Below, in pieces: positions 1 through 64,000 of a stretch of DNA of 64,000 nucleotides. The notes below the pieces were generated by a model. That model saw only the letters and a program-made list of their open reading frames with translations. It was not told the origin of the DNA and ran no database searches. The stretch covers positions 144,753-208,752 of the forward strand of contig JBBHKE010003048.1 in the NCBI GenBank assembly GCA_037447655.1, in the 5' to 3' direction. The stretch comes from Zygnema cylindricum. Lineage: Eukaryota; Streptophyta; Zygnematophyceae; Zygnematales; Zygnemataceae. Made by a program: the position numbers and the translations under genes. Positions within the stretch are counted from its first letter, which is position 1. Every line of letters starts with the position of its first letter.

Positions 1-461
1 ATCAACCCACCTACTAAGATCTACGTGTCCTTGATCGTGCCAACACAATCTATCATTGTACAGTCAATATTACTCAGAATCTAGATTAAGTGTTTGTACA
101 AATACTTGTCGGCTAAGTCACTTGTGATACTCTTATGAATCTCGTCCGTTGACTAGATTCATATCAATCGCAGCTGCGTTGTCCCGTACCGGATCACATT
201 TACATCACCCGCGACTGCGGTGTCCTGCACTGAATCATATCCAAGATAGTAGCAGCTGCGTTGTCCGTACGGATCTTATCCAAAGTAACCGCACCTGCGT
301 TTGTCCTGTCTGTGTCGCAGCGTCGCTGCTCCGCTGCTCTGCTGCGCACCTCTGCTGTATAGCAGCTGCGTTGCTCTTCCGTATAGCAGTTGCGCTGCTG
401 TCTGTATAGTTACTGCGCTGCTGCGCTGCTCTGAGACTGAAAGCATTCCAAAAAGATAACA
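1..461 (-). repeat. CopiaA-1 3' LTR (partial)
   Basis: Direct repeat of about 5249-5724. It ends on the plus strand with ...GATAACA at 461, the complement of the element's TGTTAT start. About 370 bases of the LTR lie left of the window. Its U3 part (about 165-435) is packed with GCAGCTGCG/CTGCG words. Confidence 0.92.
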
Positions 462-474
462 CACCCCTAAAGCT
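462..474 (-). other. CopiaA-1 polypurine tract
   Basis: On the minus strand GCTTTAGGGGTG directly abuts the TG start of the 3' LTR, which is where plus-strand DNA synthesis of an LTR retrotransposon is primed. Confidence 0.7.
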
Positions 475-547
475 TTAGAATCAGTATACCAGCGCAGCTG
501 CGGTGATAAACTAGCGCAGTATCGCAGCATAGCAGTATAGCAATTAG

Positions 548-1243
548 CTATTCACTTAATCCCACTGCTTCCCTACAATACTTCAGCTTAGGAGCAGGAA
601 GAGCTTTAGTGAGCATATCAGCAATCATTTTTGCATCTGGTAAGTAACATAATTTAATCACTCTAGAGAACACTTTTTCTCTTACAAAGTGCAATCGTAC
701 ATCCATTTGCTTGCTTTTGAAGTGATGACTCGGGTTAGAAGAAATGGCAATGGCAGCCTGGTTATCACACCAGATCACCTGCGGACCAACTTGCATGTAC
801 CCTAGTTCTTGTAACATGGATTTTACCCATAAGAGTTCTTTGAGGGCCGAGCTTGCTGCCATATATTCCGACTCCATTGTCGACTGTGCTGTCACCTTTT
901 GAAGTTTGCTGCTCCAGCAGCAAGTACCGTTCTCAACTTGTAGAACGAATCCCGTGGTAGATTTCCAGCTTGGCATGTTGCCATAGCTTGCATCACTCCA
1001 TGTTTGCAGCTTGACTTCTCCTCCGCCTAGAGTGAGTTTGAGATCTTTAGTTCCTGCCAAATATCTTAGGACTCTCTTTGCTGCATCCATATCATATTTT
1101 CTCGGATTTTCTAGACTCCTACTCAGTACCCTGACTACTGCAGCAATGTCAGGACGGGTACAGTTCACGAAGTATATTAAGCTTCCCACTATCTGTCTAT
1201 AAGGTATTATTGCCATAGGATCATTCTCCCCTGATTCACTATC
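548..1243 (-). pseudogene. CopiaA-1 RNase H and end of RT connection
   Basis: Open from about 1216 to the stop at 548. It holds the copia connection region (IPYRQIVGSLIYF, RPDIAA) and the RNase H domain. The catalytic acidic residues are all visible: the D of WSDASYG, the E of ESEYMA, the D of CDNQAA and the D of IADMLTK. RNase H would degrade the RNA template during reverse transcription in the virus-like particle. It was part of the polyprotein but is now out of frame with RT, because of the 50-base duplication at 1189-1288. The C-terminus (LSE) is natural, close to the polypurine tract. Confidence 0.9.
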
Positions 1244-1288
1244 TGTCTATAAGGTATTATTGCCATAGGATCATTCTCCCCTGATTCT
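1189..1288. repeat. 50-bp tandem duplication breaking CopiaA-1 pol
   Basis: Positions 1189-1238 and 1239-1288 are two head-to-tail copies of the same 50 bases, starting CTATCTGTCTATAAGG, with one difference at the end. Fifty is not a multiple of three, so the duplication shifts the frame between RT and RNase H. Confidence 0.95.
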
Positions 1289-2190
1289 AAATACTCGCTA
1301 ACAATGACACCTGGTTCTGTCTCTTCTCCCTCTAACTTCTGCCGAAACTCCATTCGAGTTAAACATCCTTTTGCCCCCCGCATTCCGTACTCATCTAACA
1401 TGTTTCCAATAGTCTCTTTTTGAGTCAATTTTATTATTTTCTTATTTCTGTCCCTCTCTATCTGGATACCCAAAATATATTTTGCCTCACCGAGGTCTTT
1501 CATCTCGAACCGTGAGTTTAGAGCAGTTTTGATTTTGTTAATTTCAGCCATTGATTTGCTAATTAATAGCAAATCATCTACATATACCGCTATATACACT
1601 TTCCCATTTTCACCCTTTAGAACGTAGACAGAGTGATCAGAACTTATCCTTTGAAATCCTAGACTAGTCAGGAATTCATCAAGCTTTATATTCCACTGTC
1701 TCGGGGCCTGTTTTAGGCCGTACAAAGATTTTAGCAACTTGCATACTAAGTGCTCTTTTCCTGGTTCCACATACTTTTCAGGCTGCTGCATGTAAATGGT
1801 CTCTTCTAGTTCTCCATGCAAAAAGGCCGTTTTTACATCCATTTGATGAATTTCCATATCTTCTATAGCAGCTAGGGACAGCAAAATCCTAACTGTTGGA
1901 AATCTTACAACCGGAGAAAATGTTTTTTCAAAATCGATTCCTTCCTCTTGATTGTACCCCTTTGCCACAAGTCTGGCCTTATAGCGTTCAATGGTGTTAT
2001 CGGGATTTAACTTCACCTTGAATACCCATTTGCTGCCGATCGCTTTTCGGTCTGGAGGAAGGTCCACGAGCTCCCATGTTTGAGCCTCCATGATCGAATT
2101 CATTTCGTCGTTTGCCGCCTCAATCCAGTGATTTCGCTCTGGTGTTGAGAAGGCCTCTTGGATGGTCAAGGGCTCCTCGAGACTGCCGAG
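1239..2190 (-). pseudogene. CopiaA-1 reverse transcriptase
   Basis: RNA-dependent DNA polymerase of a copia element. It begins near the LTIQEAF...W region before RT and contains the finger motif [12 protein letters not shown], the motif A region HQMDVKTAFLHG with its catalytic Asp, LYGLKQAPRQW, and the YVDDLLLISK box with the two catalytic aspartates. The RT core has no internal stop. It is separated from integrase by a frameshift near 2170-2190 and from RNase H by the 50-base duplication. The open frame extends upstream to 2523 through the 30-base repeats, but that part is out of frame with integrase and probably not native. Confidence 0.9.
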
Positions 2191-3713
2191 TAGGCAAAGT
2201 GAGAGCTTGCTTGCAGGCGACTGCTTGATCTTCTTCCCCCCGGAAATTCTGAGGCTGAGATCGTCGGATGCCGCGCATTGCGCTGATTGCGCTGATTGCG
2301 CTGGTTGCGATCCGTGTCTTGCTGGTTGCGCTGGTTGCGATCCGTGTCTTGCTGGTTGCGCTGGTTGCGATCCGTGTCTTGCTGATTGCGCTGGTTGCGA
2401 TCCATGTGTATTGACTGATCTTGGTCCGTCTGGACCCGAAGTTGGTGAGGAAGTTGGAGAGAGTCTGTTTCTGGAGTCATTACCAGAGTTTGTAGAATCT
2501 GCGGGACAATTTTCTGCATGCAATCTAAAATGACATACTCTTGTACTTTTTGTTGCTTTTGCTGCTCTGTCATGTGAAATAAATCTATGGAGTCTAGTTC
2601 ATCCTTAACAATGATGTTTCTAGCTACAACTATTTTCTGTCTTTCAAACACAAAGACTCTATAACCTTTCGAGTGATCATCATATCCTAACAGAATACCC
2701 GGTAATCCCTTCGGTTCCATTTTCCATCTATCTGTAGACGTATCCAATATAAAGCATTGACTACCAAAGACCTTGAAATGGCTAACATCTGGTTTGCTAC
2801 CTGTCCAGATTTCGTAAGGAGTTGTTTCTACCGATCTTGATCCTATCCTATTTTTAATATAAACTGCACAATTTAGAGCCTCAGCCCAGAATTTCGGATC
2901 CACATTTTTATCTGCGAGCATAGATCTAGAGCTTTCTGTGAGAGTTCTATTCAGTCTTTCCGACACCCCATTTTGTTCCGGTGAATATGGAACAGTCAAT
3001 AGATGACTAATGCCTTCCTCGAGTAAAAAGGTTTCAAACTCTTTTGATGTATATTCACCACCATTGTCTGATCGGAGCTGCAAAATAAATGAATTATGAA
3101 GTTTTTCAGCCCATGCTTTATAGTGTTTGAAGTGACCAAACACTTCACTCTTCTCCTTCATGAAGTAAACTTTTGTAAACCTGGGGAAATCATCTGTGAA
3201 GGTGACCATATATTTCATCCCTTTGGCAGAAGGAATCTTCGCCGGACCAAAGACATCCGAATGAATTTGTTGTAAAAGTTTCGTCGACCGATGCTCAGAC
3301 TCCTTAGGAAATGGCAATTTGTGGATTTTGCCTAAAGCGCAACCATCGCAAGTCTTGACCGGCCCATCTGTGATTGATACACCCTCTATCTTTCCAGCAA
3401 CAACCATTTTCTTCAAACTATCATAGTTGACATGGCCTAATCTTTTATGCCACAACTCATCTGAGTGCAAAACACCGGAGTACAAAACATCATTTTCTTT
3501 TGTATTAGCCATATCCATGCGATACATCTTGCTACTATCTTTGGTACCTGTAACTACAACCTTGCCGTTTTTGCTAACAACCTGCCGACCGTTTTTCAAA
3601 CTAACTTCAAAGCCTTTACTCTCAACCAACGACGTAGAAAACATATTTTTCTTAAAGTCACACAAATAAGACATTGTGAAGAGTCCTTTCAATTGCTTTT
3701 CTATCCACATCAA
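2166..3713 (-). CDS. CopiaA-1 integrase segment of pol
   Basis: A long open segment of 515 codons covering the end of the protease-integrase linker, integrase and the linker toward RT. Integrase inserts the cDNA into the genome. Visible are the zinc-binding HHCC module ([10 protein letters not shown], then CDGCALGK) and the catalytic triad (D in HSDVFGP, D in RSDNGGEY, E in EQNGVSER). The copia GKGY-like downstream region (LPGILLGYDDHSKGYRVF) follows. After the 30-base repeats the native frame reads ISASEFPGGRR and then stops at 2166, where the frame shifts to RT. The listed start is only the first Met of the open stretch; the real protein was a longer polyprotein. Confidence 0.9.
   Translation of the reverse strand: MMWIEKQLKGLFTMSYLCDFKKNMFSTSLVESKGFEVSLKNGRQVVSKNGKVVVTGTKDSSKMYRMDMANTKENDVLYSGVLHSDELWHKRLGHVNYDSLKKMVVAGKIEGVSITDGPVKTCDGCALGKIHKLPFPKESEHRSTKLLQQIHSDVFGPAKIPSAKGMKYMVTFTDDFPRFTKVYFMKEKSEVFGHFKHYKAWAEKLHNSFILQLRSDNGGEYTSKEFETFLLEEGISHLLTVPYSPEQNGVSERLNRTLTESSRSMLADKNVDPKFWAEALNCAVYIKNRIGSRSVETTPYEIWTGSKPDVSHFKVFGSQCFILDTSTDRWKMEPKGLPGILLGYDDHSKGYRVFVFERQKIVVARNIIVKDELDSIDLFHMTEQQKQQKVQEYVILDCMQKIVPQILQTLVMTPETDSLQLPHQLRVQTDQDQSIHMDRNQRNQQDTDRNQRNQQDTDRNQRNQQDTDRNQRNQRNQRNARHPTISASEFPGGRRSSSRLQASSHFAYSAVSRSP
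2285..2410. repeat. 30-bp minisatellite in the integrase-RT linker of CopiaA-1
   Basis: About four head-to-tail copies of a 30-base unit, GCTGGTTGCGATCCGTGTCT followed by TGCTGGTTGC, preceded by shorter GATTGCGCT copies. The unit is 10 codons long. Both minus-strand frames that overlap here stay open: one reads repeated NQRNQQDTDR, the other repeated GSQPAQPARH. Confidence 0.9.
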
Positions 3714-3918
3714 CTAGCAAGGACACATCACCCATTGCACGAGTTTGGACACTCATTCCACAAGCATAATAAATATTTTTCTCCGGCGTGGCTTTCAGAT
3801 TTTGGAAGATGGCCTTGTTCCAACACATATGCGCTGACGCTCTTGTATCCATAATCCATCCAGGGTCCTTTGCGCCTTCCATTGCTGCCGCCATAGCGAA
3901 TAGATCCGTGTCGTCTTC
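3658..3918 (-). pseudogene. CopiaA-1 protease segment (mutated active site)
   Basis: Aspartic protease that would cut the Gag-Pol polyprotein. The segment GWIMDTRASAHMC corresponds to the family's DSGAS...HMC active-site region. The Asp is kept but SG has become TR, so the enzyme is very probably dead. A frame change separates it from integrase near 3700 and from gag near 3918. Confidence 0.8.
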
Positions 3919-4294
3919 CTAGGAAAATGTCACAGGTTCGTCTTCGAGTGATGAAGAAGCTGAAAACAGTGCATTTCCACGAGGTGTAGGCCTGGTGAAG
4001 CTTTTGTAAAACTGACTTTGTTGCCATCCCGGCCTGTATAAACCGGAATCGTTAGCTTGTTTAAGTTTAGGACAGAATTTGTATCCATGACCTCTCTCAC
4101 TACAATAAAAACATGCATTGTTTGATTTTCTATTTCCCCCCAGATTAAACTGTCTGAATTGGGTAAACTGATTACTTTGCTGATTAAATTGACCTTTCTT
4201 TCCAAATTCTGAATTTAAAGCCTGTACTTGCTCAACATTGAGGATGTTAGATGTAGCTTCCTCCTCTAATAAAATATTGATCGCTAATTGTAAA

Positions 4295-4464
4295 GTCCAG
4301 CTAGCTTTATCTTTCTGTTTGAGCATGTCAGATGCTCCTTTCATACTACGAGGGAGACCCCGCATGAGCAATGCTCCCTGTCCAGCTAGCTTTATCTTTC
4401 TGTTTGAGCATGTCAGATGCTCCTTTCATACTACGAGGGAGACCCCGCATGAGCAATGCTGCCT
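4295..4464. repeat. 85-bp tandem duplication breaking CopiaA-1 gag
   Basis: The segment starting GTCCAGCTAGCTTTATC at 4295 repeats from 4380 with one or two differences. The offset of 85 bases is not a multiple of three, so gag is frameshifted. It is a second local tandem duplication in the same element. Confidence 0.92.
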
Positions 4465-4862
4465 GTTGAAACTGAGAAAATACCCCACCGGCACAAGCAT
4501 GTGCATCTACAAGAATACGAAATTTGTTAGAATATTCAGCCATTGTATCGCCAGTGTACTTATAGTCCCAAATTTTTCCAGCCAATAAAAGTTCTTCCTG
4601 AACATTAGCCTTTTCATAATCACTTTTAATGGATTTCCAGATATCAATTGCTTTTTTCATTTTAATCCGAGACATAGCTAAGTCCTCAGATATACAAAAT
4701 TTCAAAATAGAACGAGCCTGCGTATTTTTCTTAGACCATGACGGATCAGATTCATCCAAAGAAACATCCAATATATCCAAAAGATTGACATTTTCAAAAT
4801 GTGTCTCCACCATATCCGCCCAGTAAACATACTTATCCCCGGAAAAGATAGGAATTCTTGAT

Positions 4863-4877
4863 GACAGGCCCATAACG
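4863..4877 (-). other. CopiaA-1 primer-binding site (half initiator tRNA-Met)
   Basis: On the minus strand CGTTATGGGCCTGTC follows the LTR end. It matches the complement of the initiator tRNA-Met anticodon arm (GGTTATGGGCCCACC) at 12 of 15 positions rather than the tRNA 3' end. It lies in the gag frame and encodes V-M-G-L-S. Confidence 0.8.
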
Positions 4878-5724
4878 TGTTGTTCTACAACCACCGGTGC
4901 AGGAGGAGGAGCAGCAGTAGTAGTAGTAGTAGACATGATACACTCTCAGAAGCTATCAAGAATCCTACCAAACAGCTGTTCTTAAGTGCTCACCAATTCT
5001 TATACAAGCATCCAAATCTCACAAAACTCTATCAGAATATAGATTAGCATAAACACTGACAACTCCCAAAGTTTCAGCACAATTGACCCAACAACACTCA
5101 AGATATAATACTCAGAAGTTTCCCAAAAACTGTTTGCAGTTTTACTACTTGGAAGTCTGGATACATAAAAATGCTCTAAGTCCTAAGTCTTATACTTTCG
5201 GTGTTCTACCGCCGATAATAGTGTACCTGAGAGGTACGTCCAAAATCAACCCACCTACTGAGATCTACGTGTCCTTGATCGTGCCAACCCAATCTATCAT
5301 TGTACAGTCAATATTACTCAGAATCTAGATTAAGTGTTTGTACAAATACTTGTCGGCTAAGTCACTTGTGATACTCTTATGAATCTCGTTTGTTGACTAG
5401 ATTCATATCAATCGCAGCTGCGTTGTCCCGTACCGGATCACATTTACATCACCCGCGGCTGCGGTGTCCTGCACCGAATCATATCCAAGATAGTAGCAGT
5501 TGCGTTGTCCGTACGGATCTTATCCAAAGTAACCGCAGCTGCGTTTGTCCTGTCTGTGTCGCAGCTTCGCTGCCGCGCTGCTCTGCTGCTGCGCTGCTGC
5601 GCTGCTGCGCAGCTCTGCTGTATAGCAGCTGCGCTGCTCTTCCGTATAGGAGCTGCGCTGCTGTCTATATAGTTGCTGCGCTGCTGCGCTGCTCTGAGAC
5701 TGAAAGCTTTCCAAAAAGACAACA
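4878..5724 (-). repeat. CopiaA-1 5' LTR (847 bp) with promoter and gag start
   Basis: Plus-strand ends are TGTTGT (4878) and ACAACA (5724). On the minus strand it holds CTG/CAG-rich repeats (about 5415-5700), a TATA-like AGTATAAG next to the shared word AGGACTTAG (5176-5184), a leader of roughly 240 bases, and the gag ATG 59 nt before the LTR end. Confidence 0.9.
5176..5196 (-). promoter_or_regulatory. CopiaA-1 core promoter (TATA-like + AGGACTTAG)
   Basis: On the minus strand AGTATAAGACTTAGGACTTAG combines a TATA-like box with the 9-mer shared by all five copia LTR families of the window. The position, a few hundred bases before the LTR end, fits the transcription start region (U3/R). Confidence 0.6.
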
Positions 5725-5859
5725 ATCATTACCATCGGTTTCCTCTGGGTCATACCTAGATAGAACCGAAGAAGATTTTTCAGAGGATATCTTTTCTCAT
5801 CCTCTTCCATTTCAATTTTCGTTTAGTTCAAATTTGGAACAACCAGTGCATCCTCTTTT

Positions 5860-6420
5860 TGACGACATGGCTTTCTCAGAGGGATCCATGGGTAGGATGC
5901 AATTCTATTTTTCCGGATTAAAGGATATCATGTCCTTATCTCATTTCCGCATGCTTTATGACATAGAAATGAAGGACTTAGCCTTCCGATATCAAGACTG
6001 GTTTCGACCTTAGGGTCGCTTTCTCTCTCCTTGCCCAACCTTCGCGGTTAGACTCTCGCTTTATACACACATAAGTATGAGAGTATTTGTCAAATGACGG
6101 AGCACTCTCCACCTTTTGGAGGTTACCTAGCCATCCCCGACCAGGTAGAAATTCCCTACCAAGCGGCTGTTCCGGCAGTATTGGACGTTAATGGGGATGA
6201 GCTATATCCAGCCATCCCCGAGATTCCTCAACAATATGATATGGCTGCCCGTGCGACGGTTCCAGCTAGACCGGGAGGATTAATTATTTTACGTGACCTG
6301 CTATCAGTCATGTTCGATCTTCTCGAGGAAGAATATAATGGATGCAAAATCCAGATCAGGTTAAGGAGTTGATGAACTTCAAACGTATGCGTGGTGAGAC
6401 TGCCCCTGCTTTATGAGCTC
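5860..6420 (+). pseudogene. Gag N-terminal region of the gypsy-like element
   Basis: Broken coding DNA in more than one frame. The readable stretch is 6094-6372 (MTEHSPPFGGYLAIPDQ..., with an IPEIPQQYD segment and VPARPGG). A frame change near 6340-6370 leads into the capsid part. I cannot assign subdomains here beyond proximity to the capsid and zinc knuckles that follow. Confidence 0.45.
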
Positions 6421-6422
6421 CA

Positions 6423-7013
6423 ATGGAGACCCTTCGGGAAGCATTATCAGACCTTATGTCCGATGGAGAGGCTGTCCAAAAATTCGTGGGACAATTTTCT
6501 CCTCAATCAAAAATATTCATTCAGACTCATCTTAGTCAAACATACAGGCTGAAATTTACCTTTGAGAAAGCGGCTGAATATGTGGTTAGGTATCAGATGC
6601 AATCGTCGTGGTGGAATGCTCATGATAATCTCGTATCTCAAGGAAACCAATTTGACCAATCACCACCACCTCCGAGGAACCCGTGGCCTTCTAATAGGCC
6701 TCCAAAGACGTCGGCCATGGGAAACCCGCCATTTAATTCCGGAGGCCGATTGTGTTTCCGATGTGGAAACACGGGGCATGATGCTCGCATGTGCCCAGAT
6801 AATTTGGCCATATGCACCCTTTGCCTATAGAAAGGACATTTTGTCCACCGTTGTCATATTAAAGACCCTAATTTTTCGTATCCGAATTAGATTCAGGACG
6901 GTGGAATTCGTGCCCATGCTGCCAAGCTTGTCACTTCTCCTACAAAGACAGACAAAGAGGCGACTCCGCCTAAGATCTCTCGACAAGAGAGGGAAAAGGC
7001 CGAGTAACAAGTC
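6423..7013 (+). pseudogene. Gag capsid and double zinc-knuckle region
   Basis: The segment METLREALSDLMSDGE...YRLKF has the helical, charged look of a gypsy-type capsid C-terminus. Two CX2CX4HX4C knuckles follow: CFRCGNTGHDARMC at 6753-6794 and, through an in-frame stop, a second at 6813-6854 (C..C....H....C). RNA-binding nucleocapsid is the expected role. The stop inside the second knuckle and later frame changes mark a dead copy. Confidence 0.75.
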
Positions 7014-7763
7014 ATGATAGTAAAGGAACAATTTGCTGCCTTCATGGCCGAAATGAAACCCCAGTTCATAGAATTGGCAAGGACAATCGTGCACATGCCA
7101 TCATTGGCCGGCCAAATCCTCCGGGAATCTACTGTCCAACAACGGGCAGCTACTTTTGATAAAGGCTCGCCTGATCACAATCAAGATGGTAAATTACAAA
7201 ATTCCCGTCTTCCACTTTCTTTCGAAAAAGAATGTCTCTCACCTCTACTAGGCACAACTTCCTCCATTGTGGCAAAAGCTCTCACCATTCTGGATAGTAC
7301 CATACATGATGCACATCGAGTCAAGGAATGGCTAAGCATAATTTCTACCATGATTGATGAAGCTCACAGGGCCTCTCCCTATCCTACTGAGGTTCCCAAA
7401 ACCTCTCCCCTTGTTGATGAGTTTGTTGCAGCCGTCGCTTTGATGGCGTTGCAGCTGAACCGTAGTCTTTCAGTTATTCAGCCTGTTACCGCGGATGAGC
7501 GCCGTGACCTTGATCCTCACGCCAGTTTCCTGGACAATTCTCAAAATTCCTTCTCCGTTAATGGTGTTGCTTCTTCTGTCCCTCTCATGGACACCGTTAT
7601 CAAACCCGTGATCCTCGGATCCGGATTTGTGCTCAAGCTTGGTCTGACCGCAGACAAGCTTCAAGCCACAACAACTCGGCTTCTCCTTTTAGCTGGTACC
7701 ACGGAGTCGATGTTTGGAATCACAAAGGACCCGCTCACCTTTCGATTCCAAAACGGAACCTAG
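7014..7763 (+). pseudogene. Gag-protease linker and protease N-terminal part
   Basis: Open for 249 codons. The first two thirds are a linker with little recognisable content. The end (VPLMDTVIKPVILGSG...LGLT) resembles the active-site region of retroelement aspartic proteases, where DTGAxPVMLG is usual. Here the triad reads D-T-V, so the catalytic glycine is lost. A stop at 7761 ends the frame, and the protease fold seems to continue in another frame. Confidence 0.55.
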
Positions 7764-7915
7764 GTGAGTCCGTGGAAGTTTATGTCCGAGTATTAGTCAC
7801 CAAATGCAACAACTACGAATGCTTGGTGGGATAGGATGTTATCTTCCCAATCGGTAGGGGAGTCGATATGCATGATCATACCTTCTTCTTCTGTCCCTCT
7901 AATTTTCGAGGACGC
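7764..7915 (+). pseudogene. Protease C-terminal part (frame-shifted)
   Basis: A reading frame around 7764-7915 gives VEVYVRVLVTKCNNYECLVG, then a stop, then DVIFPIGRGVDMH. This looks like the second half of a retroelement protease (a hydrophobic strand, then LxGxDVLFPLG). It is separated from the active-site half by a frame change. Called by motif resemblance only. Confidence 0.45.
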
Positions 7916-8354
7916 AAAATCTGCCTCCCTTTTGTCTCTGCCCGCAAACCATTGCCCACTATGGCACATTTGGCTTCCGCTCTCCCTGCATTTTCTAGTA
8001 TCTACCTTAGGGAAGACAATTGCGACACCTCATAAAAGATCCTTTTAGACACCCCTTCATTGTCGGAAATGAAGAGAGAGCCCGATCCTCTCCTCGACTC
8101 ACGTGATCTCCTGGATACTTTCGACACGAATGTCCCTTCACACATTCTCCGTGTGGTTGACATTGATACTAACGAGATGTTGAGTTTGCTGAGTGTGTAT
8201 ATTTGTACAGGTGGTGATCAAGGGTTCCACATGGAGGGCCTTGCACTATTGTCTTTCGACCTGGCTGACCATTCTTTCTGCCATGGCTGTTCTAGGCTCT
8301 CAGTTGTGTTAGCCAGCTCCTCCACAGGCTAAAGAGCTAGGGGGGGGAATTATT

Positions 8355-9184
8355 TGGCCCACTTCACTCTAGGGGAGTATTCTTCCCCTTCTCTCTTTGG
8401 GTCATTTTCACCTTTATTCCTTCTCATGGTTTATATATTTTTTGTCTTTTCATATTTATTTTCACTAGTATATATGTTGGTGAGCAGGACTTTGCTGGTT
8501 GTGATGCATGTTCGCTTGCTTGCCTCTCATGCACGACAAATGTCATGCCACATCGTGTCGGTTTGCTGCGCGCATGATATCATGCCCGCACGCGCGATAT
8601 TCGGCGTGCCTGCACAATATATGCCCGCACGCACGCGAGTACTTCGAATGCACGCGCGATATTTTGGATGCACGCGCGGTATTCTGCATGCATGCATGAT
8701 TTTATGCATTCACGCACGATTTTATGTATGCACACACGCTTTCATCTTGTTGTGTTTGCACGTGCGATTTCACATCATTTCATTTATTTTCACGTTTGGT
8801 TGTATAGTACTAATTTTGTGCAACACCTTTCATTTCGTGCGTAGGTACACGATTTTCGAAGTATGGTCACGAAATATCATTTGGGCGATACAGCACGTTT
8901 TCCGAAATGTTTCGAGCGATATGTTTCGTTTCGTGCGTATGCACTCGATTTTGGGCGTATTGACGCGAAGTATCGTTTGGCGCCGAATCCCAATTTCCGG
9001 GATTATCGGCGATGCCTCCATACCTTCTATTTATTTAAGTCGCGAATCCATGTAGGTTTGCGCATACATGTAGTTAGGGAGGGTTTTTACTCTCGGACAG
9101 TGGATTTTGTCATGCGTACGGCAGATGATGTTGACAGCCTATTGGCCAACATCTTAAGTAGTTTCAATCATGTAAAGTAGGCAA
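8355..9184 (+). repeat. Probable LTR of the gypsy-like element
   Basis: Follows a purine tract (8339-8349). Its first 200 bases (TGGCCCACTTCACTCTAGGG...) are repeated from 9189. It contains degenerate 20-base tandem repeats (8560-8772) and a TATA-like CTATTTATTTAAG near 9028. The right boundary is not certain. Confidence 0.5.
8560..8772. repeat. Degenerate 20-bp tandem repeats
   Basis: Five clear units, 8648-8667, 8668-8687, 8688-8707, 8708-8727 and 8728-8747, follow the pattern ATGCACGCGCGATATTTTGG. More degraded units lie to the left (GCCCGCACGCGCGATATTCGG) and one to the right (TTTGCACGTGCGATTTCAC). Many units carry GCACGCGCGAT. Confidence 0.85.
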
Positions 9185-9185
9185 T

Positions 9186-9389
9186 TATTGGGTCCACTTC
9201 ACTCTAGGGGAGTATTCTTCCCCCTCTCTCTTTGGGTCATTTTCACCTTTATTCCTTCTCATGGTGTTTATATTTTTTTGTCTTTTCATATTTATTTTCA
9301 CTGGTATATATGTTGGTGAGCATGACTTTGCAGGTTGTGATGCATGTTCGCTTACTTGCCTCTAATGCAAGACAAATGATTGTTTGATT
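9186..9389 (+). repeat. Second, truncated copy of the LTR start
   Basis: Near-copy of 8351-8548 (CACTTCACTCTAGGGGAGTA... through the GTGATGCATGTTCGCTT word). It ends abruptly where Helitron coding sequence begins at about 9390. Confidence 0.85.
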
Positions 9390-9551
9390 TCTTTCCATTT
9401 AGGAATACATGTGACCGTTATATATAAATTTGGCTTGCAGAGTGCGCGGACAATTGCCATTCCGTTTTGGTATTGCTCCAGCATATATATATCACCACTT
9501 GTGAAGCTTGGCGCTAAGATGATGTGTCGCCCTATTTTTGAAAGCTCTTCA
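9390..9551 (-). pseudogene. Helitron helicase-like (Rep) domain, piece 3
   Basis: On the minus strand: IGRHIILAPSFTSGDIYM, then LEQYQNGMAIVR and PNLYITVTCIPKW. This is the conserved Helitron Rep segment (usual pattern R-I-x-L-P-S-S-F, D-A-M-A-I-V-R, P-D-L-F-I-T-x-T-C-N-P-x-W). It continues the piece at 15751-15949; CopiaB-1 sits between them with CTTCA target duplications. The left end is lost at the gypsy-like LTR fragment. Confidence 0.88.
9547..9551. repeat. CopiaB-1 target site duplication CTTCA (left)
   Basis: CTTCA directly before TGTTGATTTG. The identical CTTCA at 15751-15755 follows the other LTR, proving the element's limits. Confidence 0.95.
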
Positions 9552-10542
9552 TGTTGATTTGAGGCAGCTGGCGCCACTGAAGAAGATGAAGAAGCACCAA
9601 CAGTTGCCTTGATAATCAATTGTGCAAAGAGGAAACTCTAACGAAATCCCACAAACAACCAACTTCACAATGAAGCCCCAAACAAACCACACACACCCTA
9701 GGTCTGCAAATTTGCCACGATATAGAATATACACCAAAGAAACCACATGCAGAATTTTACAAAGTTCTGACAAAATATCACAATGATCTTATAATTCAAA
9801 CACACCCAAAAACTGCTTCACAGTTTTCCTACACAACAATCCTACTTTTCCTAAAGTAATCTAAGTCCTATATATACAAGTGAGCCTACAGTTGATCTCA
9901 CCGTACTACAACTAGCGTGGTCAATTAGTACACTACTTCATTAACAAAATCCCACCGTCGAATGCATATAATTATTTACACCAATCAGACAGCCGCTAGA
10001 AATGAAATAGTACGCGGTTAAAGTTTGTCCGCTGGAACGACGGTACAGTCAATACTTCTCTTCAAAAATGACGGCGGACTTTGTTCGCTTTCCACGTATT
10101 CTTTCATCACCGAAGATGAACCTCCACGTGTAACTTTGGTCCTCAAATGTAACTGTACCTTTTCTTCTAGAACACCAAACTTGACTTTCTGATGGACCGA
10201 CACGTGTGCCTGAAGTGCACCGAATCTGTGTACTCCCTTTCGAGTTACATACTCACTAAATCATGTCCCCGTCAATTTTTCTTCACACAAATATTCAGAA
10301 CACCTTTCTTGCGCAGACTGCTATAGTTGCTATGACTCTGCTACGACTGCTATGAATGCTATGATCTGTCAACGCAGCTGTGATATTAGAGCAGCGCAGC
10401 TGCGATGTCAGAACAAAGCAATATAGCAACATTACAACAAGTGTAGAGTGCTCAAGGTTTCTAGCTGTGTTGTCAGACTTAGAGCACCATGGCAGCATAG
10501 CAGCAAGATATAGAGAGAGAACTCAAGGTTTCCAAAACAACA
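9552..10542 (-). repeat. CopiaB-1 3' LTR (991 bp)
   Basis: Plus-strand ends TGTTGATTTG and CAAAACAACA. It includes the copied gag start: minus-strand codons ending ...AASNQ lie at the left end, although the ATG has become AAG (plus-strand CCTTG at about 9607). TATA box and AGGACTTAG at 9861-9878. Confidence 0.95.
9861..9878 (-). promoter_or_regulatory. CopiaB LTR promoter (TATATATA + AGGACTTAG), 3' LTR copy
   Basis: Minus strand: TTGTATATATAGGACTTAG. A classical TATA box overlaps the shared 9-mer. The same arrangement occurs at 15052-15069 and, on the plus strand, at 42399-42416. Confidence 0.75.
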
Positions 10543-10556
10543 CTCCCCTAATCCTT
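10543..10556 (-). other. CopiaB-1 polypurine tract
   Basis: Minus strand AAGGATTAGGGGAG immediately before the TG start of the 3' LTR. Confidence 0.75.
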
Positions 10557-10565
10557 TAGACTCTC

Positions 10566-11021
10566 TCAGCCACTGAGTCCACATTCCTCTCTACATAACT
10601 TCAACTTAGGTGCAGGTAAAGATTTAGTCATCATATCTGCTACCGTCTTCTCATCCGGAAGATAACTTAGCTTTAACATTTTGTTCATCACCTTCTCTAT
10701 TACAAAATGCAACTTGATGTCAATGTGCTTGCTTTTGAAGTGATGACTTGGGTTGGATGCAATCGCAATAGCTGCTTCGTTGTCACACCACACTATTTGA
10801 GGTCCGGATTGCATAAAATAAAGTTCTTGGAGGAGTGACTTCACCCATAGTAACTCCTTGACAACTGAGCTTGCTGCCATATATCCAGCCTCCATTGTAG
10901 ACTGAGCTGTTACCTTTTGAAGCTTGCTGCTCCACCAGAATGTTCCAGTTCCAATCTTCAAAATGAATCCAGTGGTGGAACGACGGCTTGGCATTTCTCC
11001 ATAGCTAGCATCGCTCCATGT
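10566..11021 (-). pseudogene. CopiaB-1 RNase H
   Basis: Open from 10994 to the stop at 10566. RNase H domain with CDNEAA, VADMMTK and SYLPDEKTVADM. The expected E-A-E-Y is E-A-G-Y here (MEAGYMAAS), so one catalytic acidic residue is lost. The WSDASYG part lies just upstream of an in-frame stop near 11022. Confidence 0.88.
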
Positions 11022-12000
11022 CTAAATTTTGACTTTATCTCCACCGAGAGCAAGTCTAAGATTCTGTGTTCTTGCAAGGTACCGAAGAACTTTTTTTGCG
11101 GCCTCCGAATCTATTTTTCTTGGATTCTGCAAACTTCGACTGAAAGCGCTAACTGCTGCCGCAATATCCGGCCTTGTGCAGTTCATGAAGTAAATTAGGC
11201 TACCAACAATCTGTCGGTATGGAATGGTGGCCATAAAATTTGCCTCCCCTGACTCCAAGGTATCGTCAAAAATGATTCCTTCATTGGTCTCCATGCCTTC
11301 CACTTTCTGCTTAAATTCCATGGGAGTGGCACTTGCGTTTGCCTCTGCCATGCCAAACTTTTCAAGCATATTTCCTATCGCTTCACGCTGCGTTAGATGG
11401 ATTGTTCTCCTATCTCTATCCCTTTCTACTTGAATTCCAAGAATATACTTTGCCTCACCTAAGTCTTTCATCTCAAATCTTGAATTCAAGGCTGCGTTTA
11501 TTTTGTTAATCTCATTTAATGACTTGCTTAACAGCAGCAAATCATCTACATATACCGCAATGTACATAATCCCATCTTTTCCTTCCATAATATAGACTGA
11601 GTGATATGAGCTAATCCTCACGAATCCTAGATCGGTTAGAAACTCATCTAGTTTTAGGTTCCACTGACGTGGAGCCTGCTTCAAACCATACAAGGATTTC
11701 AACAACTTACAGACCAGATTTTCTTTTCCAGTCTCTTCTTACCTTTCACGCTGCTTCATATAAATTACTTCCTCTAAATCCCATGCAAGAAAGCTGTCTT
11801 AACATCCATTTGATATAGTTATATATTCTCAATGGCCGCTAAGGATAACAAAATTCTAACAGTTGGAAACCGGACAACCAGAGAGAAAGTCTATTCATAG
11901 TCAATTCCCTCTTTCTGACGTTAGCCTTTAGCAACAAGCCTAGCCTTAATTTTTCAATAGGGTTATCTGGATTCAACTTTACTTTAAAAACCCACTTTCA
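11022..12000 (-). pseudogene. CopiaB-1 reverse transcriptase
   Basis: The C-terminal part (11022-11705) is open: LYGLKQAPRQWNLKL, then IAVYVDDLLLLSK with both catalytic aspartates, then the connection region (RPDIAAAVSAFSRSL). The N-terminal part (about 11706-12000) is broken by frameshifts, though DVKTAFL-like and YKARLVAKG-like pieces remain recognisable in different frames. Confidence 0.88.
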
Positions 12001-13310
12001 GCCGATGGCTTTTCTGTCTGATGGAAGCTCCACAAGATCCCAAGTTTGAGCCTCCATTATGGATTGCATTTCATCGTTAGCTGCAGTGATCCATTGATCT
12101 TTTTCCGGAGCTAAAAAGGCTTCCTGTATTGTGACCGGTTTCATCATGCTAGCAGATAATAGAGCAGTTTCGCAGTTTCGCAATTTTGTAGCGTCGCAGC
12201 TTTGCAGCTTCGCAGCATCGCAGCTTCGCTGTTTCGCAGCGTCGCATTTTTCATTCTGATCCAACGTACCGACAAAAAATAGAGCAGCTTCGCAGTTTCG
12301 CAGCCTGCTCCTTTGCCTTCTTCCCCCTGGAAAATCTGAAGCTGGAACTGTTAGATCTGTAGGTTGCCGCCGAGGAGGAGGTGGAGGAGGAGGAGGAGGA
12401 TTCTCCTCACGTGGACCAGCCGGAGTGTCCAAAGTGGGACTAGAAGAAGTGAGAGGAACACTTTCAAAAATAACATATTCTTTGATTTTGGAATCTTTTT
12501 CAAAATCCGTCATACCAAAAAAATCTACCGATCTGCTCTCTTCTTTAACCTGAATATTTCTAGCAGTCTGAAGAGTATTCCTATCCCTATTAAATTCTCT
12601 ATAGCCCACGGATTCATCATCATAACCCATAAAAATTCTTGGAATCGATTTCGGACTAAGCTTAAAAATAGGGAGATTATCCAAAATAAAACATTTACTC
12701 CCAAAAACCCTAAAGTGACTAACATTCGGTTTCCTTCCGGTCCACACTTCATATGGTGTTTTCCCTTTTACTGCTCTAGTCTCTATTATATTCCTAAAAT
12801 ACGACGTACACGAGAACGCCTCACCCCAAAATTTGAAATTTATTCCTTTATCTAGTAACATAGACTTTGCACTTTCCGTTAGAGTTTAGTTGAGTCTTTC
12901 GGATACTCCATTCTGTTTCGGAGTATAAGGAACTGTAAATTGCCGAGAAATGCCATTGTCTTTTAAATATTCAGAAAATGCATGAGAAATATATTCCCCT
13001 CCGTTGTCGGACCGAAGGGAAATGATCGGTTTCCCATGAATTTTTTCGGCCCATACCCGAAAATGCTTGAAGTGAGTGAGCACTTCACTCTTTTCTTTCA
13101 TAAAGTAAACCTTGCTATACTTGAGAAGTCATCCGTAAAAGTGACCAAAAACCGGTTGCCACTGAGTGAAGGAACTTTTGATGGTCCCCCCACATCCGAA
13201 TGAATAATTTGCAGCAAATCCGTGGCCCGGCTATCCGCTGTCTGAGGTAGTGGCAGCTTATGAAGTTTTCCCAAAGCACATCCATCACATACATGGACTC
13301 TGATTGTCCT
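11998..13310 (-). pseudogene. CopiaB-1 integrase and INT-RT linker
   Basis: Two main open pieces. 12886-13101 carries the integrase core with LRSDNGGEYIS and KQNGVSERLN (the usual PEQNG is PKQNG). 11998-12861 carries the downstream integrase region (FRVFGSKCFIL, GYDDESVGYR) and the linker with PREENPPPPPPPPPRR and ASDFPGGRR. The linker also contains repeated C-D-A-A-K/R units encoded by GCAGCTTCGCAG-like DNA (12160-12310). Stops and frameshifts at about 12880 and 13110 break it. Confidence 0.87.
12160..12310. repeat. GCAGC/TCGCAG repeat array inside CopiaB-1 pol
   Basis: Imperfect short repeats of CGCAGCTTCGCAG / GCAGTTTCGCAG on the plus strand, giving repeated CDAAK-like peptides on the minus strand. 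Similar CTGCG/GCAGC words fill the U3 of the CopiaA and CopiaB LTRs. Confidence 0.8.
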
Positions 13311-14020
13311 TATTTAACACCATCTATCATATTTTGCTTTACCATTTTATCAAGCGTTTCATGATGAACATGACCGAGCCTCTTATGCCACAAAACATTT
13401 TCCGGAAGGACACTAGAGTATGCAAAGTCAATTTCATTAGCCAAGTCCATCCGGTAAAACAAGTTTGGGCCTCTAGTTCCTACCAAAGCTACCTTCCCAT
13501 TTTTGCTTACTACCTTTTTCCCATTCTTTTGTAAAATTTCAAAACCTTTGATTTCTTCTACCGAACTGGAAAACATTTTTTTTGTAAACTTTGGGATATA
13601 GAGAACATCATGCAAGGTTCTCTTTACAATCTGACCATTGATGTCACATGCTAACTCCACGCTTCCCTTTGCCGTAGCCTCCACACCGTTGTCATCCGCG
13701 TAATAAATCCGAGAGGGGATTCGAGTAAGCGTTTTGAAGTAAGCCCGGTTGCCGCACATGTGGGAGGAGCATCCGGAGTCCATAATCCATCCGTTCTCTC
13801 GAGGTCCCTCCATGAGATCTTTTGCAAGAGCAAAGATTTCGTCATCATCCGATTGCGGAAATCTGACCACATCTTCCTTTCTTTCTAGTCGTTCATCTTG
13901 TGACGTCTCATCAAATACAAAGAACGCCGCATTTTTAATCGGCAGTTTTGATGTCGAAATTTTTTGGTGATGAATCCTCCGATCGCACCCTCCATCCCGC
14001 ACGATAAATTCTTGTTTCAC
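13310..14020 (-). CDS. CopiaB-1 protease and integrase zinc module
   Basis: Open for 236 codons. Aspartic protease active-site segment GWIMDSGCSSHMC, intact D-S-G. The integrase N-terminal motif starts with [12 protein letters not shown] at the end; the CxxC half lies past the stop at 13310, in another frame. The N-terminal end overlaps the gag frame near 13935-14020, so a frame change joins gag to protease here. Part of the polyprotein; the first Met is not the natural start. Confidence 0.87.
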   Translation of the reverse strand: MKQEFIVRDGGCDRRIHHQKISTSKLPIKNAAFFVFDETSQDERLERKEDVVRFPQSDDDEIFALAKDLMEGPRENGWIMDSGCSSHMCGNRAYFKTLTRIPSRIYYADDNGVEATAKGSVELACDINGQIVKRTLHDVLYIPKFTKKMFSSSVEEIKGFEILQKNGKKVVSKNGKVALVGTRGPNLFYRMDLANEIDFAYSSVLPENVLWHKRLGHVHHETLDKMVKQNMIDGVK

Positions 14021-14801
14021 ACGCTTTTATAAATGCCGGACACAGCCGGAAAACATGACCTTGACTAAAGCAATAGACACACCTATCATATTGCCTATAA
14101 TTCGGATTGGGGGTAAAGTTTATGTTTCCAGAAAATCCAGCCGGCTTATATGTCTGTGCATTGTAAGCAACTACTGTTTGACCACCATTTAATGTTATCT
14201 GAGTTGCCTCTTCGTCTAAGATATAAGCCTGAGCTACTGCTATATTCCATTTACTCTTCTCTAACCTTCTTAGCTGCTCCGTTGCTCCTTTATATTCAGT
14301 AGGAAGCCCTCTCATTAGAATCATAGCTTGATGATAAGGAGGAAAACTCCCCCCGGAACATGCATTCTCCGACAATAGAAGTTTCAAGCCATTACAATAT
14401 GAGTTCATGTCACCCCCAGTATATTTATAGTCCCAAATTTTTCGAGCAGTAACAACCTCATTCTGCTCACTAGCTAAGACATAAGTTTCACTCAAAGCCT
14501 TCCATATTTCAGATGCCGTAAAGATATTGATATATCTTATGTTAAGATATTCTGACAAAAGTAACTTCAAAACATGCAATGCATCTTCATTTTTCTTTCC
14601 AAATTGTGGATCCGTATCCGGAAGAATACCATAAATCACATCATATAATTTCACTTGTTTGAAATAAGACTTAGTCAAATTCGCCCAATAAAGATACTTC
14701 TGCCCATTAAAGACTGGGATCCGTGAGGGAGGGCCCGTGACCTGTTGATTTGAGGCAGCTGGTGCCAATGACGAAGATGAAGAAGCACCAGCAGTTGCCA
14801 T
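13935..14801 (-). CDS. CopiaB-1 gag
   Basis: Open for 289 codons from the ATG at 14801-14799 (MATAGASSSSS); an upstream in-frame Met exists at 14849. The LTR end at 14743 lies 59 nt inside the gene, so the first codons belong to the LTR and are repeated in every LTR copy. The frame passes through the primer site as QVTGPPSRIPVF. The middle has the copia gag pattern (IWDYKYTGGDMNSY, LMRGLPTEY). The zinc knuckle CVYCFSQGHVFRLC is at 14040-14081. Gag would form the virus-like particle. Confidence 0.93.
   Translation of the reverse strand: MATAGASSSSSLAPAASNQQVTGPPSRIPVFNGQKYLYWANLTKSYFKQVKLYDVIYGILPDTDPQFGKKNEDALHVLKLLLSEYLNIRYINIFTASEIWKALSETYVLASEQNEVVTARKIWDYKYTGGDMNSYCNGLKLLLSENACSGGSFPPYHQAMILMRGLPTEYKGATEQLRRLEKSKWNIAVAQAYILDEEATQITLNGGQTVVAYNAQTYKPAGFSGNINFTPNPNYRQYDRCVYCFSQGHVFRLCPAFIKACETRIYRAGWRVRSEDSSPKNFDIKTAD
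14729..14742 (-). other. CopiaB-1 primer-binding site (half initiator tRNA-Met)
   Basis: Minus strand GGTCACGGGCCCTC, directly after the LTR's ...AATCAACA. It agrees with the anticodon-arm complement GGTTATGGGCCCAC except at three positions. It encodes V-T-G-P in gag. Confidence 0.75.
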
Positions 14802-15750
14802 GATAATCAATTCTGCAAAGAGGAAACTCTCACAAAATCCCACAAACAACCAACTTCACAATGAAGCTCCAGTCAAACAAGAAACACCCTAGGTTTGCAA
14901 ATTTGCCACAATATAGAATATACACCAAAAAAACCACATGCAGAATTTCACAAAGTTTTGACAAAAGATCACAATGATCTTATAATTCAAACACACCCAA
15001 AAAATGCTTCGCAGTTTTCCTACACAACAATCCTACTTTTCCTAAAGTAATCTAAGTCCTATATATACAAGTGAGCCTACAGTTGATCACACCGTACTAC
15101 AACTAGCGTGGTCAATTGGTACACTACTTCTTCATTAACAAAATCCCACTGTCGAATGCACATAATTATTTACCACAATCAGACAACCGCTAGAAATGAA
15201 ACAGTAGGCGGTTAAAGTTCGTCCGCTCAAATGACAGTACAGTCAATACTTCTCTTCAAAAATGACGGCGGACTTCGTCCGGTTTCCACGTATTCTTTCA
15301 TCACCGAAGATGAACCTCCACGTGTAACTTTGGTCCTCAAATGTAACTGTACCTTTTCTTCTAGAACAACCAAACTTGACTTTCTCACGGACCGACACAT
15401 GTGCCTGAAGCACCCAATTTGTGTACTCCTTTTCGAGTTACATACTCACTAAATCATGTCCCCGTCAATTTATCTTCACACAAACTGACTCATATTCGGA
15501 ACACCTTTCTTGCGCAGACTGCTATAGCTGCTATGACTCTGCTACGACTGCTATGACTGCTATGACTGCTATGATCTGTCAGCTCAGCTGTGATATTACA
15601 GCAGCGCAGCTGCGATGTCAGATTAGAGCAGCATAGCAGCACAACAACAAGTGTAGAGTGCTCAAGGTTTCTAGCTGCGATGTCAGACTTAGCGTAGCAT
15701 GGCAGCATAGCAACATGATATAGAGAGGACTCAAGGTTTCCAAAACAACA
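14743..15750 (-). repeat. CopiaB-1 5' LTR (1008 bp) with promoter and gag start
   Basis: Plus-strand ends TGTTGATTTG and CAAAACAACA, then CTTCA at 15751-15755. Minus strand: CAG-rich repeats, CACGTG-type words, an ATTGG box, TATA plus AGGACTTAG at 15052-15069, a leader of about 250 bases, gag ATG at 14801. Confidence 0.95.
15052..15069 (-). promoter_or_regulatory. CopiaB-1 5' LTR promoter
   Basis: Minus strand TTGTATATATAGGACTTAG: TATA box overlapping the shared 9-mer. This copy would drive the genomic RNA. Confidence 0.75.
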
Positions 15751-17139
15751 CTTCATTGCGGTGGTTTACAAAGATATTATTTTTTGACGAAATGTTTGCG
15801 TGACTTTGTAGCCTCGCCTCATCGCTTACGACACATTGGCCGCGTGGTATCAAATCCGTTAATCCCCCATACAACACTGTGCACAAAGTACGTTGATTCT
15901 CGCGATGGAACTTGAGTCGTTGTTGCTCCACTTTCGCATATTGGTCCACACAATAATGTTGGAATAGCCGACCAACTTTGTGTATTTAGTTGTTTTCTCC
16001 CGCATGCATAAATAATTGATAGGCTGCATATGCTCTTGGAGACATACATCTTCCATTTGACATTGTCAAACCAAAATGCCACCCAAGTTCACCATATGGA
16101 AATAGAAGAAGGTATTGGAGTGGGTTATATAATGCATGTGACTAAAAGATGCGCATCATTTGATTGCCTCCTCTTACATTTAAAACTATATCTCTTCCTT
16201 CAGTATTTTTTGTTTGGTTAACCAAAATTGGTGCTAGTCCTCTGCTTGTGGTCGATTGTAACGGCGTTGGTCTAAATTGTTAACTATTTCTTTTTGTATT
16301 AAGCGTAATTCAAAGGCTTCCTGGATTCGTTTTCCCGCTGAAAAAAATTGTTGCGCCAAAGGGTTGTGTGTTTTCATCATATACTGAATCACTTCCACTA
16401 CATCGTGGTCTAATACATCTATAATACCCATTCGCCTGCTTACTTGCCTCTCCATTGATGTGCCAAATACGTAGACTTGTGCAAATGCAGTTTGATTTTC
16501 TTGGGGCAACAGTTGACTTATTCGATGACATATGGTTCCTTGAATACAAATATTGAAAGGGCCGTTACTTGCCCCAATCGATTGGTCATTGAGAGGGAGA
16601 GTTGAGGATGCACCAAGTGATGTAAACGAAAACACCATGTTGTACGAATGAATTTTATTCAAGAAATTAGCATTGCTATACAAAGTTAAAAACTCCGAAA
16701 GAGGCGTTTTATATGAAGCAAGTTGTACTTTGCCAAGTACACAACAAACTCCATCAGTCTCTCCTGCCCATTTTTGTTGCAATGAGTGCATGTAATTTTT
16801 ATAGATGGAAGTCTATGTTGATATGGACAGGTGTAATGTTTATGAAGTCCTAAAGCAAATTTTTGCACTCCTGCACGTCGTCGTGTGATACGCTGACGTT
16901 GACAATCACCTTCTGTGCGTCTTCGAATGTCATGTTGTTCTACTGTCAAATTTTGTTGTTATACGTTGTGTTGTCTAAATTCATGCTCGCCGAAGGATTC
17001 GTGAGAACATTCGGTGTTGAATTGAATAGTATTAGCTTCTGGTCCAGCAACTTGTGTTCTTTCATCCTCGTGATGATTTTGAGCAAAATGTTCTTCAACA
17101 TGAATAATATGTATTTTTGCTGTCCATACGTCATTCTCT
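15751..17139 (-). pseudogene. Helitron Rep protein, piece 2 (zinc finger and helicase-like domain)
   Basis: Minus-strand Helitron coding DNA. 16686-16949 has basic, Cys/His-containing sequence (CTHCNKNG). 16234-16791 is open for 185 codons and carries the helicase-like N-terminal pattern: CCVLGKVQL, HSYNMVFSFTSLGA, GPFNICIQGTICHRISQLLP, AQVYVFG. 15731-15949 reads DQYAKVEQQRLKFHRENQ...LYGGLTDL, the segment before the Rep motif. Stops and frame changes separate these parts, so it is a fossil. It continues to 9551 across CopiaB-1 and to 29533 across CopiaC-1. Confidence 0.9.
17135..17139. repeat. CopiaC-1 target site duplication TCTCT (left)
   Basis: TCTCT before TGAAACTC; the same TCTCT at 29533-29537 follows the other LTR. 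Confidence 0.92.
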
Positions 17140-17800
17140 TGAAACTCTGACACCTCCATAAGTTCTCAGAGTGGACAGCTTCTAAGAAGCCTCTAGGATA
17201 ACCCTCACCCCTTTGTGTTTTAGCAAAAACAACTGCCACCCTGGAAGACAAAAACTCTGACCAATTCACCCTTGTGAAGGCAAGACTCCCCTGAGTCGAT
17301 AGCAAAAAAAATCTGTGAATTTGCTCCCATGAGCAGTAAGTTATGGAGGGTCAAAGTTGACCTTTTGTACAGAAGCTCTTTAGGAGAGAGGGTCCTATCT
17401 CCTAATTTTTCTAAGTCCTATCTCTCTCACAGACTCTATCTACTGATGTACGGAGCCAATCAGATTACACTTCCGTACACAAAAGTACAGCTGCCGGTGT
17501 ACTTTTTGTAACAACATTGTACGACATGGCCTAAATGTCGACACGTGGTATATCCGGATTCGCTCACTATTCTTGTAGTAAATAAACTACTAAACTACCA
17601 TTCAATAAATCAACTAATCTATTCCCCGTAAACCTTTAGATAGCCAAGGTAGCCATGGCTCTAGCTTCCTCTCTAACTTCCTAGTTACTGCGACAAGTGT
17701 GGGAGTTGGAGAGAGAAGTTAGAGATAGATTGCCTCCGCTTCTTTCTGTATTTCTATTTAGACTTAGAAAATACTTAAAAAAGGACCATCAATTTCTACA
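17140..17800 (-). repeat. CopiaC-1 3' LTR (661 bp, internally deleted)
   Basis: Plus-strand ends TGAAACTC and TTTCTACA. Compared with the 5' LTR, everything between about 28890 and 29308 is missing at position 17574. The tRNA-like segment and the ACGT boxes are therefore gone, while AGGACTTAG and the leader remain. Confidence 0.92.
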
Positions 17801-18855
17801 CTCCCCTTATTTTCTAGTCAATTTTTAAATTTAGACCACACTTCTCCCTGCAAAAATTTAGCTTAGTGGAAAGCACAGGTTTGGTCATCATATCTGCTAC
17901 CATCTCACTATCTGGTCGGTACTCTAAACTGATTATTTTGTTTTCTACTTTCTCTCTAACAAAGCTGAGTCTAATGTCCATGTGTTTGGCTTTAAAATGA
18001 TGTTTACGATTGGCAAAAATAGCTATTGCTACCTGATTATCACAAAATGTTTTCTGCACACCACTCTTAAGGTGACCAAGCTCACCAAGCAAAGACTTGA
18101 CCCACATCAATTCTTTTACAGCATAGCAAGAGGCCATATACTCAGCCTACATGGTGGACTGAGCAATAACTTTTTGCTGTTTGCTACTCCAACAGCAAGC
18201 CCCATCACCCACATATAATACATATCTAGAAGTGCATCTCCTCATCGGAGCATCACCATAACTGGCATCACTCCAAGTAGTGATGTCACTATTCTCCCCA
18301 TCCAAATGCAACCATAGATCTCTAGTTCGTATCAAATATCTAAGGACTCTCTTAGCTGCCTCCCAATCCCTCTTAGTGGGAGCATTTAGACTTCTACTCA
18401 GCACTCCTACAGCTGCAGCTATATAAGGCTGGGTACAATTAATAAAATATATTAGACTTCCCACTACTAGCCTGTAAGGAATAGTCTGCATGAACTTCTG
18501 TTCTTTAGGAGAAAATTCCTCATCTAAGACTATGACTCCTTCTTCCTCACTCCCCTCACTTCCGTTCTTTAACTCCATTGGAGTTGTACAACTATTAACT
18601 TTATCCATCTGAAATTTTTCAAGCATGTTCCCTATTGCTTTTTTTTGAGTCAATATTATAATCTTTCTTTTTCGGTCTCTTTCTACTTGAAATCCCAAAA
18701 TATATTTTGCTTCCCCCATATCCTTCATTTCAAATCTCCCCTTAAGATCGGTTTTCATTTTATTATTTTTTTCCATTGATTTACTTAAAACAAGCAAATC
18801 ATCAACATAAATTGCAATAAATATTAAACCTTCCTCATCTTCAAAAACATAGATT
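17801..18855 (-). pseudogene. CopiaC-1 RT C-terminus and RNase H
   Basis: 18147-18855 carries IAIYVDDLLVLSK (RT catalytic box), the connection region and WSDASYGDA. A stop at 18147 interrupts the E-A-E-Y motif region. 17814-18137 carries CDNQVAIAI, KHMDIRLSFV and VADMMTK. The polypurine tract AAAATAAGGGGAG lies at 17801-17813. Missing upstream RT lies beyond CopiaD-1, from 25210. Confidence 0.9.
18851..18855. repeat. CopiaD-1 target site duplication AGATT (left)
   Basis: AGATT before TGCAATTCTG; the same AGATT at 25205-25209 after the other LTR. Joined, the host sequence restores the RT context of CopiaC-1. Confidence 0.95.
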
Positions 18856-19856
18856 TGCAATTCTGTGTCCTCCATTGGACTACAGAATACAGGAAGCCTC
18901 TAGATAGTATTTAACTAACCCACTTTAAGCCACGACCACTTCTGCCCAAGAAGGCAAACTGACAATTTGACTGCACCTCTGTGTAGCCTGGACTCCTCTG
19001 AGTGCGTAGCAAAAAGAATCACTGAAAACGGCCAACCAGGCGATAAGTTACGAGCCGGCAAAAAATTCCAATTTATACAAAGCTCTCTTAGAGAGAGGTG
19101 TCTGTCTACCAAATATTTCCTAAGTCCTAAATCCCTCTCACAACCCCTATCTACTAAAGTACGAACCAATCGTATTATTGTGAAGTACAGAAAGGTACTA
19201 TGGCCGATGTATTTTCTGTACGGCCGGTGTACGATAAGGCTCTTGAGTGGACGCGTGTCATTTTTCCACTTGTCCGTATTTCCTCCAGAATTCCCGCGAC
19301 CGAATGTCATCCTTCCACGCGGCGCCACGTCATGCCACGTCCATAAAATCCAAAGTGACCATTCCGCGATCTCGGCGACGACGTGCGCCGTCGGATTAAA
19401 TCCGACATTAAATGTCGACCGTTCAAAGTGTCTGTTTCATTTGTTTCGTGCGAAATGACGTTTCGCACTAAACCTTAACAAGTTCTATGTTCGTTTCGTT
19501 TCATATTCCAGTTAGATCATTTCGGTACTATACAACAGTTTATATATGAATGAAACCCTATATTATCTAACGGACTTCTACGACAGACTGGTTAGAGCTA
19601 ACGGCTACGCCGCGCTCTACCGGTCGGGGGTTCGAGTCCTGCCGGACTCAACCTTTTGTTGAGAGTGACTTAAGTCACTCTTTAGTCCTTCCTATGGAGC
19701 TGAGGCAGCCATGGCTCCACGCTCTCTCTCTCTTTCAGTGACTACAACAAGTATGGGGGAGAGAGAGAAGAGATGGAGGCAGGCTGCCATCATTTCTTAT
19801 ATATGTTTCCGCTAATTTATTTTAAACTAGAAAATACAAAAACTACTTATTTCAAC
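18856..19856 (-). repeat. CopiaD-1 3' LTR (1001 bp)
   Basis: Plus-strand ends TGCAATTC and TTTCAACA. Contains AGGACTTAG (19120-19128, minus), a GTAC cluster (about 19158-19232) and the tRNA-like segment (19587-19652). Confidence 0.95.
19587..19652 (+). other. tRNA-like segment in CopiaD-1 3' LTR (antisense to the element)
   Basis: Plus-strand D-arm-like CTGGTTAGAGC (19588-19598) and perfect B-box GGTTCGAGTCC (19629-19639), spaced as in a tRNA gene. The acceptor stem does not close, so it is tRNA-derived rather than a working tRNA. Confidence 0.65.
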
Positions 19857-19870
19857 ACTCCCCTTATTTT
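19857..19870 (-). other. CopiaD-1 polypurine tract
   Basis: Minus strand GAAAATAAGGGGAG, directly before the 3' LTR. Confidence 0.75.
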
Positions 19871-20911
19871 CTAGTCTATTTTTAATTTTTCTTTTAATCC
19901 ACATTTTTCCCTGCAGTATTTTAATTTCGGCGAGGGTACAGGTTTGGTCATCATGTCCGCTACCATTTCCTCATCAGATCTATATACAAGATTCACTATT
20001 TTATTCTCAACTTTTTCTCTTACAAAACTTAATCTTATGTCCATATGTTTAGCCTTAAAATGATGTTTTGGATTTGCTGCAATTGCTATGGCCGCTTGAT
20101 TATCACAAAACACTTCATGCACTCCCTCCTTCATATACCCAAGTTCTTGCAGCAAGGACTTGACCCACATCAACTCTTTCACAGCAGAACAAGAGGCCAT
20201 GTACTCAGCCTCCATGGTGGACTGTGCAACCACCTTTTGTTGCTTACTGCTCCAACAGCATGCACCTTCCCCAACATACAACACATACCCAGAAGTGCAT
20301 CGTCTCATAGGTGCGTCCCCATAACTGGCATCACTCCAAGTAGTGATGTCAGTGTGCTCCCCTCCCAAATGCAACCATAACTCTCTGGTTCCAACCAGAT
20401 ATCTCATGACTCTCTTGGCTGCCTCCCAATCCCTCTTCCTAGGATCATTCAGACTCCTACTGAGTACTCCAACTGCTGCCGCTATGTCCGGCCTGGTACA
20501 ATTCATAAAATAGATTAAACTTCCTACGACCTGTCTATAAGGGATAGTCTTCATAAACTCTCTCTCTTCAATACTCATTTGATCATCTAAGATAATTACT
20601 CCTCCTTCTACACTCCCATCACTTACTTTTTTCAAGTCCATGGGAGTGGTACAACTGTTAGCATTTTCCATCTGGAATTTCTCAAGCATATTACCTATTG
20701 CTTCTTTCTGAGTAAGTCTGATAATCTTCTTCCCCCTATCTCTCTCCATCTGAATCCCCAAAATATATTTTGCCTCCCCTAAATCCTTCATATCAAATCT
20801 GCTTCTAAGTTTTGTTTTTAACTTATTGATCTTTTCCAAGGATTTACTCAACACAAGCAGATCATCCACATAAATTGCAATAAAAATGACACCCTTGTCA
20901 TCTTCAAACAT
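19871..20911 (-). CDS. CopiaD-1 RT C-terminus, connection and RNase H
   Basis: Open for 346 codons; the same frame is open upstream to the TAA at 21035. It contains IAIYVDDLLVLSK, LGEAKYILGIQ, the connection (YRQVVGSLIYFMNCTRPDIAA) and a complete RNase H with all four acidic residues (WSDASYGD, EAEYMA, CDNQAA, VADMMTK). The C-terminus lies near the polypurine tract. This is the best-preserved RNase H of the window. The first Met is arbitrary because the protein is a polyprotein part. Confidence 0.93.
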   Translation of the reverse strand: MFEDDKGVIFIAIYVDDLLVLSKSLEKINKLKTKLRSRFDMKDLGEAKYILGIQMERDRGKKIIRLTQKEAIGNMLEKFQMENANSCTTPMDLKKVSDGSVEGGVIILDDQMSIEEREFMKTIPYRQVVGSLIYFMNCTRPDIAAAVGVLSRSLNDPRKRDWEAAKRVMRYLVGTRELWLHLGGEHTDITTWSDASYGDAPMRRCTSGYVLYVGEGACCWSSKQQKVVAQSTMEAEYMASCSAVKELMWVKSLLQELGYMKEGVHEVFCDNQAAIAIAANPKHHFKAKHMDIRLSFVREKVENKIVNLVYRSDEEMVADMMTKPVPSPKLKYCREKCGLKEKLKID

Positions 20912-21130
20912 ATAGATAGAATGGTCAGAGCTTATACGGATATATCCCAGACTGGTAAGAAACTCATATAGTTTCTTGTTCCACTGTCGGGGAGCCTGCT
21001 TTAGTCCATATAAGGACTTTATGAGCCTGCAGACTTAGCTCTCTTCCCCTTTCTCCACGAACCCCTCGGGTTGTCTCATGAAAATTTCTTCCTCTAACTC
21101 ACCATTAAGAAACGCAGTCTTAATGTCCAT

Positions 21131-23686
21131 CTAATTGATTTCCATGTCTTCCGCTGCTGCCAGGCTGAGGAGAATCCTTACTGATGGGAACCGAACAACT
21201 GGAGCAAAGGTCTCCTCATAGTCAATCCCTTCCTTTTGGGTGAATCCCTTCGCTACCAATCGAGCCTTATATCTTTCAATGGTATTATCAGGGTTCAGTT
21301 TTAGTTTAAATACCAATTTACACCCAATAGGTTTTCTGTCTGGAGGACAATCTGCTAATTCCCAGGTATTTGCTTCCATGATAGAAGCCATCTCATCATT
21401 TATAGCTCTAATCCATCTTTCTTTCTCTGGACTATTCACTGCCTCCGAGTAAGACTGAGGCTCATCAGGGTGAGATAGCTTAGTTACCTTATGAGCGACT
21501 TGTTTTTCCTGTAATCTTTTGCTGCTCTTTCTTCCTCCCTCAAACTCTGAAGCAAGAATGGATGGAAGTCTTGGATTTCTTCTCACTGTTTCATCGGCTC
21601 CCCTGTCCATGGAAACCGGTTCTTGTCCCGCTTCTTCTATCTCCTCGAAGTCCATAGGAGTATGTGAGGTTTCCGGTGAGTCTCCTGTATCTTGGATCTC
21701 CCCTGAATCTGTAATCACGGTGTCACCTATATCCCTTTCGGGAACGACCGAGTTCTCCTCACTTTCAGACTCAAATCTGATCCTAATCTTCTTTGTATAT
21801 TTGAAGGGGTCAAATGACTTCCCTTCATCCATGACAACTAAGTGTTTGATCAGAATGATATCTTTCTTTGCCAAGTCATATACTCTATATCCCTTAACAT
21901 CCTCATCATATCCCACAAAGTATCCAGGTTTTCCCTTAGCATCTAGTTTCCAGTTTTTCCTATCCGTGTCAAGACTGTAAACTTGGCTACCAAATACTTT
22001 AAGGTGTGAGATATCTGGTTTCCTTCCAACCCATCTCTCATAAGGTGTGACTCCCTTTACAGCTGAGGTGAGGACTCTATTCTTAATATAGTTGGCACAG
22101 TTCATTGCCTCTGCCCAAAATCTCTTTCCTATTTTCTTGTCTGCCAACATACTGCATGCACTATCTCCTAGTGTTCTATTTAACCTCTCAGCTACCCCAT
22201 TTTGTTCCGGGTTATATGGTACAGTTTTCTGGTGTTGCACTCCCTCATCTCTCAGATATTCCTCAAACTGGTTAGAGGTATATCCCCCCCCATTATCACT
22301 CCTTATCCTTTTAATAGGGGTTTCATGCAACTTCTCACTCCAAGCTTTATATTCTTTGAAGTAAGTGGATGCTTCAGACTTATTTTTCAGAAAGTAGACT
22401 CTAGAGTATCTAGACCAATCATCAGTTATTGTCATCATAAACCTCTTTCCTCCAACCGAAGGTACTTTTGCAGGTCCCCAAATATCTGTGTGGACCAAAT
22501 CTAACACTTTCTCACCTCTATATGTGGCGGCTTTGGGAAAGGGAAGTCTGTGAGCCTTACCTTGAGCACAACCACTACAATCATTCATTATTTCATTATC
22601 CCCAAACTGAATGCCATCTACTACCCCAAGCTTTTTCATTTCCCTTAACCTATCAAAATGCACATGCCCCAAACGCTTATGCCAAATCATCACCTTAGGA
22701 ACACCAACATAGTAAGCATTCTTCTTTTCATTACTCAAGTTAAGCCTAAACATTCCTTGGCTACCCTTATCTGCTGTGAAGTAAACTTCATTCCCATACA
22801 TAGCTGTAAAGACTCCCTTTCTGGTGAAGGTATCAAACTCTTTGTCATCTAACACAGACGTAGAGACAAGATTTTTACTCAGCTGAGGAATGTAAAGTAC
22901 ATCTGAGAATGTAAGTATAGAGGTCTTACCCTCCACTAAGACTTTCAGATCTACTGATCCCACTAGATCTGTAGTAACCACTCTCCCATCCCAATACTCT
23001 ATCTCTACAGTAGGAATCTTTCGTAGCTTAGTGAAGAGTTCTTTATCACGGCACATATGCATGGATGCACCTGAGTCAATGATCCATCCTTCCTGTGGAG
23101 CTTCACGAATTGCTCCAAGGGCACACTTCTGCCTCCGAGGGATCTCCTTCTCCTCCAGACTCTCGTCAAGAAGAAGCTCCCCATCCTCCTCAGATGACTC
23201 ATCCTCGATTTCTCCTGACACTTTTGTAACCACAAGTGCCTTTTTCTTCCCCTCGGAAGAACCCCCTTCACGGTTTTCTTGGAGCCTCAGCTCCGACAAC
23301 TTGACACAATTTGCAATAAAGTGTCCCGGCTTTTTGCAATAATGACAAAGATCCTTTGGGGGCCTCTGTCCCCCATAATTATCTCTTTCCCCTCTAAAAG
23401 GTTTCTTCGGATCCTTCCCCCATCGGTCCCCTCCTGCTGCTAGAGCTTGAATGCTCTTTCCTCCTCTCCTAATCTCCATTGTGTTTTCCTGCACAAGTAT
23501 CATCCTGACTACTGTGTTCCATTTCCATGAACTATCAGGCATTCCCTGTACTCGGTACACTATGTTTTCGAACTCATCTGGAAATTTCATGATAAGGGTG
23601 TTAACTTTCATTTTCATTGTACCTGTCCACCCGGCACTTTCCATTTCCATATACAAACAAGAAAGATCATTACAGTAATCTAACAT
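21131..23686 (-). CDS. CopiaD-1 gag C-terminus, protease, integrase and RT N-terminus
   Basis: Longest open segment of the window (851 codons). In order: end of capsid ([13 protein letters not shown]), zinc knuckle [14 protein letters not shown] (23309-23350), protease [13 protein letters not shown] with intact active site, integrase HHCC ([11 protein letters not shown]...CSGCAQGK) and core ([26 protein letters not shown]). Next is the linker [15 protein letters not shown], then RT start [15 protein letters not shown] through [12 protein letters not shown]. It ends at a TAG that replaces the Gln before M-D of RT motif A. Integrase has RSDNGGG in place of the usual RSDNGGE; the catalytic Asp itself is kept. 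Confidence 0.95.
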
Positions 23687-23692
23687 CTTTCC

Positions 23693-24221
23693 TCATTTAT
23701 AAGTGTAACTCAATAGCTTTTGCTCAGCCAACTGGAGCTCCTGAATAGTTCCAGCTCTATAAATCTCCACCAAACTCTCCCACAATTCCTCTGCCTTGTA
23801 AATGTGAAGATGAGGAGTGGCCAAACCTTGAGTGAGGTGCCTCAAAATGAAGTTCTTGGCAGCCATGTTTACATCCTCCCACATTTGAGTATCGTTCTCC
23901 ACGGTCTTCACGGTCGCCGTTCCCGATACAATGGCAATAGGAGTGAGGGGTGTCTCCTTCCCTTTCTCCTTTTCGGACACACTGCTATCCCCATCATCTG
24001 CCTCCTCCGCTGAGGCAGCCGTTGTTGCAGAAAAATCTTACTCCCCCAAATCCTGGTGGAGTTCCCGAAGGTGGACGTTTCACTTGTCCACTGACGATAC
24101 CCCAGTATCGTTTTTCACACAAAGCTCCCATCATCATGGCTTCCCAATAGATGAACCCAGATCCATTGAAGGTGGGCACCTTAGAGGGTGGGCCCATAAC
24201 CTGCAATTCTGTGTCCTCCAT
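23693..24221 (-). pseudogene. CopiaD-1 gag N-terminal part
   Basis: Starts at ATG 24221-24219, 20 nt inside the LTR: MEDTELQVMGPPSKVPTFNG. The V-M-G-P-P-S is encoded by the primer site. Residues FIYWEAMMMGALCEKRYWGI are the Gag N-terminal helix region. A frameshift near 24040 leads to the second open piece (23980-23693, SEKEKGKETPLTP...LRHLTQGLATPHLH...LLSYTYK), which ends at a TGA (23693-23695). Beyond it the frame continues as the long gag-pol segment. Confidence 0.9.
24188..24201 (-). other. CopiaD-1 primer-binding site (half initiator tRNA-Met)
   Basis: Plus strand GTGGGCCCATAACC is identical to the anticodon stem-loop of eukaryotic initiator tRNA-Met (CAT anticodon). The minus-strand RNA would therefore pair perfectly over 14 bases. 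It abuts the LTR end and lies in the gag frame. Confidence 0.88.
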
Positions 24222-24465
24222 TGGACTACAGAATACAGGAAGCCTCTAGATAGTATTTAACTAACCCACTTTAAGCCACGACCACTTCTGCCCAAGAAGG
24301 CAAACTGACAATTTGACTGCACCCCTGTGTAGCGTGGATTTCCCTGAGTCCATAGCAAAAAGAATCACTGAAAACGGCCAACCAGGCGATAAGTTACGAG
24401 CCGGCAAAAAATGCCAATTTATACAAAGCTCTCTTAGAGAGAGGTGTCTGTGTACCAAATATTTC

Positions 24466-24580
24466 CTAAGTCCTAAATCCCTCTCACAACCCCTATCTAC
24501 TAAAGTACGAACCAATCGTATTACTGTGAAGTACAGAAAGGTACTATGGCCGATGTACTTTCTGTACGGCCGGTGTACGA
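24466..24580 (-). promoter_or_regulatory. CopiaD-1 core promoter: GTAC cluster, ATTGG box, AGGACTTAG
   Basis: GTAC occurs at 24505, 24531, 24541, 24555, 24564 and 24575. Between them the minus strand has GATTGG. Downstream is AGGACTTAG at 24466-24474. GTAC is the core recognised by plant and green-algal SBP-domain factors; binding here is inference. Confidence 0.55.
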
Positions 24581-24931
24581 CAAGGCTCTTGAGTGGACGC
24601 GTGTCATTTTTCCACTTGTCCGTATTTCCTCCGGAATTCCCGCGATCGAATGTCATCTTTCCACGCGGCGCCACGTCATGCCACGTCCATAAAATCCAAA
24701 GTGACCATTCCGCGATCTCGGCGACGACGTGCGCCGTCGGATTAAATCCGACATTAAATGTCGACCGTTCAAAGTGTCTGTTTCACTTGTTTCGTGCGAA
24801 ATGACGTTTCGCACTAAACCTTAACAAGTTCTATGTTCGTTTCGTTTCATATTCCAGTTAGATCATTTCGGTACTATACAACAGTTTATATATGAATGAA
24901 ACCCTATATTATCTAACGGACTTCTACGACA

Positions 24932-24998
24932 GACTGGTTAGAGCTAACGGCTACGCCGCGCTCTACCGGTCGGGGGTTCGAGTCCTGCCGGACTCAAC
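24932..24998 (+). other. tRNA-like segment in CopiaD-1 5' LTR (antisense to the element)
   Basis: Same as 19587-19652: CTGGTTAGAGC at 24933-24943 and B-box GGTTCGAGTCC at 24975-24985. Confidence 0.65.
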
Positions 24999-25209
24999 CT
25001 TTTGTTGAGAGTGACTTAAGTCACTCTTTAGTCCTTCCTATGGAGCTGAGGCAGCCATGGCTCCATCGCTCTCTCTCTCTTTCAGTGACTACAACAAGTA
25101 TGGGGGAGAGAGAGAAGAGATAGAGGCAGGCTGCCATCATTTCTTATATATGTTTCCGCTAATTTATTTTAAACTAGAAAATACAAAAACTACTTATTTC
25201 AACAAGATT

Positions 25210-25735
25210 GAGTGATCTGAGCTAATCCGGATATATCATATACCGGTAAGAAACTCATCAAGCTTCTTATTCCATTGTCGAGGCGCCTGTTTCAAACCAT
25301 AAAGAGATTTAATCAGCCGGCATACCTTACTCTCCTCTCCTTTCTCCACAAACCCTTCGGGTTGTCGCATGAAGATCTCCTCTTCTAATTCTCCATGCAA
25401 AAAAGTTGTCTTGATGTCCATTTGGTGCACTTCCATTTCTTTCGCTGCTGCCAGGCTGAGAAGTATGCGGACGGAGGGAAATTTGACCACCAGGGCAAAG
25501 GTTTCCTCGTAGTCAATTCCCTCTTTTTGTGTAAACCCCTTTGCCACTAATCGGCCTTGTAGCGCTCGATTGTGTTATCTGGGTTCAGTTTTAATTTAAA
25601 AACCCACTTCGAACGGATTGATTTTCGGTTAGGTGGACAATCCACCAGCTCCCAAGTATCGAATGCCATAATTGAGGCCATCTCCTCATTGATGGCTGTC
25701 TTCCACCGGTTTCTTGCAATCTTTATATAGTTTTG
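25210..25735 (-). pseudogene. CopiaC-1 RT N-terminal half
   Basis: The open piece 25236-25547 has [34 protein letters not shown] (motif A Asp kept) and LYGLKQAPRQWNKKL. Upstream to 25735 are linker remnants (PNRKSIRSKWVFKLKLN-like) out of frame. It continues at 18855 after CopiaD-1. Confidence 0.88.
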
Positions 25736-27355
25736 TTACCTTGTTATTAACATGTTTTTCTTGCAATCTTTTGCTACTTCTCCTCCCCTCTCAAAATTTG
25801 AGGCCGGAATAGATGGTTCTCGTGGATTCTTTAGAACAATCTCGGCTTCTCCCCTATCCCTTGATTCCGAATCAATTTCCACCACGTCTTCCGCTTCGGG
25901 TAGAGTTGTCACTGGAGATTCCACAGCCGAGTCCTTTTCGGTCTGATTTGTACCAGCAAGAATGTCATCTTCTCTAAAACCTGGATAGTTAGGAAGCTCA
26001 AATTCATCGGAATTTTTTGACTCAAATCTGATTTTTACTGACTTTCTATACTTGAAGGGATCCATAGACTTTCCTTCATCCATAACTACTAGATGCTTTA
26101 CTAAGATTATATCTTCCCTTTTTAGATCATAGACTCTATATCCTTTAACATTCTCATCATATCCTAATAAGTATCCAAGTTTTCCTTTAGGATCTAGCTT
26201 CAAATAAGACCGATCTCTATCTAGACTGAATACTTGACTGCCGAAAACCTTTAAGTGAGATATGTCTAGTTTCCGGCTTGTCCATCTCTCATAAGGTGTT
26301 TGATCTTTTATAGCTGAAGTAAGAACTCTATTTTTGAGGTAATTAGCACAGTTCATTGCTTCTGCCCAAAACCTTTTTCCTATCTTCTTATCCGACAACA
26401 TACTTCTAGCACTATCACTTAGTGTTCTATTTAACCTTTCAGCTACTCCATTCTGTTCCGGGTTTTCTGGAACTTTCTTTTGGTGTTGGATCCCATCTTC
26501 CCTGAGAAAAGTGTCAAACTGGTTAGAAATATACTCTCCACCATTGTCACTCCTTATTCTCTTGATTGGAGTTTTATAGAGTTTTTCGCTCCTTGCTTTA
26601 TATTGTGTAAAACAATCCTGAGCTTCAAACTTGTTTTTCAAAAAATACACCCGAGAATACCGAGACCAATCATCTGTGATAGTCATCATAAATCTCTTCC
26701 CCCCCGGTGAGGGCACTTTAGACGGTCCCCAAATATTTGTGTGTACTAGATCTAGAATTTTTTCTCCCTTATAGGTGGCTGTTTTAGGAAAGGGTAATCT
26801 GTGTGCTTTACCTTGAGCACATCCACTACAATCACTTATATTATCACTCTCACTGAACTGAATCCCTTCCACCACTTTCATCTTTTTCATCTCTCTTAAC
26901 TTATCTAGATTCACATGCCCAAGCCTCTTATGCCACATCATAATATCATGAACACCAGCATAATAAAGTTTCTTTGTTTCATTCCATAAAATCAGCCTAA
27001 ATATCCCATGGCTATCTTTCTCAGCAATGAAATAGACATCCTCCTCAAAACTAGTAGTAAAGACTCCTTCCCTAGTGCTAGTAAAAAAACCCTTATCATC
27101 TAATACAGATGTATAGATGAGGTTTTTGTTCAGCTCTGGAATAAACAATTCATCGGAGAATGTTACTATAGATGTCTTTCCTTCTACTAACACTTTCAGA
27201 TCTATCGATCCTACAAGAGTAGTGGTGATTATCCTCCCATCCACGTACTTTATCTCTACAGTGTGAATCTTTCTTATCTTAGTGAACAGGTGCCTATCCT
27301 TACACATGTGCATGGAGGCACCTGAATCTATAATCCAGCCTGCTTCACCTTTCAA
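25736..27355 (-). CDS. CopiaC-1 protease and integrase
   Basis: Open for 539 codons. Protease [15 protein letters not shown] at the start (active site intact), then integrase HHCC ([11 protein letters not shown]...CSGCAQGK), core residues (VHTNIWGP, where the usual D is [21 protein letters not shown]), RVYDLKREDIILVKHL, and an acidic linker (VVEIDSESRDRGEAE). The loss of the first catalytic Asp (D to N in HTNIWGP) predicts an inactive integrase. CopiaC-2 and CopiaC-5 share HTNIWGP or PTNIWGP. Confidence 0.92.
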   Translation of the reverse strand: MKGEAGWIIDSGASMHMCKDRHLFTKIRKIHTVEIKYVDGRIITTTLVGSIDLKVLVEGKTSIVTFSDELFIPELNKNLIYTSVLDDKGFFTSTREGVFTTSFEEDVYFIAEKDSHGIFRLILWNETKKLYYAGVHDIMMWHKRLGHVNLDKLREMKKMKVVEGIQFSESDNISDCSGCAQGKAHRLPFPKTATYKGEKILDLVHTNIWGPSKVPSPGGKRFMMTITDDWSRYSRVYFLKNKFEAQDCFTQYKARSEKLYKTPIKRIRSDNGGEYISNQFDTFLREDGIQHQKKVPENPEQNGVAERLNRTLSDSARSMLSDKKIGKRFWAEAMNCANYLKNRVLTSAIKDQTPYERWTSRKLDISHLKVFGSQVFSLDRDRSYLKLDPKGKLGYLLGYDENVKGYRVYDLKREDIILVKHLVVMDEGKSMDPFKYRKSVKIRFESKNSDEFELPNYPGFREDDILAGTNQTEKDSAVESPVTTLPEAEDVVEIDSESRDRGEAEIVLKNPREPSIPASNFERGGEVAKDCKKNMLITR

Positions 27356-28484
27356 TCCACAGTAAGCACATTTCTACCTTCGTGGAATTTCGACCTCGTT
27401 TTTCGCCTCCAACTCCTCATCCAAAAGAAGCTCATTGTCCTCGTCCTCAAATTTCGCCTCATGTACCTGTGTCACAAGGGCCTTTTTCTTTCCTCTCGGG
27501 GTACCACCGATATGGCCCTCCTTTAAATAAAGCTCTGTTAGCTTAGTGCACTCTGCCATATAGTGCCCTGGTTTCTTACAAAAATGACATTAACCTTTGG
27601 GAGCCCTTGGTCTGAACTTGTCGGCCTGATTTTTCTGCTCTTTTCCCCCATAGTTTCTGACCGGTTTCCGATAATCCTTGTGCCTTCAATCGGTCGAAGA
27701 TGCCAAGGCTTGGCCACTCTTTCCTCCCCTTCGGATCTCAATCGTATTCTCCCGAACGAGAATCATCCCTACCACTGAGTTCCATATCCACCTTGAGTCC
27801 GGCAAGTCCTGCACACGGTTGACTATGTTCTCGAACTCATCGGGTAACTTCATCAGTAAACAGTTAACCTTTTTTTTTCACTAAAATCTTTTCCCGCACT
27901 CTCTAGCTCCATGAAGAGTATAGCAAGCTCATTGCAAAAATCTAACATTTTTCCCCCTTTGTATATATATTCCTTAACTTTCTGATCAGGCAACTGTTGT
28001 TGCTGAATCGTACCACTTTGGTACATCGCAAAGAAAGCCATCCACAGATCGGATGCCCTTTCTACCTGCAAATGAGGACATGCAAGTCCTTGAGTAAGAT
28101 GGCGTAGGATGAAGTGCTTTGCCGCCATATTGTTGAAGTCCCATGTTTGAGTATCATTCTCCTCGTTTCTCGAAATACGTGACATTAATGTTGAACCAGT
28201 TGCTATTGGTGTAGTCGTCTCTTTCTCCACTCCTTTGTCCACCTCCTCTCCTTCCTTTGTCTCCTCCGTTGATGATGGACCTGCTTTCTTTGTGAATCAG
28301 CTTCTTCAAACCTTAGAGGAATTCCAAGACTTGATGGACGCCCCAATCGTCCACTCACTATCCCCCAAAACCTTTTATCGCATAGAGCTCCTATCATCAT
28401 ACTTTCGCATTATATGAAGCCAGTTCCATTAAAGATTAATACCCTAGAGGGTGGGCCCATAACCTGAAACTCTTAGACCTCCAT
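27356..28484 (-). pseudogene. CopiaC-1 gag
   Basis: Gag from the ATG at 28484-28482 inside the LTR; the frame closes at once (ATGGAGGTCTAA), so this copy cannot start properly. Pieces follow in several frames: 28203-28400 (MMIGALCDKRFWGIVSG), 27853-28242 (NMAAKHFILRHLTQGLACPHL, MLDFCNELAILFMELESAGKDFSEK). A zinc-knuckle region at about 27548-27589 is frame-disrupted. Almost identical to the gag of CopiaC-5 (50683-51280). Confidence 0.88.
28451..28464 (-). other. CopiaC-1 primer-binding site (half initiator tRNA-Met)
   Basis: Plus strand GTGGGCCCATAACC, identical to the initiator tRNA-Met anticodon arm, abutting the LTR start TGAAAC at 28465. Confidence 0.88.
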
Positions 28485-29532
28485 AAGTCCTCAGAGTGGA
28501 CAGCTTTCAAGAAAAGCCTCTATGATAACCCTGACCCCTTTGTGTTTCAACAAGAAAAAATGCCACCCTGGCAGACAAAAACTCTTACCAACTTCAACCC
28601 TGTGAAGGCAAGACTCCCTTGAGTCGATAGCAAAAAGAATCTTTGAATTTGCTCCCGTGAGCAGTAAGATATGGAGGGTCAAAGTTGACCTTTTGTTGAG
28701 AAGCTCTTGGGAGAGAGGGTCCTATCTCCTAATTTTTCTAAGTCCTATCTCTCTCACAGACTATATCTACTGAAGTACGGAGCCAATCATATTCCACTTC
28801 CGTACACAAAAGTACAGGTGCCAGTGTACTTTTTGTACGGACATTGTACGACATGGCCTGAATGTCGACACGTGGTATATCCGGATTTGCTCCCTTAATC
28901 CTCGGAGATGCGGCGATCCAATATCATTCCGCCACGTGTCATCCGATGTGGCGATTACCAAAAACCGCCGAAACCTCTTCCGCGATCTCGGCGTTTGATT
29001 TCTGCCGTGTGATTAAATTCACATTTAATCATAGTCGTAATAAATACATACGCGGAATTCGTTTTGCTTAAGAATTAAATGCGCGGTATTCGTTTCTAAT
29101 CCATACAGTAATCCGTACTTTTACATTAATGGATCTATGTCTCCCGTAAACAGTTTCAGTTAAATGAATAATCCTATGTGTTAATGTTTAAGTAAATATC
29201 AAACCCAATAATACGTAACATTAGATCTAGACTTAACGGATAAGTCTACCGGCTACCGGAAGCTTACCGTCCGGCAGGTACCAGGATCAAATCCTGGAGG
29301 CATCATGTATTCTTTTAGTAAATAAACCCCTAATGGTAAATAAACTAATATTTATATCCCGTAAACCTCTGGAAAGCTTAGGTAGCCATGGCTCTAGCTT
29401 CCTCTCCAATTTCTTAGTGACTGCGACAAGTTTGAGAGTTGGAGAGAGAAGTTAGAGGTAGACTGCCTCGGCTTCTTTCTATATTTCTATTTAGACCTAG
29501 AAAATACTTTAAAAGGACCATTAATTTTAACA
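28465..29532 (-). repeat. CopiaC-1 5' LTR (1068 bp)
   Basis: Plus-strand ends TGAAACTC and TTTTAACA (the usual ...CTACA is mutated), followed by TCTCT. Carries AGGACTTAG (minus), a GTAC cluster, CACGTG boxes and a tRNA-like segment at 29232-29306. Confidence 0.94.
29232..29306 (+). other. tRNA-like segment in CopiaC-1 5' LTR (antisense to the element)
   Basis: TTAACGGATAAGTC (D-arm-like, compare TGGATAAGGCG of plant tRNA-Arg) and a T-arm CCAGG-ATCAAAT-CCTGG with a perfect 5-bp stem and 7-base loop (29281-29297). Confidence 0.6.
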
Positions 29533-30469
29533 TCTCTTTTAGCCTTAAGTTCACAGTATGTTGCGCCTCTAAGTCTTGAAGGTTTTTCCTTGCCACCTCA
29601 TTTCCAGTATTATCCTTTAGCGCACGTTTTGCTCGTTTTCTTTCACGGTCTTTTTGTAGTCGCTCCTCACAATTTTCAAGGGTCTCTTGTGCTCTTTTAT
29701 TTGCACGTTTTTGACGTAACTATTCATTGCGTTGATCATATGTTTCTTTCGTCGATGTGGGTCTTACTGCATCCACATGTCCAAGGTGGTAATTACGTAT
29801 ACTACTTTGGATCTACGCGAATTTCTATTTCCACTTTTTTTTATTGCGTTTTTATTTTACCGTTATTTTATCGTTAAAGCAAAAATACAACTATAATTTA
29901 TATACCATTAAAAAAAATAATGTTATTTCAAAGTTGGGTTAGTACACCTTTTCTATTTTCATGAGAGCTTCTTCATTTAAGCATTCAAATGCGCACATCC
30001 ACGATCACATTGCCTTATGTGTTAAAAGTCTGACTATAGCCTATATGGGAACAACAATCACAACGTGGTTTTATGAACCACACAAACACACATTTTCCTC
30101 GTTTTCTTTCACGATCTTTAAACCAACGTTGTTGTCGTTGTTCTGGGGTTTCTCGCGCGCGCTTGGTAGCTTTTCGTTGTGCGTCGATGCGTTGTGATTG
30201 TGTTGGTACACCATCATCTTGTCTTTGTTCTGCTGTACATGTAACTCTCGTCCTTTCACGTCTTTCACGCAACCGTTTTTCGCATTGATTTGCTGTATTT
30301 CGGGTCGTAGTAGGACTATATGTAGCGGTTGGTTGTCCATGTGGTGGATTAGACCCTGCGTCCACGCATAAAATATAGTCTGTGTATGTTTTTCAATTCC
30401 TGTGGCATGTAACATATTATTTTTTACCAAGCTTTTATTTGCCATATAAACAAAGGGTATAACGATTAT
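29533..30469 (-). pseudogene. Helitron Rep protein, piece 1 (N-terminal charged repeats)
   Basis: Minus-strand coding DNA with repeated basic/acidic units typical of Helitron N-termini: KRARETPEQRQQRWFKDRERKR, within 30015-30365, and ETLENCEERLQKDRERKR with KRALKDNTGNE, within about 29590-29700. CxxxC-like basic stretches separate them. Several stops. It is followed on the minus strand by piece 2 at 17139 once CopiaC-1 is removed. The N-terminus beyond 30464 is lost to CopiaC-2. Confidence 0.82.
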
Positions 30470-31613
30470 TTTAGAAATTGATAATTAGTTTAGTAATTTC
30501 TAGGTCTAAAATAAAACACATAAAAGAAGCTAAGGCAGTCTGCCCCTAACTTTTCTCTTCAACTCCCACACTTGTTGCAATCACAAAAAGTCGGAGATGA
30601 AGCTAGAGCCATGGCTGCCTTTGCTATCTTGAGATTTACTCGTAGATAGTCACTGAAAGTCAGAGATGAAGTTAGAGCCATGGCTGCCTATGATATCCTG
30701 AGATTTACTGGTAGTGGATTAGTTGATTTACAGTAGTAAATAAATTGATTTACTAATTTACTACAAGTAGAGATGTCGGCACCAGGATTTAATCCTGGTA
30801 CCTACCGGCCGTCAAAGTTGCCGGTAGCCAGTAGCTCTATCCATTTAGTTTATGACGAGTGTTAGATTACATACGGTTTGATAATTAGATAAACATTTCT
30901 ATGATGACAAATTCATTTAACGGTAACTATTTACATGATACATAGATTCGGTTATGTAAAAGTAGGGATTAATGTACGGACAGAAACAAGTACTGCGCAT
31001 TTGTTTCCATATTGAAACGAATACCGCGCAAGTATTTATTACGGCTACGATTAAATCTGCATTTAAATCGGACAGCCTAAATGAATGTCAAGATCACGGA
31101 AGAGGATTTCGGCGGTTTTTGGTCATCGCCACATCGGATGACAAGTGGCAGAATGACATTTGATCGCAGCATCTCCGGGGATTAAGGGAGCAAATCCGGA
31201 TATACCATGGTCGACATTTAGGCCATGTCGTACAGTATCCGTACAGAAAGTACACCGGCAGCTGTACTTTTGTGTACGGAAGAGTAATATGATTGGTTCC
31301 GTACATCACTAGATAGAGTTTGAGAGAGAGATAGAACTTAGAAAAATTGGTAGATAGGACCCTCTCTCCCAGGGAGCTGCTGTACAAAAGGTCAACTTTG
31401 AACCTCCATAACTTGGTGCTCAGGGGAGCAAATTCAGAGATTCTTTTTGCTATCGACTAAAAGGAGTCTTGCCTTCACATACGTGAAGGTGGTCAGAGTT
31501 TTTTTTCGGCAGGATGGCGGTTATTCGTGCTGAAAGACAAAGGGGTCAGGGTTATCCTAGAGGCTTCATGTGAGTTGCTTACTCTGAGGTCCTATGGAGG
31601 TCTCAGAGTTGCA
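30470..31613 (+). repeat. CopiaC-2 5' LTR (1144 bp)
   Basis: Starts TTTAGAAATTGATAA (usual TGTAGAAATTGATGG, mutated) and ends ...CAGAGTTGCA. tRNA-like segment at 30778-30857 (minus), GTAC cluster at about 31230-31310, AGAACTTAG variant of the core word near 31333, gag ATG at 31594-31596. Confidence 0.92.
30778..30857 (-). other. tRNA-like segment in CopiaC-2 5' LTR (antisense to the element)
   Basis: Minus strand: ACTAAATGGATAGAGC (D-arm-like) and T-arm CCAGG-ATTAAAT-CCTGG. Same arrangement in the 3' LTR at 43585-43665. Confidence 0.6.
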
Positions 31614-31659
31614 GGTTATGGGCCTAGCATGTAGGTTGCCCATATTCAATGGAGCTGGT
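31594..31659 (+). pseudogene. CopiaC-2 gag start and primer-binding site
   Basis: ATG at 31594, 20 nt inside the LTR: MEVSELQVMG. The primer site GGTTATGGGCCT (31614-31625) matches the half initiator tRNA-Met site at 11 of 12 positions. After 22 codons the frame runs into the LTR of CopiaC-3 at 31660; gag resumes at 38105. Confidence 0.85.
31655..31659. repeat. CopiaC-3 target site duplication, left (CTGGT, mutated)
   Basis: CTGGT here against CTAGC at 38105-38109. Related gag copies read GGAACTAGCTT or GGAGTTGGCTC at this place, so the two differences are probably later transitions. Confidence 0.65.
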
Positions 31660-32735
31660 TGTAGAAATTGATGGTCATTTTTTAAGTATTTTCTAAGTCT
31701 AAATAGAAATACAGAAAGAAGCAGAGGGAATCTATCTCAAACGTCTCTCTCCAACTCCCACACTTGTCGCAATTATTAAGAAGCAGGAGAGGAAGCTAGA
31801 GCCATGGCTTCCTTGGCTATCCGGAGGTTTACGGGGAATAGATTTGTTGATTACTTGAATGGTAGTTTAGTAGTTTTTTTACTAAAAAAATAGTGATGTA
31901 ACCAGGATTTGATCCTAGATCCTGCTGGACGTTAGGCAACTGGTAGCCGGTAACCTTATCCGTTAGGTCTAAAGCTAATGATACACGATGTAGGATTTGA
32001 TATTTATTTATACATTATTACGTAGGATATTTCATTTAACCAAACTGCTTACGGTATATATAGATTCAGTTATGTAGAAATACGGATTACGATACGGATA
32101 AGAAACAAGTATAGCGCATTTGTTTCTTTAAACGAAACAAATACCGCGCAAGTATTTATGACGGCTCCGATTGAAATTTGCATTAAATCGGACAGCTGAG
32201 AACAAAGCCAAGATCGTGGAAGAGATTCTCGCCAGTTTGTGGTCATCGCCACATCGAATGACACGTGGCAAAATTGCGTTGGATCGCAGCATCTCCGGGA
32301 ATTACGAGATCGAATCCGGATATGACATGTGTCGACTTTTAGACTATGTCCCACAATATCCGTACAGAAAGTAAACCAGCAGCTATACTTTTGTGTACGG
32401 AAGTGTAATATGATTGGCTTTGTACGTCAATAGATAGAGTCTGTGAGAGAGATAGTACTTAGAAAAAATTGGTAGATAGGACCCTCTCTCCCACAGAGCT
32501 TCTGTACAAAAGGTCAACTTTGACCCTCCATAACTTATTGCTCAAGGGAGCAAATTCAAAGATTCTTTTTGCTATCGACTCAAGGGAGTCTTGCCTTCAC
32601 AGGGGTGAAAGTGGTCAGGGTTTTTGTTTGCCAAGGTGGTAGTTATTCTTGCTGAAATACAAAGGGGTCAAGGTTATCCTAGAGGCTTTTTGGAAGCTAT
32701 CCACTCTGAGGACTTATGGAGGTCTCGCAGTTTCA
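31660..32735 (+). repeat. CopiaC-3 5' LTR (1076 bp)
   Basis: TGTAGAAATTGATGG...CGCAGTTTCA. tRNA-like segment 31899-31972 (minus), ACGT boxes near 32260, GTAC words near 32360-32430. Leader hairpins at 32512-32525, 32538-32553, 32577-32590 and 32595-32610. Gag ATG at 32716. Confidence 0.94.
32512..32650 (+). promoter_or_regulatory. Row of small hairpins in the CopiaC-3 leader
   Basis: GGTCAA-CT-TTGACC (32512-32525), TTGCTC-AAGG-GAGCAA (32538-32553), GACTC-AAGG-GAGTC (32577-32590), CTTCAC-AGGG-GTGAAA (32595-32610), and a weaker TGCCA...TGGT pair near 32630. These sit between the transcription start word and gag. Possible roles are packaging, dimerisation or translation control; none is shown. 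Confidence 0.55.
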
Positions 32736-33660
32736 AGTTATGGGCCCACCCTCTCAAATACCCATCTTTAATGGAACTAGCTTGATATACTGGGAAAGTA
32801 TGATGATAGGAGCTCTATGCGAGAAAATATTTTGGTGGATACTGAGTGGATGAGTGGGGCGTCCATCAAGTATCGCAGTCTCTCTAGGGATTGGAGAAAG
32901 CAGATTAACAAGGAAAGCAGATCCATCTTCAACGGAGGAGACAAAGAAAGGAGAGGTGGTGGACAAATCAACGGAGAAGGAGACGACTTCACCAATAACA
33001 AGTGGTTCAGCATTCATGTCACCTATTCCAAGGAACGAGGAGAATGATAGTGATACCTGGGACTTCAACAATATGGCGTCAAAGCACTTCATCCTCCGCC
33101 ATCTTACTCAAGGGCTTACATGCCCTCATTTAAAGGTAGAAAGGGCATCCGATCTTTGGATGGCTCTCATAGAGATGCATCAAAGTGGTACGATTCAGCA
33201 ACAACAGTTGGCTGATCAGAAAGTTAAGGAGTATGTATACAAATGGGGGAAGATTTTAGATTTTTGCAATGATTTTGTTACACTGTTCATAGAGCTAGAG
33301 AGTGCGGGAAAAGCTTTTAGTGAAAAAGAAAAGGTTAACTGTTTACTAATGATGTTACCTGATGAGTTCGAGAACATAGTCAACCGTGTGCGGGACTTGC
33401 CAGACTAAAGGTGGATATGGAACTCAGTGGTAGGGATGATTCTCTTCCGGGAGAAAACGATTGAGATCTGAAGGGGAGGAAAGAGTGGGCAAGCCATGGC
33501 AGTTGCGACCGATTCAAGGAACAAGGAGTCATGGAAACCAGTCAGAAACTATGGAGGGAGGGAGCACAAAAAACAGACCGACGAGTTCGGACCAAGGACT
33601 CCCAAAGGTTTATGTCATTTTTGTAAGAAACCGGGGCACTATATGGCAGAGTGCACTAAG
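32716..33660 (+). pseudogene. CopiaC-3 gag
   Basis: ATG at 32716, 20 nt inside the LTR: MEVSQFQVMGPPSQIPIFNG; the primer site AGTTATGGGCCCACC encodes V-M-G-P-P. The frame then gives LIYWESMMIGALCEKIFW. A frame change near 32850 leads into 32854-33408 ([39 protein letters not shown]), which ends at a stop (33406-33408). The zinc knuckle CHFCKKPGHYMAEC lies at 33613-33654. Confidence 0.9.
32736..32750 (+). other. CopiaC-3 primer-binding site (half initiator tRNA-Met)
   Basis: AGTTATGGGCCCACC right after the LTR; one mismatch to GGTTATGGGCCCACC. Confidence 0.85.
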
Positions 33661-33776
33661 CTAACCGAGCATCGGTTAAAGAAGGGGCAGTCCGGTTGAC
33701 CCGGAGAGGAAAGAAAAAAGAACTTGTGAAACAGGTACATGAGGCAGAATCCGAAGACGAGGACTAAGAGCTTCTA

Positions 33777-35500
33777 TTGGATGAGGAGTTGGAGGCGGAA
33801 AACGTGGTCGAAATTCCACGAAAGGAGAAATGTGCTTATAGTGGATTAAAAGGTGAAGCAGGCTGGATTATAGTTTCAGGTGCCTTCATGCACATGTGTA
33901 AGGATAAGCACCTGTTCACTAAGTTAAGAAAGATTCCCACCATAGAGATGGAGTACGGGGATGGGAGGATAGTCACTACTACTGTTGTACGATCGGTAGA
34001 TCTGACAGTGTTAGTAGAAGGAAAGACATCAATAGTAACATCGTCCGATGTACTGTTTATTCCGGAGCTGAACAAAAACCTCATCTCTACTTTTGTATTA
34101 GATGATAAGGGTTTTTTTACAAGCACTAGGGAAGGAGTCTTTACTGCTAGTTTTGAGGAGGATGTCTATTTCATAGCTGAGAAAGGTAGCCAAGGGATGT
34201 TTAGGCTGATTTTAAGTAATGAAACAAAGAAACTATATTATACTGGTGTTCACGATATTATGATGTGGCATAAGAGGCTTGGGCATGTGAATATAGATAA
34301 GTTAAGAGAGATGAAAAAGATGGGAGTGGTGGAAGGGATTCAGTTCAGTGAGAGTGATAGTATAAGTGATTGTAGTGGATGTGCTCAAGGTAAAGCACAC
34401 ATATTACCCTTTCCCAAAAAAACCACTTATAAGGGAGAAAAAATTATAGATTTAGTACACACATATATTTAGGGACCAGCTTAAGTACCCTCATCAGGAG
34501 GGAAGAGATTTATGATGACTATCACTAGTGATTGGTCTCGGTATTCCAGGGTGTATTTTTTGAAAAACAAGTTTGAAGCTCAGGATTGTTTTAGACAATA
34601 TAAAGCATGGAGCGAAAAACTCCATGAAACTCCAATCAAGAGAATAAGGAGTGACAATGGTGGAGAGTATAATTCTAACCAATTTGAGGATTTTCTGAGG
34701 GAAGATGGAGTCTAGCACCAAAAGAAAGTTCTAGAAACCCGGAACAGAATGGAGTAGCTAAAAGGTTAAATAGAACACTAAGTGATAGTGCTAGAAGTGT
34801 ATTGTTCGATAAGAAGATAGGAAAAAGATTTTGGGCAGAAGCAATGAACTATGCTAATAACCTCAAAAATAGAGTTATTTTTTCAGCTATAAAAGATCAA
34901 ACACCTTATGAGAGATAGACAGGTCAAAAACCAGACATATCTCACTTAAAGGTTTCCGCTAGTCAAGTAATCAGTCTACACACAGATCGGTCTAATTGGA
35001 AGCTAGATCCTAAAGGAAAATCGGGATACTTATTAGGATATGATGAGAATGTTAAAGGATATAGAGTTTATGATCTAAAAAGGGAAGATATAATCTTAGT
35101 AAAGCATCTAGTAGTTATGGATGAAGGAAAGTCTGTGGATCCCTTCAAGTATACAAAGTCAGTAAAAATCAGATTTGAGTCAGAAAATTCCGATGACTTT
35201 GAGCTTTCAAACTATTGAGGTTTTAGAGAAGATGAAATTCTTTCAGGTACAAATCAGACCGAAAAAGACTCGGCTGCCGAAACTCTAGTGACAACTCTAC
35301 CCGAAGCGGAAGACGTAGTCGAAACTAATTCAGAATAAAGGGACAGGGGAGAAGCCGAGATTGTTCGAAAGAACCCACGAAAACCATCTATTCCGACCAC
35401 AGATTTTGAGGGGGGAAGGAGAAGTAGCAAAAGATTGCAAGAATACTTGGTTAATAATAAAGTAACAAAACTATATCACCAAGAGGAACCTCATATTTAT
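33777..35500 (+). pseudogene. CopiaC-3 protease and integrase
   Basis: 33777-34472 is open: protease segment GWIIVSGAFMHMC, where the catalytic Asp is Val (dead), then integrase HHCC ([11 protein letters not shown]...CSGCAQGK). A stop in the DIWGP region (HTYI-stop) and further stops follow. 34512-34715 carries RSDNGGEYNSNQF. Later pieces have [14 protein letters not shown] and the linker FEGGRRSSKRLQ. Confidence 0.9.
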
Positions 35501-35579
35501 GGAGAGGAAATGACATGTCCAGAAAGGAACCAGTGGAAAACACCATCAATGAGGAGATGGCCTCAATTATGGCAGCCAA

Positions 35580-36211
35580 TACTTGAAGCTGGTGGACTCT
35601 CCACCTAACCGAAAACTAATCGGTTGTAAGTGGGTTATCAAATTAAAACTGAACCCGGATAACACCATTGAGCGTTACAAAGCCAGATTAGTGGCAAAAG
35701 GATTTACACAAAAAGAAAGAATCAACTACGAGGAAACCTTTGCCCCGGTCGTCAGATTTCCCTCTGTCCGCATACGCCTTTTTGCATGGAGAATGGGAAG
35801 AGGAGATCTTCATGCGACAACCCGAAGGATTTGTGGAGGAAAGAGAGGAGAGTAAGGTATGCTGGCTGATCAAATCCCTTTATGGTTTGTAACAGCCGCC
35901 TCGACAGTGGAATAAGAAGCTTGATGAGTTTTTTACCGGTCGGGGATATATCCGGATCAGCTCATATCACTCAATCTGTGATTTTTGAAGATGAGGAAAG
36001 TGTTATATTTATTGCAATTTACGTTGATGATTTACTTGTTTTAAGTAAATCAATGGAAAAAATTAATAAACTGAAAACCGATCTTAAGGGGAGATTTGAA
36101 ATGAAAGATATGGAGGAAGCAAAATATATTTTGGGAATTAGTGTAGAAAGAGATCGAAAAAAGAAAGATTATAAGATTGACTCAAAAGGAAGCAATAGGG
36201 AACATGCTTGA
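35580..36211 (+). pseudogene. CopiaC-3 reverse transcriptase (deleted)
   Basis: [15 protein letters not shown] is present, but about 56 bases are missing at 35775: CGCATACG joins directly to CCTTTTTGCATGG. This removes the motif A Asp and shifts the frame. LYGL is followed by a TAA in place of Lys (near 35889). The later piece 35882-36211 has IAIYVDDLLVLSK. The same deletion and stop occur in CopiaC-2. Confidence 0.92.
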
Positions 36212-37016
36212 AAAATTTCAGATGGATAAAGTTAATAGTTGTACAACTCCAATGGAGTTAAAGAAGGGAAGTGAGGGGAGTGAGGAAGAAGGAGTCATAG
36301 ATTTAGACGAGGAATTATCTCCTGAAAAACAGAAGTTCATGCAAACTATTCCTTATAGGCAAGTAGTGGGAAGTCTAATCTATTTTATTAATTCTACTCT
36401 GCCATATATAGCTGTAGTTTTAGGAGTGCTGAGTAGAAGTCTAAATGCTCCCACTAAGAGGGATTGGGAGGTAGCTAAGAAAGTCCATAGATATTTGATA
36501 GGAACTAGGGATCTATGGTTGCATTTGGGTGGGGAGAATACTGGCATCACTACTTGGAGTGATGCCAGTTATGGTGATGCTCCGATGAGGAGATGTACTT
36601 CTGGATATGTATTATATGTGGGTGATGGGGCTTGCTGTTGGAGTAGCAAACAGCAAAAGGTTATTGCTCAGTCCACCATGGAGGCTGAGTATATGGCCTC
36701 TTGCTATGCTGTAAAAGAATTGATGTGGGTCAAGTCTTTGCTTGGTGAGCTTGGTCACCTTAAGAGTGGTGTGCAAAAAATATTTTGTGATAATCAGGCA
36801 GCAATCGCTATTTCTGCCAATGCTAAACATCATTTTAAAGCCAAACACATGGACAATAGACTTAGCTTTGTTAGAGAAAAAGTAGAAAACAAAATAATCA
36901 GTTTAGAGTACCAACCAGATAGTGAGATGGTAGCAGATATGATGACCAAACCTGTGCCTTCCCCTAAGCTAATTTTCTACAGGGAGAAGTATGGTCTAAA
37001 ATTAAAAAATGACTAG
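36177..37016 (+). CDS. CopiaC-3 connection and RNase H
   Basis: Open for 279 codons. LTQKEAIGNML-type start, connection YRQVVGSLIYFINSTLPYIA, and an RNase H domain with all acidic residues (WSDASYGD, EAEYMA, CDNQAA, VADMMTK). It ends KND-stop, next to the polypurine tract AAAATAAGGGGAG. Out of frame with the upstream RT. Confidence 0.92.
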   Translation: MTQKEAIGNMLEKFQMDKVNSCTTPMELKKGSEGSEEEGVIDLDEELSPEKQKFMQTIPYRQVVGSLIYFINSTLPYIAVVLGVLSRSLNAPTKRDWEVAKKVHRYLIGTRDLWLHLGGENTGITTWSDASYGDAPMRRCTSGYVLYVGDGACCWSSKQQKVIAQSTMEAEYMASCYAVKELMWVKSLLGELGHLKSGVQKIFCDNQAAIAISANAKHHFKAKHMDNRLSFVREKVENKIISLEYQPDSEMVADMMTKPVPSPKLIFYREKYGLKLKND

Positions 37017-37029
37017 AAAATAAGGGGAG

Positions 37030-38104
37030 TGTAAGAATTGATGGTCCTTTTTTAAGTATTTTCTAGGTCTAAATAGAAATACAGAAAGAAGCGGAGGCAA
37101 TCTATCTCAAACGTCTCTCTCCAACTCCCACACTTGTCGCAGTTATTAAGAAGCTGGAGAGGAAGCTAGAGCCATGGCTTCCTTGGCTATCCAGAGGTTT
37201 ACGGGAAATAGATTTGTTGATTTATTGAATGGTAGTTTAGTAGTTTATTTACTAAAAGAATAGTGATGCAACCAGGAATGATCGTGGAACCTGCCGAACG
37301 TTATGCAATCGGTAGCCGATAAAATTATCCGTTAGGTCTAAAGCTAATGATACATGATGTAGGATTTGATATTTATTTATACATTATTACGAAGGATATT
37401 TCATTTAACGGAACTGCTAACGGTATATATAGATTCAGTTATGTAGAAATACGGATTACGGTACGGATCAGAAACAAGTATCGCGCATTTGTTTCTCTAA
37501 ACGAAACAAATACCGCGCAAGTATTAATGACAACTCCGATTGAAATTTGCATTGAATCAGACAGCTCAGAAGAAAGTCGAGATCGCGGAAGAGATTCTCG
37601 CCGGTTTGTGGTCATCGCCACATCGAATGACACGTGGCGAAATTGTGTTGGATCGCGGCATCTCCTGGAATAATGGGATCGAATCCAAATATGACATGTG
37701 TTCACTTTTAGACCATGTCGTACAATATCTGTACAGAAAGTACACCCACAGCTGTACTTTTATGTACGGAAGTGTAATATCATTGGCTCCGTACGTCACT
37801 AGATAAAGTCGTTGAGAGAGATAGGACTTAGAAAAAATTGGTAGATAGGACCCTCTCTCCCAAAGAGCTTCTATACAAAAGGTCAACTTTGACCCTCCAT
37901 AACTTACTGCTCAGGGAAGCAAATTCAGAGATTCTTTTTGCCATCGACTAGGGAGAGTCTTGCCTTCATAAGGGTGAAGTTAGTTAGTGTTTTTCTTTGC
38001 CAGGGTGATAGTTATTCTTGCTAAAATACAAAGGGGCGAGGGTTATCCTAGAGGCTTCTTGGAAGCTGTCCACTCTGAGGACTTATGGAGGTCTTAGAGT
38101 TTCA
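37030..38104 (+). repeat. CopiaC-3 3' LTR (1075 bp)
   Basis: TGTAAGAATTGATGG...TTAGAGTTTCA, followed by CTAGC. AGGACTTAG at 37823-37831; tRNA-like segment about 37266-37340 (degraded). Confidence 0.94.
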
Positions 38105-39174
38105 CTAGCTTCATATACAGGGAAAGTATGATGATAGGAGCTCTATGTGAGAAACAGTTTCAGGGAATAATGAGTGGAAGGTTGAGGCGTCCATCCAGTC
38201 TTGGGATACCTCCAAGGTTTGGAGAAAGCAGATTAACAAGGAAAGTAGATCCATCTTCAACAGAGGAGACAAAGGAAGGCGAGGTGGTGGACAAATGAAA
38301 GGAGAAGGAGACGACCACACCAATAGCTACTTGTTCAGCATTCATGTCACTTATTTTGAGGAACGTGGAGAATGATACTGATACTTCGGACTTCAACAAT
38401 ATGGCGGTAAATCACCTCATCCTCCGCCATCTTTCTCAAGGACTTGCATGTCCTCATTTGCAGGTAGAAAGGGCATCTGATCTTTTGATGGCTCTCATAG
38501 AGATGAACTGAAGTGGTACGATTCAGCAACAACAGTTGGCTAATCAGATTGTTAAGGATTATGTATACAAAGGGGGGAAGATGTTGGAATTTTGCAATGA
38601 GAATGCTACACTCTTTATGGAGCTAGAGAGTGCTGGAAAAGATTTTAGTGAAAAAGAAAAGGTTAACTGTTTACTGATGAAGTTACCCGATGAGTTCGAA
38701 AACATAATCAACCGTGTGCAGGACTTGTCGGACTCAAGGTGGATATGGAACTCAGTGGTAGGGATGATTCTCGTTCGGGAGAATACAATTGAGATCCGAA
38801 GGGGAGGAAAGAGTGGGCAAGCCTTGGCAGCTGGGACCGACTGGAGGAACAAGGATTCCCGAAGACCTTTCAGAAATTACGGAGAGGCGGAGCACAAAAT
38901 TTAGACCAACGAGTTCGGACCAAAGGCTCCCACGGGTTTATGTCATTTCTCTAAGAAACCAGGGCACAATTTAGCAGAGTGCACTAAGCTTACCGAGCTT
39001 CGGTTAAAGGAGGGGCAGACTGGTGGAACCTCGAGAGGAAAGAAAAATGCCTTTGTGACAAAAGTACATGAGGTGGAATCCGAATACAAGGACGATGAGC
39101 AATAATTGGATGAGGAGTTGGAAGCGACAAATAAGGTAGAAATTCCACAAAAGTAGAAATGTGCTTTCAGTGGA
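38105..39174 (+). pseudogene. CopiaC-2 gag (main part)
   Basis: Resumes after CopiaC-3. Pieces include the GALCEKQFQGI region near 38140 and 38536-38904 (MLEFCNENATLFMELESAG, LPDEFENIINRVQDLSD, RRGGKSGQALAAGT). The zinc-knuckle region at 38940-38981 reads CHFSKKPGHNLAEC: the second Cys is Ser, so zinc binding is lost. Several stops. Confidence 0.88.
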
Positions 39175-40978
39175 TTGAAAGGTGAAGCACGCTGGATTGT
39201 ATATTCGGGTGCCTCCATGCACATGTGTAAGGATAAACACATGTTCACTAAGATAAGAAAGATTCCCACCGTAGAGATAGAGTACGGGGATGGAAGGATA
39301 GCTTCTACTACTCTTCTAGGATCGGTGGATCTAAAAGTGTTAGTAGAAGGAAACACATCGACAGTTACATTCTCCGATGTATTGTTTATTCCGGAGCTGA
39401 ACAAAAACCTCATCTCTACTTCTGTATTAGATGATAAAGGTTTTGATACTAGCACTAAGAAAGGAGTCTTTACTGCTAGTTATGAGGAAGAAGTATATTT
39501 CACCGCTGAAAAAGGTAGCCAAGGGATGTTTAGGCTGATTTTAAGCAATGAAAAAAAGAAACTTTATTATGCTGGTGTTCGTGATATAATGATGTGGCAT
39601 AAGAGGCTTGGGCATTTGAATCTAGATAAGCAAAAAGAGATGAAAAAGATGGGAGTGGTGGAAGGAATTCAGTTTAGTGAGAGTGAGAATCTAAGTGATT
39701 GTAGTGGATGTGCTCAAGGTAAAGCACACAGATTGCCCTTTCCCAAAACAGCCACCTATAGGGGAGAAAAAATTATAGATTTAGTACACACAAATATTTG
39801 GGGACCGGCAAAAGTACCCTCACCAAGGGGGAAGAGATTTATGATGACTATCACTGATGATTGGTCTCGGTATTCCAGGGTGTATTTTTTGAAAAACAAG
39901 TCAGAAGCTCAAGATTGTTTTAGACAATATAAAGCATGGAGCGAAAAACTCCATGAAACTCCAATCAAGAGAGTAAGGAGTGACAATGGTGGAGAGTATA
40001 CTTCTAACCAGTTTGAGGATTTTCTGAGGGAAGATGGAGTTCAACACCAAAAGACAATTCCAGAAAACCCGGAACAGAATGGGGTAGCTGAATGATTAAA
40101 TAGGACACTAAGTGATAGTGCTAGAAGTATGTTGTCGGATAAGAAGATAGGAAAAAGGTTTTGGGCAGAAGCAATGAACTGCGCTAATTACCTCAAAAAT
40201 AGAGTTCTTACCTCAGCTATAAAAGATCAAACACCTTATGAGAGATGGACCGGCCGAAAACCAGACATATCTCACTTAAAGGTTTTCGGCAGTCAAGTAT
40301 TCAGTCTAGATACAGATCGGTCTAATTGGAAAGCTAAATCCTAAAGGAAAACCAAGATACTTATTAGAATATGATGAGGATGTTAAAGGATATAGAGTTT
40401 ATGATCTAAAAAGGGAAGATATAATCTTAGCAAAGCATCTAATAGTTATGGTTGAAAGAAAGTCTATAGATCCCTTCAAGTATACAAAGTTAGTAAAAAT
40501 CAGATTTGAGTCAGAAAATTGTGATGAATTTGAGCTTCCTAACTATCCAGGTTTTGGAGAATATGACCTTTTTGCACGTACAAATAAAACGGAAAAGGAC
40601 TCGGCTGCGGAAACTACAGTGACAACTCTACCCGAAGCGGAAGACATGATGGAAATTGATTCAGAATACAGGGATAGGGGAGAAGCCGAGATTGTTCGAA
40701 AGAACTCACGAGAACCATGTATTCCGGCCACAGATTTTGAGGGGGGAAGGAGAAGTAGCAAAAGATTGCAAGAAAAACAAGAAAATAACAAGGTAACAAA
40801 ACTATCTCATCAAGATGAACCTCAAACTTATGGAGAGGCAATGACTTGTCTAGAAAAGAAGCGGTGGAAGAGAGCCATCAATGAGGAGATGGCCTCAATT
40901 ATGGCAGCCGATACTTGGGAGCTGGTGGACTCTCCACATACCGAAAACCAATCGGTTGTAAGTGGGTTATCAAATTAA
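39175..40978 (+). pseudogene. CopiaC-2 protease and integrase
   Basis: 39175-40095 is open: protease [13 protein letters not shown], with Tyr in place of the catalytic Asp, then integrase HHCC (WHKRLGHLNLD...CSGCAQGK), VHTNIWGP (Asp to Asn), RSDNGGEYTS and EQNGVAE, followed by TGA. 40129-40344 and 40448-40978 continue with [17 protein letters not shown] and the acidic linker. Confidence 0.9.
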
Positions 40979-41743
40979 AACTGAACGCGGATAACACCAT
41001 TGAGCGTTACAAAGCCCCATTAGTGGCAAAAGGATTTACACAAAAAGACGGAATCGACTACGAGGAAACCTTTGCCCCAGTCGTCAGATTTCCCTCCGTC
41101 CGCATACGCCTTTTTGCATGGAGAATTGGAAGAGGAGATCTTCATGTGACAACCCGAATGATTTGTGGAGGAAGGAGAGGAGAGTAAGGTATGCCGGCTG
41201 ATCAAATCCCTTTATGGTTTGTAACAGACGCCTCGACAGTGGAAATAAAAAGCTTGATGAGTTTTTAGTGGTCTGGGATGTATCCGTATAAGCTTAGATC
41301 ACTCAATCTATGATTTTTGAAGATGAGAAAAGTGTTATATTTATTGCAATTTACCTTGATGATTTACTTGTTTTAAGTAAATCAATGGAAAAAATTAATA
41401 AATTGAAAACCGATCTTAAAGGGAGATTTGAAATGAAGGATATAGAGGAAGCAAAATATATTTTGGGAATTAAAGTAGAAAGAGATCGAAAAAAAATAAA
41501 TTATATGATTGACTCAAAAGGAAGCAATAGGAAACATGCTTGAAAAGTTTCAGATGGATAAAGCTAATAGTTGTACAACTCCAATGGAGTTAAAGAAGGG
41601 AAGTGAGGGGAGTGAGGAAGAAGGAGTCATAGTCTTAGACGAGGAATTATCTTCTGAAGAACAGAAGTTCATGCAAACTATTGCTAACAGGCAAGCAGTG
41701 AAAAGTCTAATCTATTTAATTACTTCTACTCGACCTTATATAG
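40979..41743 (+). pseudogene. CopiaC-2 reverse transcriptase (deleted)
   Basis: [24 protein letters not shown], then the same ~56-base deletion as CopiaC-3 at about 41107 and the same TAA in LYGL-stop-Q (near 41219). YLDDLLVLSK near 41350 has Leu for Val in the YVDD box. Cut at 41743 by the solo CopiaB LTR. Confidence 0.9.
41739..41743. repeat. Target site duplication TATAG of the solo CopiaB LTR (left)
   Basis: TATAG at 41739-41743 and again at 42727-42731, exactly flanking TGTTG...CAACA. Confidence 0.95.
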
Positions 41744-42726
41744 TGTTGTTTTGGAAACCTTAAGTTCTCTCTATATCTTGCTGCTATGTTGCCATGCTGC
41801 GCTAAGTTTGACATCGCAGCTAGAAACCTTGAGCACTCTACACTTGTTGCTGTGCTGCTATGGTGCTCTGATCTGACATCGCAGCTGCGCTGCTCTAATA
41901 TCACAGCTGCGCTGACAGATCATAGCAGTCATAGCAGTCATAGCAGTCTGCGTAAGAAAAGTGTTATGAATATGAGTCAGTTTGTGTGAAGATAAATTGA
42001 CGGGGACATGATTTAGTGAGTATGTAACTCGAAAGGGAGTACACAGATTCGGTGCACTTTAGGCACACGTGTCGATCCGTGAGAAAGTCAAGTTTGGTTG
42101 TTCTAGAAGGAAAGGTACAGTTACATTTGAGGACCAAATTTATACGTGGAGGTTCATCTTCGGTGATGAAAGAATACGTGGAAAGCGGACGAAGTCCGCC
42201 GTCATTTTTTGAAGAGAAGTATTGACTGTACCGTCATTTCAGCGGATGAACTTTAACCGCGTACTATTTCATTTCTAGCTGCTGTCTGATTGGTGGAAAT
42301 AATTATGTGCATTCGACTTTGGGATTTTTGTTAATGAAGAGTAGTGTACCATTTGACCACGCTACTTGTAGTACAGTGTGATCAATCGTAGGCTCACTTG
42401 TATATATAGGACTTAGATTACTTTAAGAAAAGTAGGATTGCTGTGTAGGAAAAACTGCGAAGCAGTTTTTGGGTGTGTTTGAATTATAAGATCATTGTGA
42501 TATATTGGCAGAACTTTGTGAAATTCTGCATGTGGTTTTTTTGGTTTATATTTTATATTGTGGCAAATTTGCAGACCCAGGGTGAGTCTGGTTTGTTTGG
42601 GGCTACATTGTGAAGTTGGTTGTTTGTGGGATTTGGTGAGAGTTTCCTCTTTACACAATTGATTATCATGGCAACTGCCGGTGCTTCTTCATCTTCTTCA
42701 GTGGCACCAGCTGCCTCAAATCAACA
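41744..42726 (+). mobile_element. Solo CopiaB LTR (983 bp) inside CopiaC-2 RNase H
   Basis: TGTTGTTTTGG...CAAATCAACA with TATAG duplications. Colinear with the CopiaB-1 LTRs. No internal sequence follows, so it arose by LTR-LTR recombination. It carries CAG-rich U3, CACGTG-type words, TATATATA plus AGGACTTAG (42399-42416), a leader of about 250 bases and the gag ATG at 42668-42670, 59 nt before its end. Confidence 0.96.
42399..42416 (+). promoter_or_regulatory. Promoter of the solo CopiaB LTR
   Basis: TGTATATATAGGACTTAG: TATA box overlapping the shared 9-mer, here placed to drive the downstream fused frame. Confidence 0.7.
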
Positions 42727-43234
42727 TATAGCTGCAGCTGTAGGAGTGCTGAGTAGAATTCTAAATGCTCCCACTAAGAGGGATTGGGAGGCAGCTAAGA
42801 GAGTCCTTAGATATTTGATAGGAACAAGGGATCTATGGTTGCATTTCGGTGGGGAGAATATTGGCATCACTACTTGGAGTGATGCCAGTTATGGTGATGC
42901 TCCGATTAGGAGATGCACTTCAGGATATGTATTATATGTGGGTGATGGGGCTTGTTGTTGGAGTAGCAAACAACAAAAGGTTATTGCTCAGTCCACCATG
43001 GAGGCTGAGTATATGGCCTCTTGCTCTGCTGTAAAAGAATTGATGTGGGTCAAGTCTTTGCTTGGTGAGCTTGGTCACCTTAAAAGTGGTGTGCATAATT
43101 TTTTTAGTGATAATCAGGCAGCAATCGCTATTTCTGCCAATCGTAAACATCATTTTGAAGCCAAACACATGGACATTAGACTCAGTTTTGTTAGAGAGAA
43201 AGTAGAAAACAAAATAATCAGTTTAGAGTACTGA
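42668..43234 (+). CDS. Chimeric frame: CopiaB Gag leader fused to CopiaC RNase H
   Basis: Open for 189 codons from the LTR-encoded ATG (MATAGASSSSSVAPAASNQ); an in-frame Met at 42620 would add 16 residues. At 42727 it passes without a stop into the connection and RNase H of CopiaC-2 (IAAAVGVLSRILN, TTWSDASYGD, EAEYMA). The DNQAA motif reads SDNQAA. It ends at a TGA (43232-43234), before VADMMTK, so the last catalytic Asp is missing. Transcription and function are unproven; it is a readable by-product of LTR insertion. Confidence 0.85.
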   Translation: MATAGASSSSSVAPAASNQHIAAAVGVLSRILNAPTKRDWEAAKRVLRYLIGTRDLWLHFGGENIGITTWSDASYGDAPIRRCTSGYVLYVGDGACCWSSKQQKVIAQSTMEAEYMASCSAVKELMWVKSLLGELGHLKSGVHNFFSDNQAAIAISANRKHHFEAKHMDIRLSFVREKVENKIISLEY

Positions 43235-43349
43235 CCAGATAGCAAGCTGGTAGCAGATATGATGACAAAACTTGTGCGTTCCCCTAAACTTATTTTGTGC
43301 AGGGAGAAGTGTGGTTTGAAATTGAAGATTGACTAGAAAATAAGGGGAG
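43235..43349 (+). pseudogene. End of CopiaC-2 RNase H and polypurine tract
   Basis: Continues the RNase H C-terminus (VADMMTK, REKCGLKLKID) after the in-frame stop. AAAATAAGGGGAG at 43337-43349 directly precedes the 3' LTR. Confidence 0.88.
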
Positions 43350-44098
43350 TGTAGAAATTGATGGTTAGTTTAGTATTTTCTAGGTCTAAAATAAAATACA
43401 GAAAAGAAGCCAAGGCAGTCTACCCCTAACTTTTCTCTTCAACTCCCACACTTGTTGTAGTCACTGAAAGTTAGAGATGAAGTTAGAGCCATGGCTGCCT
43501 ATGATATCCTGAGATTTACTGGTAGTAGATTAGTTGATTTACAGTAGTAAATAAATTGATTTACTAATTTACTAAAAGTAGAGATGTCGGAACCAGGATT
43601 TAATCCTGGTACCTACCGGCCGTCAAAGTTGCCGGTAGCCGGTAGCTCTATCTATTTAATTTATGACGAGTGTTAGATTGCATACGGTTTGATAATTAGA
43701 TAAATATTTCTATGCAGACAAATTCATTTAACAGTAACTATTTACATGATACATAGATTTGGTTATGTAAAAGTACGGATTAATGTACGGACAAGAAACA
43801 AGTACTGCGCATTTGTTTCCATAGTGAAAAGAATACCGCGCAAGTATTTATTTTGGCTACGATTAAATCTGCATTTAAATCGGACAGCCTGAATGACTGC
43901 CGAGATCACGGAAGAGGATTTCGGCGGTTTTTTGTCATCACCACATCGGATGACACGTGGCAGAATGACATTGGATCGCAGCATCGCCGGGGATTAAAGG
44001 AGTTAATCCTGATATACCACGTGTCGACATTTAGGCCATGTCGTACAGTATCCATACAGAAAGTACACCGACAGCTGTACTTCTGTGTACTGAATAGT
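43350..44098 (+). repeat. CopiaC-2 3' LTR (truncated at 44098)
   Basis: TGTAGAAATTGATGG start; tRNA-like segment 43585-43665 (minus); ACGT box near 43955. It breaks in the GTAC-rich region (CTGTACTTCTGTGTAC) where a minus-strand CopiaD-type pol fragment begins. Confidence 0.9.
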
Positions 44099-45248
44099 AC
44101 TACAATCATCCATCATTTCATTATTCCCAAACTCAATGCCTTCTACCACACCCAGCTTCTTCATTTTCCTCAGCCTATCAAAGTGCACATGCCCCAACCG
44201 CTTATGCCAGATCATCAAGCTCGGGACACCACCATAGTAAGCACCTTTCTTTTCATTACTTAGGTTAAGCCTTAACATTCCTTGGCTACCCTTATCTGTT
44301 GTGAAGTAGACTTCATCTCCGTACTTAGCTGTAAAGACTCCGTTTCTAGTGAAGGTATCAAAATCCTTTTCATCTAATACAGAGGTAGACACTAGATTTT
44401 TACTCACCTGAGGAATGTAGAGCACATCTGAGAAGGTGAGTATAGAAGTCTTACCCTCCACTAAAACTTTGAGATCTACCGAGCCCACTACATCTGTGGT
44501 AACTACTGTCCCATCCTTGTTCTCTATTTCTACAGTAGGGATTTTTCTTAGCTTAGTGAATAGGTGCCTGTCACGGCACATATGCATAGATGTACCTGAA
44601 TCGATGATCCATCCTTCCTCTGGAGCTTCCCGAATGGCTCCAAGCACACACTTCTGTTTTCCAGGAATCTCCTTCTCCTCTTAATTCTCGTCAAGAAAAA
44701 GCTCCCCATCCTCCTCCTTAGAAGACTTGTCCTCCTCGGTCTCACCTTTCACTCGTGTGACCACAAGTGCTTTCTTCTTCACTCCGGAAGAACCCCCTCC
44801 ACGGTTTTATTGGAGCCTCAGCTCCGACAACTTGATACAATTAGCTTTGAAGTGTCCCAGCTTTTTGCATAAATGACAAAGGCCCTTTGGAGGCCTAGGT
44901 TCTCTTGATTGATCCCCTTTGAAGTTGTTGTACGGCTTCTTCGGATCCTTCCTCCACCGGTCTGTTCCGGCAACTAAAGCTTGAACGCTCTTTCCTCCTC
45001 TGCGGATCTTGATGGTGTTGTCCTGCACAAGTATCATTCGGACCACTATGTTCCACTTCCAAGAACTATCAACCATTTCTTGCACTCGGTACACTATGTC
45101 TTTATACTCCTCAAGCAGCTTCATGATGAGAGTGTTTACTTTCATCTTCACTGTGCCTGTCCATCTAGCACTCTCCATCTCTATATAAAGGCAAAAATGA
45201 TCATAACACTAATCTAACATCTTCCCTCTTTTCTAAGTATAACTCCCT
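44099..45248 (-). pseudogene. CopiaD-like fragment: integrase zinc module, protease, gag C-terminus
   Basis: Minus-strand internal fragment without LTRs. Integrase HHCC first half ([11 protein letters not shown]) and a partial CxxC, then protease GWIIDSGTSMHMC, zinc knuckle CHLCKKLGHFKANC (about 44840-44881), and gag EEYKDIVYRVQ. Close to CopiaD-1 but distinct. The left end is fused to a broken LTR at 44098, so the open frame 44647-44003 runs from integrase into LTR sequence. The right end is cut by CopiaC-4 at 45249. Confidence 0.9.
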
Positions 45249-45844
45249 TGTAGAAATTGATGGTTAGTTTAGTATTTTCTAGGTCCAAAATAAAATGCAC
45301 AAAAAAAGCCACGACAGTCTGCCTCTAACTTCTCTCTTCAACTCCCACACTTGTTGCAGTCACTCAAATTCGGAGATGAAGCTAGAGCCATGGCTGCCTA
45401 TGCTATCCTGTGATTTACGGGTAGTAGATTAGTTGATTCACAATAGTAAATTAGTTGATTTACTAATTTACCAAATATAGAGCCGTCGGAACCACGATTT
45501 GATCCTAGTACCTACCGGCCGTCAGAGCTGCCGGTAGCACAATCCATTTAGTCTATGACGAGTGCTAGATTATATACGGTTTGATAATTAGATAAATATT
45601 TTTACGCTAACAAATTCATTTAACGGAAACTTTTAATGGATACATAGATTCGGTTATCTAAAAAGTACGGATTAAGGTACGACAATAAACAAGTACTGCA
45701 CATTTGGTTCGACAGTAAAACGAGTATCGCGCAAGTATTTATTACGGCTACGATTAAATCTGCATTTAATAGGACGGCCGGAATGAATGCCGAGATCGCG
45801 GAAGAGGATTTTCAGCGGTTTTTGGTCATCGCCACATCGGATGA
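45249..45844 (+). repeat. CopiaC-4 5' LTR, left part
   Basis: TGTAGAAATTGATGG start; tRNA-like segment about 45488-45560 (minus). Interrupted at the GATGA (45840-45844) of its ACGT-box region by CopiaC-5. Confidence 0.92.
45840..45844. repeat. CopiaC-5 target site duplication GATGA (left)
   Basis: GATGA here and at 52333-52337; removing the insert restores CACATCGGATGACACGTGG. Confidence 0.95.
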
Positions 45845-46915
45845 TGAAACTCTGAGACCTCCATAAGTCCTCAAAGTGGATAGCTTCCAAGAAGCCTCTA
45901 TCATAACCCTGACCCCTTTGTGTTTCAGCCAGAACAAATGCCACCCTGGCAAACAAAAACTCTGACCAACTTCATCCCTGTGAAGGCAAGACTCCCTTGA
46001 ATCAATAGCAAAAAGAATCTCTGAATTTGCTCCCTTGAGAAGTAAGTTATGGAGGGTCAAACTTGACCTTTTGTATAGAAGCTCTTTGGGAGAGAGGGTC
46101 CTATCTCCTAATTTTTCTAAGTCCTATCTCTCTCACAGACTCTATCTACTGATTTACAGAGCCAATCATATTCCACTTCCGTACACAAAAGTACAGCTGC
46201 CGGTGTACTTTTTGTAAGGACATTGTACGACATGGCCTAAATGTCGACACCGGGTATATCCGGATTTGCTCCCTTAATCCTCGGAGATGCTGCCATCCAA
46301 TGATATTCCGCCACGTGTCATCCGATGTGGCGATGACCACAAACCGCCGAAATCCTCTTCCGCGATCTCGGCGTTCATTCCGGCCGTCCGATTAAATTCA
46401 CATTCAATCGCAGCCGTCATAAATACCTGCGCGGTATTCGTTTCTCTAAAGAAACAAATCCGCGGTATTCGTTTCATTATCTGTACCACAATCCGTACTT
46501 TTACATTACTGAATCTATGTATCCCATAAATAGTTTCAATTAAATGAATTATCCTACTTGGTAATGTATAATTAAATATCAAACCCAATAGCACGTAACA
46601 CTAGGTCTAGACATAACGGATAAGGCTATCGGCTACCGTCTGCTTATCGGCCGGCAGGTACCAGGATCAAATCCTAGGGGCAGCACATACCCTTTTAGTA
46701 AATAAACCTCTAACGCTAAATAAACTAATATACATATTTCCCATAAACCTCTGGATAGCCTAGGTAGCCATGGCTCTAGCTTCCTCTCCAATTTCTCAAT
46801 GACTACGACAAGTTTGAGAAGTTGGAGAGAGAAGTTAGAGGTAGACTGCCTTGGCTTTTTCCTATATTTCTATTTAGACCTAGAAAATACTTTAAACAGA
46901 CGATTAATTTCTACA
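45845..46915 (-). repeat. CopiaC-5 3' LTR (1071 bp)
   Basis: Plus-strand ends TGAAACTC and TTTCTACA. AGGACTTAG at 46117-46125 (minus); tRNA-like segment about 46612-46690 (plus). The gag start codon copy near its left end is intact (ATGGAGGTCTCAGAG), unlike the 5' LTR. Confidence 0.94.
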
Positions 46916-47606
46916 CTCCTCTTATTTTCTAGTCAATCTTTAATTTCAGACCACACTTCTGCTTGCAAAAAATTAGCTTAGGGGAAGGCACAAGTTTGGT
47001 CATCATATCTGTTGCCATCTCAATATCTGGTCGGTACTCTAAAGTGATTATTTTGTTTTCTACTTTCTCTCTAAAAAAGCTAAGTCTAATGTCTATGTGT
47101 TAGGTTTTAAAATGATGTTTAGGATTGGCAGAAATAGCGATTGCTGCCTGATTATCACAAAAAATATTCTGCACACCACTCTTAAGGTGACCAAGCTCAT
47201 CAAGCAAAGACTTGAACCACATAATATCTTTTACAGCAGAGGAAAAGCCCATATACTCAGCCTCCATAGTGGACTGAGTAATAACTTTTTGTTGTTTGCT
47301 ACTCCAACAGCAAGCCCCATCACCCATATATAATACATATCCTGAAGTGCATCTCGTCATCGGAGCATCACCATAACTAGCATCACTCCAAGTAGTGATG
47401 TCAGTATTCTCCCCACCCAAATGCAACCATAGATCCCTAGTTCCTATCAAATATCGAAGGACTCTTTTAGCTGCCTCCCACTCTCTCTTAGTGGGAGCAT
47501 TTAGACTTCTACTGAGCACTCCTACAGCTGTAGCTAAATCCGGCGGGGTACAATTAGAAAAATAGATTATACTTCCCACTACTTGCCTGTAAGGAATAGT
47601 GTGCAT
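46916..47606 (-). pseudogene. CopiaC-5 RNase H and connection
   Basis: 47100-47606 is open (168 codons): connection IPYRQVVGSIIYFSNCTPPDLA, WSDASYGDA, EAEYMG, CDNQAAIAI. A stop after KHHFKT cuts off the last part; VADMMTK-like sequence persists at 46980-47090 with changes. Confidence 0.9.
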
Positions 47607-48492
47607 GAACTTCTGTAATTCAAGAGATAATTCCTAGTCTAAGACTATGACTCCTTCTTCCTCACTCACCTCACTTCCCTTGTTCAACTCCATTGGAGTT
47701 GTACAACTATTAGCTTAATCCATCTGAAATTTTTCAAGCATGTTCCCTATTGCTTCCTTTTGAGTCAATCTTAAAATATTTCTTTTTCGGTCTCTTTCTA
47801 CTTGAATTCCCAAAATATATTTTGCTTCCCCCATATCCTTCATTTCAAATCTCCCCTTAAGATCGATTTTTAGTTAATTATTTTTTTCCATTGATTTACT
47901 TAAAACAAGCAAATCATCAACATAAATTGCAATAAATATAAAACCTTCCTCATTTTCGAAAACATAGATTGAGTGATCTGAGCTGATTCGGATATATCCC
48001 ATACCAGTAAGAAACTCATCAAGCTTCTTATTCCACTATCGAGGCGCCTTTTTCAAGCCATAAAGAGATTTAATCAGCCGACATACCTTACTCTCCTCTC
48101 CTTCCTCCACAAACCCTTCGCGTTGTCGCATGAAGATCTCCTCTTCCAATTCTCCATGCAAAAAGGTTGTCTTGATGTCCATCTGGTGCACTTCCATGTC
48201 TTTCGCTGCTGCCGGACTGAGAAGTACGCGGACAGAGGGAAATATGACGACCGGGGCAAAGGTTTCCTCGTAGTCAATTCCCTCCTTTTTGTGTAAATCC
48301 CTTTGCCACTAATCTGGCCTTGTAGCGCTCAATCGTGTTATCTGGGTTCAATTTTAATTTGAAAACCCACTTACAACCGCTTGGTTTTTGGTTAGGTGGA
48401 CAATCCACTAGCTCCCAAGTATCGGCTGCCATAAATGAGGCCATCTCCTCATTGATGGCTGTCTTCCACCGGTTTCTTTCTGGACAAGTCAT
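47607..48492 (-). pseudogene. CopiaC-5 reverse transcriptase
   Basis: 48274-48492 holds the start ([15 protein letters not shown]) and breaks at a frameshift near 48285. Motif A DNA (GTGCACCAGATGGACATCAAG) and LYGLK-A-PR are present in other frames; the YVDD box lies near 47910. Unlike CopiaC-2 and C-3 it lacks the 56-base deletion. Confidence 0.88.
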
Positions 48493-50157
48493 CGCCTCTC
48501 CAAAAGTCTGAGGCTCATCTTGATGAGATAGTTTTCTTACCTTGTTATTAACCTGTTTTTTTTGCAGTCTTTTGCTACTTCTCCTTCCCCCTTCAAAATC
48601 TCAGGCCGGAATAGATGGTTTTTGTGGATTCTTTCGAACAAACTCGGCTTTTCCCCTATCCCTTGATTCCGAATTAATTTCCACCACGTCTTCCGCTTCG
48701 GGTAGAGTTATCACTCGAGTTTCCACAGCCGAGTCCTTTTCGGTCTGCTTTGTATCTGCAAGAATGTCATCTTCTATAAAACTTGGATAGTTAGGAAGCT
48801 CAAAGTCATCGGAATTTTCTCACTCAAATCTCATTTTTACTGACATTGTATATTTGAAGGGATCCATAGACTTTCCTTCATCTATAACTACTAGATGCTT
48901 TACTAAGATTATATCTTCCCTTTTTAGATCATAAACTCTATATCCTTTAACATGCTCATCATATCCTAATAAGTATCCCGGTTTTCCTTTTTGATCTAGC
49001 TTGGAATTAGACCGATCTGTATCTAGACTGAATACTTGACTGCCGAAAACCTTTAAGTGAGATATGTCTGGTTTTTGACCTGTCTATCTCTCATAAGGTG
49101 TTTGATCTTTTATAGCTGAAGTAAGAACTCTATTTTTGAGGTTATTAGCACAGTTCATTCCTTCTGCCCAAAACCTTTTTCCTATCTTCTTATTTGACAA
49201 CATACTTCTAGCACTAGCACTTAGTGTTCTATTTAACCTTTCAGCTACCCCATTCTGTTTCGGGTTTTCTGGAACTATGTTTTGGTGTTGGACCCCATCT
49301 TCCCTCAGAAAATCCCGAAACTGGTAAGAAGTATACTCTCCACCATTATCACTCCTTATTCTCTTGATTCGAGTTTCATGGAGTTTTTCGCTCCATGCTT
49401 TATATTGTCTAAAACAATCTTGAGCTTCTGACTTGTTTTTCAAAAAATACACCCTGGAATACCGAGACCAATCATCAGTGATAGTCATCATAAATCTCTT
49501 CCCCCCCGGTGAGGGTACTTTTGCCGGTCCCCAAATATTTGTGGGTACTAAATCTATAATTTTTTCTCCCCTATAGGTGGCTATTTTGGGAAAGGGCAAT
49601 CTGTGTGCTTTACCTTGAGCACATTCACTACAATCACTTAGATTCTCACTCTCACTGAACTGAATTCCCTCCACCACTCCCATCTTTTTCATCTCTTTTA
49701 GCTTATCTAGATTCACATGCCCAAGCCTCTTATGCCACATCATTATATCATGAACACCAGCATGATAAAGTTTCTTCTTTTCATTGCTTAAAATTGGCCT
49801 AAACATCCTATGGCTACCTTTTTTAGCAATGAAATTGACATCCTCCTCAAAACTAGTAGTAAAGACTCCTTCCCTAGTGCTTGTAAAAAAACCCTTATCA
49901 TCTAATACACATGTAGAGATGAGGTTTTTGTTCAGCTCCGGAATAAACAATACATCGGAGAATGTTACTATAAATATCTTTTTTTCTACTAACACTTTCA
50001 GATCTACCGATCCTACAAGAGTAGTGGTGACTATCCTCCCATCCCCGTACTCTATCTCTACGGTGGGAATCTTTCTTATCTTAGTGAACAGGTGCCTATC
50101 CTTACACATGTGCATAGAGGCACCTGAATCTATAATCCAACCTGCTTCACCTTTCAA
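48493..50157 (-). CDS. CopiaC-5 protease, integrase and linker
   Basis: 49084-50157 is open (357 codons): protease [15 protein letters not shown] (intact), integrase HHCC ([11 protein letters not shown]...CSECAQGK), PTNIWGP (first catalytic Asp is Asn), [21 protein letters not shown] stop replaces the Trp of ERWTG at about 49083. The remaining linker down to 48493 is in broken frames ([26 protein letters not shown]). Confidence 0.9.
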
Positions 50158-51285
50158 TCCACAGTAAGCAAATTTGTGCCTTCGTGGAATTTCGACTCGT
50201 TTTTCGCCTCCAACTCCTCATCCAAAAAGAGCTCATCGTCCTCGTCCTTGGATTCCACCTTATGTACCTGTGTCACAAGGTCCGTTTTCTTTCCTCTCGC
50301 GATACCACCAGTCTGCCCCTCCTTTAACCGAAGCTCTGTAAGCTTAGTGTACTCTGCCATATAGTGCCCCAGTTTCTTACAAAAATGACATAAACCTTTG
50401 GGAGCCCTTGGTCCGAACTCGTCAGCTTGATTTTTTTGCTCTTTTCCCCCTAGTTTCTGACCGGTTTCCAAGAATCCTTGTTTCTCCAATCGGTCGCAGT
50501 TGCCAAGGTTTTGCCACTCTTTCCTCCCCTTTGGATCTCAATCGTATTCTCCCAAACGAGAATCATCCCTACCAATGAGTTCCATATTCACCTTGAGTCC
50601 GGCAAGCCTTGCACACGGTTGACTATGTTCTCGAACTCATCTGGTAACTTCTTTAGTAAAAAGTTAACCTTTTCTTTTTCACTAAAATCTTTTCCCGCAC
50701 TCTCTAGCTCCATGAAGAGTATAGCAAGCTCATTGCAAAAATCTAACATTTTTCCCCCTTTGTATATATATTCCTTAACTTTTTGATCAGGCAACTGTTG
50801 TTGCTGAATCGTACCACTTTGGTACATCGCAAAGAAAGCCATCCACAGATCGGATGCCCTTTCTACCTGCAAATGAGGACATGCAAGTCCTTGAGTAAGA
50901 TGGCGTAGGATAAACTGCATTGCCGCCATATTGTTGAAGTCCCATGTTTGAGTATCATTCTCCTCGTTTCTCGAAATACGTGACATTAATGTTGAACCAG
51001 TTGCTATTGGTGTAGTCGTCTCTTTCTCCACTCCTTTGTCCACCTCCTCTCCTTCCTTTGTCTCCTCCGTTGAAGATGGACCTGCTTTCTTTGTGAATCA
51101 GCTTCTTCAAACCTTAGAGGAATTCCAAGACTTGATGGACGCCCCAATCGTCCACTCACTATCCCCCAAAACCTTTTATCGCATAGAGCTCCTATCATCA
51201 TACTTTCGCATTATATGAAGCCAGTTCCATTAAAGATTAATACCCTAGAGGGTGGGCCCATAACCTGAAACTCTTAGACCTCCAT
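50158..51285 (-). pseudogene. CopiaC-5 gag
   Basis: The LTR-encoded ATG at 51285-51283 is followed by TAA two codons later, as in CopiaC-1. Pieces: 51004-51201 (MMIGALCDKRFWGIVSG), 50588-51043 ([39 protein letters not shown]), and 50154-50489 with zinc knuckle CHFCKKLGHYMAEY, in which the last Cys is Tyr. Confidence 0.9.
51252..51265 (-). other. CopiaC-5 primer-binding site (half initiator tRNA-Met)
   Basis: Plus strand GTGGGCCCATAACC, identical to the tRNA anticodon arm, abutting the LTR start at 51266. Confidence 0.88.
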
Positions 51286-52332
51286 AAGTCCTCAGAGTGG
51301 ACAGCTTTCAAGAAAAGCCTCTATGATAACCCTGACCCCTTTGTGTTTCAACAAGAAAAAATGCCACCCTGGCAGACAAAAACTCTTACCAACTTCAACC
51401 CTGTGAAGGCAAGACTCCCTTGAGTCGATAGCAAAAAGAATCTTTGAATTTGCTCCCGTGAGCAGTAAGATATGGAGGGTCAAAGTTGACCTTTTGTTCA
51501 GAAGCTCTCCGGAGAGAGGGTCCTATCTCCTAATTTTTCTAAGTCCTATCGCTCTCACAGACTATATCTACTGAAGTACGGAGCCAATCATATTCCACTT
51601 CCGTACACAAAAGTACAGGTGCCAGTGTACTTTTTGTACGGACATTGTACGACATGGCCTGAATGTCGACACGTGGTATATCCGGATTTGCTCCCTTAAT
51701 CCTCGGAGATGCCGCGATCCAATGATATTCCGCCACATGTTATCCGATGTGGCGATGACCACAAACCGCCGAAATCCTCTTCCGGGATCTCAGCATTCAT
51801 TCCTGCCACTGATTAAATTCACATTTAATCGTAGCCGTAATAAATACCTGCGCGGTATTGGTTTCACTAAAGAAACAAATGCGCGTTATTCATTTTTTTA
51901 TCCGTACCACAATCCGTACTTTTACATTACTGAATCTATGTATCCCGTAAATAGTTTCAGTTAAATGAACTATCCGACTTGGTAATGTATAAGTAAATAT
52001 CAAACCCAATAGCACGTAACACTAGGTCTAAATATAACGGATAAGGCTACCGGCTACCAGCTGCTTATCGGCCGGCAGGTACCAAGATCAAATCCTATGG
52101 GCAACACATATCCTTTTAGTAAATAAACCTCTAACGGTAAACTAATATACATATTTCCCGTAAACCTCTAGATAGCCTAGGTAGCCATGGCTCTAGCTTC
52201 CTCTTCAATTTCTCAGTGACTGCGATAAGTTTGAGAAGTTGGAGAGAGAAGTTAGAGGTAGACTGCCTCGGCTTTTTCCTATATTTCTATTTAGACCTAG
52301 AAAATACTTTAAACGGGTCATTTATTTCTACA
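51266..52332 (-). repeat. CopiaC-5 5' LTR (1067 bp)
   Basis: Plus-strand ends TGAAACTC and TTTCTACA, then GATGA. tRNA-like segment about 52028-52105 (plus). Its first ~450 bases are nearly identical to 28465-28905. Confidence 0.94.
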
Positions 52333-52337
52333 GATGA

Positions 52338-52809
52338 CACGTGGCAAATGACATTGGATCGCGGCATCTCCGGAGATTAAGAGAGCAAATTCAAATATAC
52401 CACGTGTCAACATTTAGGCCATGTCGTACAGTATCCGTAAAGAAAGTACACCGGCAGCTATACTTCTCTGTACGCAAGATTAATATGATTGGTTCCGTAA
52501 ATCAGTAGATAGATTTTGTGAGAGAGATAGGACTTAGAAAAATTGGTAGATATGACCCTCTCTCCCAGATAGCTTTTCTACAAAAGGTCAACTTTGACCC
52601 TCCATAACTTACTGCTCAAGAGAGCAAATTCAGAGATTCTTTTTGCTATCGACTTAAGGGAGTTTTGCCTTCACAAAGGTGAAGGTGATCAGAGTATTTA
52701 TTTGCCATGGTGGCAGCTAATTGTGCTGAAAGACAAAGGGGTCAAGGTTCTCCTAGAGGCTTCGTGTGAGCTGCTAACTCTGAGGTCTTATGGAGGTCTT
52801 ACACTTGCA
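52338..52809 (+). repeat. CopiaC-4 5' LTR, right part
   Basis: Continues from 45844 after the GATGA duplication: CACGTGGCAAATGACATTGG, GTAC words, AGGACTTAG near 52530, leader, gag ATG at 52790-52792, end ...CACTTGCA. Confidence 0.92.
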
Positions 52810-53759
52810 CGTTATGGGCCCACCATCTAAGGTGCCCATATTCAATGGAGTTGGCTCCATATACTGAGAAAGTATGATGACAGGAGCTCTATATGAGAAA
52901 CGGTTTTGGGGAATACTGAGTGGACGGGTGAGGCTTCCATTCAGTCTTGGGATACCTCCAGGTTTACAAGAGGCAGATTCACTAGAGATGCAGATCTATC
53001 TTCAACGGAGGAGACAAAGGAAGGAGAGGTGGTGGACAAAGGAAAGGAGAAAGAGATGACAACACCAAAAGCAACTGGTTCCGCATTCATGTCACCTGAG
53101 GAGAATGATATTGATACCTGAGACTTCGACAATATAGCGGCAAAGCACTTCATCCGTAGCCATCTTACTCAAGGACTTGCATGTCCTCATTTGCAGGTAG
53201 AAAATGCATCCGATCTTTAGATGGCTCTCATAGAGATGTAGCGAAGTGGTACGATTGAGCAACAACAGTTGGCTGATCAGAATGTTAAAGAGTATGTATA
53301 CAAAGGGGGGAAGATGTTAGATTTTTGCAATAAGCTTGCTACACTTTTTATAGAGCTAGAGAGTGCTCGAAAAGATTTTAGTGAAAAAGAAAAGGTTAAC
53401 TGTCTACTGATGAAGTAATATGAGTTCGAGAACATAGTCAATATGTGCAGGACTTGCCAGACTTAAGATAGATATGGAACTCAGTGGTAAGAATGATTCT
53501 TGTTCGGGAGAATACAATTGAGATCCGAAGGGGAGGAAAGAGTGGGCAAGCCTAGCCAGCTGGGACCGACTGGAGGAACAAGGATTTCTTGGAGACCGGT
53601 TGGAAATTACGGAGAGGCGGAGCAGAAAATTTAGACCGACGAGTTCGGACCAAGGGCTCCCAAGGGTTTATGTCATTTCTGTAGGAAACCAGGGCACTAT
53701 ATAGCGGAGTGCACTAAGCTAACCGAGCTTCGGTTAAAAGAGGGGCAGACGGTGGAACC
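52790..53759 (+). pseudogene. CopiaC-4 gag
   Basis: ATG 20 nt inside the LTR: MEVLHLHVMGPPSKVPIFNG; the primer site CGTTATGGGCCCACC (52810-52824) encodes V-M-G-P. A stop replaces the Trp of IYW after 28 codons. Later pieces: MMTGALYEKRFWGILSG (52874) and ACLFIELESA-like sequence. The zinc knuckle CHFCRKPGHYIAEC at 53671-53712 is intact. Confidence 0.9.
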
Positions 53760-55504
53760 CCGAGAGGAAAGAAAAAGGCCCTTGTGACACAGGTACATGA
53801 GGTGGAATCCGAAGACGAGGACGATGAGCTCCAACTGGATGAGGAGTTGGAAGCGACAAACAAGGTAGAAATTCCACGAAAGCATAAATGTGCTTTCGAT
53901 GGATTGAAAGGTGAAGCAGGCTGGATTATAGATTCAGGTGCCTCCATGCACATGTGTAAGGATAAACACATGTTCACTAAGATAAGAAAGATTTCCACCG
54001 CAGAGATAGAGAACAGGGATGGAAGCATAGTCACTACTACTCTTGTAGGATCGATGGATCTAAAAGTGTTAGTAGAAGGAAAGACATCCATAGTTACATT
54101 CTCCGATTTATTCTTATTCCGGAGCTGAACAAAAACCTCATCTCTACGTCTGTATTTGATGATAAGGGTTTTGATACTAGCACTAGCAAAGGAGTCGTTA
54201 CTGCTAGTTTTGAGGAGGAAGTTTATTTCACCGTTGAAAAAGGTAGCCAAGGGATGTTTAGGCCAATTTTCAGCAATGAAAATAAGAAACTTTATCATGC
54301 TGGTGTTCATGATGTAATGATGTGGCATAAGAGGCTTGGGCATGTGAATCTATATAAACTAAGAGAGATGAAAAAGATGCGAGTGGTGGAGGGAATTCAG
54401 TTCAGTGAGAGTGAGAATCTAAGTGATTGTAGTGGATGTGCTCAAGGTAAAGCACACAGATTGCCCTTTCCCAAAATAGCCACCTATAGGGGAGAAAAAT
54501 TATAGATTTAGTACCCACAAATATTTGGGACCGACAAAAGTACCCTCACCGGGGGGGAAGAGATTTATGATGACTATCAGTGATGATTGGTCTCGGTATT
54601 CCAAGGTGTATTTTTTGAAAAACAAGTCAGAAGCTCAAGATTGTTTTAGACAATATAAAGCATGGAGCAAAAAACTCCATGAAACTCCAATCAAGATAGT
54701 AAGGAGTGACAATGGTGGAGAGTATACTTCTAACCAATTTGAGGATTTTCTGAGGGAAGATGGAGTTCAGCACCAAAAGACAGTTCTAGAAAACTCGGAA
54801 CAGAATGGGTAGCCGAACGATTAAATAGGACACTAGGTGCTAGTGCTTGAAGTATGTTGTTGGATAAGAAAATAGGAAAAAGGTTCTGGGCAGAAGCAAT
54901 GAACTGCATTTATTACCTCAAAAATATAATTTTTACCTCAGCTATAAAAGATCAAACCCCTTATGAGAGATGGACCGGCCGAAAACCAGACATATCTCAC
55001 TTAAATGTTTTCGGCAGTCAAGTATTCAGTCTAGATACATATCGGTCTAATTGGAAGCTTGATCCTAAAGAAAAACCGGGATACTTATTAGGATATAATG
55101 AGGATGTTAAAGGATATAGAGTTTATGATCTAAAAAGGGAAGATATAATCTTAAAAAAACATCTAGTAGTTATGGGTGAAAGAAAGTCTATGGATCCCTT
55201 CAAGTATACAAGGTCAGTAAAAATCAGATTTGAGTATGAAAATTCCGATGATTTTGAGCTTCTTAACTATCCAAATTTTAGAGAAGATGACATTCTTGCA
55301 TGTACAAATCAAACAGAAAAGGACTCGGGTGCGGAAACTCCAGTGACAACTCTACCCGAAGCGGAAGACGTGATTGAAATTGATTCGGAATCAAGGGAAA
55401 GGGGAGAAGCCGAGATTGTTTGTAAGAACTCACGAGAACAATCTATTCCGGCCACAAATTTTGAGGGGGGAAGGAGAAGTAGCAAAAGATTGCAAGAAAA
55501 ATAA
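53760..55504 (+). pseudogene. CopiaC-4 protease and integrase
   Basis: 53784-54128: protease [13 protein letters not shown] intact, then a frame break. 54254-54505: [11 protein letters not shown]...CSGCAQGK. 54525-54812: integrase core with RSDNGGEYTS and SEQNG. 54854-55504: [31 protein letters not shown] and [14 protein letters not shown]. Single-base losses at about 54110, 54505 and 54810 separate them. Confidence 0.92.
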
Positions 55505-56516
55505 GTTAATAACAAGGTTACATTACTATCTCATCAAGATGAACCTCAAACTTATGGAGAGGCAATGACTTGTCCAAAAAGGAAACGATGGATGACAGCC
55601 ATCAATGAGGAGATAGCCTCAAATATGGCAGCCGATACTTGGGAGCTGGTGGATTGTCCACCTAACCGATAACCAATCGGTTGTAATTGGGTTTTCAAAT
55701 TAAAACTGAACCCAGATAACATGATTGAGCGCTACAAGGCCCGATTAGTGGCCCACGGATTTACACAAAAGAAGGGAATTGACTACGAGGAAACCTTTGC
55801 CCCGGTCGTTAGATTTCCCTCCTTCCGCATACTTCTCAGTCTACCAGCAAGGGAAGACATGGAGGTGCACCAGATGGACATCAAGACAACCTTTTTGCAT
55901 GGAGAATTGGAAGAGGAGATCTTTATGCGACAACCCGAAGGATTTGTGCAGGAAGGAGAGGAGAGTAAGGTATGCCGGCTAATCAAATCCCTTTATGGTT
56001 TGAAACAGGCGCCTCGACAATGGAATAAGAAGCTTGATGAGTGTCTTACCGGTATGGGATATATCCGGATCAGCTTAGATCACTCAATCTATGATTTTTG
56101 AATTTGAGGAAGGTGTTATATTTATTGCAAGTTACGTTGATGATTTAGTTTTTTTAAGTAAATCAATGGAAAAAATTAATAAAATGAAAACCGATCTTAA
56201 GAGGAGATTTGAAATGAAGGATATGGGGGAAGCAAAATATATTTTGGGAATTCAAGTAGAAAGAGACCGAAAAAAAAATATTATAAGATTGACACAAAAA
56301 GAAGCACTATGGAACATGCTTGAAAAATTTCAGATGGATAAAGCTAATAGTTGTACAACTCCAATGGAGTTAAAGAAAGGAAGTGAGGGGAGTGAGGAAG
56401 AAGGAGTCATATTCTTAGACGAGGAATTATCTCCTGAAGAACAGAAGTTCATGAAGACTATTCCTTACAGGCAAGTAGTGGGACGTTTAATCTATTTTAT
56501 ACCCGACCAGATTTAG
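55505..56516 (+). pseudogene. CopiaC-4 reverse transcriptase
   Basis: 55721-56101 is open: YKARLVAHGFTQKKG, FRILLSLPAREDMEVHQMD (motif A Asp), LYGLKQAPRQWNKKL, ending at HSIYDF-stop by a one-base gain. 56091-56516 resumes with IASYVDDLVFLSK and ends in the connection at IYFIPDQI. Confidence 0.92.
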
Positions 56517-57120
56517 CTGCACCTATGGGAGTGCTGAGTAGAAGTCTAAATGCTCCCACTAAGAGGGATTAGGAGGCAGCTAAGAGAGTCCTTAGATATT
56601 TGATAGGAACTAGGGATCTATGGTTGCATTTGGGTGGGGAGAATACTGACATCAGTACTTGGAGTGATGCCACTTATGGTGATGCTCTGATGAGGAGATG
56701 TACTTCTAGATATGTATTATATGTGGGTGATGGGGCTTGCTGTTGGAGTAGCAAACACCAAAAGGTTATTCATCAATCCACTATGGAGGCTGAGTATATG
56801 CCTCTTGCTCTGCATTAAAAGAATTGATGTTGGTCAAGTTTTTGCTTGGCGAGCTTGGTCACCTTAAGAGTGGTGTGCAAATTTTTTTTTGTGATAATCA
56901 GGCAGCAATCGCTCTTTGTGCCAATCCTAAACATCATTTTAAAGCCAAACACAAGGACATTAGACTCATTATTGTTAGAGAGAAAGTAGAAAACAAAATA
57001 ATCAGTTTAGTGTACCGACCAAATAGCGAGATGGTAGCAGATATGATGACCAATCTTGTGCCTTCCCATAAACTAATTTTCTGCAAGGAGAAGTGTGGTC
57101 TGAAATTGAAGATTGACTAG
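56517..57120 (+). pseudogene. CopiaC-4 RNase H
   Basis: Two open pieces. 56600-56818 has TWSDATYGDA and EAEYMP. 56824-57120 has CDNQAAIAL, VADMMTN and REKCGL, ending KID-stop. A one-base loss near 56805 separates them. Confidence 0.9.
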
Positions 57121-57371
57121 AAAATAAGTGGAGTGTAGAAATTGATGGTTAGTTTAGTTTTTTCTAGGTCTAAAATAAAATAGAGAAAAGAAGCCAAGGC
57201 AGTCTGCCTCTATTTTCTCTCTTCATCTCCCACACTTGTTGCAGTCACTGAAAGTCAGAGATGAAGCTAGAGCCATGGCTGCCTATGCTATCCTATGATT
57301 TACGAGTAGTAGATTAGTTGATTTACAATAGTAAATTAGTTGATTTACTAATTTATTAAAAGTACAGCTGT

Positions 57372-57447
57372 CGGAACCAGGATTTGATCCTGGTACCTAC
57401 CGGCCGTCAGAGCTGCCGGTAGGCAGTAGCTCTATCTATTTAGTCTA
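57372..57447 (-). other. tRNA-like segment in CopiaC-4 3' LTR (antisense to the element)
   Basis: Minus strand: D-arm-like AATAGATAGAGC, T-arm CCAGG-ATCAAAT-CCTGG followed by TTCCGACA. Confidence 0.6.
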
Positions 57448-57738
57448 TGACGAGTGGTAGATTATATGCGTTTTGATAATTAAATAAACATTTTTACCCT
57501 GACAAATTCATTTAACGGAAACTATTTATAGGATACATAGATTTGGTTATGTAAAAAGTACGGATTAAGGTACGGACAAGAAACAAGTACCGCGCATTTG
57601 TTTCGATAGGGAAACGAATACCGCGTAGGTATTTATTAAGGCTACGATTAAATCTGCATTTAATCGGACGGCCGCAATGAATGCCGAGGTTGCGGAAGAG
57701 GATTTTCGGCGGTTTTTGGTCATCGCCACATCGGATGA

Positions 57739-57940
57739 CACGTGGCAGAATGACATTGGATCGCGGCATCTCCGGAGATTAAGGAAGCAAATTCGGATAA
57801 ACCACGTGTCGACATTTAGGCCATGTCGTACAGTATCCGTACAGAAAGTACACCGGCAGCTGTACTTTTGTGTACGGCAGAGTAATATGATTGGCTCCGT
57901 ACATCAGTAGATAGAGTCTGTGAGAGAGATAGGACTTAGA
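57739..57940 (+). promoter_or_regulatory. CopiaC-4 LTR promoter: G-box, GTAC cluster, ATTGG, AGGACTTAG
   Basis: GACACGTGGC and CCACGTGTCGAC (ACGT-core boxes), then GTAC at 57828, 57839, 57848, 57862, 57872 and 57899, GATTGG between the last two, then AGGACTTAG near 57930. Confidence 0.55.
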
Positions 57941-58324
57941 AAAATTGGTAGATAGGACCCTCTCTCCCAGAGAGCTTCTGTACAAAATGTCAACTTTGAC
58001 TCTCTATAACTTACTGCTCAAGGGAGCAAATTCAGGGATTCTTTTTGCTATCGACTCATGGGATTCTTGCCTTTACACGGGTCAAGGTGGTTAGAGTTAT
58101 TATCTTCCAGGGTGGCAGTTGTACTTGCTGAAACACAAAGGGGTCAGGTTTATCCTAGAGGCTTCTTGGAAGCTGTCCATGTTAAAATTGGGTATTTTCT
58201 AAGTCTGAATTTATTATATGTGTTTGCTAGATGGTGTTCAAAAGTCATCCATACTTGTCCTAGTCACTGGAAGATAGAGATAGCCATGGTTGCAGCCATA
58301 GTCAGAAATAGATATGAACAAAAT

Positions 58325-58411
58325 ATTAAACCTAGCAGGATTTGACCTAGGTCTCTCACTGCATAGGCCGTACTGATAGCCGGGTGCCTTATCCTTTGGG
58401 TCTCATTGAAA
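58325..58411 (-). other. tRNA-like segment 1 in the CopiaE LTR
   Basis: Minus strand GACCCAAAGGATAAGGCAC closely resembles a plant tRNA-Arg D-arm (CCCAATGGATAAGGCG). A B-box-like AGGTCAAATCC follows about 45 bases on. Confidence 0.6.
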
Positions 58412-58499
58412 CGTTAGCCTTGCGTGATCCGGTAATACATTAACTAGTTACAATATAACACTAAGATATAATAATATAAGGCTTTCTATCAAAATAATG

Positions 58500-58570
58500 C
58501 CATTGGGCGGATTTGAACCAGGATGTGCAACTGCTGCATAGCCGTACGTCTTATCCACTAAGGCGTTGAC
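58500..58570 (-). other. tRNA-like segment 2 in the CopiaE LTR
   Basis: Minus strand GCCTTAGTGGATAAGACG (A-box-like) and GGTTCAAATCC (B-box, one mismatch), spaced as in a tRNA. The acceptor and T stems are only partly paired. Confidence 0.65.
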
Positions 58571-58860
58571 GAAACAAGTACACATTGAGATTGAAACGTA
58601 TTTAAACTTTAATACTAATCTACATACTCAATATATACGGATTACGAAACGAAACGACATTGGATTTAAACGAATGTAATCAAATGTCGACATCGCGATC
58701 GACGGTTCGCGGAGGAGCCGAAATTCCGGAGTGGTTTTTTGGCGGTTTGCTGAGCGTATGTCGGCGGATGACACGTGGCGAGGGGTGGTTGGACAGCGAG
58801 TATCGCGGAGGGAGCAACTTCGGCTCAGGAACTGACACGCGTCAGCGGAGCGGCCATGCC

Positions 58861-58973
58861 GTACTATGGCCGTACAAGAAGTACATCGGTACCTGTACCT
58901 TCTTGTACATTACAGTCTCTTGATTGGATAGGTACACTTGTAGTAGGTTTAGAGAGGTAGTTTAGGACTTAGA
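58861..58973 (+). promoter_or_regulatory. CopiaE LTR promoter
   Basis: GTAC at 58861, 58872, 58881, 58889, 58895, 58905 and 58933; GATTGG at 58923-58928; TTTAGGACTTAG ending at 58973. Confidence 0.55.
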
Positions 58974-59156
58974 TTATTTCTTGGGTTTCAGCCTCTCTCC
59001 CAGAGTATTTCTGTATTTTTAGGCCATCTTTGGCAGGCCATAACTTAATGCTCAAGTGAGCAATTTCAGTGATTCTTTTTGCAGCGGACTTAAAGGAGTC
59101 TAGGCTACACAGGGGTGTAGTCGGTCAGAGTTTTTGCGTCCCAGGGGAGCCTATAG

Positions 59157-60160
59157 AATTTAACCGGCTTTGTCATCATATCAACCACCATTTCCCCATC
59201 ACCTCTATGCCCAAGATTCACAATTTTGTTTTCAACATTTTCCATCACAAAACTCAATCTTATTTCCATTTGCTTAGCCTTAAAATGATGTTTTTGATTG
59301 GCTGCAATTGCAATTGCTGCCTGATTATCACAAAACACTTCATGCACTCCCTTCTTCATATACCCCAGTTCTTGTAATAAAGACTTAACCCATATCAGCT
59401 CTTTCATAGCAGAACAAGAGGCCATGTACTCAACCTCCATAGTGGACTGAGCAACCACCTTTTGTTGCTTGCTACTCCAACAACAAGCACCTCCTCCCAC
59501 ATATAACACATATCCAAAAGTGCACCTTCTCATAGGTGCATCCCTATAACTAGCGTCACTCCAAGTAGTGATGTCAGTGTGCTCCCCTCCCAAATGCAAC
59601 CATAAATCCCTGGTTCCCAGCAAGTATCTCATGACTCTCTTAGCTGCCTCCCAGTCTCTCTTTCTAGGATCATTAAGACTCCTACTGAGGACTCGAACTG
59701 TTGCTGCTTTGTTCGGTCTAATACAATTCATAAAGTAAATCAAGCTTCCCACAACCCGTCTATAAAGAATAGACTTCATAAACTGTCTCTCTTTAGACTC
59801 ATCTCTCTTTTGGACTCATCTGATCATCTACTATTATCACTCCGCCTTATACACTCCCATCACTTACTTTCTTCAAGTGCATGGGAGTGGTACAACTGTT
59901 TGCCTTTTCAATCTGAAATTTCTCAAGCATATTTCCGATAGATTATTTCTGAGTAAGTGTAATTATTCTCTTCCCTCTATCTCTTTCTATTTGAATCCCC
60001 AAAATATATTTAGCCTCCTTTAAATCCTTCATGTCAAATCTGCTTCTAAGATCCTTTTTTATCTTATTGATCTTTTCTATATACTTACTTAACACCAGCA
60101 GATCATCCACGTAAATTGCAAAAAAAATCACACCATTTTCATCCTGAAACATAGATGTCC
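59157..60160 (-). pseudogene. CopiaD-like fragment: RT end and RNase H
   Basis: Minus strand, no LTR. 59943-60215 has AIYVDDLLVLSK and KEAKYILGIQ. 59105-59779 has the connection, WSDASYRDA, EVEYMA (Glu kept), CDNQAAIAI and VVDMMTK. Similar to but distinct from CopiaD-1. Both ends are abrupt: the left joins the CopiaE LTR and the right joins host DNA in ACATAGAT. Confidence 0.9.
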
Positions 60161-60187
60161 TATGCGCATAAAACGCACGGAGTAAAC

Positions 60188-60720
60188 TACACCGCCAATC
60201 GTTATTAGCGTGCAAGTTTTTTTAGCATATAAAAATAATTACCGTGGTGTACGCTATTTAAGAATTTGAAAATTTTGGAAAAAATTATACATTCTAATTG
60301 TTTGATTATGGTAATTTGGATCTTTGAAAAAAAAAATGTCGGTCGCAACATGCTTACACTAATATAGGTATCCGTACAAAATCTAACAAATCGTACACAA
60401 ATCGTACATTCACACGGTCGAAACGCGGCTGTCGGACGAATATGTGCGAACGATATTTTTTACGACCTGGTTTTTTTTCCTTTTTAGAACGCACATTCTC
60501 ATGCGTCCACGGTTACTAAAACTAATTTATTGTACTTTTTAACTTAAAAAGGTACATATATGTACGGTCTGACACTGAATGTACACCACTCTATTTAAGA
60601 GAAAACGTACTGAAAATAATCCTAAATAGAAAAAAGAAAAAAATAGAATGAACTACACTAAAAATATAAAAAAGCGGGACGGAATTAGCGTACACAACGC
60701 TAATAACGATTGGCGGTGTA
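60188..60720. mobile_element. MITE-like element with 24-bp terminal inverted repeats
   Basis: 60188-60211 (starts TACACCGCCAATCG) is the perfect inverse of 60697-60720. If the outer TA is counted as target duplication, the repeat begins CACCGCC and the flanks are TA/TA, as for Tc1/mariner-like elements. The 480-base interior is AT-rich and has no transposase. Confidence 0.6.
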
Positions 60721-60849
60721 ACGATTACTACGTACAGTGCGCATTAAACAATTTCAAACATTTAAAATTCGTAGGTAAAATTTGTACTTTTTTAACAAGT
60801 ACTAATAAAAATTTAAATATTCACTACCGTAAAAAAACTGATAAATGCA

Positions 60850-61210
60850 ACGAACTAGCGGCGAGCGCCGGAATTTACGGCGTTTCTAACGGCGACTTCC
60901 TTTTTAAGACGGAGTGGAGGACAGATGAAAACACGCGCGCACAAATGAGGCAAAACGGCTCAAGGAAGCCGCCATTGGAGACGCCATAATTTTTGCGGCT
61001 CGCCGCTCAGATAAAAATACGCGTGCGAGACGCCATAAATTTCGCCGCTCGCCGCTCAGATAAAAATACGCGTGCGCAAATGAAGCAAAATTGAAAAAGC
61101 GGTGAGCGGCGGAATTTACGGCGTCTCCAACGGCGACTTCTTTATGAAGACGGAGTGGAGGACAGATAAAAAACACGCGCGCAGGACACATATAAAATAA
61201 GCGCGCAAAC
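60850..61210. repeat. Complex direct and inverted repeat cluster
   Basis: About 95 bases (GGAATTTACGGCGT...GGAGTGGAGGACAGAT) occur at 60868-60930 and again at 61112-61170. Between them two ~40-base copies of CGCTCAGATAAAAATACGCG (near 61010 and 61055) and inverse copies (GACGCCATAAATTTCGCCGC) allow a long fold-back. No coding content is recognised. Confidence 0.7.
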
Positions 61211-61388
61211 GACACAAAGTTTTTTTTAATGCCCGTACAATTTCCGTACAGTATGTGAAGTACGAAATTTACGAAACCAGCGAATACTACGTAGTTTTCG
61301 AAAAAAAGTCCAAATCCGCACGAATTGGACATGTATGCATTCTAGTTTAGTAAACGGTTGGATTCGATACTTTGAAAGTTAGAACTTA

Positions 61389-62084
61389 GGGCGTGTTCCC
61401 ATGTGTTCAAGTAAGGGTTTTTTTCCGTCGTTTTCACAGAATATGGGACTTCCAACGAGAAAATATTACGCCGTACGAAAAATGGGCAAAAACACAAGCA
61501 CCTTTTGCGTCATCTTGGAACTTGGAAGGTACGGCAATTTGGCGTTATTATCATCGCGACCCACTTCCAGCTCAGCTTCACACTTGCACTGGAATCAAAT
61601 CGCGATCTGATTTTAGTCAAAATACTACCCTATTGACGAATAGAAAACCTGGATTGCACGTGTCAAACGTTTTCAAATTTTTTTTTGCGGTTGGGAGAGT
61701 ACACGAAAAAAAAGGTGTTTGTCCGTTTGCTTATGTTGTCCACTTGTGGGCGTCTACAAATGTCATTTTGTAGACGTAGGCGATTGCTTATGTCGTTCAC
61801 GTGTGGGCTTCAACAAATGACAGTTGGCGTCGACAACTGTCCCAGTATGTCAGGAGCTCTTTGCGGCGTACAAATGTCCGCAGTTTGTTCCGAGATCGTT
61901 GGCGTCTACAAATGTCAGCAGTTTGGGTTTCGCAAGTATTAGCTACGTGTATAGCTGCCACATATTCAAAATAATGAGCGCGCAAGTAACGATTCACATA
62001 GGCACACTTTGAAAAATGCACCTTAAAATCAGCGCTAAATTCCAAAATAACGTTTCAAAATATAGGTTACATGGGAACACGCCC
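61389..62084. mobile_element. PIF/Harbinger-like non-autonomous element (696 bp)
   Basis: 16-base perfect terminal inverted repeat GGGCGTGTTCCCATGT (61389-61404, inverse 62069-62084), flanked by TTA on both sides (61386-61388, 62085-62087). A 3-base TTA target duplication and GG-rich termini fit PIF/Harbinger-type MITEs. No transposase-like frame is present. The interior has short repeats at 61740-61930. Confidence 0.82.
61740..61935. repeat. Short repeats GGCGTCTACAAATGTC inside the Harbinger-like element
   Basis: GGGCGTCTACAAATGTCA (about 61748), variants TTCAACAAATGACAG and GGCGTACAAATGTCCGCAG, and GGCGTCTACAAATGTCAGC (about 61901). Four to five diverged copies. Confidence 0.65.
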
Positions 62085-62400
62085 TTAGAACGTTTCGGCT
62101 GTTACGAGATTCGATCCCTGGACCTTCTCTTAAAAAACGTTCCAGTTCCTTGTCCTGTTCGCAGTTTTGTTAACATATTTACTGTACGCAATAGAGTAGT
62201 TTTGTACAAAAAGTTTTTCACGCAGTCGCGGCAAAACCCTCTGAGCTTGGGTTCACGTAGACATGCATCGATTAAACGACGTTTTAACATGCCACGTCAC
62301 CTGTCTCATTTGGTGCCACTTCAGCCTAGGGAGGGCGCCAAACAAAATCCGACGTTCAGTCGACAAAATGCCCAATCAGCAGCCGTCATATCGCGCTGGT

Positions 62401-62650
62401 GTACGGAAAAGATGTCGGCTTGTGTGTTGTTACTACAGTACAGAATTTTGACTGCTTGACGTTTCCTGCTACCGTACGCACGTATCTGCCATTTGTACGT
62501 GGCTGATTGGATGTCACGTAAAACGCTACAGTACAGTACTGTACTTTCACTTTCATAATAACTTTGTACGACTGTACCATATCGATCCACCGTGCGATAC
62601 TGTACTTTACTGTACGGTTTTTTACTATATCTGTCCGATTGTCAACGTAC
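62401..62650. promoter_or_regulatory. GTAC-dense stretch outside recognised elements
   Basis: Twelve GTAC tetramers (62401, 62438, 62474, 62495, 62531, 62536, 62541, 62566, 62574, 62602, 62612, 62647), with GATTGG near 62505 and GTCACGTAA near 62513. The word composition is like the LTR promoters, but I see no LTR ends. Confidence 0.4.
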
Positions 62651-63285
62651 ATTACATATTTAGACATGATAACAACGAATAATTAATTCCCGCGTCGTTT
62701 CAGAAATAAGAACGTTCGAATAAATGGTATTTTTGGCAACACTATTCAAAAAAGACAATATGAGAACCGCTCATTCGTACATCTACTCATCATTATTCAC
62801 ACATCCGAAGAAAAAACCTAATCCACGTCACACCAAAAATATCCACTCTATATACTGTCCATTCATTCTCCTCGTCGTCGGACTTTTGCGCAATCTGCGC
62901 TCGTATCGCTGAAGCCCATTCCATTCCCTCCGGTCTTATCGGAAATCTAAATTAGTGTGGATTCTCACCGCACCGACATTTCCGGTCGGGGTTCATTAAT
63001 TCCGTACCGCTTGAAATCCCGCGCGAAAAATTGAACCCTCCCGCGCAGTTTTTTTTCCTTTTTGGAAATCGCGCGCCTCTTTTTTTTCGCAAAAAACGAA
63101 GCTTCTAAATTTGAAGCGAAATTTGACGCTTGCGGCATAATCCAGATCGAATCGGAGCCGTCCGATTATCAAATCTACGGTCCTAATTCGACGATCGTTT
63201 TCCGTACGGTAAAAAACATTGTACGGCGCCGTCTGCGAGAAGCTGCTTTTTTGAGTTTTTCGTTTCAGATGAAAGTTTGGACGGA
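62651..63285. other. Non-coding stretch, nothing recognised
   Basis: No coding pattern, RNA gene or element ends seen. It contains a TATA-like CTCTATATACTG near 62848, GC-rich words (CCCGCGCGAAAAATT) and two GTACGG words (about 63200 and 63220). Confidence 0.5.
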
Positions 63286-63287
63286 CT

Positions 63288-63293
63288 CTCCCG

Positions 63294-63324
<31 letters not shown>

Positions 63325-63336
63325 CCCCCCTTTATC
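63288..63336. repeat. (TC)n microsatellite
   Basis: CCGCTCTCTCTCTCTCTCTC run with one ATC break, ending in a C-run. Confidence 0.92.
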
Positions 63337-63569
63337 TTTTAAATTTCGAGCTCCCAGAAGCCGTTTTTTTGGGGGAAAAAGAAAAGCGCGGGAAAATATT
63401 TTACGCAATTTTTAGAATTTGGAAAAGATATTCCATTTCGAATATTTTATTTTCTGAAAATTTTGACCAATTTTCCACGTTTGAATTTCGAACGAAATTG
63501 GAAAATTATTCCCGAAAGAAACATTCCCGCATTTTTTTTTCGAAATTTTAGAATGTCGTTACTTGTCAC

Positions 63570-64000
63570 TCTTCTCCCTCCCTCTCCCTCGCCCCCCACC
63601 TTTATAAAGCCTCCTCTCTCTCTCCCTCAGAAACTATCTCCCCTCTTCCTTTCAAACTCGAGCAAGTTCCTATCCCTCGACTCTCTCTCTCTCTCTCCTC
63701 CCGCTCTCCCTTCCTTTCCTTTCGACAGTTCTCGCTAACTTCCTATCCCTCCACCCCCATCGCCATCCTAACTCCCACCTCCTCTCTTCAAATCGTTTTT
63801 CCTCCCTTCCCCTCCCCTCCCCTCGCCTCCCTGCTCCTCACCGTCCATTCCCTCTTCCTCTCTCCGCCCTTCCTCAACCACCTTGAAACCTCTCACCTCC
63901 TAAACTCCCCTCTTAAACACCCCTCTCGAAAAACCTCTGCCCCCCTCCCTCCCCCCCTACCTCCCTCCCTAACAAAAACCCTCTATCTCCCTCTCCCTCC
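63570..64000 (+). promoter_or_regulatory. CT-rich TATA promoter / 5' leader region at the right edge
   Basis: TTTATAAAGCC (TATA box at 63602-63607) is followed by about 400 bases of nearly pure pyrimidine sequence (CTCTCTCTCCCTC, CCTCCCTTCC). TATA plus a pyrimidine-rich leader is common at plant genes, so a host gene may begin just right of the window. No start codon or splice site can be assigned. Confidence 0.4.

Follow-up and report, generated by a model that had tools for sequence, protein, structure and literature searches.

Ty1/copia elements of Zygnema cylindricum in which gag probably begins inside the LTR and reads through a half-tRNA primer site

Ty1/copia elements of Zygnema cylindricum carry, directly after the LTR, a 15-nucleotide site that complements the anticodon arm of the host initiator tRNA-Met, and this site lies within a reading frame that runs from an ATG inside the LTR into gag. 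We think it likely that the RNA of these elements starts upstream of this ATG, probably about 350 nt before the AUG in U5 of the 5′ LTR; that ribosomes would scan an AUG-poor leader and initiate at the U5 AUG, 20 nt (about 59 nt in elements A and B) before the LTR end; that one frame would cross the LTR end and the primer site into Gag; and that reverse transcription is probably primed there by a 5′ half-molecule of initiator tRNA-Met that ends at nt 39. From sequence we infer where transcription and translation start and which primer acts in vivo.

LTR/gag junctions in the window

The window, the whole stretch of 64,000 nucleotides that was analyzed (contig JBBHKE010003048.1, positions 144,753 to 208,752), holds eight LTR/gag junctions with a primer site (ATGs at 4936, 14801, 24221, 28484, 31594, 32716, 51285 and 52790), plus a solo LTR of element B. 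An earlier note on this DNA had described these junctions, and their coordinates, sequences and arrangement proved correct; its count of seven copies with a 5′ end did not.

In elements A and B, both on the reverse strand, the gag ATG lies 59 nt inside the LTR. The 5′ LTR of A spans 4878–5724, with its ATG at 4936–4934 and the primer-site position at 4863–4877 (11 of 15 matches); the gag frame, which opens at the LTR ATG and crosses the site (4346–4936), encodes 196 amino acids with a Retrotran_gag_2 domain (E = 2.1e-12). The 3′ LTR of A extends beyond the window, leaving its LTR end without a target-duplication test. The 5′ LTR of B (14743–15750, ATG 14801–14799) is flanked by the duplication TGAAG/TGAAG, and its primer-site position, GGTCACGGGCCCTCC at 14728–14742, matches at 12 of 15 nucleotides and reads ACG in place of ATG. 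The corresponding gag frame (13935–14801) encodes 288 amino acids (Retrotran_gag_2, E = 6.3e-11). The start codon is mutated to AAG in the 3′ LTR of B (9552–10542, reverse strand). The solo B LTR, on the forward strand at 41744–42726 between TATAG/TATAG, has its ATG at 42668, in frame into the adjoining pol fragment.

The other elements have the ATG 20 nt inside the LTR. Element E (reverse strand; 5′ LTR 24202–25204, 3′ LTR 18856–19857, the two 98.2% alike) has its ATG at 24221–24219, the duplication AATCT/AATCT and a primer site, GGTTATGGGCCCACC at 24187–24201, that matches at all 15 nucleotides. Two reverse-strand copies of element C also match at 15 of 15: C1 (5′ LTR 28465–29532, ATG 28484, site 28450–28464), whose duplication AGAGA/AGAGA holds if the LTR starts with TGTTA at 29532, a start read by eye, and C2 (5′ LTR 51266–52332, ATG 51285, site 51251–51265, duplication TCATC/TCATC). 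Element D is on the forward strand. D1 has its ATG at 31594 and its site at 31614–31628 (13 of 15); D3 has a 5′ LTR at 31660–32735, an ATG at 32716, a site at 32736–32750 (14 of 15) and an imperfect duplication, CTGGT/CTAGC. In D2, whose 5′ LTR is split by C2 into a first part at 45249–45844 and a last part at 52333–52809, the ATG is at 52790 and the site at 52810–52824 (14 of 15).

LTR ends were tested, in element orientation, against 3′ LTRs and target duplications. This check backed the ends of B, the solo B LTR, E, C1 and C2, and imperfectly that of D3; the ends of D1 and D2 were placed by alignment to other LTRs.

In both C1 and C2, a TAA stops the frame within the 5′ LTR, as had been noted before; the 3′ LTRs of both copies, that of C2 at 45845–46915 on the reverse strand, are without it. 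These stops are not independent of one another, because a common tract of about 1.2 kb (95.5–100% identity, against 84–94% outside it), which we term converted, spans the LTR end, the primer site and the stop.

Complementarity to initiator tRNA-Met and recurrence in the genome

At all eight window junctions the 15-mer directly follows the terminal CA of the LTR and agrees with the complement of initiator tRNA-Met at 11–15 of 15 positions. The complement of the site corresponds to nt 25–39, the anticodon arm, of host tRNA-Met genes. This holds at six of seven places, at loci that ARAGORN calls tRNA-Met; the search pattern for tRNAs itself contained the complement of the site, and the independent part is the ARAGORN call. 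Up to 10 nt from the LTR end, the best match to a tRNA 3′ end at the eight junctions was only 7 of 15. Thus the site pairs with the anticodon arm and not with the 3′ end, as the earlier note had claimed; its extension of the match to all families stands for C, D and E (13–15 of 15), while A and B reach only 11 and 12.

Scanning 127,972 window positions on both strands with the 15-mer gave only seven places with at least 12 matches, all directly after CA; the site of element A (11 of 15) ties with two unrelated places in the window. A looser 13-mer with up to three mismatches was not striking (16 in the window, 10.2 expected; 6 of 100 shuffles reached 16). No tRNA genes were found within the window, and an Rfam search gave no match. 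The RNA fold of one stretch across an LTR end and primer site (L014) was not more stable than shuffled sequence (z = −0.45).

The exact 15-mer occurs 5,974 times in the 353-Mb host genome, and its reversed control six times. We counted junction anatomy in the first 82 listed of these copies: 75 have CA directly before the site, and 76 have an ATG at precisely 20 nt within the LTR. Read from the LTR ATG, 67 of the 82 stay open across the site (2 and 2 for the other phases), and in 15 the LTR ATG is not usable. These counts are not independent, because the copies share ancestry. The ATG at −20 is found in seven of seven such LTR groups, six pairs of which, when compared, were 59–66% alike.

The start of gag

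The LTR ATG is most likely where gag starts, judging by its phase, its recurrence, the ATG-poor leader before it and the fact that lineage B has mostly lost the ATG in its primer site. Across 19 LTRs, the roughly 350 nt before the LTR ATG are poor in ATG (25 vs. 124.8), and sequence further up is much less so (149 vs. 165.8); each of 24 LTRs has 0–3 ATGs in its leader vs. 4.8–10.0. This is as expected if the LTR ATG is the first AUG. The ATG-free stretch is unremarkable in the LTRs A, E5, C1_3, C2_3, D1_5 and D2_5.

The frame across the site encodes Q-V-M-G-P-P, or Q-V-T-G-P-P in lineage B. Within the primer site, copies of types C, D and E retain another ATG in the same frame. It is unlikely, in our estimate, that gag starts at this second ATG, which is the complement of the initiator anticodon, with the LTR ATG as a short upstream or minor start and the read-through as incidental. 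The site ATG is in gag phase at 82 of 82 exact sites, of whose searched 15-mer it is a part, and a gag-like peptide follows in that phase. One insertion (L009) of six with LTRs at least 97% alike has a stop between the LTR ATG and the site, LTRs 99.8% alike and 1,441 codons open from the site ATG, and of 100 listed E-type LTR ends, 18 have a TAA after the LTR ATG. Against such a start, ribosomes scanning the RNA would meet the LTR ATG first, and the frame from it is open in the majority of listed copies. Moreover, among 20 lineage B copies, chosen for open frames, the site ATG is lost in 18 and the LTR ATG kept in 19. A start inside the LTR, as claimed in the earlier note, is thus favored by phase, recurrence, leader and lineage B, with the 15 of 82 copies that cannot use the LTR ATG, and the second ATG of types C, D and E, counting against it.

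Both L009 and a second insertion, L010, have TAA in the 5′ LTR and GAA in the 3′ LTR, which together with C1 and C2 suggested a stop specific to 5′ LTRs. We rejected this as a general rule: among 100 listed E-type LTR ends, the TAA is about as frequent in those that have a primer site (10 of 49) as in those that lack one (8 of 51; Fisher p = 0.61).

The three mismatches of the window B site recur as the exact same variant in 8 of the 20 other B copies, which rules out random decay. This observation and the 11 of 15 matches in element A would suit a primer other than the initiator tRNA-Met half, at least in lineage B, such as another RNA or self-priming, with the match inherited or partial. We consider this improbable, since the 15-mer is the exact complement of host tRNA-Met genes and is present in thousands of exact copies, at LTR ends in those listed. 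Least probable of all, and very much so, is that the ancestor's ATG near the LTR end and its ATG-poor leader were inherited without importance, gag starting otherwise, for example by splicing: all copies are related (A, C, D and E group as a single clade with 99% support in an integrase tree of mostly unnamed proteins from which B is absent) and no third-position pattern was found in the last 20 nt of the LTR, but the diverged LTR groups retain both ATG and ATG-poor leader, two of the 20 open-frame-selected B copies keep the frame with a 6-nt difference in their LTR-coded part, and a protein outside the clade of the window elements (P0228) reads EQVMGPP near its N-terminus. The LTR-coded part of B has a synonymous share of 0.46 vs. 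0.295 in pairs, or 10 of 35 when distinct changes are counted.

Relation to known elements and implications

In yeast Ty1, gag starts inside the LTR. The window elements belong with Ty1/copia (Pseudoviridae) by their copia-type Gag and an integrase encoded ahead of reverse transcriptase; the Pfam domains Retrotran_gag_2, rve and RVT_2 were found, with rve of element A in the ORF at 2166–3713 and RVT_2 in that at 1207–2523, both on the reverse strand. Anatomically they fit Hemivirus, in that the LTR-adjoining site complements an internal part of the initiator tRNA, at only 11–12 of 15 positions in A and B. They resemble the Hemivirus members Drosophila copia and yeast Ty5, described as using a short internal segment, or half, of the initiator tRNA as primer (PMC8515867, PMC5371799). 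Like Ty1, whose primer site is reported to lie within the gag open reading frame (PMC4974528), they overlap LTR, gag and primer site. In contrast, the Ty1 site is described as pairing with a tRNA 3′ end and its pol as reached by frameshift (PMC7175516); the eight window junctions have no such 3′-end site and target the anticodon arm instead, gag and pol share a single open frame in L009, and a B-type match is part of an open frame of 1,463 codons.

Among plant Ty1/copia elements, Osser, Bryco and part of Gymco-II have a primer site complementary to a tRNA-Met half molecule, and by description the window elements are like them; the searchable text of that account mentions neither a gag start inside the LTR nor a coding primer site (Neumann et al. 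2019, PMC6317226). A half-tRNA site thus has precedent in plants, and only the combination, of which the earlier note knew no plant description, seems undescribed in the searchable literature: each part is already known, and joining them looks new. By description the elements also recall Physcomitrium RLC5/tRLC5 of the Bryco clade, an abundant copia with shortened companions (PMC7466625, PMC12885004); here, too, copia is abundant and short gag-only companions (L012, L021) are present. The searchable RLC5 account (PMC7466625) makes no mention of PBS, primer binding, tRNA, start codon or ATG. Viral contigs that were searched gave no match, and phage records one partial match at 28% identity.

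It is tempting, although we hold it doubtful, to see the overlap as a switch: annealing of the tRNA half within the first gag codons would stop ribosomes and commit the RNA to reverse transcription. The site AUG of types C, D and E would then be a second start, the same triplet being read by the initiator tRNA and paired by its cut 5′ half, and lineage B would have lost this AUG while its site drifted.

With a primer site that also codes for protein, translation and reverse transcription of an RNA depend on the same 15 nt, which makes the element's division of its RNA between the two testable. The thousands of copies, and a lineage without the site AUG, are natural experiments. Q-V-M-G-P near the Gag N-terminus is a protein mark by which similar elements may be spotted; among 241 proteins it marked two, P0121 and P0228, both coding V-M-G-P near the Gag N-terminus. 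Annotation that seeks gag only downstream of the primer site would miss the start of gag in such elements.

LTR junctions and the matching tRNA

The window holds a nest of old Ty1/copia elements (A, B, C1, C2, D1, D2, D3 and E), in which Pfam identified Gag of the copia type, integrase and a reverse transcriptase (RVT_2); LTR pairs were found by self-comparison. The earlier note had taken the LTR ends to be fixed by TG...CA and target duplications. Comparison of 5' with 3' LTRs, together with flanking target duplications, did fix them for B, a solo B LTR (41744..42726, + strand), E, C2 and C1, the C1 LTR start being a by-eye reading. The D3 end is backed by an imperfect target duplication, those of D1 and D2 rest on alignment, and that of A is putative.

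At 8 of 8 window junctions, a 15-mer resembling GGTTATGGGCCCACC begins right after the terminal CA of the LTR, matching it at 15/15 positions in E, C1 and C2, 14/15 in D2 and D3, 13/15 in D1, 12/15 in B and 11/15 in A. An ordinary tRNA 3'-end site is matched at no more than 7/15 positions within 10 nt of the LTR end at these junctions, which bears out the proposal that the site fits the anticodon arm of initiator tRNA-Met and not its 3' end. Only 7 of the 127,972 15-mers in the whole window match at 12 or more positions, and all seven directly follow CA; a looser 13-mer count was unremarkable (16 versus 10.2 expected). C1 and C2 were counted once because a tract of ~1.2 kb common to both spans the junction. 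Seen on comparing 25205-29532 with 47965-52332, this tract is 95.5-100% identical (flanks 84-94%) and looks like the outcome of gene conversion. It extends over the end of the LTR, the primer site and the start of gag, and gives the 5' LTRs of C1 and C2 an identical stop codon.

In the host genome (352,776,454 bases, 2,689 contigs), the initiator anticodon arm was found at 7 places and a reversed control at 0. ARAGORN called tRNA-Met(CAT) at six of the seven, the exception being L093; since the search pattern included the arm itself, this call is the independent evidence for the complementarity that the earlier note had claimed. In the host tRNA-Met genes, which we take to be of the plant type, the 15-mer is complementary to nt 25-39 (nt 26-40 at one locus, L092, where the called gene begins one base earlier). 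If the primer stops at nt 39, it would lie directly against the end of the LTR; in Drosophila copia, the primer is reported to be a 39-nt tRNA half. The human initiator tRNA, as given in PMC8274982, differs from that of the host at one of these 15 positions.

Recurrence in the host genome

The exact 15-mer occurs 3,019 + 2,955 times in the host genome, against 3 + 3 for the reversed control. In the first 82 listed sites, consecutive without a gap, the preceding dinucleotide was CA in 75 (TA in 3, CT in 3, GA in 1) and an ATG stood exactly at −20 in 76. Read from an LTR ATG in the right phase, the frame stayed open through the site in 67, compared with 2 and 2 for the other two phases, and the 20 codons starting at the LTR-end codon were open in 70. 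This check of genome copies around the junction, of the kind that the earlier note had suggested, agrees with its reading in most copies and leaves 15 of 82 without an open LTR start: seven have TAA at −8 (one also lacking the ATG), three a TA end that creates a stop and three more a changed ATG, while one has lost a few bases and L016 lacks an in-phase ATG and has a stop.

A 3' LTR copy was located for 12 of 20 larger loci, its end falling between −10 and +1 nt relative to the site. Five of the 12 have perfect target duplications (L009, L014, L015, L018, L028); the LTR start of most others was beyond the resolution of the stretch searched. Six insertions have LTRs that are 97% alike or more (L009, L012, L018, L021, L023, L028); the frame was open in five of them, and L009 had a stop.

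At 8 nt from the end of E-type LTRs, a G/T change decides whether there is a stop, and L009 (LTRs 99.8% alike) and L010 each differ at this base between their own LTRs. The stop was present in 18 of 100 listed E-type LTR ends, with no 5'/3' bias among them. L012 and L021 are shorter elements with LTRs at least 99.5% identical, in which a 626-aa ORF opens at the LTR ATG, crosses the primer site and encodes Gag and a zinc knuckle without a pol domain (Pfam); they are apparently gag-only companions.

The LTR ATG as candidate gag start

Three lines of sequence evidence favour the LTR ATG as the start of gag: depletion of upstream ATGs, an ATG at −20 across groups, and a contrast within lineage B. 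In 19 LTRs (L016 excluded), the 350 nt upstream of the LTR ATG contained 25 ATGs versus 124.8 in the control, the mean of five other letter permutations, while the next 450 nt contained 149 versus 165.8. The control peaked at 35.4 in the 250-299 nt bin, and the contrast is independent of that bin. Depletion was seen in every one of 24 LTRs (0-3 ATGs versus 4.8-10.0), A and B lineages among them. For single window LTRs (5 or 3 denoting the 5' or 3' LTR), the Markov probability of the ATG-free stretch was 0.0025-0.014 for E3, C1_5, C2_5, D3_5 and D3_3, 0.03-0.05 for B, and 0.13-0.65 for A, E5, C1_3, C2_3, D1_5 and D2_5. The ATG at −20 was present in 7 of 7 LTR groups of that type; in six pairwise comparisons, these groups were 59-66% alike.

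For lineage B, 20 copies were picked from 136 matches for absence of a stop in the match (135 of 20,182 candidates scored). The LTR ATG was kept in 19 (17 at −59, one at −65, one at −53), and the ATG inside the primer site was lost in 18. To some extent this selection itself produces the open frames and the length changes that preserve the frame, but not the difference between the two ATGs. Against the LTR start that the earlier note had asserted, the last 20 LTR nt displayed no third-position pattern, and in C/D/E-type copies the ATG inside the primer site stays as a second possible start. In the B LTR part, the synonymous share was raised when counted over pairs (0.46 versus 0.295) and not when counted over distinct changes (10/35).

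The window copy of B shares the site variant GGTCACGGGCCCTCC with 8 of the 20 others. Two of the shared B mismatches to the initiator tRNA (14728-14742; genomic copies L096-L105) lie in or adjoin the anticodon complement; either pairing tolerates them or B has another primer. The start codons of the E 3' LTR and the solo B LTR each open an in-frame ORF into a flanking pol fragment (18147-18875, − strand, 242 aa; 42620-43234, + strand, 204 aa), which makes the start codon of these LTRs a portable one. ORFs with a zinc-knuckle motif at 6423-7763 (+ strand) are unlike the window copia elements and are possibly the gag of another retroelement.

Relatives, known systems and a proposed scheme

A protein search with the B Gag gave a single match, P0121, which is 62% identical to B over 182 aa and 56% identical to A over 173 aa and has the N-terminus ...TEQQVMGPSSRIPVF. 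The LTR's CA and the first G of the site form a Q codon, so that the arrangement can be recognised in proteins by QVMGP. Of the 241 listed proteins that were fetched, only P0121 and P0228 (AELQVEQVMGPP) have VMGP within the first 150 residues, and the other 173,560 residues contain none; from these proteins we infer primer sites for both. P0228 fell outside the clade of A, C, D and E in an integrase tree from which B and P0121 were left out. The best named reverse transcriptase matches were from angiosperms, at ~45-56% identity; on this ground, and from the plant type of the tRNA, we take the host to be a plant.

Neumann et al. 2019 (PMC6317226) describes half-tRNA-Met primer sites, like those proposed here, in Osser, Bryco and part of Gymco-II, and a half-tRNA-Ile site in Bianca, half-tRNA users making up ~2% of elements in all. 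Half-tRNA-Met sites are already known in plants; of their combination with a gag start inside the LTR, for which the earlier note knew of no plant description, our search, which covered little subscription literature, found none either, a weak negative. Ty1 likewise has its primer site within the GAG ORF (PMC4974528), and copia and Ty5 use as primer an initiator tRNA that is cut internally, or half of one (PMC5371799), as we propose here.

Our reading of the transcription start, translation start and primer builds on the observed anatomy, complementarity, phase, recurrence and ATG depletion. Most likely, the element RNA would start within the LTR, and ribosomes would scan an AUG-poor leader down to the LTR AUG. 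The first Gag codons would then be read from U5 and next from the primer site, and the same site would prime reverse transcription with the 5' half of initiator tRNA.
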